Positions 1 to 64,000 of a DNA stretch of 64,000 nt are shown piece by piece. Position 1 is the first letter of the stretch; each line of letters begins with the position of its first letter. Under the pieces are notes generated by a model. The model worked only from the letters and a program-made list of their open reading frames with translations, made no database searches and was not told where the DNA came from. Source of the stretch: Marinobacter sp. LQ44 (GTDB taxonomy: Bacteria; Pseudomonadota; Gammaproteobacteria; Pseudomonadales; Oleiphilaceae); contig NZ_CP014754.1 in assembly GCF_001447155.2 (NCBI RefSeq), positions 2,480,001 to 2,544,000 on the forward strand, written 5' to 3'. The position numbers were made by a program, and so were the translations under genes.

Positions 1-1284
1 CAGACTGTATGCCAACAGTCCGGCTGCCAGGTTGCCGATCAGGGCCCCGGTCATCAATCCGGTGAGCCCGGACAACTGAGCGCCCAGCCAAAGCATTGGC
101 AGGTAACAGGCGAATAGCCGCAGGGTTGAGATCAGCAGTGCCCGCATGGGTAATCCCAGGGCATTGTTGATCGAGACCATCAGCATACAGACCCCCAGGC
201 CGCTATAACTCAGGGGCACCCGCAGCAGGTAGCTCAGCAGGATGTCCTGGACATCACCATCACGGCTGAACAGGGTGGCGACCAGCCCGGAGGCCACCAG
301 CCACACCAGCCCCAGCAACAGTTGCCAGACCACCACAAAACGCACGGCAATGCGCACCAGTTTGCGGATGTTGTCCAGCTCGCCGGCTCCCAGCATGCGC
401 CCGATCATTGGCGGCATGGACATGGTCAGTGCCAATACGACCACGATGGAGAAAAACTCGAGCCGGGTACCCAGCCCCCAGGCGGCGACGGCGGCGGAGC
501 CAAAACCGGCCACCAGCGAGGTGGCCAGCATGGCGGAAAGGGGCGGCATCAGCTGGCTGACCATGGCCGGTGCCATGATGCCGCCGAGTTGTCGGATTGC
601 TTTGGACAGTTGCAGTTGCAGCAGGTCAAAGCGCAGCCATTGGCGCTTTACCAATGCCGGGAAAACCACCAGAGCACCGATCCCGAAGGCGGTGATGGTG
701 GCCCAGGCGGCCCCGGGCAGGCCCCAGCCGAAGACAAAGATATACAGTGGGTCCAGGGCAATGTTGAGCAGGCTGGTGGCGATCATCATGTAGCCGGGTA
801 ACTTGGTGTCGCCGTTGGCCCGGCAGACGGCGTAGCCGAAGTAGAGCAAGGCGCCAAGCCAGGCGGACATAAGCCAGGGCACCCAGTATTCCCGGATGGC
901 TGGCCGGAGTTGGTCTTCGGCGCCGAGGAAGTTGAGTATCCCGGTTTGTAATAGCCAGACTGAGAGGCACAGGATCAGCGCCAGGCTGGCGCCGATGGTG
1001 ACGACGAGGCCGCCGAGACGTTGGGCGCGGAGGTTGTCGCCCTGGCCCAGGGTTCTGGAAATAATGGCGGTGGTGGCGATGCCGAGGCCCACGTACATGC
1101 CGCTGACCAGTTGTTGCATGGGCACGGTGAAGCCCAGGGCGGCGAGGGGGTCGCGGCCTAGCTGGCCGACGAAGGCGCTGTCGGTGAGCTGGAAGGTCAT
1201 CAGGGAGAGCACGCCGAACAGCATGGGCCAGGTCATTTGGTAGAGCTGGCGGGCCAGGCTTGGGCTTTTCGGTTGGTTCTGCAC
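1..1284 (-). CDS. MATE family efflux transporter (3' end outside window)
   Basis: Multidrug/toxin extrusion antiporter of the inner membrane, expected to export cationic compounds in exchange for Na+ or H+. The minus-strand frame reads through many hydrophobic segments in MATE style, with an early LTDSAFVGQLG segment (family pattern D-x-x-x-VG), then FGYAVCRANGDTK and LNIALDPLYIF, which match the family's internal motifs. The frame is open to base 1, so the C-terminus is missing. An in-frame TAG lies near 1334. The start is either GTG at 1284 or ATG at 1236; I prefer GTG because the residues before the ATG (SLARQLYQ) look like the usual cytoplasmic lead-in. A repeat element (1355-1461) lies just upstream. 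Family assignment is firm; substrate is unknown. Confidence 0.85.
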   Translation of the reverse strand, partial: MQNQPKSPSLARQLYQMTWPMLFGVLSLMTFQLTDSAFVGQLGRDPLAALGFTVPMQQLVSGMYVGLGIATTAIISRTLGQGDNLRAQRLGGLVVTIGASLALILCLSVWLLQTGILNFLGAEDQLRPAIREYWVPWLMSAWLGALLYFGYAVCRANGDTKLPGYMMIATSLLNIALDPLYIFVFGWGLPGAAWATITAFGIGALVVFPALVKRQWLRFDLLQLQLSKAIRQLGGIMAPAMVSQLMPPLSAMLATSLVAGFGSAAVAAWGLGTRLEFFSIVVVLALTMSMPPMIGRMLGAGELDNIRKLVRIAVRFVVVWQLLLGLVWLVASGLVATLFSRDGDVQDILLSYLLRVPLSYSGLGVCMLMVSINNALGLPMRALLISTLRLFACYLPMLWLGAQLSGLTGLMTGALIGNLAAGLLAYSL

Positions 1285-1354
1285 TTGGGGGTCGGTGCCT
1301 TGGGTTCTGAGGGCTTGGCGTGGATTCTAACAGGTCTGGCTTCGGAGGAAGCAC

Positions 1355-1461
1355 CCGGTTGGGGTGGGCTTTCCAAAACACGCTCCTTCGGCACATCCAT
1401 GTGGCGCTTGGGCTCCGCCATCCATGGCTCCGCACAGTTTTGGAAAGCCCACCCCAACCGG
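1355..1461 (-). repeat. Intergenic inverted-repeat element E1 with structured core
   Basis: Perfect 25-base inverted repeat: left arm 1355-1379, right arm 1437-1461, separated by 57 bases. The arms end in CCAAAAC / GTTTTGG next to the core. Read on the minus strand, the core contains GCCATGGATGGC and CACATGGATGTG, two short self-complementary stretches each centred on GGA, and five GGA triplets in total. It lies 105 bases beyond the tpx stop and upstream of the MATE gene. E2 (3458-3656) and E4 (20777-20872) carry related cores with different arms. The function is unknown; terminator, mRNA 3' element or protein-binding RNA are possible. Confidence 0.85.
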
Positions 1462-1566
1462 CTGCCCTAACGCCGGAGTCTTGCCGGCGCAGCCCAAGCT
1501 CGGAACGGGTAGTCCAAAACAATATCAACGCTGCGTAAATGCTCTGACCACCCGGTTGGGGGTGTT

Positions 1567-2064
1567 TTACAGCACCTTCAGCGCCGCTTCGTAATCCGGC
1601 TCGTTTTTGATTTCGTTGACCAGTTCGCTGTGCAGCACTTTGTTGTTCTCGTCGAGGACCACGACCGCACGGGCGCACAGACCGGCAAGGGGGCCGTCCT
1701 GGATGGCGACGCCGTAGTCTTGCTGGAAGCTGTAGTTGCGGAAGGTGGAGAGGGTTTCAACGTTGTTCAGGCCTTCGGCTCCGCAGAAGCGGGCGGCGGC
1801 GAAGGGGAGGTCGGCGGAGATGACGAGGACGACGGTGTTGTCGAGGCTGCCGGCTTTTTCGTTGAATTTTCGGGTGCTGGCGGCGCAGACGCCGGTATCG
1901 ATGCTGGGGATGATGTTAAGAATCTTGCGTTTGCCGGGCCAGTTGTCGAGTTTTACTTCTTCTAGGCCGCTGTTGGTTAGGGTGAATGGGGCGGCGTTTT
2001 CGCCGGGCTGGGGGAATTTGCCGCTGACGTCGATGGGGTTGCCGTCCAGGGTGACGTTGCTCAT
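1567..2064 (-). CDS. tpx: Thiol peroxidase (Tpx, 2-Cys peroxiredoxin)
   Basis: Reduces hydrogen peroxide and alkyl hydroperoxides with thioredoxin as electron donor. The 165 residues match the usual Tpx length (about 165-168). The peroxidatic cysteine is C60 in [11 protein letters not shown] and the resolving cysteine is C94 in RFCGAEG, the spacing of atypical 2-Cys Tpx proteins. No signal peptide is visible at the start (MSNVTLDG), though Tpx homologues have been reported as periplasmic or cytosolic. The ATG is preceded by an AAGGAG-type ribosome site. It is a single gene with an MFS pump upstream and element E1 downstream. Confidence 0.96.
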
Positions 2065-2159
2065 GGTGTGCTCCTTGTCTTGTGGTTTTGGATCTCTGCA
2101 ATCTACTCTATGTAGCTTACTTTGGATGAGTTTTCATCCCCTTTCAGTAATCCGTGGAT

Positions 2160-2175
2160 AGCTTTCTAGAAAGCT
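2160..2175. repeat. 16-base perfect palindrome between the MFS gene and tpx
   Basis: AGCTTTCTAGAAAGCT is a perfect palindrome in the 152-base gap between the end of the MFS gene and the start of tpx. A smaller hairpin, GGATGA-GTTT-TCATCC (2124-2139), lies beside it. There is no T-run, so a classical terminator is not supported. The palindrome could be an operator for tpx. No regulator can be named. Confidence 0.4.
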
Positions 2176-2216
2176 CCGTAGCCTTTTCCGGGATTCTTTG
2201 GGTGATTATGTTGTGG

Positions 2217-3434
2217 CTAGTGGGAAGCGCCTTGGGCCTCAAAACCCGGTGCCGGGTATCGCTGCACTAGAAACAGGTAACCAATCAGGCCGAGCCCTGC
2301 GCATATCGCAATAATCATGGCCATCACCAGTGGGGTGCCGTCGTGGAGAATGCCGACGAGGGCGCCGGCGGCGGCAGCGGCGGCCATTTGGATGAAGCCG
2401 AGCAGGGCGGAGGCGGAGCCGGCCATGGTGGGGTGGTTGGCTAACGCGCCGGCCATGGTTTGGGGCAGGACCATGCCGGTGCCGGCCATGAACAGGGCTT
2501 GCGGTAGCACCACGGCCCAGGGGCTGTAGATGTTGTGGTAGGCAAGCAATGTCATGGTGGCGCCGGCGGTGAGGGTGGTGGCCAGGCCGTAGAGTAGGAT
2601 TTGGTCTGGGAGGTAGCGCCCGGCGAGGCGGATGGAGGCCATGTTGCCGATCAGGTAGCCACCGGCGGTGATGGCGGTGTACAGGCCGAAGTGTTCCGGT
2701 GCAACGCCCAGGACGTCGATCAGTACGAAGGCGGAGCCAGACAGGAAGGCGAACAGGCCGCCGTAGATGGCGGCGCTGGTAAAGGTGTAGCCGATGAAGG
2801 TCATGTCGGTGCTGATTCGGCGGTAGTTGCTCATGAGCTGGCAGAATCTGAACGGTTGCCGGTGTTCCGGGCGCAGGGGTTCTGGGATGCCGAAGGCGAT
2901 GACGGCCATCATGATCAAGGCGTAGCCCGCCATGACGATGAAGATCCAGTGCCAGTCCATGGTGGCTACGATGAAGCCGCCGAGCGTCGGTGCCACTGCC
3001 GGTGCCAAAGCCATCATGCCGGCCAGCAGGGCGAGAATTTTTGCCGCTTCCCGGGGCGTATAAACGTCCCGCACCACGGCTCTGCCGAGGACTGGTCCTG
3101 CGGAACCGCCGAGTGCTTGCAGGAACCGGAACAGTTGCAGGGTTTCAATGTTACTGGCCAGGGCGCAGCCGATGCTTGCAAGGGTAAACAGCAGCATGCC
3201 GCCGATCATCACAGGCTTTCGGCCAAAACGATCAGCCAACGGCCCACAAACTAGCTGGGCAAGGGCAAAACCAATCAGATAGATGCTTAGAGTGAACTGA
3301 ACCTGATCGGTACCGGCGTTAAAGTCAGCCCCAATCTGCGGCAGCGCAGGCAGGTACATATCAATGGCCATCGGCCCGAGGGCGACCGCGGCGGCGAGTA
3401 AAATGGTGGTCCAGATGCTGGTGAGTGCGAGCAC
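2217..3434 (-). CDS. Bcr/CflA family drug:H+ antiporter (MFS)
   Basis: Inner-membrane proton-driven efflux pump of the 12-helix drug resistance type; about 405 residues, typical for the family. Visible signatures are GPMAIDMYLPALPQIGADF at the N-terminus (Bcr/CflA hallmark), the MFS motif A loop GPLADRFGRKPVMIGG, and GSAGPVLGRAVVRD, matching motif C-like sequence. The open frame extends further upstream through repeat element E2, but the product cannot begin there. GTG at 3434 preceded by AGGAATAACC gives the right N-terminus. Substrate is not predictable; homologues handle bicyclomycin, chloramphenicol or sulfonamides. Confidence 0.9.
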   Translation of the reverse strand: MLALTSIWTTILLAAAVALGPMAIDMYLPALPQIGADFNAGTDQVQFTLSIYLIGFALAQLVCGPLADRFGRKPVMIGGMLLFTLASIGCALASNIETLQLFRFLQALGGSAGPVLGRAVVRDVYTPREAAKILALLAGMMALAPAVAPTLGGFIVATMDWHWIFIVMAGYALIMMAVIAFGIPEPLRPEHRQPFRFCQLMSNYRRISTDMTFIGYTFTSAAIYGGLFAFLSGSAFVLIDVLGVAPEHFGLYTAITAGGYLIGNMASIRLAGRYLPDQILLYGLATTLTAGATMTLLAYHNIYSPWAVVLPQALFMAGTGMVLPQTMAGALANHPTMAGSASALLGFIQMAAAAAAGALVGILHDGTPLVMAMIIAICAGLGLIGYLFLVQRYPAPGFEAQGASH

Positions 3435-3457
3435 GGTTATTCCTGACCCCGGAGTTG

Positions 3458-3656
3458 GGTGAGAGTGGGGTAGTGCCTCCCAAAACACGCTCCTTGCGGC
3501 ACATCCATGTGACGCTTGGGCTCCGCCCCTCAGCGCTAATTGCTCCTGCGTCGCGCTGAGGGTCCTGGGCAGGCCATCCATGGCCAGCCCGTGAAGCGCT
3601 TCCGCGCTCCACCCCTGGCTCCGCACAGTTTTGGGAGGTACTACCCCACTCTCACC
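3458..3656 (-). repeat. Intergenic inverted-repeat element E2 with expanded core
   Basis: Arms of 29 bases at 3458-3486 and 3628-3656 are complementary with one mismatch and differ in sequence from those of E1. The 141-base core starts and ends like the E1 core but carries an extra inner part with its own 10-base hairpin (3527-3536 with 3553-3562). On the minus strand it keeps GGCCATGGATGGCC and CACATGGATGTG, both with GGA in the loop, and several more GGA triplets. It lies 89 bases beyond the LysR stop and just upstream of the MFS start. The 311-base gap here holds this element and otherwise only AT-rich sequence near 3710-3745. Confidence 0.85.
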
Positions 3657-3745
3657 AGCGAACATATGGAGGGGGAGTCTAGGGCGGCCGGCCCAGAAAA
3701 ATAACGGCTTAACCTTTCATGTAATACATGAACAATATTGATTGA

Positions 3746-4657
3746 TTAATCGTGCAAGCCGTTCATGGTGGCCGCCACGGAGTTTACCTGGTTGCGAACC
3801 CATCGGTGGGCGGGGTCTGCCTGGTGGCGGCGGTGCCAGAGCATGAGCAAGGTGAAGGGGTTGTATTCAAAGGGTAAAGGTACGTAGTCGAAGTCTTGCA
3901 TCAGCTGCGTGCTCATCCGTTCCGGGGCCGATGCCAGCAGGTTGGTACCTCTTAAAAAGGCAGGCAGTCCGGAAAAGTTTGAGACGGTCACCACGCTGCG
4001 CCGTTTCAGCCCCCGTGCCTCCATGGTGCTGTCCAGCCCGGGCTTCTCGCCAGTGGCGAATAGCACGGTGATGTGGTCGGCGTTCATGTAATCCTTCAGG
4101 TCAGCCGGCGCGTCACGGTGATTCTGGTCGTAGAACACCACCATCCGGTCCGCCATCAAACCCCGTTGCATGATATCTGTGGTTTCCGGCGCAAACGGAC
4201 TGATCACCAGATCACAAGCCTCTTTGCGCAGCAGATCGGCATTGGGAATACCGGAGGGAATGACCTGCAGGTGAATACCTGGCGCTTGCTCCCTGAGGGT
4301 CTTCACCAAGCCTGGTAACAGCAAATCCCGCTGGTAATCGTTGGCGGCAATGGTAAAAGTAAACTCCGCCGTCGCCGGTTCAAACGGTGGCCCCGAGGGC
4401 AGGGTGCGCAGGTCGTCCAGTAGCTGACGGATGTGCGGCCCGGTGCGCAGGGCATAGTCGGTCGGCACAATGCCCCGTCCGGATTTCACGAACAAAGGGT
4501 CGCCGAAGGCCTGGCGCAGACGCTCCAGGGTATGGCTTACTGCCGATTGCGTCACCCCCAACCGAACGGCCGCCCGCGACACCCCGCCCTCGTCAAGAAC
4601 AGCAACGAAGGTGGCGAGGGATCTCAGGTCCAGGTTCAACATATCAACGGGCTTCAT
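3746..4657 (-). CDS. LysR-type transcriptional regulator
   Basis: About 303 residues. The N-terminal winged helix-turn-helix is clear: DLRSLATFVAVLDEGGVSRAAVRLGVTQSAVSHTLERLRQAFGDPLF, followed by the linker helix and a substrate-binding domain of the NodD/SyrM-like subgroup (HTHLERLRQxxxDPLFVKxGRGxxPTxxA). It is divergent from the haloacid dehalogenase gene with a 139-base shared region, so it may control that gene; this is inference from position. Start chosen at ATG 4657 (MKPVDMLNLDLRSL); ATG 4642 is an alternative. The effector is unknown. Confidence 0.9.
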   Translation of the reverse strand: MKPVDMLNLDLRSLATFVAVLDEGGVSRAAVRLGVTQSAVSHTLERLRQAFGDPLFVKSGRGIVPTDYALRTGPHIRQLLDDLRTLPSGPPFEPATAEFTFTIAANDYQRDLLLPGLVKTLREQAPGIHLQVIPSGIPNADLLRKEACDLVISPFAPETTDIMQRGLMADRMVVFYDQNHRDAPADLKDYMNADHITVLFATGEKPGLDSTMEARGLKRRSVVTVSNFSGLPAFLRGTNLLASAPERMSTQLMQDFDYVPLPFEYNPFTLLMLWHRRHQADPAHRWVRNQVNSVAATMNGLHD

Positions 4658-4746
4658 GGTTGGAAGTTTAGGCGAGCGCGGGGGCCAAGTCACCAGAAAG
4701 CCGGGCCTGGTTGAGCGGTTTTGCCACTAAAGTCCGGTTGGTCTAA

Positions 4747-4764
4747 ATTGAGTAATCGTTCAAT
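4747..4764. promoter_or_regulatory. Candidate LysR operator in the divergent promoter
   Basis: ATTGA-N8-TCAAT fits the T-N11-A dyad typical of LysR regulators. It sits 33-50 bases before the haloacid dehalogenase start, in the region shared with the LysR gene. Such short dyads occur by chance, so this is a weak proposal. Confidence 0.3.
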
Positions 4765-4796
4765 ATTGAGGCGCACTCCCCGGAACAGGAGCAAAC

Positions 4797-5474
4797 ATGA
4801 AAACCACTCTGGCGTTTGATGTTTACGGAACCCTGGTAGATCCGATGGGCATGTCCCGACTGCTTGAGCAGGATGCGGGCGAGCAGGCAGCGGCGGTTGC
4901 CGCGCTCTGGCGGGAAAAACAGCTGGAGTTTTCGTTCCGGAAGGGCCTGATGCGAGTCTACGAAGACTTCGGCGTATGCACCCGCCAGGCCCTGCGCTAT
5001 GCCATGGCCGTGCACCAGTTGGAGCTGAGCAAGGCGCGGGAAGACCAACTCATGGCCGCCTACCTGTCCCTCCCCGCGTTTGACGATGCCTTGCCAGCCC
5101 TGCAGGCCCTGAAAGGCCAATACCCTCTGTTTGCCTTCTCCAACGGCAGCTACCCCGCCCTGGAAAAGGTGCTCGGCCACAACAACCTGCTGGACCAGTT
5201 CGATGGCCTGGTGTCGGTGGATGACATCAAAAGTTTCAAACCCGATCCCGCCGTCTACACCTACGCCCGCCGCGCCACCGGCGCCTGGGATAGCCCCCTG
5301 TGCCTGGTATCCAGCAACGCTTGGGATGTGATCGGTGCCAGAGCGGCCGGGTTGTCAGCGATTTGGGTAAAGCGGGATGAAAACAGGGTTTTCGAAGACT
5401 GGGGCATAGAGCCGTCAGCAGTAATCCAAAGCCTTTCTCAACTTCCCGAGAGTCTCAAGGCTCTTAATACCTGA
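4797..5474 (+). CDS. Haloacid dehalogenase, type II
   Basis: Cytoplasmic HAD-superfamily enzyme expected to hydrolyse L-2-haloalkanoic acids to D-2-hydroxy acids. At 225 residues it matches the L-DEX family. Motif I is FDVYGTLVD with nucleophile D8; R39 in LWREKQLEFS is the conserved halide/substrate-contact arginine region; motif II is FSNGS (S115-N116); motif III K148 in SFKPD; SSNAWDVIGA (172-181) completes the active site. A good AGGAG ribosome site precedes the ATG. It is a single gene divergent from a LysR regulator and ends 38 bases before inverted repeat E3. Actual halogenated substrate is unverified; some members act on other small acids. Confidence 0.88.
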   Translation: MKTTLAFDVYGTLVDPMGMSRLLEQDAGEQAAAVAALWREKQLEFSFRKGLMRVYEDFGVCTRQALRYAMAVHQLELSKAREDQLMAAYLSLPAFDDALPALQALKGQYPLFAFSNGSYPALEKVLGHNNLLDQFDGLVSVDDIKSFKPDPAVYTYARRATGAWDSPLCLVSSNAWDVIGARAAGLSAIWVKRDENRVFEDWGIEPSAVIQSLSQLPESLKALNT

Positions 5475-5511
5475 AAGCAGCTTTCAATAGGCATATCAAA
5501 CAGTCAGCGAA

Positions 5512-5589
5512 GGCAGGGGTTGGAGAGGGGTTCCAAAACAATCAGGAAAACCACGTTTTCCGTTTTGGAACCCCTCTCCAACCCCTGCC
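5512..5589. repeat. Intergenic inverted repeat E3, probable bidirectional terminator
   Basis: Perfect 28-base inverted repeat (5512-5539 and 5562-5589) around a 22-base centre that itself folds (GGAAAAC-CAC-GTTTTCC, 5545-5561). The arm end TTCCAAAAC resembles those of E1, but the shared core is absent. It sits between two convergent genes, 37 bases from one stop and 19 from the other, a position fitting transcription termination from both sides or 3' end protection. It is probably a core-less member of the same repeat family. Confidence 0.8.
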
Positions 5590-5608
5590 GACAGACTCCG
5601 ATAACGGG

Positions 5609-6760
5609 TCAGCCAGACCGAGCATCCAGCCACTCCGCCAGCTCCAGCCAGGAAGCCTTGGGCGCCTTACTCCCGGCCAGAATTCCCATATGCCCCCCAG
5701 GCGCTACCCGAAACGTCTTGTCGGTGGAACTGACATGATCCATCACCCGCTTCGCCGCCCCCGGCGTCGCCAAGGTGTCCTCCTGGCCGGCAATCGCCAG
5801 TAAGTTGGCATTCACATTCTCCAGCCGCGCGAAATCCTCGCCGATCTGGATCTGCCCCTTAGCCAGCTGATTATCAATCCACACCCGCACCACCGTATCC
5901 TGAATCACCCCGCCGGGGTAGGCCACCATCCGGTCCAGAAACGCCGACGTGGTGGCATGGTTGGTGACAAACTCCCGGTCACCCAGGCGCACAATCAGCT
6001 CCCAGTAACCCATCACACTGCCAATCGGATTGCTCAGCTTGAAACCGATGGTGTTGGCCCAGCCAGGTGTGTGAAACCAGTGCGGCTTCATACTGTGCAA
6101 CTGAAACCCCGTGCGTTTGCGTACGACACCGGCAACATCCGCAATGCGCTGGTACATCCAGCCGATGGCGCCGGAGGCGTGGCTGTCGATCGGCAGGCCC
6201 AGCACAATGGCATTGCGAATGTGCTGATCCTTGCTCAGGGCCGAGTAGAACAGTGTGAACATGCCGCCCATGCTCCAGCCATGCAGCGACAATTCCTGCT
6301 CGCCGCTGTGCTCCCGCACCCGGTTCAGATAGGCCGGCAGCAACTCCGCCACATAGGTATGCATGTTGTAGTGGGTGTGCTCCCGCTTGGGAATGCCCCA
6401 GTCAATCAGATACACCTCGAATCCCTTCGCCCTCAAAAAACGAACCAGACTGCGCTGGGGGAACAGATCGTAGATCAGCATGTTCACTGCCAGGGGCGGG
6501 ATGATCACAATCGGTGTGCGATGGGTTGTGCGTTCCACCGGAATCACCTGATCGTCCAGCTCAATGAAATCCTCTTTCAGTGGCGGGTAGTAACGCAGGC
6601 TGACCAATCCGTCCGAATAGAGGGTTTCAAACGGGGTCTGGCCTGCCTGTACCAGGCTGGCGGCGCGAAACACCCGGTCAAAGGCGTTGCCGGCATAAAG
6701 GGTGCCTTGGCGAGCCAGGTCAGAGGTCAGGTTGAGGGCAGTTTTTACGGGGTTAAGCAT
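5609..6760 (-). CDS. PHA synthase-like alpha/beta hydrolase
   Basis: About 383 residues resembling PhaC/PhaC-III-like proteins: PIVIIPPLAVNMLIYDLFPQRSLVRFLRAKGFEVYLIDWG is the PHA polymerase N-terminal pattern, and GQEDTLATPGAAK plus GGHMGILAG supply the late acid/histidine region. True synthases use a cysteine in G-x-C-x-G; here the nucleophile elbow is GWSMGG with serine at about S163, so a hydrolase or thioesterase activity is as likely as polymerisation. Start at ATG 6760 (MLNPVKTALNL) behind GGAAAC; the open frame extends 27 codons upstream without family resemblance. No phasin or other PHA gene is next to it. Confidence 0.75.
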   Translation of the reverse strand: MLNPVKTALNLTSDLARQGTLYAGNAFDRVFRAASLVQAGQTPFETLYSDGLVSLRYYPPLKEDFIELDDQVIPVERTTHRTPIVIIPPLAVNMLIYDLFPQRSLVRFLRAKGFEVYLIDWGIPKREHTHYNMHTYVAELLPAYLNRVREHSGEQELSLHGWSMGGMFTLFYSALSKDQHIRNAIVLGLPIDSHASGAIGWMYQRIADVAGVVRKRTGFQLHSMKPHWFHTPGWANTIGFKLSNPIGSVMGYWELIVRLGDREFVTNHATTSAFLDRMVAYPGGVIQDTVVRVWIDNQLAKGQIQIGEDFARLENVNANLLAIAGQEDTLATPGAAKRVMDHVSSTDKTFRVAPGGHMGILAGSKAPKASWLELAEWLDARSG

Positions 6761-6940
6761 GTGTGTTTCCGTTGGTACATCAATCACTGGTCCGGACAGG
6801 ATAGGCGGGCGGTTGCTCGGGTACCATGGCAAAACCGTCACATCTGGCCGGCATAATGGTCACTTCAGGCCACTGCCCAATCCTGTATCTCATTGTTATG
6901 ATATCGGCCTTCCCGTAACTACAATGAAAACAGGATCCTC

Positions 6941-7840
6941 ATGCTCAGTTTCTTGCCTGCCCCGATCATTGGCGTGCTCAACTCCATTCTGCTGGGACTC
7001 AACACCCTGTTCTGGTGCCTGCTGCTCTATATTCCGGCGGTGCTGAAACTGATTATCCCGCACAAGGGGTTCCGGGTGCTGTGCACCAAGGTGATCATCT
7101 GGATCTCAGAATCCTGGGTGGCTTGCAACACCGGCTGGATGAAACTGACCCACGGCACCCGCTGGCAGGTGACCGGTGCAGACAACCTGAAACGGGAAAG
7201 CTGGTATCTGGTGCTCAGTAATCACCAGAGCTGGGTGGATATCTTTGCCATGCAGCGGGTGTTTAACCGCCGGGCGCCATTCCTCAAGTTCTTCCTCAAG
7301 CAGCAACTGATCTGGGTGCCGGTGATTGGCTTGGCCTGGTGGGGCCTGGATTTCCCATTCATGAAACGCTACACCCGGGAGTACCTGATCAAGCACCCGG
7401 AAAAACGCGGTGAAGACCTGAAAGCCACCCGCAAGGCCTGTGAAAAATTCCGCTACACCCCGGTAAGCGTCATGAACTTTGTCGAAGGCACCCGCTTTAC
7501 CAAAGCCAAACACGACAAGCAGAAATCCCCCTACCAGAACCTGTTGCTGCCGAAAGCCGGCGGCGTCGCCTTTGTGCTGGATGCCATGGGCGATTCCATC
7601 GACACCCTGGTAGACGTAACCATTGCCTACCCCAACGGCGCGCCTACCTTCTGGGATTTCATGTGTGGCCGGGTGCCGGAGGTCCAGCTGGATATCAGCA
7701 CCCAGTTAATTCCGGAGCACTTGAAAGGTCGAGACTATTCCAGCGATGCCGAACATCGTCGGAATGTGAAGGAATGGCTGGGAGAGTTGTGGCAAAGCAA
7801 GGACCAGCGCCTGAGTCAGGCGCTGGCTGAGAGCGCGTGA
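6941..7840 (+). CDS. PlsC-type lysophospholipid acyltransferase (YihG-like)
   Basis: Membrane acyltransferase of about 299 residues, expected to move an acyl chain to a lysophosphatidic acid or related acceptor. Two hydrophobic stretches lie at about residues 5-35. The acyltransferase block I NHQSWVD (N94-D100, the NHx4D catalytic motif) and block III FVEGTRFT are intact. Sequence style (KFFLKQQLIWVPVIGLAWWGLDFPFMKRYT) matches the YihG/LCLAT-like branch rather than essential PlsC. The next gene is convergent with only a 10-base gap and there is no visible terminator. Acyl donor and acceptor are not predictable. Confidence 0.85.
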   Translation: MLSFLPAPIIGVLNSILLGLNTLFWCLLLYIPAVLKLIIPHKGFRVLCTKVIIWISESWVACNTGWMKLTHGTRWQVTGADNLKRESWYLVLSNHQSWVDIFAMQRVFNRRAPFLKFFLKQQLIWVPVIGLAWWGLDFPFMKRYTREYLIKHPEKRGEDLKATRKACEKFRYTPVSVMNFVEGTRFTKAKHDKQKSPYQNLLLPKAGGVAFVLDAMGDSIDTLVDVTIAYPNGAPTFWDFMCGRVPEVQLDISTQLIPEHLKGRDYSSDAEHRRNVKEWLGELWQSKDQRLSQALAESA

Positions 7841-7850
7841 ACGAAACGGG

Positions 7851-8054
7851 TCAGGACTCGTCTTCGTCTTCCACCTCATCCGGATGTTCGCGCTTGTAGC
7901 GCTCCCATTCTTCCCAATCGTGAGGCGTCCCGGCATGGGGGCGCTTCAGGTGTTTGGCGTGATCCATCGCATTTTCACGAAGACTGTGATCACGCTCTTC
8001 CTCGTCTTTGTCGAAGCCGTATTTCTTCAGAAATTCCTGGGGGCTGATGGTCAT
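7851..8054 (-). CDS. Small charged hypothetical protein
   Basis: 67 residues, rich in D, E, K and H, with no membrane segment or signal peptide (MTISPQEFLKKYGFDKDEEERD...). The ATG is preceded by GGGAGGTGCACC, a strong ribosome site, which supports translation. No recognised family. It ends 10 bases from the convergent acyltransferase stop. Confidence 0.65.
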   Translation of the reverse strand: MTISPQEFLKKYGFDKDEEERDHSLRENAMDHAKHLKRPHAGTPHDWEEWERYKREHPDEVEDEDES

Positions 8055-8111
8055 GGTGCACCTCCCTTATTCGATCCCCCTTAGATATACGTGGTGCCAA
8101 CGCCCCCGGTT

Positions 8112-8921
8112 TTAAAGTTCTGCCAGGGTTTGCAGCGCCAGTTCCTGGCCCACATCCCTAAGGGAAACCTGTCGCTCCCGCTTCTCAAAACCCCGGTCTG
8201 TAGCAATCCACCGACGATCGGCGTCGGTAGCTGGGGGCACGCCATTAGAGCTGACCATGGCCTGGATAGCGCCGTTGGTGACGTTGAGAACGCGAATCGT
8301 GAATTCATTGCCGGCAACCTGGCTGAGCTCCATCAGATAGTCCGCATGTTGGCTGAGCGCCCGCATTTCCAGTCGTGCCTGGTCTGGGGACAGACGTGAG
8401 AAATCGCCGTTCTCCAGGGCATTGTCGCTAATGCGCATGATGGCATCGCGGTCGACAATGGTGGCGCCGGCTCGGGTCAGCTGGGAGACCAATCCGGCCT
8501 GCAGATCAAAGGCCGGTGCCATCGGGGCAGAACGCCGTGCCCCCCGGGTTTCCACCTGGGCTGCACCACGGGCTTTGCCGTCCAGGCTCACGTTGCCGTC
8601 CGGAATGCTGCCATGCAGACTGCCTTGCTCTGAGACCACCACCCGCCGCTGGCTGGCCCAGTCGCTGACCTGATCGTTAAAGGCCCGGTTCCAGAAAACA
8701 GCGATCCTCGGATTGGAATTGCCCAGACCTGCCCGGAAGCGCTCAATAATCGCCTCGGCCGATTCGGTGCGTTGGGAGGCGTTGGCCTCGGCCCGCAGAT
8801 CCTGCTCGGTCAGGGGTTTCTGATGCGGCGCCTTCATGGGCGCAGCCGGGTGATCGTTAGCCGCCAGCGCCACCATAGGCATCGCCCCAAGCAACAAGCC
8901 CGCAACCAGTGAGCGGTTCAT
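8112..8921 (-). CDS. Secreted protein of the LpoB/YcfL operon, unknown function
   Basis: About 269 residues. N-terminal signal peptide MNRSLVAGLLLGAMPMVALA with a likely cut after ALA, then a soluble domain. SNPRIAVFWNRAFNDQVSDW and SQLTRAGATIVDRDAIMRI look like the CsgG/LpoB-type fold (strand of the form RIAV..., then a region naming a target residue), but this is weak similarity judged by eye. Its ATG overlaps the YcfL-like stop by one base (TGATG), so it is translationally coupled as the last gene of a five-gene envelope operon. Confidence 0.8.
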   Translation of the reverse strand: MNRSLVAGLLLGAMPMVALAANDHPAAPMKAPHQKPLTEQDLRAEANASQRTESAEAIIERFRAGLGNSNPRIAVFWNRAFNDQVSDWASQRRVVVSEQGSLHGSIPDGNVSLDGKARGAAQVETRGARRSAPMAPAFDLQAGLVSQLTRAGATIVDRDAIMRISDNALENGDFSRLSPDQARLEMRALSQHADYLMELSQVAGNEFTIRVLNVTNGAIQAMVSSNGVPPATDADRRWIATDRGFEKRERQVSLRDVGQELALQTLAEL

Positions 8922-9367
8922 CAGTTGATCTCCCGGACTTCAATGCGATATTTCAGTGGCTGGGTCGTGGTGGACAAGGTTTTGTAGGCACTGACGCTGT
9001 TGGCCGGAATGGTCGAGCGTTGCCACGTTGGGCGGGCATCTACCGGTACGCCATAGTCGTCAAAAAACTGGGTGCGAACCTCGATCTGGTAGTCGAAATC
9101 GGTGTGGTTACGCAGCACCGCGAATACCTCGGTGGTCCCTGTTTCGGTAGGGCGTTGGCCGTGGTTTTCAACCGACAAACGGTAAACGCGCCCGGCGTCC
9201 CGAATGCCGTCGTCCCAGGTGCGGCTGAGGTTGTAATCGGTGAACACCACGGTGTTGTATTCCAGCGGTGCCGTGCGTTCCGCGATATCGGTCGAATCCG
9301 CAGGTAAGGTATTGCAGCCTGCAACGATCAAGCCGGCGGCGGCTACAGCAATCAAGTTTCGAAACAT
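8921..9367 (-). CDS. YcfL-like lipoprotein (DUF1425)
   Basis: About 148 residues. Lipobox IVAGC with the acylated cysteine at C18 (MFRNLIAVAAAGLIVAGC), then a single small domain with the YcfL pattern (NHGQRPTETGTTEVFAVLRNHTDFDYQIEVRTQFFD...). In E. coli ycfL stands beside lpoB, as here. Start at ATG 9367 preceded by AAGGAGAGAGACC; the frame extends upstream but overlaps the preceding gene. Role is unknown; its constant company with LpoB suggests cell-wall synthesis. Confidence 0.82.
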   Translation of the reverse strand: MFRNLIAVAAAGLIVAGCNTLPADSTDIAERTAPLEYNTVVFTDYNLSRTWDDGIRDAGRVYRLSVENHGQRPTETGTTEVFAVLRNHTDFDYQIEVRTQFFDDYGVPVDARPTWQRSTIPANSVSAYKTLSTTTQPLKYRIEVREIN

Positions 9368-9392
9368 GGTCTCTCTCCTTTTGGCGGCCGGG

Positions 9393-10619
9393 TTATGGCC
9401 GTTGGGACGTCGCAAGGGCCAGTCCTCGCCCCCGTCCGTCGAATCTGAATTCGGTGGTATCGGTCATGCCTGGAATGGCGTTGCCATTGGCATCCAGGAA
9501 GCGCACGGTCACTTGCTGGCCGGGCTCGGCCGACACCGGGATGATGTGCAGGGTGTCGGGCAGCGACTGCCAGTAACGGATATCGGCCCGCACGTTGGCG
9601 GCAGCCGACATACCCTGTGCGGCTACGCTGACCAGGCTGATGGCGGCAAAGCCTGCGCCCAGTACGCCCCCGGCGGAGGCACTGGCGCCGGCCAACAGGC
9701 TGTTCTGGCTGATATCGCTCAGGTTGGTGCCGATATCGCGGGTGGTTTCCTTGTACTGCACCTGGCCTTCCACAATACGGTCAATGGCGCGGCCGCCCCG
9801 GGTGGATGCCTGGAAGTAAATGTCTTCCATTGGGTACACCGTTTCCCACTGATCGCCGTGCTGCCACTGTGCGCCTACATCACTGAAGTTTCGACCGCGG
9901 CGGTACACCAATTGATAGTGGCCGACGCCATCACCCAGCTTGCGGGGCGAGGTGCCGGTTTCGACAATCAGCAGTGCATTGTGCTCGCCATTGGGGACAG
10001 GCGCATCCGGGCGGAAGGCCTGCAGTTCGGTGAAGTGCTGTTGCGCCAGCTGCTGGCTGTCCATCTGCAGGGCCGCCCAGCCGGCCAGGTAAATCAGCGC
10101 TGCAAAGTCAGAGCTGAACTGCTCTTCCTCGGCAAAGGCATCCTGCAGCAGGCCACCGATGAAACTGGCCCGGGCATTGCCGTAATCCCCCTGTTCCAGG
10201 AAAATCAGCCCCAGGTACAGATACACCATGGCCCGTTCGTAGGGTTCGCCCTTGAAGTCTTTTTCCGCCTCTTCGTACCAGATACTGCGGGCTTTACGGG
10301 CAGATTCATCGTCGGCGTACACGCTCTCGATGATCACGCGGGCACGGTCCAGGCTGCGCCGGGCTTCGTCCAGGTCACCTGCCCGGTACGCCTTCAGGCC
10401 GATCTCCATCAGGTTCAGGACCTCGTTGCGGCGCCCCTCCTCATACAGGTTCTGGTAATCCTGCCGAATGACGGTCGGCTTGCTGGCGACAACGGCCGCC
10501 TGCTCGCTGGTCAGGCCGGCGCGGTCGAAGGTCTTCGGCCCGGTGGCGCAGCCGGCCAGTCCGACCGACAGCACCGCCGTGGCCAGAACGGCCGGTTTGA
10601 ACTCAGCGATAAACCACAT
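9393..10619 (-). CDS. COG3014-like TPR-bearing lipoprotein
   Basis: About 408 residues. The lipobox VGLAGC gives C24. The first half has helical repeats of TPR character (LNLMEIGLKAYRAGDLDEARRSLDRARVIIE; AMVYLYLGLIFLEQGDYGNARASF), followed by a conserved-looking block QLVYRRGRNFSDVG...YPMEDIYFQASTRGGRAIDRIVEGQVQYKETTRDI and a glycine/alanine-rich hydrophobic stretch (SLLAGASASAGGVLGAGFAAI). Its start overlaps the end of the LpoB-like gene by 17 bases. Placed with LpoB and YcfL in many gammaproteobacteria; probable outer-membrane lipoprotein linked to wall growth. Mechanism is unknown. Confidence 0.8.
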   Translation of the reverse strand: MWFIAEFKPAVLATAVLSVGLAGCATGPKTFDRAGLTSEQAAVVASKPTVIRQDYQNLYEEGRRNEVLNLMEIGLKAYRAGDLDEARRSLDRARVIIESVYADDESARKARSIWYEEAEKDFKGEPYERAMVYLYLGLIFLEQGDYGNARASFIGGLLQDAFAEEEQFSSDFAALIYLAGWAALQMDSQQLAQQHFTELQAFRPDAPVPNGEHNALLIVETGTSPRKLGDGVGHYQLVYRRGRNFSDVGAQWQHGDQWETVYPMEDIYFQASTRGGRAIDRIVEGQVQYKETTRDIGTNLSDISQNSLLAGASASAGGVLGAGFAAISLVSVAAQGMSAAANVRADIRYWQSLPDTLHIIPVSAEPGQQVTVRFLDANGNAIPGMTDTTEFRFDGRGRGLALATSQRP

Positions 10620-11244
10620 CGTCTCGGCCCGCCTTGCGCATTTCGTACAGGCCACTCCAGACAATGGTGCCCAGCTCCATATCCACCATCTCGAAACTGA
10701 TCTGGCTATAGCGAGACTGGGTGCCGTCGCTGCGATCGGAGGCATCCAGGGAGGTGATGCGGCCCGCCAGGCGATAATCCGCACCGGCCTGGGCTACGGT
10801 GGAGCGAATGGTGCCACCATCCACCGCACCATCACGTTTCAGGTCACGTTCCTGCTGCACCATGCCGGCGTATTCCCGGCCAACGAAAATCATCCGGCCA
10901 TTGGAGGCCCGGTTCAGCTCAATGCGCAGCCGATCGGTAAGCATATTGGTGTTGACCACCGAGGAGCTCTCGTTACGCATGTATGCGTTGTCGATGATGA
11001 TCCGGGGCGGAATGTCGCGCCCGGCGAGCATGCGGTTGGCCAGCATGTCCCGCATCATCTGATCGGTAATGGCCACGATGTCCTGGCTCTCGATGCCGAC
11101 ACCGCCCACTCGCCCGGTGGTCGAGGCATCTTCGTAAACCGTGGCCTTACCACGGGTGTTATCAATCTGGCCCGCGCAGCCAACCAGCAACAGAGAGGCT
11201 GCTGCCATGCCGGTGAACAGTGCCTTGGTGGTTCCCTTCATCAT
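10603..11244 (-). CDS. LpoB-like penicillin-binding protein activator
   Basis: About 213 residues with lipobox LLLVGC (C23). The body carries the LpoB pattern: TDQMMRDMLANRMLAGRDIPPRIIIDNAYMRNESSSVVNTNMLTDRLRIELNRASNGRMIFVGREYAG, then ADYRLAGRITSLD and SQISFEMVDMELGTIVWSGLYEMRK. LpoB is an outer-membrane lipoprotein that reaches through peptidoglycan to stimulate PBP1b. The proline-rich linker of enterobacterial LpoB is absent, making this a shorter variant. Two adjacent ATG codons occur (11244, 11241). Operon with a large lipoprotein upstream (13-base gap) and the COG3014-like gene downstream (overlap). Confidence 0.82.
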   Translation of the reverse strand: MMKGTTKALFTGMAAASLLLVGCAGQIDNTRGKATVYEDASTTGRVGGVGIESQDIVAITDQMMRDMLANRMLAGRDIPPRIIIDNAYMRNESSSVVNTNMLTDRLRIELNRASNGRMIFVGREYAGMVQQERDLKRDGAVDGGTIRSTVAQAGADYRLAGRITSLDASDRSDGTQSRYSQISFEMVDMELGTIVWSGLYEMRKAGRDDVVYR

Positions 11245-11257
11245 AAAACGTCTCCGG

Positions 11258-12826
11258 TTAATTGGTGGAAGCCAGTACGGAACTGAACTCCGGGTAAATC
11301 TGCGTGGCGGCGCGCATCGCATCTGTAAAGTTTGCGGTGGTGCCGTATTTCTGTTTCAGGTAGCGGGCCATATTGGGGAGGGAATCGAAGCTCCGGTCTG
11401 AGGCCGACTTGATGGCTTCCCAGCCGCCGGAGGCGGAGATGGCGCTCTCCCGCCCAACTTCCTTACCCACTTCGGCACCGACGGCTCCGCCAACCAATCC
11501 GCCCAGCCCGAAAGGAACAAAGTCCAGCGCCTTGTTGGCGGCGTAGGCCCCGGCTACGGCGCCAACAGCAGAGCCGGCAGTTGCGCCCATGTTTGCATTG
11601 TTAGCCAGATTGACCCATTCGGCCAGCACTCCGTCACTCGTGTAGGGACTCATAAATCGTCCGTTGTTGTCGTTGCGCACCAGACGTTCCAGTAGCTGTT
11701 CTTCGGTAAGCATGCGGCCCTGGGAATCCTGCAATGGGCCGGTTTTTGCTGCGGCGACGAGTTCGGAGGATCGTTCTGCGTTGGTCATGTAAGCCACAAT
11801 ACTGTCTGGAACACCGTTTTCGATCAGTATTTGATGATGTTCTTCGGTCATATTGGCGTAATAGGGCCACTGTGCTCTTTGCTGTGACTGCGCTTCCAGC
11901 AGGTTCGAGACCAGTGCTGGGTTGGTGTGGCTGAACCATTCACGGTATCGGGCTTCGGTTTGACGGGCGGTGCGATTCCATTCGGCCAGCTCTTCCGGGT
12001 AACTGCTGACCACTTTGCGTAACATCTCAGATTCGTCCTCACCGTTGTCCAAAGCGGCTTTAATCTGCCAGCCTTTCAGACCATCCGGGCCGATCAGCCA
12101 GGCCTGCCACTCCAGGGGAAGCAGATTGACGTACCCTGACAGGTTTGCGTATTGCTGGTGATACTCCATGGGGTTGTTTGCCGGAGCCAGGGCAGCAATT
12201 CGAGCGGTTGCGCGGGGGTGGAATAACGGAGCGCTACCAGACTTCACGAAGTTAGCCAGGGCCTCTGGATCGTTCTGGGGTACTCGCTCGTACAACGGCT
12301 GCTGACGAGCAATGGCATCGGCTATATTGCGTGCATGTATGACACCAATGGTGTTCTGCGTGTCTTCCAGATCAAGGCCGCCCATGTCATACAGTGACCC
12401 CATAAACAGCATGGGGGTTGGGAAGTACAAACTCATATATTCCTTGACCGCATAGTTCGCCGAACTATTGGCCAGTGTCTCGCCTTCCCAGGCGACGGTC
12501 AGCGTATCGGTGTAGTCATAGGATCCAACGGCGGGGATCAATGTGAGCGTCAAAATGCTCGCAACGAAATTCAGCCCCGACATGTCGTTGTACTGGGTTG
12601 CCTGGGATTGCACCACCTCTACGGTTGGCAGATCGTCCGATGCCGGTGTGAGCCAAGGGGTAAGAATCGGCGATTCGGTCTGGAAAGGCGCGGGCTGCTG
12701 GTAAGCGCGGGCGTCCCTATCAAGCGAGCTTTGGTCAATCTGATACACCATGCAGCCAGGTAACGCGAACGTTGCCAGTACCAACGTTGCTGTAGTTAGC
12801 CGCCCCCGGTCGAGGAATTTCTTCAT
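11258..12826 (-). CDS. Large lipoprotein with glycine-zipper segment, unknown family
   Basis: 522 residues. Signal peptide with lipobox FALPGC, lipidated at C25. Most of the protein is soluble. Near residues 405-460 there is a glycine/alanine-zipper stretch (ATAGSAVGAVAGAYAANKALDF and GLGGLVGGAVGAEVGKEVG) typical of proteins that insert into or oligomerise at membranes. Its codon use looks slightly less GC-rich than that of neighbours. First gene of the lpoB operon; the gap upstream (12827-13171) is the likely promoter site. I do not recognise the family. Confidence 0.8.
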   Translation of the reverse strand: MKKFLDRGRLTTATLVLATFALPGCMVYQIDQSSLDRDARAYQQPAPFQTESPILTPWLTPASDDLPTVEVVQSQATQYNDMSGLNFVASILTLTLIPAVGSYDYTDTLTVAWEGETLANSSANYAVKEYMSLYFPTPMLFMGSLYDMGGLDLEDTQNTIGVIHARNIADAIARQQPLYERVPQNDPEALANFVKSGSAPLFHPRATARIAALAPANNPMEYHQQYANLSGYVNLLPLEWQAWLIGPDGLKGWQIKAALDNGEDESEMLRKVVSSYPEELAEWNRTARQTEARYREWFSHTNPALVSNLLEAQSQQRAQWPYYANMTEEHHQILIENGVPDSIVAYMTNAERSSELVAAAKTGPLQDSQGRMLTEEQLLERLVRNDNNGRFMSPYTSDGVLAEWVNLANNANMGATAGSAVGAVAGAYAANKALDFVPFGLGGLVGGAVGAEVGKEVGRESAISASGGWEAIKSASDRSFDSLPNMARYLKQKYGTTANFTDAMRAATQIYPEFSSVLASTN

Positions 12827-13171
12827 TGTTTAGGTCCCTGACTGTAATGGCGCGCCTCTTTCGGTGACGCGCCTGATCTATTGACTGTCGCCGGATGTGA
12901 CGTAGTCGATATTTGTGGTTACAAATACTTCATGATGCGAACTATTGGAGTAGAGCTTTTCAGGCCAACAGGGAGATGGCAGGCAAAACGGAGGGCTATG
13001 GTGGATTATTGCTTTGAATTAATGACGAAAATCAAGAACGGGTGTCTTTGTAAAATATCGTAAATTTTTGAATCGAGCGCTGATTTTCCCTGCTGTTCAG
13101 CGCTTTTCCAGAAAAAATGCCGTGCGTCTGGATAATCTGCAACGCACGGTACGGTCTCTGATTGGATGGAA
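12827..13171. other. 345-base intergenic region upstream of the lipoprotein operon
   Basis: Contains the RNase II terminator (13111-13149) and AT-richer sequence around 12890-13070, which probably holds the promoter for the minus-strand lipoprotein operon. A 60-codon open frame on the plus strand has no ribosome site of note or family resemblance. I see no RNA gene or long repeat in it. Confidence 0.5.
13111..13149 (-). terminator. Rho-independent terminator of rnb
   Basis: On the minus strand CCGTGCGT (13149-13142) pairs with ACGCACGG (13127-13120), a 14-base loop between, followed by CATTTTTTC. It lies 22 bases past the RNase II stop. Confidence 0.8.
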
Positions 13172-15157
13172 TCAGTCGCCTGTGGTTTCCTGGGCGCCAG
13201 CGATTTCTTCGGCCTTGATCAGCTTGAAATTGATCTGCCGGCGCTCGTCGTCCACGCCAGCGAAGCTGACGGTAACCCGCTGCTCCAGCTGGAAGATACG
13301 GCCATTCTTGTTGTGCACCAGGCGCAGGGTGACCGGATCAAAGCCGTACTTGCCCTCCAGGTCTTTGCAGCTGACAAAGCCTTCCAGCCCGTTGCTGTCC
13401 AGGCGCACGAAGAAACCGGAGGGCATGGTGCGGCTGATGGTGCCTTCCATGGGGTCTTCCGGCAGGGTCTTGGCGTAGTCGGCCTTGAGCCAGGTTTCCA
13501 GAGTGTTGGCGGCCTGGCGGGCGCGGAACTGGGTGGCTTGCAGGGCTTCCAGTTGCTGGCTGTTCAGGGGTTTGATCGGGGTGTTCCAGAGCGCCGCTTT
13601 GATCAACCGGTGCACGTAAAAGTCCGAGAATTTGCGCAGCGGTGAGGTGAAGGTGGTGTAGGCGTCCAGCCCCATGCCCTGATGGGGCGCGGCATCAAAG
13701 CCCAGCTCCGCCCGGGCCAGCTGGCGGGACAGTATGGCTTTCACCGGCACTTCGGCTTGCAGCTGGTCACTGTGTTTCATCAGTGCCTTGAAGCCTTCAG
13801 CCGTGTTGGCGTCGTGCCCGGCCAGGTGCGGCGCATGGCTTTCCAGCAATTTTCGGATGTTGTCAGCGCGGTCGTCCCGCAGGCCCGGGTGCTGGATAAA
13901 CAGGCCTTTGCCCTGCCGGGTCAGGAAGTCTGCGGCACAGCGGTTTGCGGCCACCATGCATTCCTCCACCAGCCGGTGTGCTTCGTTCTGTACCGAGGGC
14001 TCAATCACCCGGATACGCTTGTTCTCGTCCAGGCGCAGCCGGAATTCCGGACGGTCCTGGCTCAGCAGCGCGTGTTCGGCACGCCATTTACGCAGAGCGG
14101 TGGCGGCCTGGTGCAGCTGATCCAGGCTGTTGGCGACCTCGTCTGGTAAAGCCTTGATCTCGTCGTCTTCCCGGCCTTCAATCAGATGGGAAACCAGCTC
14201 GTAGCTCAGCTTGCCCTTGGAGCGGATCATGGCCTGATGGAAACTGTAATCGCCCAGGCTGCCGTCGTTATTCACCTGCAGGTCACACACCAGAGCCAGC
14301 CTGGGCACATCCGGCATGAGCGAGCACAACCGTGTGCTGATGCTGTCAGGCAGCATGGGCAGCGGCTCGCCCGGGAAATAGATAGCGGTGGCCCGGTTGA
14401 AGGCTTCTTCCTCAGCCGGGCTGCCCGGTTCGATCATCGCCGTCGGGTCGGCAATGGCAATGGACAGCGTCCAGCCAGTGGCGTTGGGCGTGGCCATCAG
14501 GGCATCGTCCATGTCCTGGGTGCCCGGGCTGTCGATGGTCACATAGGGTTGCTCGGTACGGTCTTCCCGGCCGTCGGTATGGGTCGCGACGGATTCTTCG
14601 CTCAGGGCATCGGCTTGTTTCTGAACCTCGTCCGGCCAGGCATCGGCGAGGTCGAAATTGGCCAGGGTGAACGCCCGTTCGATGCCCGGTTGGCCTGCCT
14701 TGCCAATGACTCGCAGGACTTTTGCCTGGCCTTTTCCATCCTTGAACGGGTGGCGATGGATCTGGCAGTAGATAAAGTCGTCAGGCTGGGCGCCCATGCG
14801 CTCTTTCGGTGGAATGAAGATCCAGCGGTTGATGCCCGGGGTTTCCGGTGCCACAAAATGACCCTTGCCCTTGATCAGGTAGCGACCCACGAAGGTGGTC
14901 AGGTGCGATTCCAGCAGCTCGTCTACCACGCCCTGGGTTTTGCCTTTTTCCACTTCCTGCTCGGTGACGTTCACCCGATCCCCGGGTAGCACCTTCTGCA
15001 TTTCTTCCGGTGGCAGGAACACATCCCGCCCCTCATCCAGGGCCACAAAGCCGAAGCGCCCGTTGGTAGGTTTGACCGTGCCCGGGAAGACCACCTTGTT
15101 CTGCTTGATATCGGTTTTCAGCTGGCGCAACTGATTGAGAGCGTCGGCATTGAGCAT
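13172..15157 (-). CDS. rnb: Exoribonuclease II
   Basis: 661 residues. Processive 3'-to-5' single-strand RNA exonuclease of the cytoplasm. N-terminal cold-shock-type domains (GTVKPTNGRFGFVALDEGRDVFLPPEEMQKVLPGDRV), then the RNB catalytic domain from about residue 195 with YVTIDSPGTQDMDDALM, whose acidic residues bind Mg2+, and RLCSLMPDVPRLALV. HQGMGLDAYTTFTSPLRKFSDFYVHRLI is the conserved RNB end. A C-terminal S1-like segment closes the protein (MEGTISRTMPSGFFVRLDSNGLEGFV). The length fits RNase II (about 640-660) rather than RNase R (about 800). ATG 15157 is the only sensible start. Confidence 0.93.
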   Translation of the reverse strand: MLNADALNQLRQLKTDIKQNKVVFPGTVKPTNGRFGFVALDEGRDVFLPPEEMQKVLPGDRVNVTEQEVEKGKTQGVVDELLESHLTTFVGRYLIKGKGHFVAPETPGINRWIFIPPKERMGAQPDDFIYCQIHRHPFKDGKGQAKVLRVIGKAGQPGIERAFTLANFDLADAWPDEVQKQADALSEESVATHTDGREDRTEQPYVTIDSPGTQDMDDALMATPNATGWTLSIAIADPTAMIEPGSPAEEEAFNRATAIYFPGEPLPMLPDSISTRLCSLMPDVPRLALVCDLQVNNDGSLGDYSFHQAMIRSKGKLSYELVSHLIEGREDDEIKALPDEVANSLDQLHQAATALRKWRAEHALLSQDRPEFRLRLDENKRIRVIEPSVQNEAHRLVEECMVAANRCAADFLTRQGKGLFIQHPGLRDDRADNIRKLLESHAPHLAGHDANTAEGFKALMKHSDQLQAEVPVKAILSRQLARAELGFDAAPHQGMGLDAYTTFTSPLRKFSDFYVHRLIKAALWNTPIKPLNSQQLEALQATQFRARQAANTLETWLKADYAKTLPEDPMEGTISRTMPSGFFVRLDSNGLEGFVSCKDLEGKYGFDPVTLRLVHNKNGRIFQLEQRVTVSFAGVDDERRQINFKLIKAEEIAGAQETTGD

Positions 15158-15229
15158 GGAGAAAAGACCTGGCTGTAAAATGGATGATGCAGCGGAGTAT
15201 AACGGTTATGCAGGTGGGAGTCAGATCTG

Positions 15230-16948
15230 TCAGGCCGGGTGTGTCTCCTCGCCGGGAGCAGCGTGGATGCAAACCCGGTTACGCCCTCCCCGCTTGGCCA
15301 GGTACAGGGCCTGATCGGCGTTACGTAGCAGGGTATCCATGTCATCGCCTGGCTGGCTGAAATAGCCGCCCACGCTGATGGTGACCGATGTACCCGTGCG
15401 CTGGCTTTCCTGCTCCACGCTGGCTCGCACCCGGTTGGCAATCTGTTCCAGGGTGTCTTTGTCGCAGGGGGACAGCAGCACCACAAATTCGTCGCCACCC
15501 CAGCGGCCCGGGTGGTCATAGGGACGAACCGTAGCTTTCAGCCAGAGCGCTACCCGGCACAGAATGTCGTCACCGGCCTGATGGCCACGGGTGTCGTTGA
15601 TGGTTTTGAAGTGGTCGATGTCCAACCAGATCAGCCCGAATCCCTTGCCTTCACGTTCGGCCCGCTGGATTTCCTGTTCGATGACTTCATCCAGGCCACG
15701 GCGGTTCTTCAGGCCGGTGAGGGCATCCACCCGGGCCAGCCGGTGCAGTTCTTCCGTCCGTTTCGCGACCTTGTGCTCCAACTCGGCGGTGGTATCCCGC
15801 ATCGTGCTGGTCATTTTTTCAAAGTGGTCCACCAACCGGCCGATTTCGTTATCTGGTTTGGGCAGGTAGGGCAGGTCAAACCGACCCTCCCGCAACCGCA
15901 TCACCGCAGCCTCCAGGCTCAATACCGGTTTGAGAATGCGTGATTGAATGATCAGATGAAAAGCGATCAGCGAGACCAGCAGCGACATAAGGAAGACGGC
16001 CACTAGCGGCCACAGGTAGCTGGTTGGCACCAGGGCGTTCAGGTCGAGCAAGGTGATTTCGAACCAGCCTATGGCCGGCAGGAAGGCCACTCCTGCCAGG
16101 TGCTTGCGGCCATCAATGGTGACAAACCCGCTTTCCACTGCGCCGTCCTCGCCGTTGCGCTGTTTGAGCATCTGCAACATGCCCAGGATCTGCTGTTTGT
16201 CCTGGCGATCCTCAAACAGCAGGTCCACCGTGTTCTTCTGACCTTCGGGTTTGATAATGCTGGCGAAGTCAATGTAATTGCGATCGCGGTACAGTTGAAT
16301 GGCGCCGTTGTAGTCCACGAACAGTGTGGTTATGCCTTCCTGGCCTATGTCGACAATATCTTGCAGGAAGGTGTCGAGATTGAGACCGGTGCCGACCATG
16401 CCGAGAATCTCGTTGCGCTCATCACGCATCAGCACATCAATCCACAACTTGGTGACGCCCAGTTCCTGGTCCGGGTTTACGTTCAGGTGGAAGTCCCGGC
16501 CCTCCTCAATCAGCTGGAAAAACCAGGCATCATCCGGCTTTTCCGGATCCAGTACGTAACGGAACTGGTCATTGGCATACTGATTGTCGGAATTGTTGTA
16601 GTAATAGTGGCCATTCTCCCGCAGGGCAACAAAGTAACTGTTGTCCCGAAAGTTATTGCGGAAGCTCTCCATCTGGCGGATGGCGGCGGAGGTCAGCTCG
16701 GGATTGTCCGGGCTGGCGGCCCATTGCAGCAGGGTAGAGGATTGCGCCATTTGCCGGGCCAGGCCGATTTCCCGTTCCAGGGACTGCAACAGTCGGGCGC
16801 TGTCGTAGCGCACCTGAATTTCAGTAACCTGCTTGCCCCAGCGTTCGATGATGTCTTCTGACAGCTCCCGGTAGGCCAGCCAGGAGGCAGACGCCGCGAG
16901 AATGATCAGTATTGATGCGAGGCCGAGAAGGCGGGTTTTAAGGCTCAA
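15230..16948 (-). CDS. Membrane diguanylate cyclase with Cache-like sensor
   Basis: About 572 residues. One N-terminal membrane helix (about 5-26), a large periplasmic sensor of Cache type (NNFRDNSYFVALRENGHYYYNN...WIDVLMRDERNEILGMVGTGLNLDTFLQDI), a second helix near 310-330, a HAMP segment (ILKPVLSLEAAVMRLREGRFDLP), then GGDEF. The active motif WGGDEF is intact and RPYD stands five residues before it, an allosteric I-site for c-di-GMP feedback. TTG at 16948 after AGGGACTTAGC is preferred; ATG 17044 would add 32 residues that do not resemble a lead-in. Ligand is unknown. Confidence 0.88.
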   Translation of the reverse strand: MSLKTRLLGLASILIILAASASWLAYRELSEDIIERWGKQVTEIQVRYDSARLLQSLEREIGLARQMAQSSTLLQWAASPDNPELTSAAIRQMESFRNNFRDNSYFVALRENGHYYYNNSDNQYANDQFRYVLDPEKPDDAWFFQLIEEGRDFHLNVNPDQELGVTKLWIDVLMRDERNEILGMVGTGLNLDTFLQDIVDIGQEGITTLFVDYNGAIQLYRDRNYIDFASIIKPEGQKNTVDLLFEDRQDKQQILGMLQMLKQRNGEDGAVESGFVTIDGRKHLAGVAFLPAIGWFEITLLDLNALVPTSYLWPLVAVFLMSLLVSLIAFHLIIQSRILKPVLSLEAAVMRLREGRFDLPYLPKPDNEIGRLVDHFEKMTSTMRDTTAELEHKVAKRTEELHRLARVDALTGLKNRRGLDEVIEQEIQRAEREGKGFGLIWLDIDHFKTINDTRGHQAGDDILCRVALWLKATVRPYDHPGRWGGDEFVVLLSPCDKDTLEQIANRVRASVEQESQRTGTSVTISVGGYFSQPGDDMDTLLRNADQALYLAKRGGRNRVCIHAAPGEETHPA

Positions 16949-17106
16949 GCTAAGTCCCTGCGAGTATGTGTTTTGTTTCCAACACTGAGGTTCATAATAG
17001 AACAGCCCGGAACGACAGTGTAGAAAAAACAGACAGACCCGCAAACTTCATGAGCGCGCAGCCCTGGCCGGCTGCACGCGGAAATCCTGACCTGAGTGCA
17101 AAACGG

Positions 17107-17556
17107 TCAGTTGTGCTCGGCAAACACCCGGGTCTGACCTTCCTTGTTAAACAGGATGACCTTGTAGTGGTCCTTGCGATCACCCATCTCCATGCCGGGC
17201 GAGCCTATGGGCATACCCGGAACACTGATGCCGGTGGCTTTCGGGGCCTCGCTCAACAGGCGTTTGATATCATCCGCCGGCACATGGCCTTCCACCACAT
17301 AGTCACCCACAAAGGCGGTGTGGCAGCTGCCCAGGCCTGGAATCAGGCCGGCGTCGGCCTTGATCTTGCCCATGTCATCGGTGTCGGTGGCGGTGACGTC
17401 GAACCCGTTTTCTTCCAGGTGGTCGATCCAGTCGCCACAGCAACCGCAGGTGGGCGATTTATACACGTGAATGCTTTGGGCGGCTCCGCCGGCGACGGCC
17501 GTGGTGCTGAACCCCAGGGCGGCCACCAGGCCAAGGGCTAAGGTGTGTTTTTTCAT
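17107..17556 (-). CDS. DUF411 periplasmic metal-binding protein
   Basis: 149 residues. Signal peptide MKKHTLALGLVAALGFSTTAVAG, then the DUF411 domain: HVYKSPTCGCCGDWIDHLEENGFDV with a CxCC cluster, and LGSCHTAFVGDYVVEGHVPADDIKRLL. The methionine-rich tail GMPIGSPGMEMGD suits copper binding. Members of this family accompany copper resistance genes, and here it follows the copA module after a 34-base gap. Likely role: periplasmic copper handling (inference from context and cysteines). Confidence 0.88.
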   Translation of the reverse strand: MKKHTLALGLVAALGFSTTAVAGGAAQSIHVYKSPTCGCCGDWIDHLEENGFDVTATDTDDMGKIKADAGLIPGLGSCHTAFVGDYVVEGHVPADDIKRLLSEAPKATGISVPGMPIGSPGMEMGDRKDHYKVILFNKEGQTRVFAEHN

Positions 17557-17590
17557 GGCGGTTACCTCGGTAATGCGTGTGTGAACAGGA

Positions 17591-17689
17591 TTATTGGTTC
17601 TGCCCGGATTTGTTGCCGGATAACCAGAACCACCAAACCACGGCGGCCATCAGGGCCAGCCCTGCTGCGTTGACCAGAATCGTCTCCAT
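17591..17689 (-). CDS. 32-residue single-pass membrane peptide in the copA operon
   Basis: METILVNAAGLALMAAVVWWFWLS followed by GNKSGQNQ. Its ATG shares bases with the copA stop (TGATG), so translation is probably coupled. One hydrophobic helix fills most of the peptide. It looks like the membrane anchor that starts longer cupredoxin-domain proteins often found beside copA, but the frame stops right after the anchor. Either a genuine small protein or the remains of such a gene; I cannot tell from one sequence. Confidence 0.6.
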   Translation of the reverse strand: METILVNAAGLALMAAVVWWFWLSGNKSGQNQ

Positions 17690-20274
17690 CAGTTCCGCTC
17701 CTCTTGCCTTGCCGGGGTGTGGCTGCTTTTGAACAGGCGCAGCCGGTTGGCATTGGATACCACCGTCACCGACGACAACGACATGGCGGCACCCGCCAGA
17801 ATCGGACTCATCAGGATGCCCCACACAGGGTAGAGCAGGCCGGCGGCCACGGGAATACCCATTGTGTTGTATACAAACGCTCCGAACAGGTTCTGTTTGA
17901 TGTTGGTGACGGTTGCCCGGGAAATCTCGATGGCATCCGGCACCCCGTGCAGGGACCCGCGCATCAGGGTTATGGCTGCGCTTTCAATGGCGACATCGGT
18001 GCCGGTGCCAATGGCAAAACCGACATCCGCGGCTGCCAGGGCCGGGGCGTCGTTGATGCCATCGCCCACCATGGCCACGGTGTAGCCTTTACCGCGCATT
18101 TCGCTGACCACTTCGGCCTTGTTTTCGGGCAGTACCTCGGCCCGGTAGTCATCAATGCCGGCTTTCAAGGCGATGGCCCTGGCGGTGGCATCAACGTCCC
18201 CTGTGACCATCATCACCTTGATACCCGCGTCATGCAGGCGGCGGATGGCGGCTTCGGAATCCGGCTTGATGGCATCGGCTACACCGATAACGCCCTGTAC
18301 CTGATCACCCAGCGCCAGAAATAACGGCGTGCCGGCCTCCTCGGTAATGGTGTTGGCGGCCGAATCCAGGTTTGTTACGTTGATGCCTTCGGCCTCCAGC
18401 CAGCGCCGGTTGCCGAGGCGCACCCTCTGGCCATCGAACTGACCTTGCACGCCCTTACCGTTGAGTGCTTCAAAGTCTGTCACTGTCTCAGGCTCTACGC
18501 CATCTTCACGGGCCCGGTTCAGCACCGCTTCTGCCAGTGGGTGTTCGGAATGGCGCTCCAGCCCGGCTGCCAGCGCCAACAGCGTGGCATTGCTATCAAC
18601 GGCAGTTATCCGTGTGACGGCCGGGTGGCCCTCGGTGATGGTGCCGGTCTTGTCCAGAATCACCAGATCGATTTTGCCTGCGGTCTGCAAAGCATCCCCC
18701 TGACGAATCAGCGCGCCATACTCGGCGGCCTTGCCTACGCCCACCATCACCGACATCGGCGTGGCCAGGCCCAAAGCACAGGGGCAGGCAATGATCAGAA
18801 CCGTGGTGGCTGCAATCATCATGTGAACCACCGCCGGCTCCGGCCCCACGTTGTACCACACCAGTGCCGCGGCAATGGCAACGAGCATGACTGTGGGCAC
18901 AAATACCGAGGAAATCCTGTCGGCCAGCCGGCCAATGGCCGGTTTCGAGCCCTGGGCTTTCTTCACAAGCTTGATGATCTGTGCCAGCGCCGTCTCGCTG
19001 CCGACCCGGGTAGCTTCGTAAATGATCGAACCATGGGTGTTCAGGGTACCGGCTGACACCTCATCATCCTTCGCCTTGCTCACCGGCATGGGTTCGCCAG
19101 TCAGCATGCTTTCGTCGATGCGGGTGCTGCCTTCGATAATGACACCATCCACCGGCAGTTTTTCACCGGGTCGAACACGGATGTGGTCGCCTTTGCGAAC
19201 CTGCTCAACGGGAAGGTCCTGCTCCTCGCCGTTGCGAATCACCCGGGCGGTCTTGGCCCGCAGGTCGAGCAACCGCCGCACCGCCTCAGAGGTTTTGCCC
19301 TTGGCCCGCAGCTCCAATGCCTGGCCCAGGTTGATCAGGCCGATGATCATGGCGGAAGCTTCAAAATACACATGCCGCGCCATCTCCGGCAGCAGCTCCG
19401 GCATGCTCGACACCACCATGGAATACAGCCAGGCGGTACCGGTACCCAGGGCAATCAAGGTGTCCATGTTGGCGTTATGGTGTTTGAAGGCCTTCCAGGC
19501 CCCGGTGAAGAAATGCCCACCGGTAGCGATCATCACACCCAGGGTCAGAACGCCGAAATTGATCCAGGTAAGCTGATTGGCCTCCGTCACCATCATGGTG
19601 TCGAAACCCATACCCCAGACCATCAACACCAAGCCGAGGCCCAGACTGATGGCCATCTTCACCAGCAGCACTTTGTACTGCTTTTTATCCTCCGCTTGCC
19701 GGCGATCATCAGCCGCGTCGGCATCCTCAATTACGCTGGCACCATAGCCGGCACTTTCCACCGCTTTAATCAGCGCATCCGGTTCCGCCTTGCCGCTGGC
19801 CGTGGCTGTGTTATCCGCCAGATTCATATGAGCATGGGTCACCCCCGGCACCGACAGCAACGCCTTCTCGATACTGGCAACACAGGACGCACAAGTAGCC
19901 CCGGAAACCGACAGCACAACCTGGTCATCGTCTGCTGCTTCGTATGCTTGTGCGTGTTCTTTGGCCGACTTGGCTGGTGCACCGGTATTGTCGGATTGGC
20001 TATTGCAGGACGAAGCCTTCCTCGAAGCACAACACGATGCCGGCTCTGACGTCGCCACAGGCTCCGCCGGATACCCTGCCTCGGTCACCACCCGCGTCGC
20101 CTCGGCCAGATCCACCCCGTCAGGCAAAGCCACCGTTTGTGCCTCGATATCCACCCCAACCAGCTCGGTACTGCCGGTCAACGGCTCCAGAGCATTGCGA
20201 ATCTTCTTCGCACAGCCCTGACACGAGGCTCCGGAAATCGACAACGCCGGTTTAAGCTCAGGTGCATCACTCAT
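17689..20274 (-). CDS. copA: Copper-exporting P1B-type ATPase
   Basis: About 861 residues. Inner-membrane pump that moves Cu+ out of the cytoplasm. Two heavy-metal-associated domains: the first with SCQGC (C18, C21) and the second with TCASC near residue 133, joined by a cysteine-rich linker (SCCASRKASSC). Eight membrane helices are expected, with the CPC motif in CPCALGLATP, phosphorylation site DKTGT, HP motif in SEHPLAEA and ATP-hinge GDGINDAPALAAADVG. The start overlaps the MerR gene by eight bases; ATG 20274 is favoured over the upstream frame. Cu+ specificity is read from CPC and neighbours. Confidence 0.94.
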   Translation of the reverse strand: MSDAPELKPALSISGASCQGCAKKIRNALEPLTGSTELVGVDIEAQTVALPDGVDLAEATRVVTEAGYPAEPVATSEPASCCASRKASSCNSQSDNTGAPAKSAKEHAQAYEAADDDQVVLSVSGATCASCVASIEKALLSVPGVTHAHMNLADNTATASGKAEPDALIKAVESAGYGASVIEDADAADDRRQAEDKKQYKVLLVKMAISLGLGLVLMVWGMGFDTMMVTEANQLTWINFGVLTLGVMIATGGHFFTGAWKAFKHHNANMDTLIALGTGTAWLYSMVVSSMPELLPEMARHVYFEASAMIIGLINLGQALELRAKGKTSEAVRRLLDLRAKTARVIRNGEEQDLPVEQVRKGDHIRVRPGEKLPVDGVIIEGSTRIDESMLTGEPMPVSKAKDDEVSAGTLNTHGSIIYEATRVGSETALAQIIKLVKKAQGSKPAIGRLADRISSVFVPTVMLVAIAAALVWYNVGPEPAVVHMMIAATTVLIIACPCALGLATPMSVMVGVGKAAEYGALIRQGDALQTAGKIDLVILDKTGTITEGHPAVTRITAVDSNATLLALAAGLERHSEHPLAEAVLNRAREDGVEPETVTDFEALNGKGVQGQFDGQRVRLGNRRWLEAEGINVTNLDSAANTITEEAGTPLFLALGDQVQGVIGVADAIKPDSEAAIRRLHDAGIKVMMVTGDVDATARAIALKAGIDDYRAEVLPENKAEVVSEMRGKGYTVAMVGDGINDAPALAAADVGFAIGTGTDVAIESAAITLMRGSLHGVPDAIEISRATVTNIKQNLFGAFVYNTMGIPVAAGLLYPVWGILMSPILAGAAMSLSSVTVVSNANRLRLFKSSHTPARQEERN

Positions 20275-20710
20275 GCTTTGGCTCCTCGCAACAAGACTCG
20301 GCCGAGGGATCGTCCCAGTGCTCAATCAACCGACAAATCGTATGCCCATCCGGCGTCCCGTCCGGCATCTCCTGCCAGGCAGCCAGCGCCGAAATCATCC
20401 TCTTGCGCAACTGCTGCAACTCCGCAATTTCCTGCTCAACCACCACCAACCGCTGCTGAAACACGTCCCGAACCATCGGGCACGGCGAATGATGATCATC
20501 CGCCCGGGCCAGAATCTGCCGAATCTCCGGCAGTGAAAACCCCAACTGCCGGGCTTTACGGGCAAACCGCAACCGGCGCAGATCTTCGGCATCGTACTGC
20601 TGGTAGTTGTTGTCCGGGTTGCGGGTGGGTTGTAACAGACCCTCCCGGGTGTAGAACCGGACGGTATCGGGGTTCACCCCGGCGGCGGTGGCGATCTCTT
20701 TGACTTTCAT
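20267..20710 (-). CDS. MerR-family metal-responsive regulator of copA
   Basis: About 147 residues. N-terminal MerR winged helix (MKVKEIATAAGVNPDTVRFYTREGLLQPTRNPDNNYQQYDAEDLRRLRFARKARQLGFSLPEI), a dimerisation helix, then cysteines at SPCPMVRDV, HTICRLIEHW and a terminal CC. This cysteine layout resembles the CadR/ZntR/CueR group, which senses metal ions and twists the promoter. Lying directly upstream of and overlapping copA, it probably activates that operon in response to copper. Start at ATG 20710; an upstream in-frame ATG-like codon would add eight residues. Confidence 0.85.
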   Translation of the reverse strand: MKVKEIATAAGVNPDTVRFYTREGLLQPTRNPDNNYQQYDAEDLRRLRFARKARQLGFSLPEIRQILARADDHHSPCPMVRDVFQQRLVVVEQEIAELQQLRKRMISALAAWQEMPDGTPDGHTICRLIEHWDDPSAESCCEEPKHE

Positions 20711-20776
20711 GACGGCGTACTCACCCATGTTCACGGATTTACAAAGAATCCACGACTAAAGTTGGCGGAGTGACGG

Positions 20777-20872
20777 GGCTGGGGTAGCTTCCGAAAATGC
20801 TTGTAGCCACGGATGGCGGAAAGCAAGCGTACACGGACGTACTTGCAGCGGTTTTCGGAAGCTACCCCAGCC
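20777..20872 (+). repeat. Intergenic inverted-repeat element E4 with structured core
   Basis: Perfect 21-base arms at 20777-20797 and 20852-20872, different from those of E1-E3 except for the CCGAAAA/TTTTCGG ends. Read on the plus strand, the 54-base core aligns with the minus-strand cores of E1 and E2: GCCACGGATGGCGGA, then CAAGCG, then GTACACGGACGTAC. Both small hairpins keep their pairing although bases differ from E1. It lies in the 243-base gap between the MerR gene and the zinc-ribbon gene, oriented opposite to both. Confidence 0.85.
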
Positions 20873-20953
20873 ACGGCACGTCCATCTCCAACAAACAGAG
20901 ATCAGACTAAAACCTGTGACCAACTCACAGGTCAAAGGTTTTCAGGCAGGATA

Positions 20954-21280
20954 TCAGGAAGAGGAGTTTTTAGAGCGAAGAAACACACCACAAGACTTAC
21001 ACTGATCAGGCGCCATCAGCTTCGCCTGCCAGCCAATCTTCACGCCACAGGCCGGGCATTGAAGCCGCAACTGCAACACCACAATCGGAGCCACCAGCAA
21101 CACCAGCAAAAACCCGAGCGAACCCCAATCATCGCCGCTGGAAATGCCCAGTTGACTGCTGAACACCAACACCACAATCAGTGCGACAAACGCAAAGATA
21201 AAATAATTCTTGTTCCAACGCTCCCAGCGGCGCAGCCTGGCATCCTGCTCCGGAGTCAGATATCTGGCAGACATAAACAT
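20954..21280 (-). CDS. Small membrane protein with zinc-ribbon tail
   Basis: About 108 residues. Two hydrophobic helices (YFIFAFVALIVVLVF and LGFLLVLLVAPIVVLQL), then a cytoplasmic-looking tail with two CxxC pairs (CPACGVKIGW... and CKSCGVF), a probable zinc ribbon. ATG 21280 and ATG 21274 are both usable. No named family; ends 81 bases before element E4. Confidence 0.7.
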   Translation of the reverse strand: MFMSARYLTPEQDARLRRWERWNKNYFIFAFVALIVVLVFSSQLGISSGDDWGSLGFLLVLLVAPIVVLQLRLQCPACGVKIGWQAKLMAPDQCKSCGVFLRSKNSSS

Positions 21281-21327
21281 CACTCAAAGAAAAAGTTACA
21301 GAGAAGTTTGGGGATCAGAAACCGCCA

Positions 21328-23595
21328 TTACAAACCCGAATTGATCGATTGACCGGTAAACAGGATGCCTTCCGCCAACGCTGTCTCCAGGTCTTCCGCT
21401 GGAATCGGCCGGCTGATCAGATAACCCTGGGCCAGATTGCAACGGTGCGCTTTCAGGAAATTCAGTTGCTCCTCGGTTTCCACGCCCTCGGCCACCACCT
21501 GAATGCCGAGGTTGTGGGCAAGATTGATCACGGCCCGAGTGATGACCGCGTCGTCATGGCGCTCGGTCACATCGGTGATAAACGACCGGTCAATTTTCAG
21601 CAGATCTACCGGGAAATCCCGCAAATAGCCGAGAGACGAATAGCCCACGCCGAAATCATCAATGGCCAGGTGAACCCCCAGCTGATGCAGACGCGACAAC
21701 TGATTCAGGTTGTGTTCAATGTTCTGGATGAAGATCTCTTCCGTCAGCTCCACTTCCAGCATGCTCGGATCCACTTCTTCCGATAGCAGGGCATCCCGTA
21801 CATGTTCCACCAATGATTCATCATCCAGCTCCCGGCCCGAAAGATTCACCGCGATCCTGAGTTGCTCGCAAGCCGTGCCGCGCCAATTGGCGAGCTGGCG
21901 ACAGGCGGCAAGCACCACCCATCGGCCGATCTCGGTAATCCGACCGCTCTCTTCCGCCAGGGGGATGAACTCGATGGGTGCCAAAAGCCCGCGGCGGGGG
22001 TGCTGCCAGCGGATCAGGGCTTCCACACTGTTGATCTCACCGGTTTGCAGGTTCAGCTGGGGTTGATAAAACAGCACAAACTCGTCGTTGGCCAGGACCT
22101 GGCTCAGATCCTTGTCCAGCTCCAGGCGCATCACCTCACGGTCCTGCATGCCTTCGGTGTAGAACTGGTAAGTATTGCGGCCCTGCTCCTTGGCACGGTA
22201 AAGGGCAATATCGGCATTCCGGAGCAGGGTGTCGGCGTCCAGTCCGCTCTGGGGATACACGGCGACACCCATGGTGGCGGTAACGCTGTGGGCATCGCCC
22301 TGAACCTCGAATGGTTCGGCAAAGCACTGCTTGATCTGGCCAAGCAGGTGAATCACATCATCAATGTCGTCGACGTGTTGCTGGCAGATCATGAACTCGT
22401 CGCCGCCTGAGTAGGCCACCAGAATCCGCTCATTACTCAGGCTGTTCAGCCGCTCAGAGACCTTGATCAACAATTCGTCGCCAAACTGATGGCCGAGGGA
22501 ATCGTTGAGCATCTGGAACCGGTCCAGGTCAATCATGACCAGCCCCACCTGGCGCATTTGCCGGTCGGCGATGTTCAGGGTGTGAGCCAGGTCTTCCATG
22601 AAGAACCGGCGATTGGCCAGGCCAGTGAGGGTATCGGTGGATTCCAGTCGCTCCAGGTCCACCTGCATGGCGATACGCTGATCAATCTCCCGCTCCAGCT
22701 CCCGGCGGGTTTTCAAAAGCGCCTGGTTACGCTTGAGGATCAACTGGACAAGCAAAGTGGTCAGGCTGGTAAGCAGGCCCATAAAGACCAGGCTTGCGAA
22801 AGTAAGCATCGGCCAGGAACTGCGTTGGCTGTCGACCCAGGATTGATTGGGGCGTAACGTCAGGGTCCAATCCAGAGTGGGGAACTGCACGGGCACAGTG
22901 AAGCTGAAGTTCCTGGCAATCTCGGTGTCTGAGTTGAGAACGTAGGCAGGCTCTCCGGAGTCCCGGATTTCAATCTGAAAGTGTTCCAGTACCCGGCTGG
23001 TCAGTAACTGCTCGGCCAGAACTTCCATCCTGAACACACCGGCCATGTAGCCGTTATTGGTGTCTCCGGCGCCCACGGGGTAATAAATCACCATGCCCTT
23101 GCCGCCCTGGCGAAGATCGATGATACCGGACAGATCATAATCACCGGTGGCTGCTGCTTTATCCAGTGCTTCGCGGCGCTGGTCGTTGAACGCCACGTTA
23201 TAACCCACCACGTCCTGATTGCCAGCCAGCGGTTCCAGCCATCGGATGATGTAGTTGGAATCAATCCACTCGATGGCCTGGTAAACACCAAAATCTTCCA
23301 GGTAGTTGCGTGCGTCCACACGCCATTGCGATTCCGGGGTGTCGGGCTGGGTATACAGTCGATAGGCCATGCGCCCGATGGCCTGAACGTGCACCAGGAA
23401 TTCCCGCTCCAGGTTATCCGTCAGCGCCCTGGCTTCATTACGGAGGTTGGCTTCGATCTGACGGTTATCCTGCTGGATAAGCCCTTCCCGGAGGCCTGCG
23501 GCAATGGCAAGAAAAACCAGAAAAATGACCAGTACAAACACCGGGCTCATAAGCCATCGGACAACAAGGCTGGTACCGGTTTCGGGTTTTGCCAC
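21328..23595 (-). CDS. CHASE-GGDEF-EAL dual c-di-GMP protein
   Basis: 755 residues. N-terminal helix (about 14-35), a periplasmic CHASE sensor (LEDFGVYQAIEWIDSNYIIRWLEPLAGNQDVVGYNVAFNDQRREALDKA), a second helix near 270-290, then GGDEF and EAL domains. GGDEF motif SGGDEF is intact but the RxxD inhibition site is missing. EAL residues are all present: EALIRW, NLSGREL, ELTEEIF, DDFGVGYSS, KIDRSFI, EGVETEEQL, so phosphodiesterase activity is likely. Which activity dominates cannot be told from sequence. Confidence 0.9.
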   Translation of the reverse strand: MAKPETGTSLVVRWLMSPVFVLVIFLVFLAIAAGLREGLIQQDNRQIEANLRNEARALTDNLEREFLVHVQAIGRMAYRLYTQPDTPESQWRVDARNYLEDFGVYQAIEWIDSNYIIRWLEPLAGNQDVVGYNVAFNDQRREALDKAAATGDYDLSGIIDLRQGGKGMVIYYPVGAGDTNNGYMAGVFRMEVLAEQLLTSRVLEHFQIEIRDSGEPAYVLNSDTEIARNFSFTVPVQFPTLDWTLTLRPNQSWVDSQRSSWPMLTFASLVFMGLLTSLTTLLVQLILKRNQALLKTRRELEREIDQRIAMQVDLERLESTDTLTGLANRRFFMEDLAHTLNIADRQMRQVGLVMIDLDRFQMLNDSLGHQFGDELLIKVSERLNSLSNERILVAYSGGDEFMICQQHVDDIDDVIHLLGQIKQCFAEPFEVQGDAHSVTATMGVAVYPQSGLDADTLLRNADIALYRAKEQGRNTYQFYTEGMQDREVMRLELDKDLSQVLANDEFVLFYQPQLNLQTGEINSVEALIRWQHPRRGLLAPIEFIPLAEESGRITEIGRWVVLAACRQLANWRGTACEQLRIAVNLSGRELDDESLVEHVRDALLSEEVDPSMLEVELTEEIFIQNIEHNLNQLSRLHQLGVHLAIDDFGVGYSSLGYLRDFPVDLLKIDRSFITDVTERHDDAVITRAVINLAHNLGIQVVAEGVETEEQLNFLKAHRCNLAQGYLISRPIPAEDLETALAEGILFTGQSINSGL

Positions 23596-23746
23596 AGTGT
23601 ACTCCAGATCGTTAAAAGACAGGCTGAACAGGTTTAACGGCCAATCGCGCTTGATTATGAGCCATAGTTATCCTGTTTGGCCATGCCCCATTGGGTCTGG
23701 TACTCCGGAAGCGGGTTGGAGCAGTGATGGTTGCAGGTACACGGAG

Positions 23747-24184
23747 TCAGGCCTGTTCAACGATGGGCCCAATACCGAGCTTCGGGATCTCCTGTTTCGG
23801 GCAGTGGTCCATGACCACCTTCAGCCCGGCGGCTTCGGCGCGGGCGGCACCGGGCTCGTTAATCACGCCGATCTGCAGCCAGAGTACCGGAATCTTCTCT
23901 TCAATAGCCTGGTCGATCACAGCATCGGTCCGTTCCGGGGCCAGGAACAGCTCAGCCATGTCTACGGGTTCCGGGAGTGATGCCAGGTCAGCATACACTG
24001 TCTCACCGAGCACTTGCTGGCCGGCCAGGCGCGGATTTACCGGGATCACACGGTAGCCCTGGCGCTGCAGGTATTCCATCACTTCGTGGGAGGGGCGGTT
24101 GGTTTTCTCGCTGGCACCAACCAACGCAATGGTACGCACAGATTCGAGAATATCCCGGATCTGGTCAGGGGCATTGCTGGGCAT
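23747..24184 (-). CDS. CoA-binding domain protein (YccU-like)
   Basis: About 145 residues forming a single Rossmann-like CoA-binding domain: TIALVGASEKTNRPSHEVMEYLQRQGYRVIPVNPRLAGQQVLGETVYADLASLP and IPVLWLQIGVINEPGAARAEAAGLKVVMDHCPKQE. Start at ATG 24184 (MPSNAPDQ), 20 bases after the folX remnant. Homologues bind CoA or related cofactors; the exact role is unknown. Probably the last gene of the folE transcript. Confidence 0.88.
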   Translation of the reverse strand: MPSNAPDQIRDILESVRTIALVGASEKTNRPSHEVMEYLQRQGYRVIPVNPRLAGQQVLGETVYADLASLPEPVDMAELFLAPERTDAVIDQAIEEKIPVLWLQIGVINEPGAARAEAAGLKVVMDHCPKQEIPKLGIGPIVEQA

Positions 24185-24203
24185 CGGGGCAGACCTCGAA
24201 GAA

Positions 24204-24486
24204 TTAACGGTGGGCCTCAAGGCAGACAGAGACCGATTCCGCATAGCGTAACGCGTGCGGCTTGTCGATTTCTACCTGTGCCCACTGCACGGCCTGATGT
24301 TCCATCACAATGTCGAGAACTTCGTGGGTCAGCCGTTCCAGTAGAGCAAAACTGTTGCCGTCCACATGCCCGATGATTTGCTTGGTGATGGTGCGGTAAT
24401 TCAGGGCAGCGGAGATTTTGTTCCGGTCAATGGCGGCGGAGGCATCGTAGCGAAGGGTGACGTTGATCACCAGTCATGGTTGTCAT
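24204..24486 (-). pseudogene. folX: Truncated folX (dihydroneopterin triphosphate 2'-epimerase)
   Basis: From the GTG at 24470, 88 residues read VINVTLRYDASAAIDRNKISAALNYRTITKQIIGHVDG...VEIDKPHALRYAESVSVCLEAHR, matching the second and third quarters and end of E. coli FolX very closely. About 30 N-terminal residues, including the first strand and the IGxxxxE region, are missing. A good ribosome site (GGAGG) and ATG at 24486 start a different frame that ends after 19 codons, and an in-frame TGA precedes the GTG. An internal deletion of roughly 90 bases with frame loss explains this. It follows folE directly. Confidence 0.75.
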
Positions 24487-24511
24487 GATGCCTCCGTTTT
24501 CGGCGTCTGGT

Positions 24512-25081
24512 TCAGCGATTGTTGCCAATCAGGGTAAGAAATTCGGTACGTGTGGCCTGTGATTTCCGGAACTGTCCCAGCATCATCGAGGTTTTCATCC
24601 GGGAGTTCTGTTTCTCCACGCCCCGCATCATCATGCACATGTGCTGGGCCTCGATAACCACGGCGACACCTTTGGCATTGGTAACGCTTTCCACCGCTTC
24701 CGCGATCTGGCGGGTCAGGTTCTCCTGAATCTGCAGGCGGCGAGCATACATGTCCACAATGCGAGCAAACTTGGACAGGCCCAGTACCCTGCCCTGGGGC
24801 AGATAGGCGATGTGGCATTTTCCGATGAAGGGCAGCATGTGATGTTCACACATGCTGTACAGCTCGATGTCCTGGACCACCACCATTTCATCCATGGCGG
24901 ATTCAAACACAGCATTATTGACCAGGTCGGCAAGATCCTGCTGGTAACCCCGGGTCAGGAACTGCATGGCCTTGGCGGCCCGCATCGGAGTGTCCTGAAG
25001 ACCTTCGCGGTCGGCATTTTCGCCGAGGCCTTCAATGATGGCGCGGTAGTGACCAGCAAGGTCGTCCAGAGGTAAGGTCAT
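24512..25081 (-). CDS. folE: GTP cyclohydrolase I
   Basis: 189 residues. Converts GTP to dihydroneopterin triphosphate, the first step of folate and pterin synthesis. The type I enzyme pattern is complete: [37 protein letters not shown] (zinc-binding C and H residues), [23 protein letters not shown] and [22 protein letters not shown] with the second zinc cysteine. Followed by the folX remnant after 25 bases. A paralogue elsewhere is possible, as related bacteria often have two. Confidence 0.95.
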
Positions 25082-25259
25082 AATCGTTTCCGGTTTGTGT
25101 CTGATAAAGGGCGCAAGCTTAAGGGAATTTTCGGGCCATCTCCACGGTTTACGCCGGTTTGCCCATTATGGACCAGTTCACGGGCAGCGTTTAGTGATAT
25201 GGCAGCCTGTACGGCTTTGGACTAAAGTGGAGGTTCCGCAGGTATGTCGGGACGAACAA

Positions 25260-26180
25260 ATGGAGCAGGTAATACCCGGTTCACAAATCAGGGCAGACAG
25301 CCGCCAGGATACCTATACCCTCGAGGCCTGGCAGCAGGCCGGTAAATGGTTCAGCTACGATGGCCACGCCATCTTCAGTCGCATGGCCGGCAAAGGCTCG
25401 CCACTGGTGCTTCTGCACGGTTTTCCGACCGCCAGCTGGGACTGGAGCCGGTTATGGCCGATGCTGGCGTCCGGCCACCAACTACTGGCTGTCGATATGC
25501 TCGGCTTCGGGTTTTCTGACAAGCCCCGCAACTATGTTTACAGCATTGAGGACCAGGCGGATCTGATCCAGGGCTGGATCGAAGGTCTGGGGTTGGATTC
25601 GGTGCACTTGTTCGCCCACGACTACGGCTCTTCGGTTGCCCAGGAGCTGTTGGCCAGGGACCAGGAAGGGTCTTTGTCTTTCGACATCACCAGTGTGTGT
25701 TTGCTGAACGGTGGCCTGTTTCCCGAGGTGCACAGCCCGCTGTTTATCCAGAAAGTTCTGAAGAGTCCCCTTGGTGGACTGATCAGCCGGGGGCTTACCC
25801 GGGGTAGTTTCGAACGGAATTTCCGCCGGTTGTTTGGTGACCGGAATCCTCCTGCCCAGCAGGATCTGGAGGACTTCTGGCATCTTCTCACTTACAACAA
25901 TGGCCGTGGGATCCTGCATGAACTGATCCAGTTTATGGAGGAACGCCGTTGCCATCGTTATCGCTGGGTGGGGGCCTTGCAGAATGCCCAACAGCCGATG
26001 CGCCTGATCTCCGGCGCTGCGGATCCGGTCTCGGGCGCGGCCACGGCACGGCGCTACCGGGAATTGATCCGGAACCCGGACGTCATCAGCCTCCGGAACA
26101 TCGGCCACTACCCGCACTTCGAATCGCCCTGGGATGTATTCAGTGCTTACCGGGATTTCCGCGCCGGGCTTGAGTCCTGA
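25260..26180 (+). CDS. Alpha/beta hydrolase, epoxide hydrolase/haloalkane dehalogenase type
   Basis: About 306 residues. HGFP (53-56) is the oxyanion region, and the nucleophile elbow reads FAHDYGSSVAQ with aspartate D121 instead of serine. Aspartate nucleophiles mark epoxide hydrolases and haloalkane dehalogenases. RNIGHYPHFESP supplies the late histidine and GAADPVSG the acid. Start at ATG 25260; the open frame extends to 25095, but those residues do not look like this family. Convergent with the next gene (6-base gap). Substrate is unknown. Confidence 0.85.
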   Translation: MEQVIPGSQIRADSRQDTYTLEAWQQAGKWFSYDGHAIFSRMAGKGSPLVLLHGFPTASWDWSRLWPMLASGHQLLAVDMLGFGFSDKPRNYVYSIEDQADLIQGWIEGLGLDSVHLFAHDYGSSVAQELLARDQEGSLSFDITSVCLLNGGLFPEVHSPLFIQKVLKSPLGGLISRGLTRGSFERNFRRLFGDRNPPAQQDLEDFWHLLTYNNGRGILHELIQFMEERRCHRYRWVGALQNAQQPMRLISGAADPVSGAATARRYRELIRNPDVISLRNIGHYPHFESPWDVFSAYRDFRAGLES

Positions 26181-26186
26181 TCTTGT

Positions 26187-27266
26187 TCAAATCGCCGCGC
26201 TGGTATCACTGGCCGGAGTTGATGGCCCCGCGGTGTGCGCTGGTTCATTGGATGGCCGAGCCGCATTGACCACCTGATTGCGGCCCTTTGCCTTGGCGTC
26301 GTACAGCGCCTGATCTGCACGGTTCAGCCAAACCGACCAGGTCTCGCCGCGGCACACTTCCGCCACGCTGGCACTGGCGGTCAGCTTTATGTCATCCAGG
26401 AACGGCCTGGCACTGATGCTGGTCAGTAACTGATGGGCGAGGGTGTCGGCATCTTTCTGGCGGGTTTCCGGCAACACCACCATGAACTCTTCGCCGCCAA
26501 TACGGAACAGCTGATCACTTTCCCGCAGTCGCTTCCGCAGCCGGATGGTCATTTCCTTAAGCACCCGGTCGCCGGCCAGGTGCCCCCAGCGGTCATTGAT
26601 GGTCTTGAAATAATCCAGATCAATCAGCACCAGGCTGGACACCCTCTCATAGCGCTCCCGCAGCTGAATCTGGCTGTTCAGAATGTCGGCCAGCTGAGAC
26701 CGGTTCAGGCAGCCGGTGAGCGGGTCAGTCGTGGCCAGCCGGGTCAGCTCCTGTTGGAGCCGGCCCACCAGCCAGGCGAAGATCATGGCAAACAGGCAAC
26801 TCAGCCCCAGGGAGAAGGTGATCCGCCAGAAATCGGCTTCGGGAAACTGAAGGAATGACACCACGGCCATGACGCTGACAAAAATGATGTTGCAGACAAT
26901 GGCTTCTTTCAGCGGTAACAGGAAAAACAGTGCGATAGCCGCTGGATAGGCCCAGTAAAGACCGGCGTGACCGTTAATGGAGGTCGAGTAGGCCGCGCAG
27001 ACCACGGCCAGAATCGGAAACAGGCGCCCTTTCAGGAAATAGACACTGCGCAACCGCAGGAACAGGATTACCAGGGCTGCGTTGACACAGAACAGAATCA
27101 AAAGGGCAGACAGCAGAAAGTTACCGTGTTGCCATTGCACCATCACCAGAGGTGCCACGGCGATAAAGGCCCAGATATGCAGGTGGTACACCAGCTGACG
27201 TTTGAAACCCAATACTGCAAGGGTTGGATTGGTCGCCATGGTATCCGGCGAGGCAAAAAGGTTCAC
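26187..27266 (-). CDS. Membrane diguanylate cyclase
   Basis: About 359 residues. Six or so hydrophobic helices at the N-terminus (about 20-185), a MASE-like sensor region, then a GGDEF domain with active motif IGGEEF and I-site RESD five residues before it. Likely makes c-di-GMP with product inhibition. GTG at 27266 follows AGGAGTAGGCT, a strong ribosome site; ATG 27239 is an alternative. The tail after about residue 335 is proline/threonine/serine rich. Confidence 0.88.
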   Translation of the reverse strand: MNLFASPDTMATNPTLAVLGFKRQLVYHLHIWAFIAVAPLVMVQWQHGNFLLSALLILFCVNAALVILFLRLRSVYFLKGRLFPILAVVCAAYSTSINGHAGLYWAYPAAIALFFLLPLKEAIVCNIIFVSVMAVVSFLQFPEADFWRITFSLGLSCLFAMIFAWLVGRLQQELTRLATTDPLTGCLNRSQLADILNSQIQLRERYERVSSLVLIDLDYFKTINDRWGHLAGDRVLKEMTIRLRKRLRESDQLFRIGGEEFMVVLPETRQKDADTLAHQLLTSISARPFLDDIKLTASASVAEVCRGETWSVWLNRADQALYDAKAKGRNQVVNAARPSNEPAHTAGPSTPASDTSAAI

Positions 27267-27405
27267 AGCCTACTCCTGCAGCTCATGGCTGGCATACTTC
27301 CCTGAAACACTGATGGCTCAAGTCTAGCACGGAGTTATTGGCTGGCCACTGCAGGTTTCGATAAACTCCCGGGACTTTGACCAGAACCGTAAGCAGGAAC
27401 ACGTG

Positions 27406-28488
27406 ATGACCGCAATCCAGATCCGAACACCGGCGCTGACCATCCGGGCTGGGCGACGGGCCCTTCAGCGCCTGAGGGACAAGCCGTTAACACCGGCGGA
27501 CGTCCACGTGATACCCGGCGCCGCCGGTGGCCCGAAAGCCCTGGGAATCAGCGGTCTGGACAAGGCCATCTTCGGTGACTGGTTGCCCCGGGCACCGCAA
27601 GAGCGGGTGCTGATCGGCTCGTCCATCGGCAGCTGGCGGTTCGCGGCGATTGCCTCATCCAACGATCCGAAAGGCCAACTGGCCAGGCTGGCGGAACTCT
27701 ATACCAGCCAGCGTTTTGCCAAGGGGGTCAGTGCCGCCGAGGTATCTCGAAAAAGCGTTCTGTTTCTGGAAGAGTTGCTGGGCGGTCGGGAGGAGTTCAT
27801 CCTCAACCACCCCTGGTACCGGCTTAATGTGGTGGTTGTGCGCAGCCTGGGCTTGCTGGAACACGACGCCAGGGGCCGCCTGGGTCTGGGCCTGATGAGT
27901 GCAATCAGCGCCAACATGGTCAGTCGTCGCCACCTTGGCCGATTCATGGAGCGGGGTATCGTGCATGATGCCCGTATCAGGACGCCGGTGTCCAAACTGG
28001 TGGATTTTCCCAGCCATGAAGTGGCGCTGTCCGCAGACAATCTGCTGCCTGCGCTACTGGCCTCCGCTTCGATTCCGCTGGTTATGTCCGGTGTTCGGAA
28101 TATTCCCGGAGCCCCGGATGGCGTCTACCGGGATGGCGGGCTGCTGGACTACCACCTGGATCTGCCCTACGAGCAACCGGGCATCATCCTGTACCCGCAC
28201 TTTACCGATAAGGTAGTGCCGGGTTGGTTTGACAAGACCTTGCCGTGGCGCCGGGGCGATGCCACCCGATTACAGGATGTGCTGCTGGTCTCCCCGTCCC
28301 GGGCGTATCTGGACAGCCTGCCGGACCGCAAACTGCCAGACCGGAAAGACTTCGAGAAGTACCTTGGCGACGACTCAGGCCGTGAACGATCCTGGCGCGC
28401 ATCCATTGCCGAGAGTGACCGGCTGGGGGACGAGTTCCTCGAACTTGTGGAGAGCGGGCGCCTGCTGGATCAGGTTCAGCCATTGTAG
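27406..28488 (+). CDS. Patatin-like phospholipase
   Basis: About 360 residues. Oxyanion-hole glycines in IPGAAGGPKALG (37-47), nucleophile serine S73 in GSSIGSW, and the dyad aspartate in YRDGGLLDYH near residue 242 are all present, so lipid acyl-hydrolase activity is plausible. No signal peptide is visible. ATG 27406 follows AGGAACACGTG. Tail-to-tail overlap of 13 bases with the PAS gene. Patatins act on membrane lipids or host lipids; the role here is unknown. Confidence 0.88.
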   Translation: MTAIQIRTPALTIRAGRRALQRLRDKPLTPADVHVIPGAAGGPKALGISGLDKAIFGDWLPRAPQERVLIGSSIGSWRFAAIASSNDPKGQLARLAELYTSQRFAKGVSAAEVSRKSVLFLEELLGGREEFILNHPWYRLNVVVVRSLGLLEHDARGRLGLGLMSAISANMVSRRHLGRFMERGIVHDARIRTPVSKLVDFPSHEVALSADNLLPALLASASIPLVMSGVRNIPGAPDGVYRDGGLLDYHLDLPYEQPGIILYPHFTDKVVPGWFDKTLPWRRGDATRLQDVLLVSPSRAYLDSLPDRKLPDRKDFEKYLGDDSGRERSWRASIAESDRLGDEFLELVESGRLLDQVQPL

Positions 28489-29492
28489 CCATTGGCAATC
28501 TTGAGTGCGCTCAGTCTGAAGCCTGTGACTCCGTGGATCGGGTCCTTCAGTACCATCACCCGCACCACCGCCGGGACCGTCCGCTCGGCGCTGCGGTGCA
28601 ACAGATTCACATCTACCCTGGCCAGGGTGGCCTCTTGCCGGGCTGCGGCCAGGCACTGGTCGAAGCGTGCACGGTCGGGCTCGGCGACCAGTTCGCTGAA
28701 CGGCCGGTTGACAAGGTCTGACGGCGCCAGTCCCAGCACATCCGCTACCTGTGCCGATACGAATCCTATCTGCCCCTGTTCATCCAGTTCGCTGACAATG
28801 GCTCCCGACAGCGCGACCAGGTCCCGACTGCGGGATTCGCTGTCATTCAGTGCCTGGCGCAGCACGTTCTTCTCGACCTGCAAGTTGGTGATCCGTTGGT
28901 CAGCGATCCTGTTCAGCCTGGCCAACCGATGACCGTTGTCGTCTTTCCGTGCAGCCTGCCGGCATAGGGCGAGGGCGAGCAGCGTTGCCACGGCGGTAAT
29001 CACCCCGCCACTGGCGCCAACGAGCCACCCCACACGCCGGGCCGGCGACGCCAGCAACCGGGTATCCGGCAAGGTGGTCACCATCCAGTGCCGGCCGTTG
29101 GTCTGCAACTCGGTTCTCAGGGCGTCATTACCGGCCGGATGGCGTGAGCTGCCCAGCTGTATCAGTGGTTTCTTGGTGTGGCGTTCCAGGGTATCGATCC
29201 TGAGACTGATGCCATCCTGAAGTCCGGTTGCCAGGGAAGCCCGGAGCTCTTGAAGCTGTTCGTCTTCCTGCGATAGCCGGGCAAGATGGATGACAACCTG
29301 GCTGACCAGGGATTGATGCAGGGCCTGATAACGCTGGTGGGCAAGCTGATGAGCCATGTCTGAGGCGAGGCGGGCCGTCAGGAGGCTCAGAATGACGCCG
29401 CAGACCAGAATGACGGCCGGACCCCAGAGCCCCGGCCAGAGGCCAGGCCGGCGCGGGCCCGGATAAGGGATGTCAGAGAGGTCGCTATCCAT
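28476..29492 (-). CDS. Membrane PAS-domain protein without output domain
   Basis: 338 residues. Helix at about 24-45, a periplasmic segment of some 110 residues, a second helix near 153-175, a coiled-coil stretch (RLNRIADQRITNLQVEKNVLRQALND) and a C-terminal PAS domain (LDEQGQIGFVSAQVADVLGLAPSDLVNRPFSELV). The layout looks like a sensor kinase or cyclase cut after PAS: no HisKA, ATPase, GGDEF or EAL follows. It may act by partner contact. ATG 29492. Confidence 0.78.
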   Translation of the reverse strand: MDSDLSDIPYPGPRRPGLWPGLWGPAVILVCGVILSLLTARLASDMAHQLAHQRYQALHQSLVSQVVIHLARLSQEDEQLQELRASLATGLQDGISLRIDTLERHTKKPLIQLGSSRHPAGNDALRTELQTNGRHWMVTTLPDTRLLASPARRVGWLVGASGGVITAVATLLALALCRQAARKDDNGHRLARLNRIADQRITNLQVEKNVLRQALNDSESRSRDLVALSGAIVSELDEQGQIGFVSAQVADVLGLAPSDLVNRPFSELVAEPDRARFDQCLAAARQEATLARVDVNLLHRSAERTVPAVVRVMVLKDPIHGVTGFRLSALKIANGYNG

Positions 29493-29574
29493 GCTGAAAG
29501 CCTCTGGAGCTGTTACGGAAAGTGTGTCCAGATTACTCTAGACCAGCTCCGGCACTTTCGAAAGACGGAAGCAG

Positions 29575-30387
29575 TTATCGGCTGGCGTTCCGGGCGGTAC
29601 CGTACACCAGCAGAAAAGCCAGGAAGGCGGTCACTACCACCGACGGCCCGGCTGGAGAATCCAGGTGCCAGGACAGCGTCAGGCCGCCGGTCACGGCGAT
29701 AAAGCCGAACACCACCGCCAGTGCCATCATGTGTTCTGGATTTTTGGCCAGGCGCCTGGCGGTGGCCGCAGGAATGATCAACAGGGCGGTAATCAGCAGG
29801 ACCCCGACAATCTTCATCGCCACGGCAATCACCAGGGAGAACATCAGCATCAGCGCCAACCGCAAACGCTCCACAGGTATTCCCTCCACCCGGGCCAGCT
29901 CCTCGTGGATGGTGCTCATCAACAGCCCGCGCCAGAGCATCGCCAGCAGTGTCAACACGAAAGCCGCGCCGCCGTAGATCCAAAGCAGGTCCTGGCGGCT
30001 CATGGCCAGCAGGTCACCGAACAGCAGGCCAGTCAGGTCAACCCGCACATCCGGCATGAAGCTCAGGGAGACCAGGCCGATGGCCAGGGCGCTGTGGGCG
30101 AGAATGCCCAGCAAGGTGTCGGTGGCCAAAGCCCGGGTGCGCGAGAGCAACACCAGAGCGACAGCAATGGTGACGCAGGTAATGATCACGCCCAGGTTCA
30201 GTGGAACACTGATCAGGAAACTCAGGGCGATGCCGAGTAACGCGGAATGGGCAAGGGTGTCGCCAAAATACGCCATTCGCCGCCAGACCACGAAGCAGCC
30301 CAGGGGGCCAGCCACCAGTGCAACACCCAGTCCACCCAGCAGTGCCCGCCAGAAAAAATCCCCGAGCACAGAATCAATGATGCTCAT
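29575..30387 (-). CDS. znuB: Zinc ABC transporter permease
   Basis: About 270 residues, eight or nine hydrophobic helices, in the ABC-3 family. Key features are GPLGCFVVWRRMAYFGDTLAHSALLGIAL and LLITALLIIPAATARRLAKN, typical of ZnuB. Forms the inner-membrane channel for high-affinity Zn2+ uptake with ZnuC and a periplasmic ZnuA. Start at ATG 30387 overlaps znuC by 14 bases. Probably co-transcribed with zur and repressed by Zn-Zur. Confidence 0.94.
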   Translation of the reverse strand: MSIIDSVLGDFFWRALLGGLGVALVAGPLGCFVVWRRMAYFGDTLAHSALLGIALSFLISVPLNLGVIITCVTIAVALVLLSRTRALATDTLLGILAHSALAIGLVSLSFMPDVRVDLTGLLFGDLLAMSRQDLLWIYGGAAFVLTLLAMLWRGLLMSTIHEELARVEGIPVERLRLALMLMFSLVIAVAMKIVGVLLITALLIIPAATARRLAKNPEHMMALAVVFGFIAVTGGLTLSWHLDSPAGPSVVVTAFLAFLLVYGTARNASR

Positions 30388-31147
30388 GGTCACAGGCTCC
30401 CTGAACGTCTGTGCTGGTCACAATGTCACCGTGCAGGTTATGACGGTGGTTGTGATTGTGATGATAGACTGCGAGAGATTCTGCCACCTGGTGGCCAAAG
30501 GTCTCGATGAACGCGGGGTCGTGAGAAATGTCGGCCGGGTAACCGCTGCAACACACGTGCTGGTTCAGGCATATGACCTTGTCGGTGGCGGCCATGACCA
30601 GGTGCAAGTCGTGGGAAATCATGATCACACCGCAATTCAGCTCATCACGGAGTTGGCGGATCAGGTCATACAGGGCCGCCTGGCCGTTGATATCCACACC
30701 CTGGGCGGGTTCGTCCAGCACCAGAAGGTCCGGTCGCCGTGCCAGTGCCCGAGCCAGCAACAAACGCTGTTTTTCGCCGCCTGACAGGTGATGCACCGAG
30801 GCATCCAGCAGGTGCCGGACACCGGTGCGCTCCAGCGCGGCTTCGCATTCTGCGCCGGAGCGGCCGCTCAACAGCATGAACCGGCGTACGCTCAGGGGCA
30901 GCGTCGCTTCCAGGGACAGGTGCTGGGGCACATAGCCAATGACCAGGCTGTTGGCCAGCGAGACCTTGCCAGAGCTGGGCTTCTGGATACCCAGAACGGC
31001 TTTGATCAGGGTGGTCTTCCCGGCACCATTGGGACCGATAATGGTGATGATGTCGCCCCTGCGAACCGCCATCTCAACACGGTCCACCACCGGGCGGTCG
31101 TCGAACTGTACGGTCAGCTGATGCAGGCGCACCAGGGCATCAGGCAT
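30374..31147 (-). CDS. znuC: Zinc ABC transporter ATPase
   Basis: 257 residues. Walker A GPNGAGKTT, signature LSGGEKQRLLLARAL and Walker B LLVLDEPAQGVD are present. Powers zinc uptake through ZnuB. The C-terminus is histidine-rich (YHHNHNHRH... and a final DHEHH), common in ZnuC and possibly a zinc-sensing tail. Start overlaps the zur stop by eight bases. No znuA lies in this window. Confidence 0.95.
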   Translation of the reverse strand: MPDALVRLHQLTVQFDDRPVVDRVEMAVRRGDIITIIGPNGAGKTTLIKAVLGIQKPSSGKVSLANSLVIGYVPQHLSLEATLPLSVRRFMLLSGRSGAECEAALERTGVRHLLDASVHHLSGGEKQRLLLARALARRPDLLVLDEPAQGVDINGQAALYDLIRQLRDELNCGVIMISHDLHLVMAATDKVICLNQHVCCSGYPADISHDPAFIETFGHQVAESLAVYHHNHNHRHNLHGDIVTSTDVQGACDHEHH

Positions 31148-31631
31148 GGCCGGGTTCTCCCTGGCACCGGGGGCAACGACCGGCCACTTCCATGGTGATT
31201 TCTTCGGGCCGGAAGGCTACGTCAGCCGCCGCGGCTTCTACCGCGCGAGTGACGTCCGGTGCGTCCAGCTCAAGTACGTTTCCGCATTCCCGGCAGATCA
31301 GGAAAGTGCCCCGGTGGTGTTCACCGGCATGGGTGCAGCCGGTAAATGCGTTCAGGGAGGCAATCCGGTGCACCAGACCGTATTGCAACAGGAAATCCAG
31401 GGCCCGGTAGACGGTGGGTGGGGCGGCGTTATGGCCCTCGGTGCCCAGCATGGCGAGAATGTCGTAGGCCCCGAGGGGCTTGTGAGATTGCCAGATCAAT
31501 TCCAGAACCCGTTCACGGATGGGGGTGAGGCGGGCATTCTGTTGTCGGCAAATGGCCCGGGCATCCGCCAGGGCCTGGCTGACACAGGCCTCGTGGTTGT
31601 GCGGGCGATAAGGAAGCGCGCGTTCGGGCAT
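31140..31631 (-). CDS. zur: Fur-family zinc uptake regulator
   Basis: 163 residues. Fur fold with the DNA-binding helix region LTPIRERVLELIWQSHKPLGAYDILAML...PPTVYRALDFLLQYGLVHRI, and the metal sites in TGCTHAGEHHRGTFLICRECGNVLEL plus RCPRCQ at the end. Represses zinc uptake genes when zinc-loaded. First gene of zur-znuC-znuB with overlapping starts; a probable Zur box lies just upstream, giving autoregulation. Confidence 0.92.
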   Translation of the reverse strand: MPERALPYRPHNHEACVSQALADARAICRQQNARLTPIRERVLELIWQSHKPLGAYDILAMLGTEGHNAAPPTVYRALDFLLQYGLVHRIASLNAFTGCTHAGEHHRGTFLICRECGNVLELDAPDVTRAVEAAAADVAFRPEEITMEVAGRCPRCQGEPGHA

Positions 31632-31651
31632 AGTCTGGATCCTGCAAAGTT

Positions 31652-31672
31652 TGCAACATTATAACATTTGCA
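31652..31672 (-). promoter_or_regulatory. Probable Zur box in front of zur-znuCB
   Basis: TGCAACATTATAACATTTGC plus A, with TGCAA/TTGCA ends around a central TTATAA; on the minus strand AAATGTTATA matches half of the known Zur consensus. It ends 20 bases before the zur start, where it would overlap the promoter. Confidence 0.7.
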
Positions 31673-31705
31673 GGCTGTACTGCTACGGCTGTGACCAGGT
31701 GGTCA

Positions 31706-32167
31706 TCAGTGTCTGGCGGTTAGCGCCAGTGACTCCAGGTACTCGAGGTTGGGAATCCAGGCGGCTTCGCCGTCGACTTCCACCTGCATGAGGTCGGCCG
31801 GTCCGGCTTCGCCGTCCAGTTTCCGGATCTGCTCTTCCACCAGTCGGGCCTGGCTGGGAATGCCCTGGGTGACTAACGCCATGAACGGGGCCTGCTGATG
31901 GCCATCACCGATGGTGTTGAGCACAATGATTCTGCCCCGGTTGTCTCCGGGTACGGTCAGGATCCCGCCGTTGGCCGCGTCATAGGATATGACCGGCAGG
32001 GTAAGGCCACGCCAGTCCAGAAAGCCTACCAGCCATTCCGGGGTACTGGCGCCGGCGTCGGTGCTGTTAAAATCCACCACTTCCGCGATCGACACGTTGG
32101 GTAGCAATAGTTGCCGGTCACTGACCGGAATCATGACACAGGAGAGGGATTGGCTGTTCTCTTTCAT
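31706..32167 (-). CDS. chpC: CheW-like adaptor ChpC
   Basis: 153 residues with a single CheW-like domain: VMIPVSDRQLLLPNVSIAEVVDF...EWLVGFLDWRGLTLPVISYD. In Pseudomonas ChpC is a second adaptor of the pilus chemosensory system and follows chpB, as here. Thought to link extra receptors to the ChpA kinase. Last gene of the pil-chp run; zur follows after 74 bases with its own control region. Confidence 0.88.
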   Translation of the reverse strand: MKENSQSLSCVMIPVSDRQLLLPNVSIAEVVDFNSTDAGASTPEWLVGFLDWRGLTLPVISYDAANGGILTVPGDNRGRIIVLNTIGDGHQQAPFMALVTQGIPSQARLVEEQIRKLDGEAGPADLMQVEVDGEAAWIPNLEYLESLALTARH

Positions 32168-32178
32168 GGCGTGTTACC

Positions 32179-33231
32179 TCAGGCGGAATCCCGTTTCTGC
32201 CGGCTTTTGAGCAGACAGTTGTTCTCAATGGTTTTCACCAGTTCCTTCGCCAGTTGCTCCGGTGTGCCGCAGAAGCTGCTGCAGCCGGTAGCGGCGACCG
32301 AATCCGGCATCGAACTGTTGCCGCAACTCTTGCTTTCCTGCACCCAGATGCGACTGCCGTAGGCTTTAAGCATGGGCGCTGCAATGGCGCCATCGTTGCC
32401 CATGCCGGAAAACAGGATGGCGTGGCAACGCTTGCCGTAGTAATCGGCGACGTTAAGCAAGACCTGGTCAATGGACGGGCCATAGGGACCAGGCCAGGGA
32501 GTGTTGCGTTCTGTCAGTTGGCCCTGGGTGTCGAACGTCCATTCCCGCTCAACCGGCATCAGCACCACATCACCGTTTCGTACCCGGTAGCCTTCTTCCG
32601 CTCGTTTGAGCTGGTAGTGGGCATGTCGGCCAAGAACCCGGGTCAGTACCTCGGTGAAGTTGCCATCAATATGCTGCGCGTACACAAAGCCCACCGGCAA
32701 TCCCGGTGGCAGATTGTCCAGAAACGTTTTGACGGCAGCGGGTCCGCCCAGGGAAGCGCCCAGCACCCAGACGTCCTCTGCCAATGAGCCTGGCGCTGCC
32801 GGGGCAATCCAACGAGGCAGTTCCGGTGCCGAATGAAGCGCCGGTGTGGTCTCCACCAATTCTTCCAGATCGCTGGCGGTGTCCAGGGCCTCCAGGTGGC
32901 CAAGTTGCTGCTCCAGCTTGTCCACAAGCCGTCGTTCCCAACGGAAATAGTCTGTACTGCCGGGTTTGGGCGCCTGATCAACCCCGAAAAGTACCGGGGC
33001 GTCGGTATTTTCCAGCAAATGATCAAACAGCGCTGGATGGTCAGCCTCGTCTTCCAGGGTGACCAGCCACAGGCATGCATCCGGGAATTCCGGATAGTCC
33101 ATCAGTCGGGACGGATCGCCTGAAAACGACACTTCCAGGCCGAATTTACCGGTGGCGGCCTGCAACCGGTGGCGTTGCAGGACCACATCGGAAACAATCC
33201 CGACCCCGGGCCGGCCAGATTGGCCGGCCAT
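32179..33231 (-). CDS. chpB: CheB-like methylesterase ChpB
   Basis: About 350 residues. The C-terminal CheB methylesterase domain has serine in GASLGGPAAV, histidine in YAQHIDGNF and aspartate in FSGMGNDGA. The N-terminal part resembles a receiver-like domain without the usual acidic pocket, as reported for ChpB. Removes methyl groups from the receptor PilJ, opposing PilK. Its ATG overlaps the chpA stop (TGATG). Confidence 0.9.
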   Translation of the reverse strand: MAGQSGRPGVGIVSDVVLQRHRLQAATGKFGLEVSFSGDPSRLMDYPEFPDACLWLVTLEDEADHPALFDHLLENTDAPVLFGVDQAPKPGSTDYFRWERRLVDKLEQQLGHLEALDTASDLEELVETTPALHSAPELPRWIAPAAPGSLAEDVWVLGASLGGPAAVKTFLDNLPPGLPVGFVYAQHIDGNFTEVLTRVLGRHAHYQLKRAEEGYRVRNGDVVLMPVEREWTFDTQGQLTERNTPWPGPYGPSIDQVLLNVADYYGKRCHAILFSGMGNDGAIAAPMLKAYGSRIWVQESKSCGNSSMPDSVAATGCSSFCGTPEQLAKELVKTIENNCLLKSRQKRDSA

Positions 33232-36200
33232 CACTGATTCCCGGTCAACCGCTTGATGGTGTCAAGCAGCTCGGCTTCCTGGAACGGTTTGCCCAGATAC
33301 TCGTTGACCCCGATCGACAGTGCCCGTTCGCGGTGTTTCTCTCCGGTTCGGGAGGTGATCATACAGATCGGTGTTTCCTTCAGGTTGTCGTCGTGGCGCA
33401 CGAAACTGGCCACCTCGAAACCGTCCATCCGGGGCATTTCGATGTCCAGCAGAATGATGTCCGGGCGATGATCCTGAAGCTGGGCCACCGCATCCAGGCC
33501 GTCCTTCGCGGTGATGACTTCCATGCCGTTTCGTTCCAGCAATCGAGAGGTAACCTTGCGCACGGTTACCGAGTCGTCCACCACCATAACGGTGGTGATT
33601 TTCTCTTCGTAGCGGCTGGTTTCCCGGGCTTTTTCGAGGTTCGCCAGGCGTTGCCGTTCGGACAGGATGTCGGAACGGATCATCGCTGGCAGGTCAAGAA
33701 TCACCACCACGTTACCGTCACCCAGAATGGTGGCACCGGACACACCGCGCACGGTACTGAACTGCGGCCCCAGGGATTTAACAACGATTTCCCGGCTGCC
33801 CATCAGGTGGTCCACCTGCAAGGCCATGGGCTGTTCGGCACCTCGCACCAGAATTACCGGTAATGGCAATGCCTGACCCTGCAGTTTCGGATGATGGTCA
33901 CTGTTCAGCAGGCTGCCCAGATACTGCAGGCGGTATTGCTGGCCGGCGTATTCGTACATGGGGGCATCCGGCTTGTAATACTCTTCCAGCTCGTAGGTGC
34001 TGACCCGCACGATACCTTCAATGGTGTTGAGCGGGATGGCATAGAAGTCTTCGCCGGTAGCCACCATCAGGGCGCGGTTCACCGACACGGTAAACGGCAG
34101 GCGCACGGTAAAGGTGGTGCCGCGGCCCAGGGCCGAGTCAATATCCAGGCTGCCGCCCAGTTGCTTGATCTCGCTGCCGACCACATCCATACCCACACCA
34201 CGGCCAGAGATCTGGGTAACTTGTTGGGCGGTGGAGAAGCCGGGCTGCAGGATAAACTGCAGGATTTCCCGCTCTGACAGGTCTTCATCGGCCCGCATCA
34301 GCCCCTGACGGACGGCTTTGTCGCGGATCACATCGGCCGGGATACCCTTGCCGTCATCGATCATCCGCAGAACCACATCGCCGCCTTCCCGGGTCAGTGA
34401 CAACGTCACTTCACCGGTGGCAGGCTTGCCGGCTTTCTTGCGCTCTTCCGGGGTCTCGATGCCGTGGTCCAGGGCGTTACGCAGCATGTGCTCCAGGGGC
34501 GCGATCATGCGCTCCAGAATATTGCGGTCCATTTCGCCTTCGGCGTTGCGAACGTCAAAGTCCACTTTTTTGCCCAGCTCGCCGCTGATCTGGCGCACGA
34601 TACGGCGCAGGCGTGGCACCATCGAGGCGAACGGAATCATCCGGGTCTTCATCAGACCTTCCTGGAGTTCCGTGTTGATCCGGGACTGCTGCACCAGCAG
34701 GGTTTCGGTATCCCGTACCCGGTCGGCCAGGGTTTCCCTCAGGTCGGCAAGGTCAGAGGATGACTCGGACAGTGCCCGGGACAGCTGTTGGATGGATGAG
34801 TAACGGTCCATCTCCAGCGGATCGAAGTCGTCGCCGTAGTCTGGGCCGTGTTCCTGTTCGGCCCGGAACAGAATCTGGGCCTCGGTTTCGATATCCATCC
34901 GGCGCAGCTGTTCACGCAAACGTTCGATGGTGGCGGCCATTTCATCCAGGGTGTGGCTGAAATCGCTGGTCTGCTGCTCCAGGCGGCCCCGGGTAATACT
35001 GGTCTCGCCGGCCAGGTTAACCAGTTCGTCCAGCAATGGCGCAGACACCCGGATGGTTTCCTGGGCCGCTCGCTGGGTTTCGGCCGCCTTGTTACGGATC
35101 TTGGCCGCTGCTTTTGCTGGCTTGGGCTGCTCCGGGGTCGGTTTGGCCGGCGTTTCTGGTTGCGGGGCCGGTACCTCGGCTGGCCGCTCAGATGTCGGCT
35201 CAGGCTGCGTTGAATCAGGCTGCGCCTGTGACGGTGCAATAACCGGTGCACCCGACTCAAAGCGAGTGCGGATAGCCGACACCAAACCAATAATAGCGTC
35301 GTGGTCTTCGGTAATCGCCTGCCACTGGCTGTCGTCCGGAGCGTTTCCACCCAAATCAATCAAGCGGGTTTCAAAGGCGTGGGCTTTGTCACCCAGTTCG
35401 CTAAGTTGCGACAACCGTGCGCCACCCTTGAGGGTGTGCAGGGCCCGTTGGGCCTCCTGGTTGAAATGATGGTTGGCTGGCTCTTTGCGCCAGTCATCCA
35501 GCAGCTGCTCGAGCTGGTCCATGATCTCGCCGGCTTCCTCCAGGAAGATCTCCAGCACTTCTGGATCGACCACATCCGAGTCGGCCTCGGCGGATGCCTC
35601 CGGGGCCTCCGCCAGGTCGTCGGACACCTGGCCGGTGGCCTGGAAGTCGGCAATCAGGTCGCTGTCAGACTTAGGTTTCTGGCCTGCTTCAATGGTATCC
35701 AGCATGGACTTGAGGCTAGCCAGGGCCCGGTCGCTGAGCGTCAGCAGACCTTGCTGATCGTTACCGCCGGAGACCAGAGTATCCAGCGCGTCCGACCAGG
35801 CCTCGGCAAGGTCGGCAATCGGGTCGACATCGGACAGGCGGGCGCCACCCTTAAGGGTATGCAGTTCCTGCTGCAATCGGGTGATGCCGGCCAGTTCGTC
35901 CGGTTCTTCACGCCACTGGTCGAGGCATTCGGTGATGGCTTCATGGATCTCCAGGCCTTCGTCCAGGAAGATGCCAATCAGGTCGTCATCGGAGGCAGCT
36001 GCCAGAGTTCCGGTAGGTTTTTCATGGACATCAGTGCCGGGCTCGGCGATGGTCTCCGGGCTCTGATCCTCGGCGCTTGGCTCTTCCGCCTCCTCCACCT
36101 CTGCGGCAGGCAAGGTTTGCACTGGCGCCGGGGTCTCGCCCCGCAGAATCGCTTCCACCTGCTGAACCAATTCATCGGCCGGCGGGCAGGGCTTCTGGGT

Positions 36201-39200
36201 GGCGACCTGTTCAACCATCTGAGCCAGACGGTCGTGGCAGGCAAACAGCAGGTCAGTCATTTCGCCGCTGGCGTCGAGCTGGCCTTCCGCCACTTTCTCG
36301 AAAAGATCTTCCAGCACGTGAGTCAGGTCGCCGATGGCGTCGACACCGGCCATGCGGGCGCCACCCTTGAGGGTGTGTACTTCCCGCTGAAGGACAGCTG
36401 CAACCTCACGATCCGATGGATCTTCGCTCCAGGCATGTAACGAGCTGCCGGTGGAGTTGATCAGGTCATAGGCTTCCTCGAGGAAAATGCCTACCAATTC
36501 AGGATCAAGGTGTGAAAGGTCTGTGGCCTGTAATTCGTCTTCCGCAGTGGTCTCTTCTGGTGCCTCGTCAGCCTCGGGCAGCGGCAGCTCCTGGTCTTCG
36601 GACACGTCTACGGTGTCAGAGGGGCTGACGTCGGTGACCGGCCGTGAGCCCCGTGCGGTATCGATGTAGGCGTGGATCTCGGCAATCAGATCCGGTGCCG
36701 GCCTTGGTGGCTCCTGGGTTTCCAGGGCCTCTACCATGCCTGCCAGACGGTCATGGCAGCGGAACAGCAGATCAGACAGGGTGTCGGTGACGGCAAACTT
36801 CTGCTCGGTCAGTCCCTCGAACAGGTTTTCAAGTTCATGGGACAGGTCGCCCACCGAGGGGATGTCGGCAAGCCGTGCACCGCCCTTAAGGGTATGCAGG
36901 TCACGCTGCAGCAGGCGCAGGATGTCCAGGTTGCCGGTATCTTCGCTCCAGCTCTGCAAGGCATCGGCGGTGCTGTTGATCAGGTCGCGGGCTTCCTCGA
37001 GGAAGATTTCCGCCAGTTCCTCGTCAATATCGCTGTCATCCGAGGACAGTTCCGGCAGCGGTGGCTGCTCGCTCTCGGCGGGTTCGGGCGCACCCTGGTC
37101 CAGTTCTTCCAGTTCGAGGCTGAGGTCGATTTCTTCCAGATCCTCGGTGAACTGCTGGTCGAACTCGCTCGGTTCCTCACTGGCTTGCGATGATGCGCTG
37201 GCCAGTTCGTCGAGCTCTTCGATCAAACCGTCGCTGGGTTCGGTGGCGAGACCGGCAGCCACTTGATCCATCAGGTTGATCAGTTGTTCCTGGGCTGGGC
37301 GAACGGTGGCGAAGAAGTCGTCGCCCGGTGTCAGCTGATTTTCTGCGACCGCGGTGTAGGTGCGGGTCAGGGCAGCGGCCAGGTTGGCTACGTCTGTCAG
37401 ACCGGCATCCGAGGCTCCCCGGGTCAGTTGTTCCAGTTCCTCACGCAAGGTGGCCAGTGAGTCGGTGCGCTCCGGGTGTTGTGCCCAGTCGTCGAGGATC
37501 GATTCTGCGTCCAGAACAATGTCCAGACCTTCACCGAGGAACAGCTGAACCAGTTGCGTCGGCGCCTGCTCAGACTGCTGCTCGTCGTCAGACATGGCAT
37601 GTGAAAGCAGGGTTTGCTGGCTGATCTGTTGCAGTCTTGCCAGGTATTCATCGGTGCCCTCGAGCGACCCTTGCGGGTTGCTTCTGAGTTGGGCCAGGCC
37701 TTCGGTCAGGTAGCGGCTGGCCTGTTCGATCAGTTCCAGAACGTCCCGGTCCGCACGCTTGTTCTGGGCCCTGGACTCTTTAACAAAGCGTTCAAGCGGC
37801 GTAATAACCTCGGCAATCGGGCCGATACCGGCAGTATGGGCGCTGCCCTTGAGGGTGTGGAGGGCCCGGGAAAGGTCATCGGTGTAGGCGGCCGAGGTCT
37901 TGTCACCGGCTGCGGCCAGATAATCCTTGAGGGTTTGCAGGTGGGTTTCGGTTTCGTTCTCGAAAATCTCGAGAAGAACGGGATCGACGTCCTGATCTGG
38001 CTCACCGGCGCCCGCATCGAATTCCGGTTCGGCGTGTTCCAGACCGGTATCCTGGGCTGTCTGGCCTTCATCACCTATCTCGGCTTCCGCCGGGGGCATG
38101 GAGGTGGCGTCCGGAATCTCGCCGTTGGCCAGGGCGGTTGCCCGGGCCTGCATGACCGAGGTATCGACGCTGGCGGGGCGACGTTGCTCGAAATCAGACA
38201 CCAGGGCAGGTACGGCGTCGGTCACGTCCTGAACCAGTTGTGCCACGTCGTCGTTCATGAAAATGCTACCGTCGATAACCCGGTTGAGCATGTTTTCCAC
38301 AGACCAGGCCAGTTCACCGATCACCTCGGCGCCAACCATCCGGCCACTGCCCTTCAGGGTGTGGTAGGCGCGGCGCACTTCCGCCAGGGCGGTGCGGTCG
38401 TCGTGCTGGCGCAACAGCATCGGCAGGTATTCGCGGATGGTGTCGAGCACTTCCCCGGCTTCTTCGATGAAGATTTCCAGAATCTCATCGTCGATCAGGT
38501 CATCACTGTCACTGGCGTCGGTGGCGGCCGGCTGTGCAATCTCTTCCGACAGAGACTCATCCGGTTGCGCAGATTCGGGAACAGAACTGGTCTCGGGCTG
38601 CTCTGCTGGTGCAGGGGCTTCCTCAGCATCGGCCCGACGAGTGGTGGCCAGGGCTTCGGCCCGTTCGATCAGTTCGGCAACGTCACCGCTGCTGTGGCCA
38701 TCTCTGAATTCGTTAATCAGTGATGGAATACGGCTGTTAACTTCATCGACCAGTGCAAACAGGTCGTCACTGGGCTTGATGGTCTGATCGATCACCCGGT
38801 TCAGCAGGTTCTCAACCGACCAGGCCAGTTCGCCGATACTGGAGGCACCTACCAGACGGCCACTGCCTTTAAGCGTATGGAAGGCGCGGCGCACTTCGGT
38901 CAGTGCCTCGCGATCGTCGTGGCTCTGGCGCAGGCGGGGGTAGAATTCATGGATGGTCTGGAGAACCTCTTCGGCCTCCTCCACGAAAATGCCCAGAATT
39001 TCGTCATCGACCAGCTCGTCATCCGATGCCTTGGCCGCATCCGGGGTGTCGCCCGGCTCCTGAACTTCCACAGTCGGCACGGAGGTGGATTCGGACGCCT
39101 GTTGGTCGAGGTTCCAGGTTGGCTCCTGGCCTACCGGGAAGCCAAGCCCGGCCAGACTGTCTTCAGCCACTCTCAGAATGGAATCGTTGTCGCTGATGCC

Positions 39201-40829
39201 TTCCGCCAGGCGCTCCAGATAGTATTCGATACTGGTGACGGCATCGGCCAGGGTGTCCAGCTGTTTCCAGTCAGGTACCTGCTTGTTACTCAGCAAGACA
39301 TCGGAAACGTAACGCTCAGCCGAGGCCAGCATGTCTGCCACGCGATCCAGCGGTACCAGGCTCAGCCCGCCGCGAATGCTGTGCAACAGGCCGGGAACAT
39401 GGTCGATTTCCCGGGTATCCCATTGCGAGGCAATGAAGTTGACGATGGCCGACTTGACCTGCTCGAGGGTGTTGCGCGACTCCCGGAGCAGGGCTTCGCT
39501 GGCGTCGCCCAACTCGAGACTGCCCATGTTGGGGCGTTCGTCATCCTGGCTGCCCGACTCAACGTCAGTCCGCCGGTCACTGTCCAGGCCGGCAAGGCTG
39601 GCTTCGACGTAGAGCAGTGCCCCGGCGATGTCCATCAGGGTGCCATCGTCGGCGGGCTCGGCCTGGCCACACAGTTTTTCGACCAGTTCAACCTGTTCGG
39701 TGACCACCTTGCGGGGGATGCCGAGGCCCAGAACGGCCAGGGTGTTGGCAACCTGGCGAAGGCCCGGCAGCAGTTCGTCAAGCTCGGTGTTCTGGCGCAG
39801 TTCGGCGCGCACGAACAGGTCGAGCTGATCTTTCAGGCGGGCCAGCTCCTCGTTCAGGGCGCTGACAACAGAATGAATGGCATCGCGGCCCGGGCCGGAC
39901 ACGCGAGTGCGGGCAGCATCAACGTCGTCTTCGGACGGCAACGCGCTGGTTAGCTGATAGGCGTCCCGGAGTGCATTGACCTGCGGGCTGTCCAGGTCAC
40001 GGGCCCGTGCCACGTAGTACAGCAGGTGCTTGAACAGGGCTTCCGGTACTGGCTGCTGCAGAATATCGGCGTGCTCGTCGGTCAGCCGTCGAATCTCGGC
40101 GTCCAGCTCCCGCAACAGGGATTTAACCGCGGTATTGACCGGGTTCACGTTGGCCCGAAGGGTCTCGACAAAGGCGCTGGCAGCTTTCCAGAGTTCACCG
40201 CGGGGTGTTTTCTGGCATAGGCGAATCAGTCGCTGGATCACCTTCTGCATGTAATCGAAATGGGCGGCCAGGTCGGCCTCCCGGACCACGCCGGCAAGGG
40301 CAAACTGATACATCTGCCGCAGCTTGCGCAGATGCCCAAGAACCTTGGGGTCGTGCAGGCGTTCGGAGACTTTGCTGCTTACCCGGATTCGGGATGGGCT
40401 GAGATCCGGCTTGAACAGTGACGTGTCTGACAGAAGGGCTTCGCCCCGCGCGGCCCGGAGATCGTTCAGCAGCGGCAGCAACACCATCGGAAAATCGTCA
40501 CGACTGCTGCCGAGGTGTTCGAGGTACTGGGGCAGCTGCAGGATGGCCTGCATGAGGACATCAACGGCTTCGTCAACATTGGTGACGGTTTCGTTCAGGA
40601 TGGCCTGGGTCAGCTTTTCCATCTCTTCAGTCAGCAAGGCTGCACCGTAGAGTTCCACCATCTGCAGGGTACCGTGTACCTGATGGAGGTAGTTCAGGCA
40701 GAAGCGCAGGCGCGCGGTATCGTCACGATTATCGACGTACGCTTCAAGTGCATGCTGGCCCTGGGTCAGCGTGTCCTGTATTTCGCCCCGAACCCAGTCG
40801 AGGGCGATACTGTCATGGTGATTGCCCAT
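33231..40829 (-). CDS. chpA: Giant hybrid chemosensory kinase ChpA
   Basis: About 2532 residues. CheA-like kinase controlling twitching motility and surface sensing. Phosphotransfer domains are repeated along the chain: an HQVHGTLQMV site near residue 53, then seven canonical HTLKG(S/G) sites near 650, 825, 990, 1310, 1485, 1660 and 1800, with two degenerate copies near 483 (HSIRGG) and 1133 (no histidine). After a dimerisation region come the ATPase (MRNALDHGIETPEE, DDGKGIP), a CheW-like domain and a C-terminal receiver with phospho-aspartate near 2462 (ILLDIEMPRMDG). P. aeruginosa ChpA has eight phosphotransfer domains. ATG 40829 follows GGAG. Confidence 0.95.
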   Translation of the reverse strand: MGNHHDSIALDWVRGEIQDTLTQGQHALEAYVDNRDDTARLRFCLNYLHQVHGTLQMVELYGAALLTEEMEKLTQAILNETVTNVDEAVDVLMQAILQLPQYLEHLGSSRDDFPMVLLPLLNDLRAARGEALLSDTSLFKPDLSPSRIRVSSKVSERLHDPKVLGHLRKLRQMYQFALAGVVREADLAAHFDYMQKVIQRLIRLCQKTPRGELWKAASAFVETLRANVNPVNTAVKSLLRELDAEIRRLTDEHADILQQPVPEALFKHLLYYVARARDLDSPQVNALRDAYQLTSALPSEDDVDAARTRVSGPGRDAIHSVVSALNEELARLKDQLDLFVRAELRQNTELDELLPGLRQVANTLAVLGLGIPRKVVTEQVELVEKLCGQAEPADDGTLMDIAGALLYVEASLAGLDSDRRTDVESGSQDDERPNMGSLELGDASEALLRESRNTLEQVKSAIVNFIASQWDTREIDHVPGLLHSIRGGLSLVPLDRVADMLASAERYVSDVLLSNKQVPDWKQLDTLADAVTSIEYYLERLAEGISDNDSILRVAEDSLAGLGFPVGQEPTWNLDQQASESTSVPTVEVQEPGDTPDAAKASDDELVDDEILGIFVEEAEEVLQTIHEFYPRLRQSHDDREALTEVRRAFHTLKGSGRLVGASSIGELAWSVENLLNRVIDQTIKPSDDLFALVDEVNSRIPSLINEFRDGHSSGDVAELIERAEALATTRRADAEEAPAPAEQPETSSVPESAQPDESLSEEIAQPAATDASDSDDLIDDEILEIFIEEAGEVLDTIREYLPMLLRQHDDRTALAEVRRAYHTLKGSGRMVGAEVIGELAWSVENMLNRVIDGSIFMNDDVAQLVQDVTDAVPALVSDFEQRRPASVDTSVMQARATALANGEIPDATSMPPAEAEIGDEGQTAQDTGLEHAEPEFDAGAGEPDQDVDPVLLEIFENETETHLQTLKDYLAAAGDKTSAAYTDDLSRALHTLKGSAHTAGIGPIAEVITPLERFVKESRAQNKRADRDVLELIEQASRYLTEGLAQLRSNPQGSLEGTDEYLARLQQISQQTLLSHAMSDDEQQSEQAPTQLVQLFLGEGLDIVLDAESILDDWAQHPERTDSLATLREELEQLTRGASDAGLTDVANLAAALTRTYTAVAENQLTPGDDFFATVRPAQEQLINLMDQVAAGLATEPSDGLIEELDELASASSQASEEPSEFDQQFTEDLEEIDLSLELEELDQGAPEPAESEQPPLPELSSDDSDIDEELAEIFLEEARDLINSTADALQSWSEDTGNLDILRLLQRDLHTLKGGARLADIPSVGDLSHELENLFEGLTEQKFAVTDTLSDLLFRCHDRLAGMVEALETQEPPRPAPDLIAEIHAYIDTARGSRPVTDVSPSDTVDVSEDQELPLPEADEAPEETTAEDELQATDLSHLDPELVGIFLEEAYDLINSTGSSLHAWSEDPSDREVAAVLQREVHTLKGGARMAGVDAIGDLTHVLEDLFEKVAEGQLDASGEMTDLLFACHDRLAQMVEQVATQKPCPPADELVQQVEAILRGETPAPVQTLPAAEVEEAEEPSAEDQSPETIAEPGTDVHEKPTGTLAAASDDDLIGIFLDEGLEIHEAITECLDQWREEPDELAGITRLQQELHTLKGGARLSDVDPIADLAEAWSDALDTLVSGGNDQQGLLTLSDRALASLKSMLDTIEAGQKPKSDSDLIADFQATGQVSDDLAEAPEASAEADSDVVDPEVLEIFLEEAGEIMDQLEQLLDDWRKEPANHHFNQEAQRALHTLKGGARLSQLSELGDKAHAFETRLIDLGGNAPDDSQWQAITEDHDAIIGLVSAIRTRFESGAPVIAPSQAQPDSTQPEPTSERPAEVPAPQPETPAKPTPEQPKPAKAAAKIRNKAAETQRAAQETIRVSAPLLDELVNLAGETSITRGRLEQQTSDFSHTLDEMAATIERLREQLRRMDIETEAQILFRAEQEHGPDYGDDFDPLEMDRYSSIQQLSRALSESSSDLADLRETLADRVRDTETLLVQQSRINTELQEGLMKTRMIPFASMVPRLRRIVRQISGELGKKVDFDVRNAEGEMDRNILERMIAPLEHMLRNALDHGIETPEERKKAGKPATGEVTLSLTREGGDVVLRMIDDGKGIPADVIRDKAVRQGLMRADEDLSEREILQFILQPGFSTAQQVTQISGRGVGMDVVGSEIKQLGGSLDIDSALGRGTTFTVRLPFTVSVNRALMVATGEDFYAIPLNTIEGIVRVSTYELEEYYKPDAPMYEYAGQQYRLQYLGSLLNSDHHPKLQGQALPLPVILVRGAEQPMALQVDHLMGSREIVVKSLGPQFSTVRGVSGATILGDGNVVVILDLPAMIRSDILSERQRLANLEKARETSRYEEKITTVMVVDDSVTVRKVTSRLLERNGMEVITAKDGLDAVAQLQDHRPDIILLDIEMPRMDGFEVASFVRHDDNLKETPICMITSRTGEKHRERALSIGVNEYLGKPFQEAELLDTIKRLTGNQ

Positions 40830-40840
40830 AACCACTCCGG

Positions 40841-41740
40841 TTATTCTTCGTCGGACTGACGTTTGATCCACGCCAGCACATGTTCCGAGGGAAGCCTCTG
40901 CAGGCCCGGTGGCTGCCAGTCGGTCAGTTCACCCTGGCCAAGCACCAGTAACCCCCCCGGTGCCAGACGCTCTGCTAGCCGTTTTACAATTTCCCGCCGG
41001 CGCCAGCGGCGGAAGTAGATCAGCAGGTTCTGGCAGAAGATAATGTTCATGCCGTGCATCGGTGCCTTGTCCAGGTCCAGGACATTGAGCCTGGTAAAAC
41101 AGACGCGGTCACGGATGCTGTTCACAATCTCAACGGTATTCCGTTCTGATGGACGGAAATACCGGGCTTTCATGTCTTCGTCCATGCCCAGCAATTTGCG
41201 GGCATTGAACTGGCCCTGGCGTGCCTTTTCGATGGCGGGCAGGCTGATGTCAGAGCCAGTGACGCCAAACAGGGGCGGCAGTGCCAACTGCCCCATGCAT
41301 TCATTGAGGATCATCGCCAGGGTGTAGGGCTCTTCGCCGGTTGAACAGCCAACACTCCAGGCTTCCAGGGCACGTTTTCTGAACTGTTCCCGGGGGCGGG
41401 TCAGAACATAGTCTGCAACCAGCCGGAAGGCGTCAGGGTCCCGGAAAAACCGGGTTTCCTGAACCGTCAGACGATCAACCAGTGTTGCCCATTCCCTGAC
41501 GGCATCCGGGCCGTTAACGATTTTCTCGTAATAGGCCTGATAGCTGCTGCAGCCGATTTCCCGCATTCGTATACCCAGATTGGTTTCCAGGAACGAACGG
41601 CGTTCGGCCGTCAGGGTGATGCCGGTGCGGTGCTCCAGCAGGGTCTGCCACTGGCTGAACTGCGCCTCATCCATATCCGGGAGTCGGCGCAGTGCCCAAA
41701 TGCCTTCGGCGGGTGACAGTTGGTTATGCATCTGAGCCAT
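40841..41740 (-). CDS. pilK: CheR-type methyltransferase PilK
   Basis: 299 residues. Transfers methyl groups from S-adenosylmethionine to glutamates of PilJ. N-terminal CheR helical domain (FSQWQTLLEHRTGITLTAERRSFLETNLGIRMRE...VNGPDAVREWATLVDRLTVQETRFFRD), then the SAM fold with EAWSVGCSTGEEPYTLAMI and IIFCQNLLIYFRR. It lies between pilJ (27-base gap) and chpA (11-base gap). Confidence 0.93.
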   Translation of the reverse strand: MAQMHNQLSPAEGIWALRRLPDMDEAQFSQWQTLLEHRTGITLTAERRSFLETNLGIRMREIGCSSYQAYYEKIVNGPDAVREWATLVDRLTVQETRFFRDPDAFRLVADYVLTRPREQFRKRALEAWSVGCSTGEEPYTLAMILNECMGQLALPPLFGVTGSDISLPAIEKARQGQFNARKLLGMDEDMKARYFRPSERNTVEIVNSIRDRVCFTRLNVLDLDKAPMHGMNIIFCQNLLIYFRRWRRREIVKRLAERLAPGGLLVLGQGELTDWQPPGLQRLPSEHVLAWIKRQSDEE

Positions 41741-41767
41741 AAACCGTCATTCGCCCCGGGCCGGTGA

Positions 41768-43843
41768 TCAGCTGACCACCGGAACGTCGTTGTCTTCCTC
41801 TTGCTCCTGATCTGCAAGCTCTTCGTCTGGCAGGGTGAAGCCGGCAACGGAGGACCGCAGTTCAGACGCCATCTCGGCCAGGTTACCGATAGACTTCGCG
41901 GTTGCGTTGGTACCGGACGAAGTCTGCGAGGTGATTTCCTGGATGACGTTCATCGTGTTGGAAATGTGCGCCGCAGAGGACGACTGCTGGCGGGCCGCGT
42001 TGGAGATGTTCTGGATCAGTTCCGCCAGAGACATGGATACGTTCTCGATTTCCTCGAGGGCGATACCCGCGTCCTGGGCCAGACGGGCACCACGGACCAC
42101 CTCGGCGGTGGTGTGTTCCATGGAGATAACGGCTTCGTTGGTGTCAGACTGGATCGTCTTAACCAGCGCTTCGATCTGCTTGGTTGCTGCAGAAGAACGC
42201 TCCGCCAGTCGCTGAACTTCGTCCGCAACCACCGCGAAGCCCCGGCCGGCGTCACCGGCCATGGAGGCCTGGATTGCGGCGTTCAGAGACAGGATGTTGG
42301 TCTGGTCGGCGATGTCGTTGATCAGCGATACGATGTCGCCGATTTCCTGGGAAGATTCACCCAGTCGCTTGATCCGCTTGGAGGTTTCCTGGATCTGCTC
42401 ACGGATGTTGTCCATGCCGCGGATGGTGTTCTGTACCACTTCCGCGCCTTTCTTGGCGATCGCAACCGACCGCTCCGCAACCGCTGAGGATTCGGCGGCG
42501 TTGGAAGATACCTGGTCGATGGACACCGCCATCTCGTTAACCGCAGCAGAGGCGCCGGCAATTTCCTGGGCCTGGTGCTCGGAAGCATCGGCCAGGTGCA
42601 TGGCCGTGGCCTGGGTTTCCTGGGCCGCTGACGCAACCCGTACAGCGGTACCCCGAATCGCCTGTACCAGCCCGCGCATCTGGTCGATCGCGTAGTTGAT
42701 GGAGTCCGCGATGGCGCCGGTGAAGTCCTCGGTTACCGTGGCCTCGGTGGTCAGGTCACCATCCGCCAGGTCGGCGAGTTCGTCCAGCAGTCGCAGGATC
42801 GCGTTCTGGTTCTGTTCATTCTGCTCCTGAGTCGCAGACAGTCGAGCCTGGGCATCGCGATACAGAGCCACACCGATGATGACCACGATCGCCACCATGG
42901 CTGCCAGCAGGAAGAAGGCCAGGGTCGGGCTGATGAAGCGGGAGCTGGACTGACGGGCAAAACCGTCGGCCAGAACGGAGAGCTCAGACAGCAGGATCTC
43001 GGAGTTCTGGAAGATGTCACTGGCAGCGGTACGAACCTTGAAGAGGTCGGGAGAGGCTTCAAGGATCGCATCAACGTTCTGGGAAACGAATTCGAACAGC
43101 TCGTCTACCGCCTCCAGGCCGTAGATAGCGTCTTCATCGGCTACCCTGGAGATGCCCATGGCGGGGTTGCCGTTAAGCTGACCGTCCAGTACCCGGCCAA
43201 ACAGGCTGGCGTCACGGCCGAAACGGTCAGCGGCGATAACCGCGTCTTCGTCACCGGACAGTACGTTGTTGACAGAACGCACGATACGCTCTGCCAGCAG
43301 CGACTGGCGCTGGGCCAGGGCGATCTGCTCCGCCGGAGCGTTGTTGTCCAGCAGGATCTGTACGATGTCATCGTACTCCACCTGCAACTGGGGAATGGTT
43401 TCGTTCAGGGTCCGGGCTACTTCGTGCAGGCCAAGTACCGCATCCCGGGTAGACAGGATGCTGTCGGCGTTGTCCCGAACCGTGTTCCAGTTCTGCTGAA
43501 CGCCACTGCGCTGGGCCATTTCACTGGCAGGCAGGCCGGTGGCCGGATTACCTTCTGAGACGAATGACCAGAGCTGCTGGAAGTCATCCCGGGAGCGACG
43601 AAGCTGGTCAAAGGCTTCGGCGGTACCGCCGGCGGCCTCGGTGGCGTTCTTCGCGATCTCCTGGGAGAGCACCCGCATTTCGGCGGTGTTGGCGATGTAT
43701 TCCTGGTCGTTCTGGCTATCCCTGTTAATAATGAACAGGACCACAACGAGCAGGACGGTGAGTGCAATCAGCGCAGCGATCAGGCCGGCAACCAGTCTGT
43801 TGCCCCCCTGTCCCATGCTGAGTCTTCCGGCTCTGTTTTTCAT
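41768..43843 (-). CDS. pilJ: Methyl-accepting pilus chemoreceptor PilJ
   Basis: 691 residues. N-terminal helix (about 16-38), periplasmic region with two PilJ-type four-helix modules, second helix near 315-335, HAMP, and a long cytoplasmic coiled coil with the signalling tip DIADQTNILSLNAAIQASMAGDAGRGFAVVADEVQRLAERS. Senses surface contact or pilin subunits in Pseudomonas. Start ATG 43843 behind GGGAGCCAGAAA. The SSGTNATAKSI tail region matches the family end. Confidence 0.95.
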   Translation of the reverse strand: MKNRAGRLSMGQGGNRLVAGLIAALIALTVLLVVVLFIINRDSQNDQEYIANTAEMRVLSQEIAKNATEAAGGTAEAFDQLRRSRDDFQQLWSFVSEGNPATGLPASEMAQRSGVQQNWNTVRDNADSILSTRDAVLGLHEVARTLNETIPQLQVEYDDIVQILLDNNAPAEQIALAQRQSLLAERIVRSVNNVLSGDEDAVIAADRFGRDASLFGRVLDGQLNGNPAMGISRVADEDAIYGLEAVDELFEFVSQNVDAILEASPDLFKVRTAASDIFQNSEILLSELSVLADGFARQSSSRFISPTLAFFLLAAMVAIVVIIGVALYRDAQARLSATQEQNEQNQNAILRLLDELADLADGDLTTEATVTEDFTGAIADSINYAIDQMRGLVQAIRGTAVRVASAAQETQATAMHLADASEHQAQEIAGASAAVNEMAVSIDQVSSNAAESSAVAERSVAIAKKGAEVVQNTIRGMDNIREQIQETSKRIKRLGESSQEIGDIVSLINDIADQTNILSLNAAIQASMAGDAGRGFAVVADEVQRLAERSSAATKQIEALVKTIQSDTNEAVISMEHTTAEVVRGARLAQDAGIALEEIENVSMSLAELIQNISNAARQQSSSAAHISNTMNVIQEITSQTSSGTNATAKSIGNLAEMASELRSSVAGFTLPDEELADQEQEEDNDVPVVS

Positions 43844-43937
43844 TTTCTGGCTCCCGGCCTCTTTCTTTCTGGAAATGGCAAGTTTTTGTAACGGGTTTCA
43901 GACGGTCAGGGTGATGTTCCTGCCAGTGCTCACACCC

Positions 43938-44483
43938 TTACCACTGTGCGACATCGAGAAAACGCTCATCTTCCACCAGATCGGCGGCAGAGAACACTTT
44001 CCAGACCTCCTCGTTGCGCTCATAACCACCGGTTACGAACGGACGAATGCTGTCGGCTACTCCCTCGGGAGTCGCCCTGAAACTGTCTTTTGCAAAGTAC
44101 TGCATGCCCAGCACGGAATCGACCACCAGGCCGCTGAATACGTCGCCTTCCTCAATGACCAGAACCCGACGCTCGCGCATACTGCGGGAGGATCGGGGAA
44201 CATCGAAGAAGCCAGCGAGATCAACCAAAGGCAGAAGGCGGCCGCGAACATTGGCAGCACCCATCAAAAACGAGCGAACCCCCGGGATATGAGTAAACCG
44301 GGGGACGTGCAGGATTTCGGTGACTTCACCCATGGGTGCGACATAGCGCTCACCCGCCAGAACAAAACCGATGCCATTCCAGAGTTCAACGGCTTCCTGT
44401 TGTTCCGGAAGGCCGGCGGCTAATGACCGGCTGCGCTGGGCGATATCCGTCAGAACGGCGAAAGGGGCGGCCTGGGCGGACAT
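43938..44483 (-). CDS. pilI: CheW-like adaptor PilI
   Basis: 181 residues, one CheW domain: GIGFVLAGERYVAPMGEVTEILHVPRFTHIPGVRSFLMGAANVRGRLLPLVDL and GLVVDSVLGMQYF. Couples PilJ to ChpA. Sits between pilH (20-base gap) and pilJ in the conserved order. Confidence 0.92.
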   Translation of the reverse strand: MSAQAAPFAVLTDIAQRSRSLAAGLPEQQEAVELWNGIGFVLAGERYVAPMGEVTEILHVPRFTHIPGVRSFLMGAANVRGRLLPLVDLAGFFDVPRSSRSMRERRVLVIEEGDVFSGLVVDSVLGMQYFAKDSFRATPEGVADSIRPFVTGGYERNEEVWKVFSAADLVEDERFLDVAQW

Positions 44484-44503
44484 GCTTACTCCACGGTTAG
44501 GGA

Positions 44504-44866
44504 TCAGGCAATCAGGCTGTTGATTGTTTTGATCAGGTCATCTTCGTTAACCGGCTTGACCAGGTAACCCTTGGCGCCCTGGCGGGTTCCCCACACGCGG
44601 TCGGTTTCCTGATCCTTGGTGGTGACAATCACAACCGGAATGGACGCAGTTTCTGGCGCGCGGGTCAGCTGGCGGGTGGCCTGAAAGCCATTGAGGCCAG
44701 GCATGACCACGTCCATCAGAACCAGGTCCGGGGTTTCTGCGCGGGCTTTGGCCACGCCGTCTGCACCGTTGTCGGCGGTCAGCACTTCGTGCTTGTGTTT
44801 TTCCAGGATAGTGGAAATCTTTTTAACTTCTGTTGGCGAGTCGTCAACAATCAGAATGCGGGCCAT
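44504..44866 (-). CDS. pilH: Twitching motility response regulator PilH
   Basis: 120 residues, a stand-alone CheY-type receiver. Acidic pair D8-D9 in LIVDDS, phosphorylation site D52 in LVLMDVVMPG, threonine in VIVTTKD, lysine in YLVKPV. In Pseudomonas PilH counters PilG output, partly as a phosphate sink. Follows pilG after 32 bases. Confidence 0.94.
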   Translation of the reverse strand: MARILIVDDSPTEVKKISTILEKHKHEVLTADNGADGVAKARAETPDLVLMDVVMPGLNGFQATRQLTRAPETASIPVVIVTTKDQETDRVWGTRQGAKGYLVKPVNEDDLIKTINSLIA

Positions 44867-44898
44867 GTTTTCCTCGATAATTACTGGTGTCAGCAGGT

Positions 44899-45291
44899 TT
44901 ACTGTTGCGCCTGTGGAATGTACTGGCGAATAGTATTGAGCAGCTCATCCTTGCTGAACGGTTTGGTCAGATACTGGTCCGAGCCAACGATGCGACCTTT
45001 TGCCTTGTCGAAAAGGCCGTCCTTGCTCGAGAGCATGATAACCGGCGTCTTTTTGAAAGAGGAATTGTTCTTGATAAGTGCGCAGGTCTGGTAGCCATCC
45101 AGTCGGGGCATCATGATATCAACAAAAATGATGTCCGGCTGGGAATCGGCAATCTTGGCCAGAGCGTCAAAGCCGTCAGTGGCGGTGATGACCTCACAAC
45201 CGACCTTTTTGAGAAGGGTTTCTGCGGTGCGACGAATGGTTTTGCTGTCGTCAATCACCATAATCTTCAGATTCTCGAAGTTGTCATCCAT
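44899..45291 (-). CDS. pilG: Twitching motility response regulator PilG
   Basis: About 130 residues, receiver only. MVIDDSKTIRRTAETLLKKVGCEVITATDG, phosphorylation site D58 in IIFVDIMMPRLDG, and YLTKPFSKDELL. Promotes pilus extension and raises cAMP through FimV/CyaB in Pseudomonas. First gene of the pil-chp run; ATG 45291 gives MDDNFENLK, as in homologues, while the upstream open frame does not. A 291-base divergent region separates it from gshB. Confidence 0.95.
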   Translation of the reverse strand: MDDNFENLKIMVIDDSKTIRRTAETLLKKVGCEVITATDGFDALAKIADSQPDIIFVDIMMPRLDGYQTCALIKNNSSFKKTPVIMLSSKDGLFDKAKGRIVGSDQYLTKPFSKDELLNTIRQYIPQAQQ

Positions 45292-45582
45292 TGTCCAACT
45301 GCCTTGCGCTCTAGCGACTGTCGTTATTTTCAAACGGGGGTTTTAACACAAACCTTAAGGTTGTTCTATAAACCCCGCTCATTTATAGAGTATCGATGGC
45401 CGGATAAAAAGTATTAGTTTGTGACCAAATGTACTTCTGCCTGTGCCGTCACGGATTTAACTGTGGATTTCACCGGGTGCAATCAAGGCTCGGGTACAAT
45501 ACCATTTCCAGCATAGCACTTTATCGCTGGTTCGCTCTGCTGACCGGTTCGTGTTTTCACATCGAAATTCCAGGAGACTCTG
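45292..45582. promoter_or_regulatory. Divergent promoter region of pilG and gshB
   Basis: 291 bases without a gene. AT-rich stretches occur near 45330-45420 and 45480-45530, expected to hold promoters in both directions. No clear operator palindrome stands out. AGGAG just before gshB is its ribosome site. Confidence 0.5.
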
Positions 45583-46536
45583 ATGACAGTCCGGCTCGGG
45601 ATCGTGATGGATCCTATCGAAGACATCAGCTTCAAGAAAGACAGTTCGCTGGCTATGTTACTGGCGGCGCAGAAATGCGGTTGGCAGATCGAGTATATGG
45701 AACAGCACGATCTGTATCTGGCGGGTGGCCAGGCCCGTGCCCACACCCGCGATCTCACCGTGCATATGGACCCGGAAAACTGGTTCAGCTTTGGCGCCAG
45801 CCAGGATCGGGCCCTGGGTGATCTGGATGTGATTCTGATGCGCAAGGATCCTCCGGTGGATCGCGAGTTCCTGATGGCCACTTATATATTGGGGGCTGCT
45901 GAGCAACAGGGTGCGCTTGTGGTCAATCCGGCGGCCACGCTGCGGGATTGCAACGAGAAGCTGTTTGCCACCCAGTTCGAGGACCTCACGCCACCGTTGA
46001 TTGTCACCCGTTCCTCCCAGCGTTTCCGGGAGTTCTATGCCGAGCATGGCGACATCATCATGAAACCGGTGGATGGCATGGGCGGCCGGTCGATTTTCCG
46101 GGTCAGAGAAAACGATGCGAACCTTGGGGTGATCATTGAAACTCTGACCAACCATGGCGCCCACCAGGCCATGGCGCAGAAATTCATTCCGGAAATCACC
46201 GACGGCGACAAGCGGATTCTGTTGATTGAGGGCGAGCCGGTGCCTTACGCCCTTGCGCGAATTCCATCCCAGGGTGAAAATCGCGGCAACCTGGCGGCCG
46301 GGGGGCGTGGAGAGGGGCGCGAACTGACCGCGCGGGATCGGGAAATCTGTGCCCGCGTAGCGCCGGTGATCAAGGAAAAAGGGCTGATGTTTGTCGGGCT
46401 GGATGTTATCGGTGATTACCTCACCGAAATCAATGTCACCAGCCCAACCTGTATCCGCGAGCTGGATGCGGCCTTTGGCATCGACATTGCCGGCATGCTG
46501 ATGGATGCCATTGATCGGCGCCTGGGCCGGAGCTGA
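45583..46536 (+). CDS. gshB: Glutathione synthase
   Basis: 317 residues. Joins gamma-glutamylcysteine and glycine using ATP. Family signatures: LGIVMDPIEDISFKKDSSLAMLLAAQ at the N-terminus, the ATP-grasp region IIMKPVDGMGGRSIFRV, and RGEGRELTARDREICARVAPVIKEKGLMFVGLDVIGDYLTEINVTSPTCIREL with metal-binding E and N. First gene of a plus-strand run with tonB, algH, ruvX and pyrimidine genes, the same order as in Pseudomonas. Confidence 0.96.
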   Translation: MTVRLGIVMDPIEDISFKKDSSLAMLLAAQKCGWQIEYMEQHDLYLAGGQARAHTRDLTVHMDPENWFSFGASQDRALGDLDVILMRKDPPVDREFLMATYILGAAEQQGALVVNPAATLRDCNEKLFATQFEDLTPPLIVTRSSQRFREFYAEHGDIIMKPVDGMGGRSIFRVRENDANLGVIIETLTNHGAHQAMAQKFIPEITDGDKRILLIEGEPVPYALARIPSQGENRGNLAAGGRGEGRELTARDREICARVAPVIKEKGLMFVGLDVIGDYLTEINVTSPTCIRELDAAFGIDIAGMLMDAIDRRLGRS

Positions 46537-46582
46537 GTCAGGCTTCCTCCAGGCACGTGCAGATAAACTATCAGGAAAGGTA

Positions 46583-47449
46583 ATGGCTGTTCAGGTAAGC
46601 GATTTTGACCGGTTGTCCTTCACGCTGTTCATGGCGCTGGCGGTGCATGCCATTGTGGTTCTGGGCATTACCTTTGCTCCGGAGTCTCCCCGTTCGTCTG
46701 CCCAGACCATGGAGATTACGCTCTCGCAGTTTGATGATGAGCAGGCTCCGGATGAGGCGGATTTTCTGGCCCAGACCAGCCAGCAGGGTAGTGGCACGGA
46801 AGAAGAGGCCATGGAGATGACCACGCCGGAACCAGCCGAAATCAGCCAGCCCGAAATGGCCCAGGTGCAGCCTGAGCCCCAGACCACCACACAACCGCAA
46901 CCCCGGGAAGAGCGTGCGGTGGTTCAGACCGAAACGACGGCGAGCCGGCAGGTAGAGCAGCCCGAAGACCGGTCAGAGCCTGAGCCGGAACCGTTGCCAC
47001 GCAGTGAGCGCAAAAGCCTGATGGAGCGGAGCCTGGAAATTGCCAGCCTGGAAGCCCGGTTTGATGCCCAGCAGCAAGCCTATGCTCGCAAGCCAAGGGT
47101 CATGCGGGTGACGGCGGCCTCTACCCTCAGGTCAAGCAATGCCTGGTACGTTCAGAACTGGGTAAGCAAGGTCACCCGGGTGGGCAACATCAATTACCCG
47201 ACCGAAGCGAGACAGGCCGGGATCTACGGAAATCTGCGTATGCTGGTTTCTCTGCGCAAAGATGGCACAATCAAGGAAGTGGCGATTCTCCAGTCGTCCG
47301 GCAGCACGGTGCTTGATGATGCCGCCATTCGCATTGTGCGCATGGCCGCGCCCTTTGCGCCCTTCCCGGAAGAGATGCAGCAGGAAGTGGACGAACTGGA
47401 GATCATACGTACCTGGTCGTTCCAGCAGCGGGGGCTTACATCCGGATGA
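46583..47449 (+). CDS. TonB-family energy transducer (TonB3-like)
   Basis: About 288 residues. One N-terminal membrane helix (LFMALAVHAIVVLGITFA, about 14-31), a proline/glutamate/glutamine-rich periplasmic spacer, and a C-terminal TonB domain (NINYPTEARQAGIYGNLRMLVSLRKDGTIKEVAILQSSGSTVLDDAAIRIVRMAAPFAPFP). No exbB/exbD is nearby. In Pseudomonas the gene in this position, tonB3, affects twitching motility. ATG 46583 follows AGGAAAGGTA. Confidence 0.88.
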   Translation: MAVQVSDFDRLSFTLFMALAVHAIVVLGITFAPESPRSSAQTMEITLSQFDDEQAPDEADFLAQTSQQGSGTEEEAMEMTTPEPAEISQPEMAQVQPEPQTTTQPQPREERAVVQTETTASRQVEQPEDRSEPEPEPLPRSERKSLMERSLEIASLEARFDAQQQAYARKPRVMRVTAASTLRSSNAWYVQNWVSKVTRVGNINYPTEARQAGIYGNLRMLVSLRKDGTIKEVAILQSSGSTVLDDAAIRIVRMAAPFAPFPEEMQQEVDELEIIRTWSFQQRGLTSG

Positions 47450-48012
47450 CAGCGTCCAAGCAAACCGACGGTAATTTCAGGCACCACTTTCTGGTGGCGT
47501 CACCGTGGCTCGCCGACCCCCGTTTCCATGGCGGCGTTATCTACCTCTGTGAGCATTCCGAAGAGGGGGCGCTGGGGCTGATGATCAATCAGCCGCTGGA
47601 TATCCATCTGGGAGAAATCCTGGAGCAGCTGGACATGCATGGCGGTGAGCTGGACTTGCCGGTGTTCACCGGTGGCCCGGTGCAGCCGGAACGGGGATTT
47701 GTGCTCCACTCGCCGGGGCGGCAATGGCAAAGTACGGCACTGGTGACCGATGACGTTCTGCTCACCACCTCCCGGGATATTCTGGAGAGTATTGGCTGTG
47801 ATGAAGGGCCGGATGAGTTTCTGGTGGCTCTGGGTTACTCGGGCTGGGGTGAAGGGCAGTTGGAAGAAGAGTTGGGCAGCAACGCCTGGCTGACCTGCCC
47901 GGCCAGCACCGACATCCTGTTCCGGACACCGGTCAGCCAGCGTTATGAAGCGGTACTCCGGTTGATTGGTGTTGATCTGAACCAGCTCAGCGATTCGGTG
48001 GGCCATGCCTGA
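47446..48012 (+). CDS. YqgE/AlgH family protein
   Basis: 188 residues of the DUF179 family: HHFLVASPWLADPRFHGGVIYLCEHSEEGALGLMINQPLDIHLGEIL and GGPVQPERGFVLHSP. Start overlaps the tonB stop (ATGA). Biochemical role is unknown; the Pseudomonas homologue algH affects alginate expression. Overlaps ruvX by eight bases. Confidence 0.92.
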   Translation: MTASKQTDGNFRHHFLVASPWLADPRFHGGVIYLCEHSEEGALGLMINQPLDIHLGEILEQLDMHGGELDLPVFTGGPVQPERGFVLHSPGRQWQSTALVTDDVLLTTSRDILESIGCDEGPDEFLVALGYSGWGEGQLEEELGSNAWLTCPASTDILFRTPVSQRYEAVLRLIGVDLNQLSDSVGHA

Positions 48013-48436
48013 ACAAGGTAACCGTCGGCTGCTGGCCTTTGATTTCGGAACCCGTCGCATCGGTGTCGCTTCCGGTCAGGAACTGCTCGGCACAGGCCAG
48101 CCCCTGGCCATGATCCCAGCGAGGGATGGTATCCCGGACTGGCAGCAGATCGAGACACTTCTGGTGGAATGGCAGCCGGATATGGTGCTGGTTGGGTTGC
48201 CGCTGAATATGGATGATACCGAAAACGACATGTGTGCCCGGGCCCGTAAATTCGGCAAGCGCCTGCACGGTCGTTTTCATGTGCCAGTGGAAATGGTGGA
48301 TGAGCGACTGACCAGCTTTGAAGCCAAGGGCGATGTGATGGCTGCCGGTGGCAACCGTGATTTTGGTCGCCACGGGGTAGATGACCGTGCTGCGGTACTG
48401 ATACTGGAAACCTGGTGCCGGGAACAGGCCGGCTGA
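48005..48436 (+). CDS. ruvX: YqgF/RuvX-type nuclease
   Basis: 143 residues, RNase H-like fold: LLAFDFGTRRIGVASGQ with the first catalytic aspartate, MVLVGLPLNMDDTE, VEMVDERLTSFEA and DDRAAVLILETW. Proposed Holliday junction resolvase or pre-16S rRNA processing nuclease (YqgF). Conserved partner of algH. Confidence 0.92.
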   Translation: MPEQGNRRLLAFDFGTRRIGVASGQELLGTGQPLAMIPARDGIPDWQQIETLLVEWQPDMVLVGLPLNMDDTENDMCARARKFGKRLHGRFHVPVEMVDERLTSFEAKGDVMAAGGNRDFGRHGVDDRAAVLILETWCREQAG

Positions 48437-48455
48437 CCTGACTGATGAGGCTCTG

Positions 48456-48965
48456 ATGACCGCATTGATGGATATCAACCAGTTGCTGGATGAGCTGGAA
48501 ACCGGGTTACGCCGGATTCTGGAGCAACGTGGTATCGACAACCCTGTGCTGATTGGCATTCGCACCGGTGGCGTCTGGCTGGCGGATGTTATTGGCAAGC
48601 GCCTGGGGATTGAGCAGCCGTTTGGTGAGCTGGATATTTCCTTCTATCGGGACGACTTCAGTCGCATTGGCCTGAACCCGAAAGTGAAGCCCTCCAGCCT
48701 GCCTTTTGACACTGAAGGCCGTGACATCATCCTGATTGATGATGTGATCATGAGTGGGCGAACCATTCGCGCCGCGATGAATGAGATCTTCGATTACGGT
48801 CGTCCTGCCAGTATCATACTGGCCACCTTGATTGATCTGGGTGCCCGGGAGCTGCCGATTCAGCCCGATGTGGTCGGCCATTCCCTGGCGCTGGAAGCGC
48901 ACCAGCGCGTCAAGTTGCGCGGCCCCGAGCCGTTGCGCATCGAACTTCAGGACTCCGGGCAGTAA
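48456..48965 (+). CDS. pyrR: PyrR, pyrimidine regulator / uracil phosphoribosyltransferase
   Basis: 169 residues. PRPP-binding loop [18 protein letters not shown] and [18 protein letters not shown] are the phosphoribosyltransferase signatures. In Gram-positive bacteria PyrR binds pyr mRNA; in pseudomonads it influences pyr expression and sits before pyrB, as here. I see no obvious attenuator in the short gap after ruvX. Confidence 0.93.
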
Positions 48966-48991
48966 CACCCCCAATTGACGACAGGCGAGCC

Positions 48992-50011
48992 ATGACCGCA
49001 AACGATCCCTCCCCGAACCACTTGCAGCTGACCCGGGATGGTCAGTTGCGGCATTTTCTCACTTTGGACGGCCTGGGCCGGGAGCTGCTGACCGACATTC
49101 TGGATACCGCCGATTCCTTTATCGAAGTGGGTGAGCGCAGCATCAAGAAGGTGCCGCTGTTGCGGGGCCGCACCGTCGTTAACCTGTTCTTCGAATCCAG
49201 TACCCGTACCCGCAGTACCTTTGAGCTGGCCGCCAAGCGGCTGTCTGCCGATGTGCTGAACCTGGACATCAACACGTCGGCCACCTCCAAAGGGGAATCC
49301 CTGTCAGACACCCTGCTTAACCTGGAGGCCATGGCCAGCGACATGTTCGTGGTGCGGCATTCCCAGAGCGGGGCGCCGCACTTTATCGCCGAAAGCGTGA
49401 CCCCGGGCGTGGCCATCATCAATGCGGGCGATGGCAGGCATGCCCACCCCACCCAGGCGATGCTCGACATGCTCACCATTCGCCAGCACAAGGGGCGTTT
49501 TGAAGGCCTGAAAGTGGCCATTGTCGGCGACGTATTACACTCCCGGGTTGCCCGTTCCCAGATCCGGGCCCTGAACGAACTGGGCGCAGAAGAGGTGCGG
49601 GTGATTGCCCCCGGTACCCTGTTGCCCAGGGACGTGGAAGATCTCGGCTGCACCGTGGAATACGACATGGCCCGTGGCATGAAAGACCTGGACGTGGTGA
49701 TCATGCTGAGACTGCAAAAGGAACGTATGGAAGGAGCGCTGCTGCCCAGCGAGCGGGAATTCTACCGACTGTACGGTTTGAATCAGCAGAAGCTGGCACT
49801 GGCGAGGCCGGATTGCATTGTGATGCACCCGGGGCCAATCAACCGGGGGGTCGAGATTGAATCGGCGGTGGCGGATGGCCCTCAATCGGTGATCCTGAAT
49901 CAGGTAACCAATGGTATTGCCATCCGCATGGCGGTCATGTCCATGGCGATGGGCGGGCAAATGGCAGAGCGACAGCAAAAACAGACAGACAGCGAGGGAC
50001 ACCGGGCATGA
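48992..50011 (+). CDS. pyrB: Aspartate carbamoyltransferase catalytic chain
   Basis: 339 residues. Makes carbamoyl aspartate in pyrimidine synthesis. Carbamoyl phosphate site [27 protein letters not shown], then [26 protein letters not shown] and [11 protein letters not shown]. The slightly long N-terminus is typical of the class A enzymes that assemble with a dihydroorotase-like chain. Start codon overlap with the next gene is ATGA. Confidence 0.96.
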
Positions 50012-51303
50012 GTGGCAGCCAGCAAGATAACAGCACCAGCCTGGTGATTACCGGTGGCACCCTGTTCGATGCTCATGGGCAATTGACCGACAATCCCGGG
50101 CTGCTGGTTCGCGACGGAAAGATTGCCGCTGTCGGGTCTGAGGCGGGGCAGGCTGGTGCAGCTAGGAGCGTTGACGCCAGTGGCTGTGTGATTTCCCCGG
50201 GGTTTGTGGATTTGTGTTGCAACCTCCGGGAGCCCGGCAATGGTCAGAAGGGCAATATTGCCTCGGAAACCCGGGCAGCCGCCCACGGTGGTTTCACCAC
50301 GGTTTGCGCCAGCCCGGAAACCTCTCCGGTCAATGATTCCAGCGCCGTGACCCATCTGATTCGTGAAGGTGCGGCTACCCGTGGTGTGGTGAATGTGTTG
50401 CCCGTTGGAGCGATTACCCGTGGCCTGGAAGGTGACTTGCTCAGTGATATGGCGGGCCTGAAGAACGCCGGTTGCGTGGCAGTGGGTAACGGTTCCCGTG
50501 GGGTGCGCAATGCCCGTATCCTGCGCCGGTGTATGGCCTATGCCCAGACCTTCGACCTGACAGTGATGTTCAGTCCGGAGAACCAGGCCCTGGCCGCGGA
50601 CGGCTACGCTCACGATGGTCAGGTGGCGACCCGTCTGGGCCTGCTGGGCATCCCGGAAGTAGCGGAGACGGCTGCGGTCATGGAAATGCTGTTGCTGGCG
50701 GAGGAGACCGGGGTACGACTGCACCTGAGCCAGTTGTCCTGTGGCCGCAGCGTCGAGATGCTGGCGGACGCCCGGAAACGGGGAATCCAGGTGACTGCCG
50801 ATGTCGCCATGCATCAGCTGGTGTATACCGAAGACGCACTGGCGGGCTTTGATAGCCGTTTTCACGTACGCCCGCCGCTGCGCTCCGAGAGTGATCGCCA
50901 GGCGCTGCTGGCAGGCGTTCGCGAGGGTGTGATTGATGCCATCGTCAGCCAGCATCAACCCCACGACAGCGCCGCCAAGCAGGCGCCACTGCCGGCCACC
51001 GAACCTGGCCTGTCCAGCATCGAGAGCGTGTTGTCCCTGGGGTTGGGGCTGGTGGCGTCTGGTGAACTTGAGATGCCTGACCTGCTGTCTGCGCTGACCC
51101 TTGGTCCATCCCGAGTTTTGGGCCGGGAATGGGCGCTGGCTGAGGGTGTGGCGGCAGACCTGTGCATTTTCGACCCCAAAGGCCATTGGGTACCGTCCCC
51201 ATCTACCCTGGTGTCAGCCGGACACCATGCCCCCCGTTTCGGATGTGAGCTGCCGGGGTTAATGAAGCTAACGCTGGTTGGCGGACGGACCGCCTGGCAA
51301 TAG
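50008..51303 (+). CDS. Dihydroorotase-like non-catalytic chain (PyrC')
   Basis: 431 residues of the dihydroorotase family ([61 protein letters not shown]). The metal motif D-x-H-x-H-x-R has become D68-L-C70-C-N72-L-R74, so both first-site histidines are lost, and the protein is probably inactive. In Pseudomonas such a chain (PyrC'/PyrX) holds the PyrB dodecamer together. Overlap with pyrB by four bases supports a stoichiometric complex. A true PyrC must be encoded elsewhere. Confidence 0.92.
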
Positions 51304-51323
51304 TGACACTGCTGAAAATGCGG

Positions 51324-51343
51324 CAGAGGTTGGCCAACCTCTG
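51324..51343. terminator. Palindrome after pyrC', terminator-like
   Basis: Perfect 20-base palindrome (CAGAGGTTGG with its complement) 21 bases beyond the pyrC' stop. Without a T-run right after it, Rho-independent termination is uncertain; it may mark the end of the pyr transcript or serve as an operator. Confidence 0.45.
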
Positions 51344-51509
51344 TCGACGCCATCACAGATTACCCTGTTTTTGCTGAAAAACTCTTGAAGAGAGGCACCT
51401 GAGCCAACGTATTCTATGGCTCGACCACTTATGGTCATCAAAAGGACGACGGAAAATGCCGGCGGCCTGCTGTGCCGGTGTCCGACAATAATAATTCAGG
51501 AGTCATCCC

Positions 51510-52529
51510 GTGAAATCAGTCAGTTTATCCCGCCGTATTGCCATGGCGGCTGCTTTGTGCGCCACCCTGGTTACCCCTGCTCTGGCGAAAGCCGAAACCG
51601 AGATTCTCGAGCGCAGCTTTTGCGTGTTTGATCCCGTGGGCGCCAACGGCCCGCTGTTTGCCATTACCAAAGAGTTTCAGCCGGTCGCCATGCAGCGAGG
51701 CATCAGGCTGAACCTGCGGGCTTACACCGATGAAAAGGTTGCCGCCGAGGACTTCAAGGCGGGCCAGTGCGACGCAGTGCTGCTCACGGGCACCCGCGCC
51801 CGTGAGTTCAACAAATTTACCGGCAGCCTGGAGGCCATGGGTGCCGTCCCTGGCGAGCAGGAAATGCGCCTGTTGTACAACACCCTGAGCCAACCCCAGG
51901 CACGCCAGTTCCTGGTTGAAGGGCCCTACGAGGTGGCCGGTGTATTCCCCGGTGGTGCTATCTACCTGCACACCCGTGATCGCAACGTCGACTCGGTTGA
52001 AAAACTCCAGGGCAAGCGCATCGCGACCCTGGATTATGACAGTGCGTCGGTGCGCATGGTTCGTCATGTAGGCGCGTCAGTGGTGGGCTCCAATTCCGCC
52101 AATTTCGCTGGCAAGTTCAACAATGGCAGTGTCGATCTGGCCTATGCGCCTGCCGTGGCCTATCAGCCATTGGAGTTGTACAAGGGCGTCAACGAAAAGG
52201 GCGGTGTTTTCAAGTACGCCTTGGCATATATGAACTTTCAGGTGATTATCCATACCGACCGTTTCCCCGATGATGCCGGTCAGATGGTGCGTGATGAATC
52301 GATCAAGCGGATTGATCAGGCCTACGAGATCATCGCCGAGGCAGAAGCTGGCATTCCCGAAGAGGTATGGATGCACCCACCCCAGGAAGATGTGGCCGAG
52401 TATGACCGGATGCTGCGCCAAGTGAGGCTGTCTCTGCTGGAGGATGGCGTGTATGACGAGCGTGCGATCAAACTGATGCGTGCCATTCGTTGCCGGGTGG
52501 ACGGTTCGCGCTCGGAGTGTGCGTCTTAA
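51510..52529 (+). CDS. Putative TRAP-type solute-binding protein
   Basis: 339 residues. Signal peptide MKSVSLSRRIAMAAALCATLVTPALA, then a two-domain binding-protein fold: SFCVFDPVGANGPLFAITKEFQPVAMQRGIRLNLRAYTDEKVAAEDFKAGQCDAVLLTG and VEKLQGKRIATLDYDSASVRMVRHVGASVVGSNSANFAGKFNNGSVDLAYAPAVAY, the usual DctP-like order. A paired lipoprotein and TRAP permease lie downstream, so this is the likely ligand-binding component. The ligand is unknown. Preceded by a 206-base gap with an AGGAG ribosome site. Confidence 0.8.
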   Translation: MKSVSLSRRIAMAAALCATLVTPALAKAETEILERSFCVFDPVGANGPLFAITKEFQPVAMQRGIRLNLRAYTDEKVAAEDFKAGQCDAVLLTGTRAREFNKFTGSLEAMGAVPGEQEMRLLYNTLSQPQARQFLVEGPYEVAGVFPGGAIYLHTRDRNVDSVEKLQGKRIATLDYDSASVRMVRHVGASVVGSNSANFAGKFNNGSVDLAYAPAVAYQPLELYKGVNEKGGVFKYALAYMNFQVIIHTDRFPDDAGQMVRDESIKRIDQAYEIIAEAEAGIPEEVWMHPPQEDVAEYDRMLRQVRLSLLEDGVYDERAIKLMRAIRCRVDGSRSECAS

Positions 52530-52566
52530 GTCTGAAGGGCGTTGCTGGGCCTGTCAGGCAGAAGCT

Positions 52567-52586
52567 GGCCCGCCGGTTGGCGGGCC
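52567..52586 (-). terminator. GC-rich hairpin between binding protein and HU genes
   Basis: GGCCCGCC-GGTT-GGCGGGCC, in the 65-base gap between two convergent genes. The stem is strong but no T-run follows on either strand, so termination is only probable. Confidence 0.45.
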
Positions 52587-52594
52587 GGATCCGG

Positions 52595-52867
52595 TTAACG
52601 GATCGCGTCTTTCAGGGCCTTGCCGGCCTTGAACCCGACGGTCTTGCTGGCGGGGATCTGGATGGTGGCGCCGGTTTGCGGGTTGCGGCCTGTGCGAGCC
52701 TCGCGGGAGCGAATGCTGAAGGTGCCGAAGCCAATGAGCGTGGTGTCTTCACCCCGGGCCGCTGCCGCAGACAGCTGATCGGTAAAGGCGTTGATAACTT
52801 CGCTGGCTTTTTCCCGGGTCAGGCCGGTTTTATCGGCAATGGCGGCGGCAAGCTCTGGTTTGCGCAT
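52595..52867 (-). CDS. HU-family DNA-binding protein
   Basis: 90 residues, the complete HU/IHF fold: MRKPELAAAIADKTGLTREKASEVINAFTDQLSAAAARGEDTTLIGFGTFSIRSREARTGRNPQTGATIQIPASKTVGFKAGKALKDAI. The arm RTGRNPQTG is intact. Bends and compacts DNA; could be a second HU (alpha-like) copy. ATG 52867 with AGGAG upstream; the open frame extends further but begins with non-family sequence. Placed on the opposite strand inside the TRAP gene set. Confidence 0.94.
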   Translation of the reverse strand: MRKPELAAAIADKTGLTREKASEVINAFTDQLSAAAARGEDTTLIGFGTFSIRSREARTGRNPQTGATIQIPASKTVGFKAGKALKDAIR

Positions 52868-53140
52868 CGGATACTCCTGTTTGATTTCGTTCTGATTATT
52901 GTGTTTGACCGCAAGGCAGACCCTGCGGTTGAAGCAATCTATAGTGGCTTTGGCCGAAATGTGCAAACCCTGTTCGGTTACGAACTGTGGCCGCAGGCGT
53001 CATTTGCGGGGTTGGTCTCATAAACCGGAGCCCGGTTTGGTCATAATGCATGGCCGGTTACAGGATGTAACAAAGCGATTCTGGCGGCGCCAGGCGCTGA
53101 TGTTTTCTGAATAACACAAGAATAAAAGGGTGTTGATGCT

Positions 53141-54184
53141 ATGAATGATTTCCGCAAAGCCGGTTCCGGAATTCGTGGGCTGGTGGCCGCTGTTGGTGCC
53201 AGCCTGGTGCTCACCGGTTGTGGTGCCGTCAACCACATGATCTACAAAACCACCGGTGATGTGATGCAAGGGTTCTCACGCAATCACACGGTGCCTTACC
53301 TGCTGGAATCGGATGACCTGGCCATGGGTTGCTCCATGAGTGAGGCGACAGCCCCACTGCTGATGTCGTTTGGTCGCGTGACCCGCGAACCGGACCAGCT
53401 GGCGGTTATGTTGTACCTCTCGGCGGGCGGTTGTGCGGAGGAGCAGGCCCGGGAGCATGAACTGGCTGCGGCGCGGGCAATGTATTCCATGAACGCCGGT
53501 GAGGCCCAGGATGCGATGATCCGGCAGAAACGGGCCCATACCCAGGCGGCGAAGCGTTACCTGAAGGGCTGGCAGCATCACCACGCCCATTACGGTGATC
53601 CGGATGGCGGGGAATGCCCCAAATTCAAAGACGATCTGGATGAATTCATTTACCTGGCCGGCTTGTTGTCCGGGTTGCAGGCATTGAATGCCCAGATACA
53701 GGCATCGTCCTCAATTGGTGTGCCGTTCAACACCGGTTCCGTGGTTGGCCGGGCGACCCAATGCCTGGACAACAAGAAATGGTGGGGCGCACCGATGGGG
53801 CTGCGGGCAACGGTCTGGGCCATGATTCCGGGCACCCAGCCGGAAGGTGAAGACGCCTTTGAACGACTGGCTATCGCCAGCAAGCAGGGCGAAGAGGCGG
53901 GCGTCAGGCTCGGCCACGTTTTCCACGCGATCGCCGCAGTAAACAAGAACGACGAAGCCTTGATCAAATCGGTGATCCGGGACCACGCCGAATCGTTGAA
54001 GAATGACGCGTCCAGCGAACAATGGCGGTTTGTTGATGCCATGGCCAGCAACATGCTGGTGGCCATTTCTGATCGTTTGTGGGTCGAGAACACCGGCCAC
54101 CGAACCCCCATCGGTCAATTCGGCAGCTTCTGGGATGATCAGCGGGCGCCGGTCGAAACCATGGATCTGGATGATCTGCTGTAA
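53141..54184 (+). CDS. TatT-like TRAP-associated lipoprotein
   Basis: 347 residues. Lipobox LVLTGC with C27 lipidated. The rest is helical with repeats (AREHELAAARAMYSMNAGEAQDAMIRQKRAHTQAAKRYLKGW). It is 26 bases before the TRAP permease and a binding-protein gene lies upstream, which fits the TatT component (a TPR lipoprotein that works with TRAP binding proteins). Family assignment rests on context and helical character, not on a decisive motif. Confidence 0.7.
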   Translation: MNDFRKAGSGIRGLVAAVGASLVLTGCGAVNHMIYKTTGDVMQGFSRNHTVPYLLESDDLAMGCSMSEATAPLLMSFGRVTREPDQLAVMLYLSAGGCAEEQAREHELAAARAMYSMNAGEAQDAMIRQKRAHTQAAKRYLKGWQHHHAHYGDPDGGECPKFKDDLDEFIYLAGLLSGLQALNAQIQASSSIGVPFNTGSVVGRATQCLDNKKWWGAPMGLRATVWAMIPGTQPEGEDAFERLAIASKQGEEAGVRLGHVFHAIAAVNKNDEALIKSVIRDHAESLKNDASSEQWRFVDAMASNMLVAISDRLWVENTGHRTPIGQFGSFWDDQRAPVETMDLDDLL

Positions 54185-54210
54185 CTCCTTCAAATTCCAG
54201 GGTAGGTTTT

Positions 54211-56277
54211 ATGACTAAGGGTGGTCTGCAACGTTCTGGGCTGGAATGGTTCTCTTCCTTGCCGGCGTGTCTGTTGCTGCTGGCTGTGGTGTTGTTCTCG
54301 ACCAGCAGTGATATCCATAACCAGATGCTGCGCGGTGGTGAGCAGCTCTGGAGTGGATACTACAAACTCCGCATGGATCCGGTGCAACCGGAGTGTAACC
54401 CGGACCGGGATATTGAAGCTGCGGTTGCGGAGGAAATGGCGGCAGGGGCTCCAGACGATGACCCCATGGCGGCTTTGCTTGGCGCACATGAAAAGAATCC
54501 GGCGGATGTCCGGCTGGCCATCGAGCGATCAGTCGGTGAGTGTCAGGCGGCCCATGCCAGCTATCTGGAGTTGCAGGACCAATTGACGCCCGGGGTGAAA
54601 GCCTATCGTGCGGTGGAATTGTTCGTGGCCGATCTGATCGCCTTCGGCTTGGCGGGCCAGCGATATATCCTGGTGATACTGGTGATGCTGTGTGCGGTTA
54701 CCGCAACCCTGACCCGACACCATATCGCCATGCGGGCGATGGAAACCCGGCTCGATTACATCGTTTCCCATACCCTGCAGACCATTGCCAACGCCATGCT
54801 GCTGGGCTCCAGTGCTATCTTCCGGCAATCCAGCCTGGGCAGCAGTACCGCGGTTTCCGGTGAGGAATTGATGCTCCACAATCTGTGGATTGTCGGTTTT
54901 GCCTGTCTCACCCTGGCCAGCCTGTATCGGCTGTTCCGGGTGCCCTCCAATCTACAGGAGGGTGGTCGGCTCGGGCAGGCCTTCCTTGCGGTGCCCCTGT
55001 ATACCGTCATGTGTCTGATCTCCGGCACTTATTTCGCGATGATCGGCCACTCCTCGGGTATTGGTATCTACCTGGGTAAGATGATGGAGCTGTCGGACAT
55101 GTTTCTGAACGTCGGCCTGTACGTTTGGGTTGGCATGATGCTCAAGCAGACTCGCCTGGCGACTCTGGTGTTCAATGTGTTCCGGCCCTGGCGAATGCCC
55201 CCGGAAATGCTGGCGGTTGTTGCCGTATTGGTGGCTGCTGTGCCGACGGCCTATACCGGTGCTTCAGGGATCTTTGTTATTGCCGCCGGTGCTGTGATTT
55301 ACAGCGAACTGAGGGCCGCGGGCGCCAGGCGACACCTGGCCCTGGCGGCGACGGCCATGTCCGGTTCGTTGGGCGTGGTTCTGAGGCCATGTCTGCTGGT
55401 GGTGGTGATCGCCTACCTGAACCGGGAAGTGACGACCGACGAACTGTTCGGTTGGGGTATCTGGGTATTTGTCCTGACCGCGACCATGTTTGGTCTGGTG
55501 GCGATGTCGGTCAACCGGCAGAGCAAATTCGACCTGGCGCCGACCGCTCAGGCTTTCCCGGCCTCATTCCGGGCGCTCCGGCCGCTGTTGCCCTACGCCC
55601 TGGTGATCGCCGGTGTCGTTCTGCTATACCGCTTCGCCCTGGACGTGAAGATGGATGAGTTCTCCGCGCCCCGGTTGCTGCCGGTGATCATGTTGGCGAT
55701 TCTGGTCTATGAGCATGTCAGTCTGAAGAAGCGGGCCAGCCCGGAACCGGGGCAGGCTCGCCACCCGGGACTGGAGCGCAGCATCCGTGGCGCAACCAAC
55801 GACACCACCGCCGAAATCGGAGCACTGCTGTTGCTCCTTGGCCTGTCGGTCAGCATTGGTGGTGTCATCGAGCGTTCCCACATCATGGAAGCCTTCCCGC
55901 AGGCCTTCGATAGCGCCTGGTCTGCCATGTTGCTGATGGTGGCCATCCTGGTAATCCTGGGTATGATCATGGATGCTTTCGGTGCCGTGATTCTGGTCAC
56001 TGCTACCGTAGCCACCATTGCCTATTCCAGTGGTATTCACCCGATACACTTCTGGATGGTGACGCTGGTGGCCTTCGAACTGGGTTACCTGAGCCCGCCG
56101 GTGGCACTCAATCACCTGCTGACCCGTCAGGTGGTGGGTGAGGCCGAGGTGCTGGCTGCCCAGCGTGAGGGTGGCACCTTCTACCAGCGCCATGAGCGTA
56201 TCATCATGCCGTTGATTGCCATGGGTATTTCCCTGCTGCTGGTGGCCTTCGTGCCGCTGTTGTTCTACGCCACCTGA
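54211..56277 (+). CDS. TRAP transporter fused small and large permease
   Basis: 688 residues. N-terminal portion with one helix, a soluble loop, and DctQ-like helices; the remainder is the DctM family large subunit with about a dozen helices (for example ASGIFVIAAGAVIYSELRAAGARRHLALAATAMSGSLGVVLRPCLLVVVIAYLN and MLLMVAILVILGMIMDAFGAVILVTATVATIAYSSGIHPIHFWMVTLVAFELGYLSPPVALN). Na+-driven uptake of an unknown small acid. Ends before a bidirectional terminator. Confidence 0.88.
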   Translation: MTKGGLQRSGLEWFSSLPACLLLLAVVLFSTSSDIHNQMLRGGEQLWSGYYKLRMDPVQPECNPDRDIEAAVAEEMAAGAPDDDPMAALLGAHEKNPADVRLAIERSVGECQAAHASYLELQDQLTPGVKAYRAVELFVADLIAFGLAGQRYILVILVMLCAVTATLTRHHIAMRAMETRLDYIVSHTLQTIANAMLLGSSAIFRQSSLGSSTAVSGEELMLHNLWIVGFACLTLASLYRLFRVPSNLQEGGRLGQAFLAVPLYTVMCLISGTYFAMIGHSSGIGIYLGKMMELSDMFLNVGLYVWVGMMLKQTRLATLVFNVFRPWRMPPEMLAVVAVLVAAVPTAYTGASGIFVIAAGAVIYSELRAAGARRHLALAATAMSGSLGVVLRPCLLVVVIAYLNREVTTDELFGWGIWVFVLTATMFGLVAMSVNRQSKFDLAPTAQAFPASFRALRPLLPYALVIAGVVLLYRFALDVKMDEFSAPRLLPVIMLAILVYEHVSLKKRASPEPGQARHPGLERSIRGATNDTTAEIGALLLLLGLSVSIGGVIERSHIMEAFPQAFDSAWSAMLLMVAILVILGMIMDAFGAVILVTATVATIAYSSGIHPIHFWMVTLVAFELGYLSPPVALNHLLTRQVVGEAEVLAAQREGGTFYQRHERIIMPLIAMGISLLLVAFVPLLFYAT

Positions 56278-56310
56278 TCCCGAGGGGCTTCGGCCCCTGC
56301 CAGTATCAGA

Positions 56311-56354
56311 CAACAAAAAAAGCGCCGTGCTCTCGCAGGGCGCTTTTTTTGTTG
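56311..56354. terminator. Bidirectional terminator between TRAP permease and pckA
   Basis: A 16-base perfect stem, 56311-56326 with 56339-56354, ending in AAAAAAAGCGCC / GGCGCTTTTTTT, and a 12-base loop. The A/T runs give a terminator in both directions for the convergent genes. Confidence 0.92.
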
Positions 56355-56362
56355 GGTCAGGC

Positions 56363-57898
56363 TCAGCTCAGTTTCGGGCCGGCCTCGACGATGGCGTCTG
56401 CCACATCGAACTTCTTGAAGTTTTCCACGAACTGGGCAATCAGCTCCTGGGCCTTGCCGTCATAGTATTCCGGGCTGGTCCAGGTGTTGCGTGGGTTCAG
56501 CAGTTCGGTGTCGACACCAGGGATGTGCTTGGGCACGTCCAGGTTCAGGGCGTCCAGATGCTCGGTTTCCACGTCATCCAGATCGCCATTCTGGATGGCG
56601 GCAATGATGGCGCGCGTGGTCGGAATGCTGAAACGCTTGCCTTCGCCATAGGGGCCGCCGGTCCAGCCAGTATTGACCAGGAATACCTTGCTGCCGAACT
56701 CGTCGATCCGCTTCATCAGCAGCTCGGCGTATACGCCGGCCGGACGCGGGAAGAAGGGGGCGCCAAAGCATGTTGAGAAGGTGGACTTCAGCTTGGACGA
56801 AGAGCCCATCTCGGTTGAACCAACCAGTGCGGTGTAACCACTCAGGAAGTGGTAAGCGGCCGCTTCACGGCTCAGGATGGAGACCGGGGGCAGAACGCCA
56901 GTCATATCACAGGTCAGGAAGATAATGTGCGACGGCTCGCCGGCGCGGTTCTCCAGAACCCGCTTCTCCACGTGCTCCAGCGGGTAGGCGCAGCGGGAGT
57001 TTTCGGTGAGGGAAACATCGGTGTAATCCGGCTCACGGGTTTCCGGATCGATCATCACGTTTTCAACGATGGCGCCAAAACGGATGGCATCCCAGATGAT
57101 CGGCTCGTTCTTCTGGCTCAGGTCGATGCATTTGGCGTAGCAGCCACCCTCAATGTTGAATACCGTGCCGGGGCCCCAGCCGTGCTCGTCGTCACCGATC
57201 AGGAAACGGTGCGGATCGGCAGACAGGGTGGTCTTGCCGGTACCGGACAGGCCGAAGAACAGGCAGGTTTCGCCGTTCTCGCTGACGTTGGCGGAGCAGT
57301 GCATCGGCAGTACGTCTTTCTCTGGCAGCAGGAAGTTCTGTACAGAGAACATGGCTTTTTTCATTTCGCCGGCGTAGTGCATGCCTGCCAGCAATACCTT
57401 GCGCTTGGCAAAGTTGATGATCACGCAGCCATTGGAGTTGGTGCCGTCACGCTCGGGCACACACTCGAAGTTGGCGGCGTTGAGGATCTGCCATTCCTGC
57501 TTGTCGGCCGGGTTGTAGTCATCCGGGCGGATAAACAGGTTGCGGCCAAACAGGTTCTGCCAGGCGGTTTCCGTGGTCATTTTGACCGGCAGGTAGTGTT
57601 CGGGGTCAGAGCCGACGTGAACGTGGGAGACAAAACTGTCTTTTTCAGCAATGTAGGCTTCAACACGATCCCAGAGGGCGTCGAACTTGTCGGCGTCGAA
57701 CGGGCGGTTGATCGGGCCCCAATGGATGTCGTCAGCGGTGCTGGGCTCCTCGACGATAAAACGGTCCATGGGAGACCGGCCGGTACGTTCGCCGGTGGTG
57801 ACCACCAGGGAACCGTTGGCTGCCAGTTGTCCTTCATTTCTGGCCAGTGCCACTTCAACCAGTCTTGCTGTACTCAGATCATTATAAGTGTTGCTCAC
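56363..57898 (-). CDS. pckA: Phosphoenolpyruvate carboxykinase (ATP)
   Basis: 511 residues. Converts oxaloacetate to phosphoenolpyruvate, the first committed step of gluconeogenesis. Signatures: [15 protein letters not shown], the P-loop [13 protein letters not shown], metal site DDEHGWG and the family segment [15 protein letters not shown] at 57898 follows GAGG and starts [11 protein letters not shown], as in homologues. It stands next to hslO, as in enterobacteria (yrfG-hslR-hslO-pckA). Confidence 0.96.
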
Positions 57899-58015
57899 TT
57901 CGACCTCGCCCTCGGGATGTCTTCGTGATTGCTCAGGCCGTCCCCCCGAAAAAAATTGACGGAAATCTGAACAATCGGGTCAATTCAGGCGCGCTATTAT
58001 GCCAGAGACGCCGGT

Positions 58016-58060
58016 AAAAAACGACTGCCCTGAAAGCCGCGCCAGATGCGGCTTCCGGGC
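58016..58060 (-). terminator. Terminator after hslO
   Basis: On the minus strand GCCCGGAAGCCGC pairs with GCGGCTTTCAGGGC (internal mismatch bulge), and AGTCGTTTTTT follows. It lies 16 bases past the hslO stop, ahead of pckA. Confidence 0.7.
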
Positions 58061-58075
58061 AAGTTGAGTGACTGC

Positions 58076-58930
58076 TTAGTGTAACGTATGACCGGTGAAA
58101 AGGTGATCAATGTCATTTCTATTGAAGCGATAGTTTGCGTGACAGAACTGGCAGTCCATGTTGATGCTGCCCTGCTCGTCGAGGATGCTGTAACACTCGT
58201 CTTTGCCGATGGCCTCGAGGGCGGCGAGGGTGCGCTCCCTGGAGCAGCTGCAGCGAAAGGCCACCGGTTCGGGATCGAACAGCCGCACGGTTTCCTCGTG
58301 GAACAGCCGGTGCAGCAGGGTTTCGCTGTCGAGCGTCAGCAACTCTTCGGCCTCGACAGTGCGCGCCAGGTGATTGACCCGGTTCCACAAATCATCGTCT
58401 TCTTCGGTATGGCCCGGCAACCGCTGCAGCATCAGGCCGGCGGCGGTGTCTTCGTTGGCGAACAGGAACAGGCTGGTGGCAATCTGCTCGGACCGCTCGA
58501 AATACTCTTCCAGACAGCCGGCCAGCGTATCGGCTTCCCTGGGCACCACGCCCTGATAGCGTTGGCCCTGGTCCGGGGTGATGGTGATGGCCATGCGGCC
58601 GGTGCCCAGAAGTTCGTTCAGGGTATCGCCGGTAACGGCCTGATCGTCATGGCGGGCAAGGCCCCGGATATGGCGGTCGTGGCTGCATTCGGCCATCAGT
58701 GTGCGCAACGAGCCTTCGCCGGCCGCCTGCAAGGACAGGGTACCCTTGAACTTCAGGCTGCTGCTCATCAACACGCTGGCCACCAGCGATTCGCCCAGTA
58801 AACGGCGAACGGATTCGGGGTAAGGGGCCTGGGTGCTGATGTCACTGAAACTGTTACCCAGTTGAACCCAGGCACCCCGAACCTGGCTGTCTTCGAAAAT
58901 AAAACGCTGGAATTGATCTCGGGATGCCAT
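58076..58930 (-). CDS. hslO: Redox-regulated chaperone Hsp33
   Basis: 284 residues. Cytoplasmic holdase switched on by oxidation. The C-terminal zinc switch is complete: C227 and C229 (CSC) and C260 and C263 (CQFC). N-terminal Hsp33 core DIRGAWVQL-type region, SLQAAGEGSLRTLMAECSHDRHIRGLARH. ATG 58930 behind GGAGACACC. It shares a gene order with hslR and yrfG known from E. coli. Confidence 0.95.
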   Translation of the reverse strand: MASRDQFQRFIFEDSQVRGAWVQLGNSFSDISTQAPYPESVRRLLGESLVASVLMSSSLKFKGTLSLQAAGEGSLRTLMAECSHDRHIRGLARHDDQAVTGDTLNELLGTGRMAITITPDQGQRYQGVVPREADTLAGCLEEYFERSEQIATSLFLFANEDTAAGLMLQRLPGHTEEDDDLWNRVNHLARTVEAEELLTLDSETLLHRLFHEETVRLFDPEPVAFRCSCSRERTLAALEAIGKDECYSILDEQGSINMDCQFCHANYRFNRNDIDHLFTGHTLH

Positions 58931-59027
58931 GGTGTCTCCTGACGCTGTCTGTGGGGTTGATGGTACTGCCCGCGCGGAGGGTAATTGAGGCGGGCGTACT
59001 GTTTACGAGCTGTGGTGTGATCCGGTT

Positions 59028-59435
59028 TTACAGGCCGTTCTGGTCCCGGAACCGCTGAATATCCCGGCGGTCTTTCTTGCTCGGCCGGCGGGCGGGTGGT
59101 AATTGGGCTGCCTGCATGGTCTTGCGCTGCCAGGCCAGTTCTTCGCGTTTTTTCACGCTGTCACTGGTTTCGTGGTAAAGCTTCTGGGCCTCTGGAGCAC
59201 CCCTGCGCCGGTCGCTTATTTCATCCACGATCACGATTTTTTCCTGCCAGCCCAGGCGCAAGGTAACCCTGGCGCCAGCTTCGACAATCTTGCCGGGCTT
59301 TGTTCGCTGGCTATTGTAGTGCACCTTGCCGCCTTCGATGGCTTCTTTCGCCAGGGAACGGGTCTTGTAGAAGCGGGCGGCCCAGAGCCATTTGTCGAGC
59401 CGTACCTTTTGTTCGTCAGCGCTGGTTGCCGTCAT
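59028..59435 (-). CDS. hslR: Ribosome-associated heat shock protein Hsp15
   Basis: 135 residues with an S4 RNA-binding domain (VRLDKWLWAARFYKTRSLAKEAIEGGKVHYNSQRTKPGKIVEAGARVTLRLG) and a basic C-terminal helix ending KKDRRDIQRFRDQNG. In E. coli Hsp15 recycles stalled 50S subunits with attached tRNA. GAGGAG precedes the ATG. Next to hslO and yrfG. Confidence 0.93.
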   Translation of the reverse strand: MTATSADEQKVRLDKWLWAARFYKTRSLAKEAIEGGKVHYNSQRTKPGKIVEAGARVTLRLGWQEKIVIVDEISDRRRGAPEAQKLYHETSDSVKKREELAWQRKTMQAAQLPPARRPSKKDRRDIQRFRDQNGL

Positions 59436-59497
59436 ATCTCCTCACCGGGTTGGCACCTGCCGTCGGGCTTTGTGTTAACCAGATTATAACCGGCTCG

Positions 59498-60184
59498 TCA
59501 TCGGGATGGCAGGGGCTGTTGCGAACGCAGTGATGGCAGCACTTCATCAAAATGGCGAATGCCGGGGATCTCAGGGTGCTGTGCATTGGGTGCCTGGGTG
59601 CTGTCGGGCTCAAGAATGGCCAGGCATTGGCCGATGCCTGCCTGGCGGGCACTCTCCAGCACGGGAAAACTGTCGTCCACCATCAGGGTTTTGTCTTGCC
59701 GGTACGGGACTTTTCTGCCGAGGTCTCGCCAGAAATCCCGATCTTCCTTGGGTTTGCCGAATTCATGGCTGGAAACGATGGCATCCACATGTTGGTCCAG
59801 GCCGGTGCGCTCCAGTTTCAGTGCCAGGGGGTCCGGGTGGCAGTTGGTCACAATGACCGAGCGCAGGCCGGCTTGGCGCAACGAAGACAGAAAGTCGGGC
59901 ACGTGGGGGCGGTAGCCGATGCGATCACTGACTTCCGCCTTCAGCTGGTTGATATTCACCGACAGCCGTTCGCTCCAGTAGTCGGTGCAGTACCAGTTCA
60001 GTGACCCCCGTTCCGCCATGATCATGGCCAGCAGGGTCTCTTTCGCCTGTTGGGGATGCAGGTCGTACTGTTCGGCGTAACGTCTGGGCAAGTGCTCGAG
60101 CCAGAAGTGCGAGTCGAAGTGAAGATCCAGCAGTGTTCCATCCATATCCAGGAACACGGTATCGAGGGTTGACCAATCCACCAT
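59498..60184 (-). CDS. yrfG: HAD-family nucleotidase (YrfG-like)
   Basis: About 228 residues. HAD motif I VFLDMDGTLLDLHFDSHFW with nucleophile and acid aspartates, motif II VTNC, lysine/GKPK and motif IV LMVDDSFPVLESARQAG. E. coli YrfG hydrolyses GMP and IMP. ATG 60184 is chosen over the TTG at 60190. A terminator of the upstream gene ends just before it. Confidence 0.9.
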   Translation of the reverse strand: MVDWSTLDTVFLDMDGTLLDLHFDSHFWLEHLPRRYAEQYDLHPQQAKETLLAMIMAERGSLNWYCTDYWSERLSVNINQLKAEVSDRIGYRPHVPDFLSSLRQAGLRSVIVTNCHPDPLALKLERTGLDQHVDAIVSSHEFGKPKEDRDFWRDLGRKVPYRQDKTLMVDDSFPVLESARQAGIGQCLAILEPDSTQAPNAQHPEIPGIRHFDEVLPSLRSQQPLPSR

Positions 60185-60190
60185 AAACAA

Positions 60191-60219
60191 AAACAGCCTG
60201 AAGGGTTTCCTTCAGGCTG
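60191..60219 (-). terminator. Terminator of the small secreted protein gene
   Basis: 11-base stem CAGCCTGAAGG / CCTTCAGGCTG with a four-base loop; on the minus strand it is followed by a T-rich tract (TTTTTGTTT). It ends only seven bases before the yrfG start, so yrfG's promoter must lie upstream or within. Confidence 0.85.
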
Positions 60220-60272
60220 CCTCAGATTCCGGCGGCTGGCAAGCCGGGATTCTACTGATCGCCGGAGTAGGC

Positions 60273-60605
60273 TCAGTCAGCAGCTTGCTCAACGGTTTCG
60301 GACTTGCGGCCGGTACGCGAGCAGCCCAGACAGCGAACGAAGGTCGCCTTGGCAGGACCCACAACCAGCACGTCGCCGGCTTCACCGGCGTTTCCGCCGA
60401 GCGCAGAGAACGGCAGGGATACCAGGTAGACGGCACTGCCGACAATGGTGGTGGCCAGCAGGGCCGGACGCAGCAGAACCGCATCGGCCGTCATGGCCAG
60501 CGCTGACGGGCTCTCATCGACCGCTCTGGCGTGGCCCAAAGATGAAAAAGCCAGCAGACAGGCTGCCACCGTTGCAACCAGAGTGCGGGAAATCTTGCGG
60601 GTCAT
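60273..60605 (-). CDS. Small exported hypothetical protein
   Basis: 110 residues. Signal peptide MTRKISRTLVATVAACLLAFSSLGHARA, a hydrophobic middle (ADAVLLRPALLATTIVGSAVYLVSLPFSALGGNAGEAG) and a tail with CLGCSRTG. It resembles short multidrug-transporter-like or DUF-type exported proteins, but I do not recognise the family. GGAGAG ribosome site; followed by a clear terminator. Confidence 0.75.
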   Translation of the reverse strand: MTRKISRTLVATVAACLLAFSSLGHARAVDESPSALAMTADAVLLRPALLATTIVGSAVYLVSLPFSALGGNAGEAGDVLVVGPAKATFVRCLGCSRTGRKSETVEQAAD

Positions 60606-60710
60606 GACGATTCTCTCCTGTTAATTCTCTGTTAACTATGAATCATATTGCCTGAATTTCAAACGGTTTTTGTTTGTATTGTGTGAGTTGTGTGATGTTG
60701 GTTTGCAGTT

Positions 60711-61523
60711 TCAGCGTTGGCAACGAGGGCAGTACACGGTGGAGCGATTGTTCATCCGGGTTTCCTTCAGTACGGTGTTACATTCCGGGCAGGGGGCGCC
60801 ACCATGCCCATATACCAGCAATGACTGGGCAAAATAACCCGGCTTGCCGTCGCTGTTAACGAAATCCCGCAAGGTGGTGCCGCCCATCAGGATGGCTGCG
60901 CTCAGGGTTTCCTTTATGGCTTCAGCCAGCCGGTGATAGCGGTCCAGGCTGATCCGGCCCGCCTTCCGTTTCGGGTGTATGCCGGCTTTGAACAGTGCTT
61001 CGTTGGCGTAGATGTTGCCAACCCCGACCACCACATGATTGTCCATGATGAAGGATTTGATCGGGCTCTGTTTGCCCCGGGACAGCCGGAACAGCCAGGC
61101 ACCACCAAATTCCGGCGACAGCGGTTCCGGGCCAAGATCCCGTATCAGTGGGTGCAGGGTGCAGTCGTCGGCCCACAGCCAGCAGCCAAAGCGCCGGGGA
61201 TCGTTGAAGCGCAGGGTGCGGCCGTTGGCGAGACAGACATCAACGTGGTCATGGGCGGCGGCCGGGCTGCCGTCGGTGATCACCCGCAGGCTGCCGGACA
61301 TGCCCAGGTGCACAATAACAGTGCCGCCATCCAGATGCAGGAACAAATATTTCGCCCGGCGGTCTACGGACCGGATAACCTGGCCCTGCAGGCGCTCCGG
61401 TAAATCCCCGGGAATCGGCCAGCGCAGCCGGGCATTACGAATCACTACCCCGTTTATCTTCTGGCCTTCACAGTGGGGCGCAATGCCCTGACGAGTGGTT
61501 TCTACTTCGGGTAATTCGGGCAC
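60711..61523 (-). CDS. mutM: Formamidopyrimidine-DNA glycosylase
   Basis: 270 residues. Removes 8-oxoguanine and formamidopyrimidines and nicks the abasic site. [13 protein letters not shown] carries the catalytic N-terminal proline and E3, K in [11 protein letters not shown] is the conserved beta-turn lysine, [21 protein letters not shown] is the H2TH motif, and the C-terminal zinc finger has C245, C248, C265 and C268 (CPEC...CPRC). Full length. Confidence 0.96.
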
Positions 61524-61601
61524 GAAGCCTCCGCTGGCAAACGTATTCTGGGGCCATAAGTGTAAACAGTAACAAAAAAGCCACCAAACGGTGTTGTTGA
61601 C

Positions 61602-61617
61602 GCGTACAGCTGTACGC
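61602..61617. promoter_or_regulatory. FabR/DesT-like palindrome upstream of the desaturase
   Basis: GCGTACAGCTGTACGC is a perfect 16-base palindrome 92 bases before the desaturase start. It matches the pattern AGCGTACA-NN-TGTACGCT known for the unsaturated fatty acid regulators FabR and DesT. TTGACG overlaps its left edge and may be a -35 element, so bound repressor would block the promoter. The regulator is not in this window. Confidence 0.7.
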
Positions 61618-61708
61618 TAAAGTTGGTCAAGCATATTCCCTTCGAGTGTTTGCGAATCTCCCTCCGCAGTATCGCCTTTCGAAGTTGATGAATTCTTGAG
61701 GATAATTT

Positions 61709-62887
61709 ATGTGGTTTAACGGTCTCCTTGACCTCTCGGTATGGCAGTTGATAGCGGTCACCCTGGTGCTCACCCATATCACCATTGTCAGTGTTACGCT
61801 CTATCTGCACCGTCACTCGGCCCATAACGCCCTGGATCTGCATCCGGTGCTCAAGCACTTTTTTCGCTTCTGGCTGTGGATGACCACTGCGCAGAACACC
61901 AAAGAGTGGACCGCGATCCACCGCAAACACCACGCCAAGTGTGAAACCGAGGAAGACCCCCACAGCCCGGTGGTCCTGGGTATCCGCAAGGTCCTGCTGG
62001 AAGGCGCAGAGCTTTACGCCGAGGCGGCCACCCCGGAAACCCTCGAACGCTATGGTCAGCGCACTCCGGAAGACTGGATTGAGCGCAACGTGTATAGCCG
62101 TTACAAAATGCTGGGTATTGTGCTGATGGCGGTGCTAAACCTGGCACTGTTCGGGGTCCACGGTATCTGGATCTGGGCCGTACAGATGATGTGGATTCCA
62201 GTATGGGCTGCGGGCGTGGTCAATGGCATTGGCCACTATCTGGGTTACCGCAATTTCGAATGTGCGGATAATGCCCGCAATATTTCGCCCTGGGGCATCC
62301 TGATCGGCGGCGAGGAACTGCACAACAACCATCATACCTATCCGAATTCCGCCAAGCTGTCCCGTCGCTGGTACGAAGTGGACATTGGTTGGGGCTACAT
62401 CCGCCTGTTCCAGTTGTTTGGTCTTGCCAAGCCCAAGGGCTACCGGCCGATTGCTCATTACGTTCCGGGCAAGCAGGAGGTGGATGTGGAAACCGTTCAG
62501 GCCATTACCAACAGCCGCTTCGACATCATGCGTCAGTACCGCAAACGGGTCATGGAACCGGTCTTGCGCCAACAGCGTTCACTGATGGACGACGAAATTC
62601 GTCCCCGCTACCGAAAGCTGAAGCAGCTGTTATCCCGAGAAGCTACGCTGATCAAGCCCAAGGACAAAGAACAGCTGGAAACGGTTTTGGAGCGCCACGA
62701 AATCCTGCGCCAAATCTACGAGAAGAGCCACGAGCTGCAACAGTTGTGGCGTCAGCGTGGGCTGAAGCCCCAGGAAAAACTGCAGGCGCTGATGGAGTGG
62801 TGCAAAGAGGCGGAAGCCAGCGGCATTCGCTACCTGGAGGAGTTCGCGGCGCACCTGCGGGCCTACTCCCTGCGCCCGGTTGCCTGA
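61709..62887 (+). CDS. Fatty acid (acyl-CoA delta-9 type) desaturase
   Basis: 392 residues. Inner-membrane di-iron enzyme that introduces a double bond in an acyl chain. Histidine boxes HRHSAH, HRKHH and HNNHH are intact, with four hydrophobic helices (e.g. LIAVTLVLTHITIVSVTLYL; VLMAVLNLALFGVHGIWIWAV). The C-terminal helical tail after about residue 270 (RQYRKRVMEPVLRQQRSLMDDEIRPRYRKLKQLL) is longer than in minimal desaturases and is typical of the DesC-like branch. ATG 61709 follows GAGG. Possible DesT-type control (palindrome 61602-61617). Confidence 0.92.
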   Translation: MWFNGLLDLSVWQLIAVTLVLTHITIVSVTLYLHRHSAHNALDLHPVLKHFFRFWLWMTTAQNTKEWTAIHRKHHAKCETEEDPHSPVVLGIRKVLLEGAELYAEAATPETLERYGQRTPEDWIERNVYSRYKMLGIVLMAVLNLALFGVHGIWIWAVQMMWIPVWAAGVVNGIGHYLGYRNFECADNARNISPWGILIGGEELHNNHHTYPNSAKLSRRWYEVDIGWGYIRLFQLFGLAKPKGYRPIAHYVPGKQEVDVETVQAITNSRFDIMRQYRKRVMEPVLRQQRSLMDDEIRPRYRKLKQLLSREATLIKPKDKEQLETVLERHEILRQIYEKSHELQQLWRQRGLKPQEKLQALMEWCKEAEASGIRYLEEFAAHLRAYSLRPVA

Positions 62888-62910
62888 CGCGCCCCCGCCG
62901 TTTAGGTACC

Positions 62911-62946
62911 AAAAAAGCCAGATGGGTTCGCTCATCTGGCTTTTTT
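62911..62946. terminator. Bidirectional terminator between desaturase and rsmD
   Basis: 14-base stem AAAAAAGCCAGATG / CATCTGGCTTTTTT with an eight-base loop. It serves the convergent desaturase and rsmD genes. Confidence 0.92.
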
Positions 62947-62963
62947 GTTTTGTCGCGGCGGCA

Positions 62964-63596
62964 CTAATCCGTTTCCGGGTTAACCCGGTACAGGCTGTAG
63001 GTCACCTGGCCCGCGGTTTTCTGCCGATGCAGCAACCAGCCGGTGGGCACCTGCGGTGTTGCCCGTTCGCTTTCATGTTCCACGTACACCCAGCCGCCCG
63101 GTTTGATCCATTGGCCGGATTCCAGAAGCGGAAATAACCGTTCCAGCCAACCCTGGCGGAAGGGTGGGTCCATGAACACGATGTCGAAGGGTGGACGCTG
63201 CCGGTTGGCCAGATAGCTTTCCGCATCCTGGCAAACCACCACGCCTTTGTCGGATTTCAGTAACCGCAGATTGTCCCGCAAGGCGCTGGCCAGTGCCGGG
63301 GTATGGTCGACCAGCGTGGTGCTGGCAGCACCGCGGGAAAGCGCCTCCAGGCCCAGGGCTCCGGAGCCGGCAAACAGGTCCAGACAATCGCTGCCGGCAA
63401 TCTGGAAGTTGAGCCAGTTAAACAGGGTTTCGCGGGTACGTGCAGGGCTGGGGCGAACACCGCCGGCATCCGGAAATCTCAGCTTTCGGCTGCGCCAGTC
63501 ACCGCCGATAATACGCAGCTCCCCGGTACCGCTGGAGAGCGCGCGCGCCGCAGGCGTCGGGCCGGTTTTGCGGTTTGCCGGTTTGCGTCTGGCCAT
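62964..63596 (-). CDS. rsmD: 16S rRNA (guanine-966-N2)-methyltransferase
   Basis: About 210 residues. SAM motif CLDLFAGSGALGLEALSRGA, catalytic DPPF in IVFMDPPFRQG, and start region ELRIIGGDWRSRKLRFPDAGGVRPSPARTRETLFNWL, all typical of RsmD. Methylates G966 in 30S subunits. Start at ATG 63596 (MARRKPANRKTG); upstream residues in the open frame are not family-like. Divergent from the next gene with a 159-base gap. Confidence 0.94.
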   Translation of the reverse strand: MARRKPANRKTGPTPAARALSSGTGELRIIGGDWRSRKLRFPDAGGVRPSPARTRETLFNWLNFQIAGSDCLDLFAGSGALGLEALSRGAASTTLVDHTPALASALRDNLRLLKSDKGVVVCQDAESYLANRQRPPFDIVFMDPPFRQGWLERLFPLLESGQWIKPGGWVYVEHESERATPQVPTGWLLHRQKTAGQVTYSLYRVNPETD

Positions 63597-63755
63597 GGTT
63601 GTGCTCCGGAGTTCTGAACAGGTTGAATTGTGGGTGATTATGTTACCGGAAAGCAGTCGGCAGGGGATAATGGGCCAGCCCCTCACTTAGGCCTGCAGGT
63701 CTGCTAGAATGTGCGCTTTATTTTCGCCCGCCCCTTTCAGACAGATGGTAAGACT

Positions 63756-64000
63756 ATGACGGCAGAGTGGATTTCAATCGGCCTGTTGGCCCTTCTAGTT
63801 CTGTTCTTTGTGCTGGATATCGCCGGTAACCGTAAGCGTGTCCCCCGGCCGAAAGCGGTGGTCCAGCGCAAGCCTGAGGTCGCTCGGGGTCCCGCTCCAG
63901 CGGAACCAGAGCCAGCCCGGGAAACGCCGGAAACCGCTCCAGCAGAGCCGGTCGCCGAAGCACAGCCCGAGGCACCTTCTGCGGAGGCAGAGTCCGTCAA
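63756..64000 (+). CDS. Membrane-anchored protein with Pro/Ala/Glu-rich linker (5' end only)
   Basis: Only 81 codons are in the window: MTAEWISIGLLALLVLFFVLDIAGNRKR, one N-terminal helix, then a basic patch and a long P/A/E-rich linker. The layout suits a membrane-tethered cytoplasmic protein such as a ZipA- or FtsY-type anchor. rsmD often neighbours ftsY, but nothing here proves that identity. Runs off the right edge. Confidence 0.7.
   Translation, partial: MTAEWISIGLLALLVLFFVLDIAGNRKRVPRPKAVVQRKPEVARGPAPAEPEPARETPETAPAEPVAEAQPEAPSAEAESV

Follow-up and report, generated by a model that had tools for sequence, protein, structure and literature searches.

Inverted repeats in the window

The window, the whole 64,000-nucleotide stretch of Marinobacter sp. 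LQ44 DNA analysed here, carries four inverted repeats, E1 to E4, which a window-wide scan returned as the best four, the runner-up having a 16-bp arm and a 12-nt loop. The arms measure 25, 29, 28 and 21 bp with one mismatch only, in E2, bearing out the repeats described in an initial sequence-only reading, and the folding of each of the four exceeds that of shuffled sequence by 7.6 to 13 s.d. E1 consists of a left arm (positions 1355-1379) perfectly complementary to its right arm (1437-1461), enclosing two minus-strand motifs, CATGGATG at 1419-1426 (hairpin 1) and the same motif at 1394-1401 (hairpin 2). In the minimum-energy fold of 1350-1466 on the minus strand these two CATGGATG hairpins pair with each other and the small hairpins are not displayed. 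E4 lies on the plus strand, with perfect 21-bp arms at 20777-20797 and 20852-20872 and the motifs CACGGATG at 20808-20815 (hairpin 1) and CACGGACG at 20832-20839 (hairpin 2). The Rfam model RF01731 (TwoAYGGAY) matches both elements below its cut-off of 43 bits, E1 at 1468-1348 on the minus strand with 32.5 bits and E4 at 20763-20886 on the plus strand with 35.2 bits.

The two-hairpin core that E1, E2 and E4 had been said to share is indeed present in all three, with the correction that hairpin 1 of E2 is interrupted. The arms of E2 (29 bp; 3458-3486 and 3628-3656) are the same in the sister species G018, where they enclose an uninterrupted 58-nt core, versus a loop of 141 nt in E2. Comparison of the two places an extra stretch of about 83 nt, with approximate ends at 3527 and 3609, within hairpin 1, which it splits; a second minus-strand CATGGATG motif (3575-3582) lies inside this stretch, and the hairpin 2 motif CATGGATG is found at 3502-3509, also on the minus strand.

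E3 (perfect 28-bp arms at 5512-5539 and 5562-5589) has no two-hairpin core and instead a 22-nt loop found at four places in the genome, so that the proposal of a single family of four is not supported: E3 is a member of a separate small family. Its other copies lie at G000:C1 2272362 (minus), 2272543 (plus) and 2980826 (plus), two of the four forming a close inverted pair. The E3-type loop is composed of ATCAG and a short hairpin with ACCACGT, and the arms are again site-specific and similar in style. At the E3 site of the relatives G035, G032 and G060, a two-hairpin core sits inside partly shared outer arms. A fifth site in the window, a 16-bp palindrome at 2160-2175, corresponds in the relative G067 to a complete element with which it shares the outermost 8 bp on either side, and is probably, judging from this comparison, the remnant of a lost copy. 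The description of all elements as lying past a gene's stop applies to E1-E4, weakly for E4, near which the gene at 20954-21280 has a low score and no Pfam match; it does not extend to the family, in which 7 of 36 copies within 600 kb of the genome lie between divergent genes.

Copy number, distribution and site-specific arms

The two-hairpin core is abundant in the genome of the window. Of 73 candidates for a 63-nt stretch of the E1 core, 40 were scored and all 40 matched; a covariance model (R1), built from 30 aligned copies, found 120 matches at E<=1e-3 when 150 of its 1517 candidates were scored. Fifteen of these matches are the opposite strand of a listed place, leaving at least 105 places (49 on the plus strand), a number that is a floor because 150 of the 1517 candidates were scored and that does not count E2 and E3. 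The R1 alignment was made without E2 and weaker copies and therefore favours the E1 core class. The covariance-model search for further copies that the sequence-only reading had proposed as a check was likewise positive in 41 of 58 genomes comprising the own genome and relatives. Within the genus, all 37 genomes tested match R1, with 3 to at least 62 matches each (at most 62 candidates scored per genome), and in the class at least 43 of 369 genomes and at least 40 of 272 genera do so with nine candidates scored per genome. A degenerate core pattern matched at least 119 stretches, and the matches listed include Marinobacter, Microbulbifer, Stenotrophomonas, Rheinheimera, Methylotuvimicrobium, Alcanivorax, Shewanella, Yersinia and Pectobacterium. 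Three viral contigs (L359, L360 and L361) each carry one core, that of L361 resembling the Yersinia and Pectobacterium copies and having arms of only 6-7 bp.

The arms pair almost throughout and yet differ from site to site. Of 840 stem cells in the 30 aligned copies, 97.5% are paired despite copy-specific sequences, several positions being near random in base, which supports the earlier claim of selection on structure; pairing drops sharply beyond 28-29 bp. In distant genera, inverted arms of 14-51 bp flank a like core at 24 of 29 loci, reaching at least 23 bp at 22 and 14-16 bp at two, with no arm at the remaining five. In a named set of 132 pattern matches, yielding 117 distinct elements with enough flank, 96 beat all of their shuffled-flank controls, and arm length is most often 26-30 bp; the 21 copies that do no better than the controls include the enteric and some other copies with arms of 6-7 bp.

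The sites themselves appear to be old and largely fixed in position, as suggested by comparison across genomes: element sites in 600 kb are mostly common to the own genome and G018, and among the best 30 of 61 genomes with the orthologous E1 locus the element is present in 19, decayed in one and absent in 10. By eye, the 19 elements at the E1 site carry about 14 different arm sequences, and the E1 arms of the own genome and of G018, the closest genome there (tpx 97% identical), are completely different. Over the 600 kb, some sites have arms identical to those of G018, others show mirrored point changes, and at some, such as site 1192077, the arms are new while the core is unchanged. Arms that differ from those at the same sites in G018 are also found in two more long palindromes, at G000:C1 1067556 and 1379112, whose loops are of another kind (TGTCTGAGC...GCGAGT hairpin).

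To quantify these changes, 27 orthologous sites were mapped, and 19 same-class pairs were used for substitution counts, eight sites being left out for core length (four), core class (three) or orientation (one). In the stem, 84 of 494 positions changed, a rate indistinguishable (p 0.72) from the 16.4% divergence at 70,629 four-fold sites between the own genome and G018, which served as the neutral reference. Of the changed positions, 66 are mirrored changes that keep a Watson-Crick pair, 15 are one-sided and three are two-sided without pairing; independent neutral mutation would arithmetically yield about four mirrored changes. Three sites supply 34 of the 66 and may be whole-hairpin replacements. 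The prediction that arms covary was right in that pairing is kept, and the arms do not look like a case of ordinary two-step covariation. Since both sides of the stem change, at a rate close to the neutral one, the pattern is partly a matter of DNA copying and not of selection alone. Mirrored changes fit template-switch copying between the arms, and simultaneous changes on both sides of the stem are what PMC8794818, as excerpted, describes for template switching in RNA hairpins; recombination with other lineages could account for part of them without template switching.

Two other sources of the arms were considered and rejected. Contrary to whole-hairpin transposition via shared arms, pairs of elements with unlike flanks have at most 22 nt of arm in common (217 elements compared), and the stretches common to different loci are inner consensus only. 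Nor are the arms inverted copies of their target, as G018 is hairpin-less at own site 1161990 and yet the arm sequence is absent there; the junction fits a deletion between ACAGC repeats.

Strand, core and genomic position

A single mutation in a Watson-Crick pair is about as likely to leave G.T as A.C, and RNA tolerates G.U, not A.C. When the arm pairs were read on the strand carrying the GGA motifs, 177 distinct genus elements had 61 G.U versus 7 A.C in 4248 cells (p 7e-12), the 64 own loci 28 versus 8 (p 0.001) and the 96 elements of the independent named set 129 versus 29 (p 3e-16), the own-genome value being the cautious one because the genus elements include orthologs. G.U is tolerated far more than A.C, and selection therefore acts on RNA from the GGA strand. 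The same asymmetry could arise from a strong mutational strand bias.

The core is under constraint. Across the 19 orthologous pairs, core positions outside the CANGGANG motifs changed at 10 of 719 (1.4%), versus 14 of 38 (37%) for the first N of CANGGANG and 6 of 38 (16%) for the second, a rate that for the first N exceeds that of four-fold sites (p 0.002). No change occurred at the C, A and G next to the loop (0 of 114 positions). Detection itself builds in the zero at GGA (0 of 114) and, in part, that at C, A and G; a G018 ortholog with a broken motif does occur, at site 1057590. Free N positions within a conserved surround are as expected of CsrA sites, insofar as a sequence pattern can indicate them. 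The excerpted CsrA review PMC7652899 gives an ANGGAN loop with free N, a ligand consensus RUACARGGAUGU and a single CsrA dimer bridging sites 10-63 nt apart; the elements present ANGGAN loops closed by C-G, with N free, as two sites within that range, a correspondence of sequence pattern. The two motifs are 23-25 nt apart in 62 of 64 own copies and in all 47 G018 copies, and GTACAGGGATGT is present in several distant cores. In predicted folds, hairpin 1 forms in 51 of 62 own copies and hairpin 2 in only 13 of 62, and both form (P>0.5) in 1 of 19 own copies with T at both first-N positions versus 12 of 43 others. The own genome has one copy of csrA. Across the class, csrA is present in 40 of 43 element-bearing genomes versus 273 of 326 without the element, a weak association; the three element-bearing genomes in which csrA was not seen are G150 (88% complete), G181 (67%) and G276 (98%).

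The 36 own and 33 G018 elements all lie clear of called genes (orientation counts use codon-trained gene calls, and the own share covers 600 kb). A stop codon faces 55 of these 69 elements at a median distance of 49 nt, and 14 of the 69, seven in each genome, lie between divergent genes. Between tandem genes the GGA strand agrees with gene direction 12 times and opposes it 9 times in the own genome, and 11 and 9 times in G018. Neighbouring elements less than 400 bp apart are arranged -/+ in 12 of 12 pairs, 164-308 bp apart, the 5' ends of their GGA strands facing each other. No excess of sigma-70-type promoters was seen in 60 contexts upstream of the GGA strand. The first 60 nt of its 3' flank are A/C-rich and T-poor, with CCCAAA, GCTAGG and AACTCC enriched, a composition that may be part of the element. 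As strand is unrelated to gene direction, there is room for a repeat-element reading; together, position and flanks weaken a simple 3'-UTR sponge and keep a repeat-element component plausible. The sole Y1 (RAYT-like) transposase found in the genome (G000:C1 986048-986374) has an TTGGGGTCAGACCCC palindrome on both sides, and motifs resembling GTCAGACC are likewise present in part of the elements' 3' flanks.

Interpretation and comparison with known systems

Our best reading, towards which we lean only slightly, is that the elements are CsrA/RsmA-docking RNA modules on self-renewing stems, a reading built on comparative sequence evidence. Each copy would be transcribed from the GGA-motif strand into a structured RNA, in which a rod of about 28-30 bp would end in a core of some 52-58 nt; this core would fold into two small hairpins with ANGGAN loops, separated in most copies by 23-25 nt. 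Because this spacing is a geometry that one CsrA/RsmA dimer reportedly bridges, the elements most likely dock CsrA, and might do so either as scattered decoys or as local anchors on whichever transcript carries them. The sequence of the rod would be nearly free, its double-strandedness being what is required, and the two arms would be renewed jointly, for which template switching in the palindrome during replication is the simplest route; through such joint renewal each site would drift to its own arm sequence with pairing retained. The fuller proposition, a dispersed CsrA docking system of at least 105 loci and some 210 hairpins, old and fixed in place on template-switched palindromic stems, we offer as tentative and somewhat doubtful as a whole. 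On that view a hundred intergenic RNAs spread over the genome, in addition to a few sponge sRNAs, would buffer or organise CsrA in many Gammaproteobacteria.

The abundance of the elements could instead be that of a REP-like interspersed DNA repeat, non-autonomous and spread by copying, with a DNA hairpin as its working form and a resemblance to CsrA sites that is incidental or merely makes the host tolerate it. Several observations speak for such a repeat: no fewer than 105 intergenic places, lying on either strand; an orientation unrelated to the genes; the -/+ arrangement of all 12 close neighbours, like the REP dimers in the excerpted PMC3733652; 8 orthologous sites of 27 whose cores differ in length, orientation or class; and the remnants and missing copy at junctions with short direct repeats. 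We nevertheless judge it unlikely, since it leaves the G.U/A.C strand asymmetry and the purifying selection on the cores of standing copies to be explained, the sites are old and mostly common to G018, arm sharing between loci never exceeds 22 nt, and the only Y1 transposase found adjoins a different palindrome.

The stops that face most elements at short distance, and the symmetry of the stem, would also suit a bidirectional terminator or stabiliser of mRNA 3' ends, for which the long stem would be functional and the core a spacer; this is improbable in view of the 14 elements between divergent genes, of a core that is strand-specific and more conserved than the stem, and of the 20 nt after the 3' arm, where T makes up 14% and the T tract of an intrinsic terminator was not found in 60 contexts. 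Two-step compensation in the stems of an ordinary structured RNA, without any special copying process, would account for the RNA-level selection, which is real, and for the one-sided changes and G.U pairs that do occur. Stem change at the four-fold rate, the 66 mirrored changes versus about four expected and a G.U share of just 1.6% in 1792 own stem cells argue against it, and we give it equally little credence.

What is new here is strand-specific RNA selection, CsrA-like constraint on the core and mirrored stem change at the neutral rate; that TwoAYGGAY binds CsrA was already proposed in print, in the excerpted PMC4333381. The genus thus offers an abundant TwoAYGGAY-type case, with strand-specific evidence for RNA, and with CsrA-like constraint. 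If CsrA does bind the elements, many Gammaproteobacteria have a larger stock of CsrA decoys than has been counted, and most copies escape the present Rfam model. Template-switch maintenance of RNA stems would, moreover, become open to measurement in a bacterium, given a hundred parallel loci with paired stems evolving at the neutral rate.

Among known systems, an integron attC site has conserved outer boxes and a variable centre; the elements reverse this, the centre being conserved and the arms variable, and attC was rejected. Weak matches to microRNA and other Rfam families were set aside as chance matches to long hairpins. As characterized in the excerpted PMC3733652, REP/BIME elements (GTAG and CGTC families) are likewise intergenic, high in copy number and arranged as close inverted pairs, and many distant cores start with CGTC. 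REPs are, however, palindromes of 20-40 bp with family-wide stems, which in the GTAG family flank a RAYT, unlike the site-specific stems of about 29 bp around a 52-58-nt core seen here; with arms that are site-specific and the only Y1 transposase found in the genome flanked by a different palindrome, the elements are not REPs as defined in that source. Hairpins maintained by template switching share the changes on both sides of the stem and inversion of the loop (PMC8794818, PMC8604942); in the excerpts of those papers they are microRNA and rRNA hairpins, whereas here at least 105 loci of one bacterial genome are involved. Sponges of the CsrB/RsmZ type also repeat GGA hairpins able to occupy CsrA dimers (PMC7652899, as excerpted), but concentrate many sites in one dedicated sRNA, in contrast to two per element at a hundred scattered loci with no promoter signal found upstream in 60 contexts.

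The closest likeness is to TwoAYGGAY, a little-studied RNA family, so that the earlier statement that no named family has these features does not hold: the core is, by sequence and model comparison, a sub-threshold relative of RF01731, and would be an abundant RNA element forming a variant of a named family. TwoAYGGAY was tabulated in 2010 as a probable RNA that is not cis-regulatory (PMC2864571, in excerpt) and was described in 2014, where CsrA binding was proposed, as having a poorly conserved outer stem (PMC4333381, in excerpt); later literature, as excerpted, still terms it a family of unknown function. None of the titles and abstract openings listed for TwoAYGGAY, CsrA repeats, stem-loop repeats and palindromes describes site-specific stems around a two-GGA core. 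The RF01731 model aligns over its full length and on the same strand to E1 and E4, and gives 16 matches at E<=1e-3 in the own genome, one of them above the cut-off, at 43.4 bits; with 150 of 218 candidates scored, 104 of the 105 R1 places have no RF01731 report above the cut-off. In the class, at least 24 of 369 genomes match RF01731, 15 above the cut-off (seven candidates scored each), and only five genomes are positive with both models, of 43 for R1 and 24 for RF01731. High-scoring RF01731 members of other genera also have long paired stems; among ten such matches the strict motif pattern missed seven, and the folding set covered eight. TwoAYGGAY loops read AYGGAY, which E1 and E4 fit, and the elements here accept any base in the first loop position, the base after A being C or T in 43 of 64 own copies for hairpin 1 and 39 of 64 for hairpin 2, and otherwise A or G. 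Both have two GGA-loop hairpins capping a long outer stem of poorly conserved sequence, and what sets the present elements apart is their number, at least 105 copies in one genome, and stems that are specific to each site.
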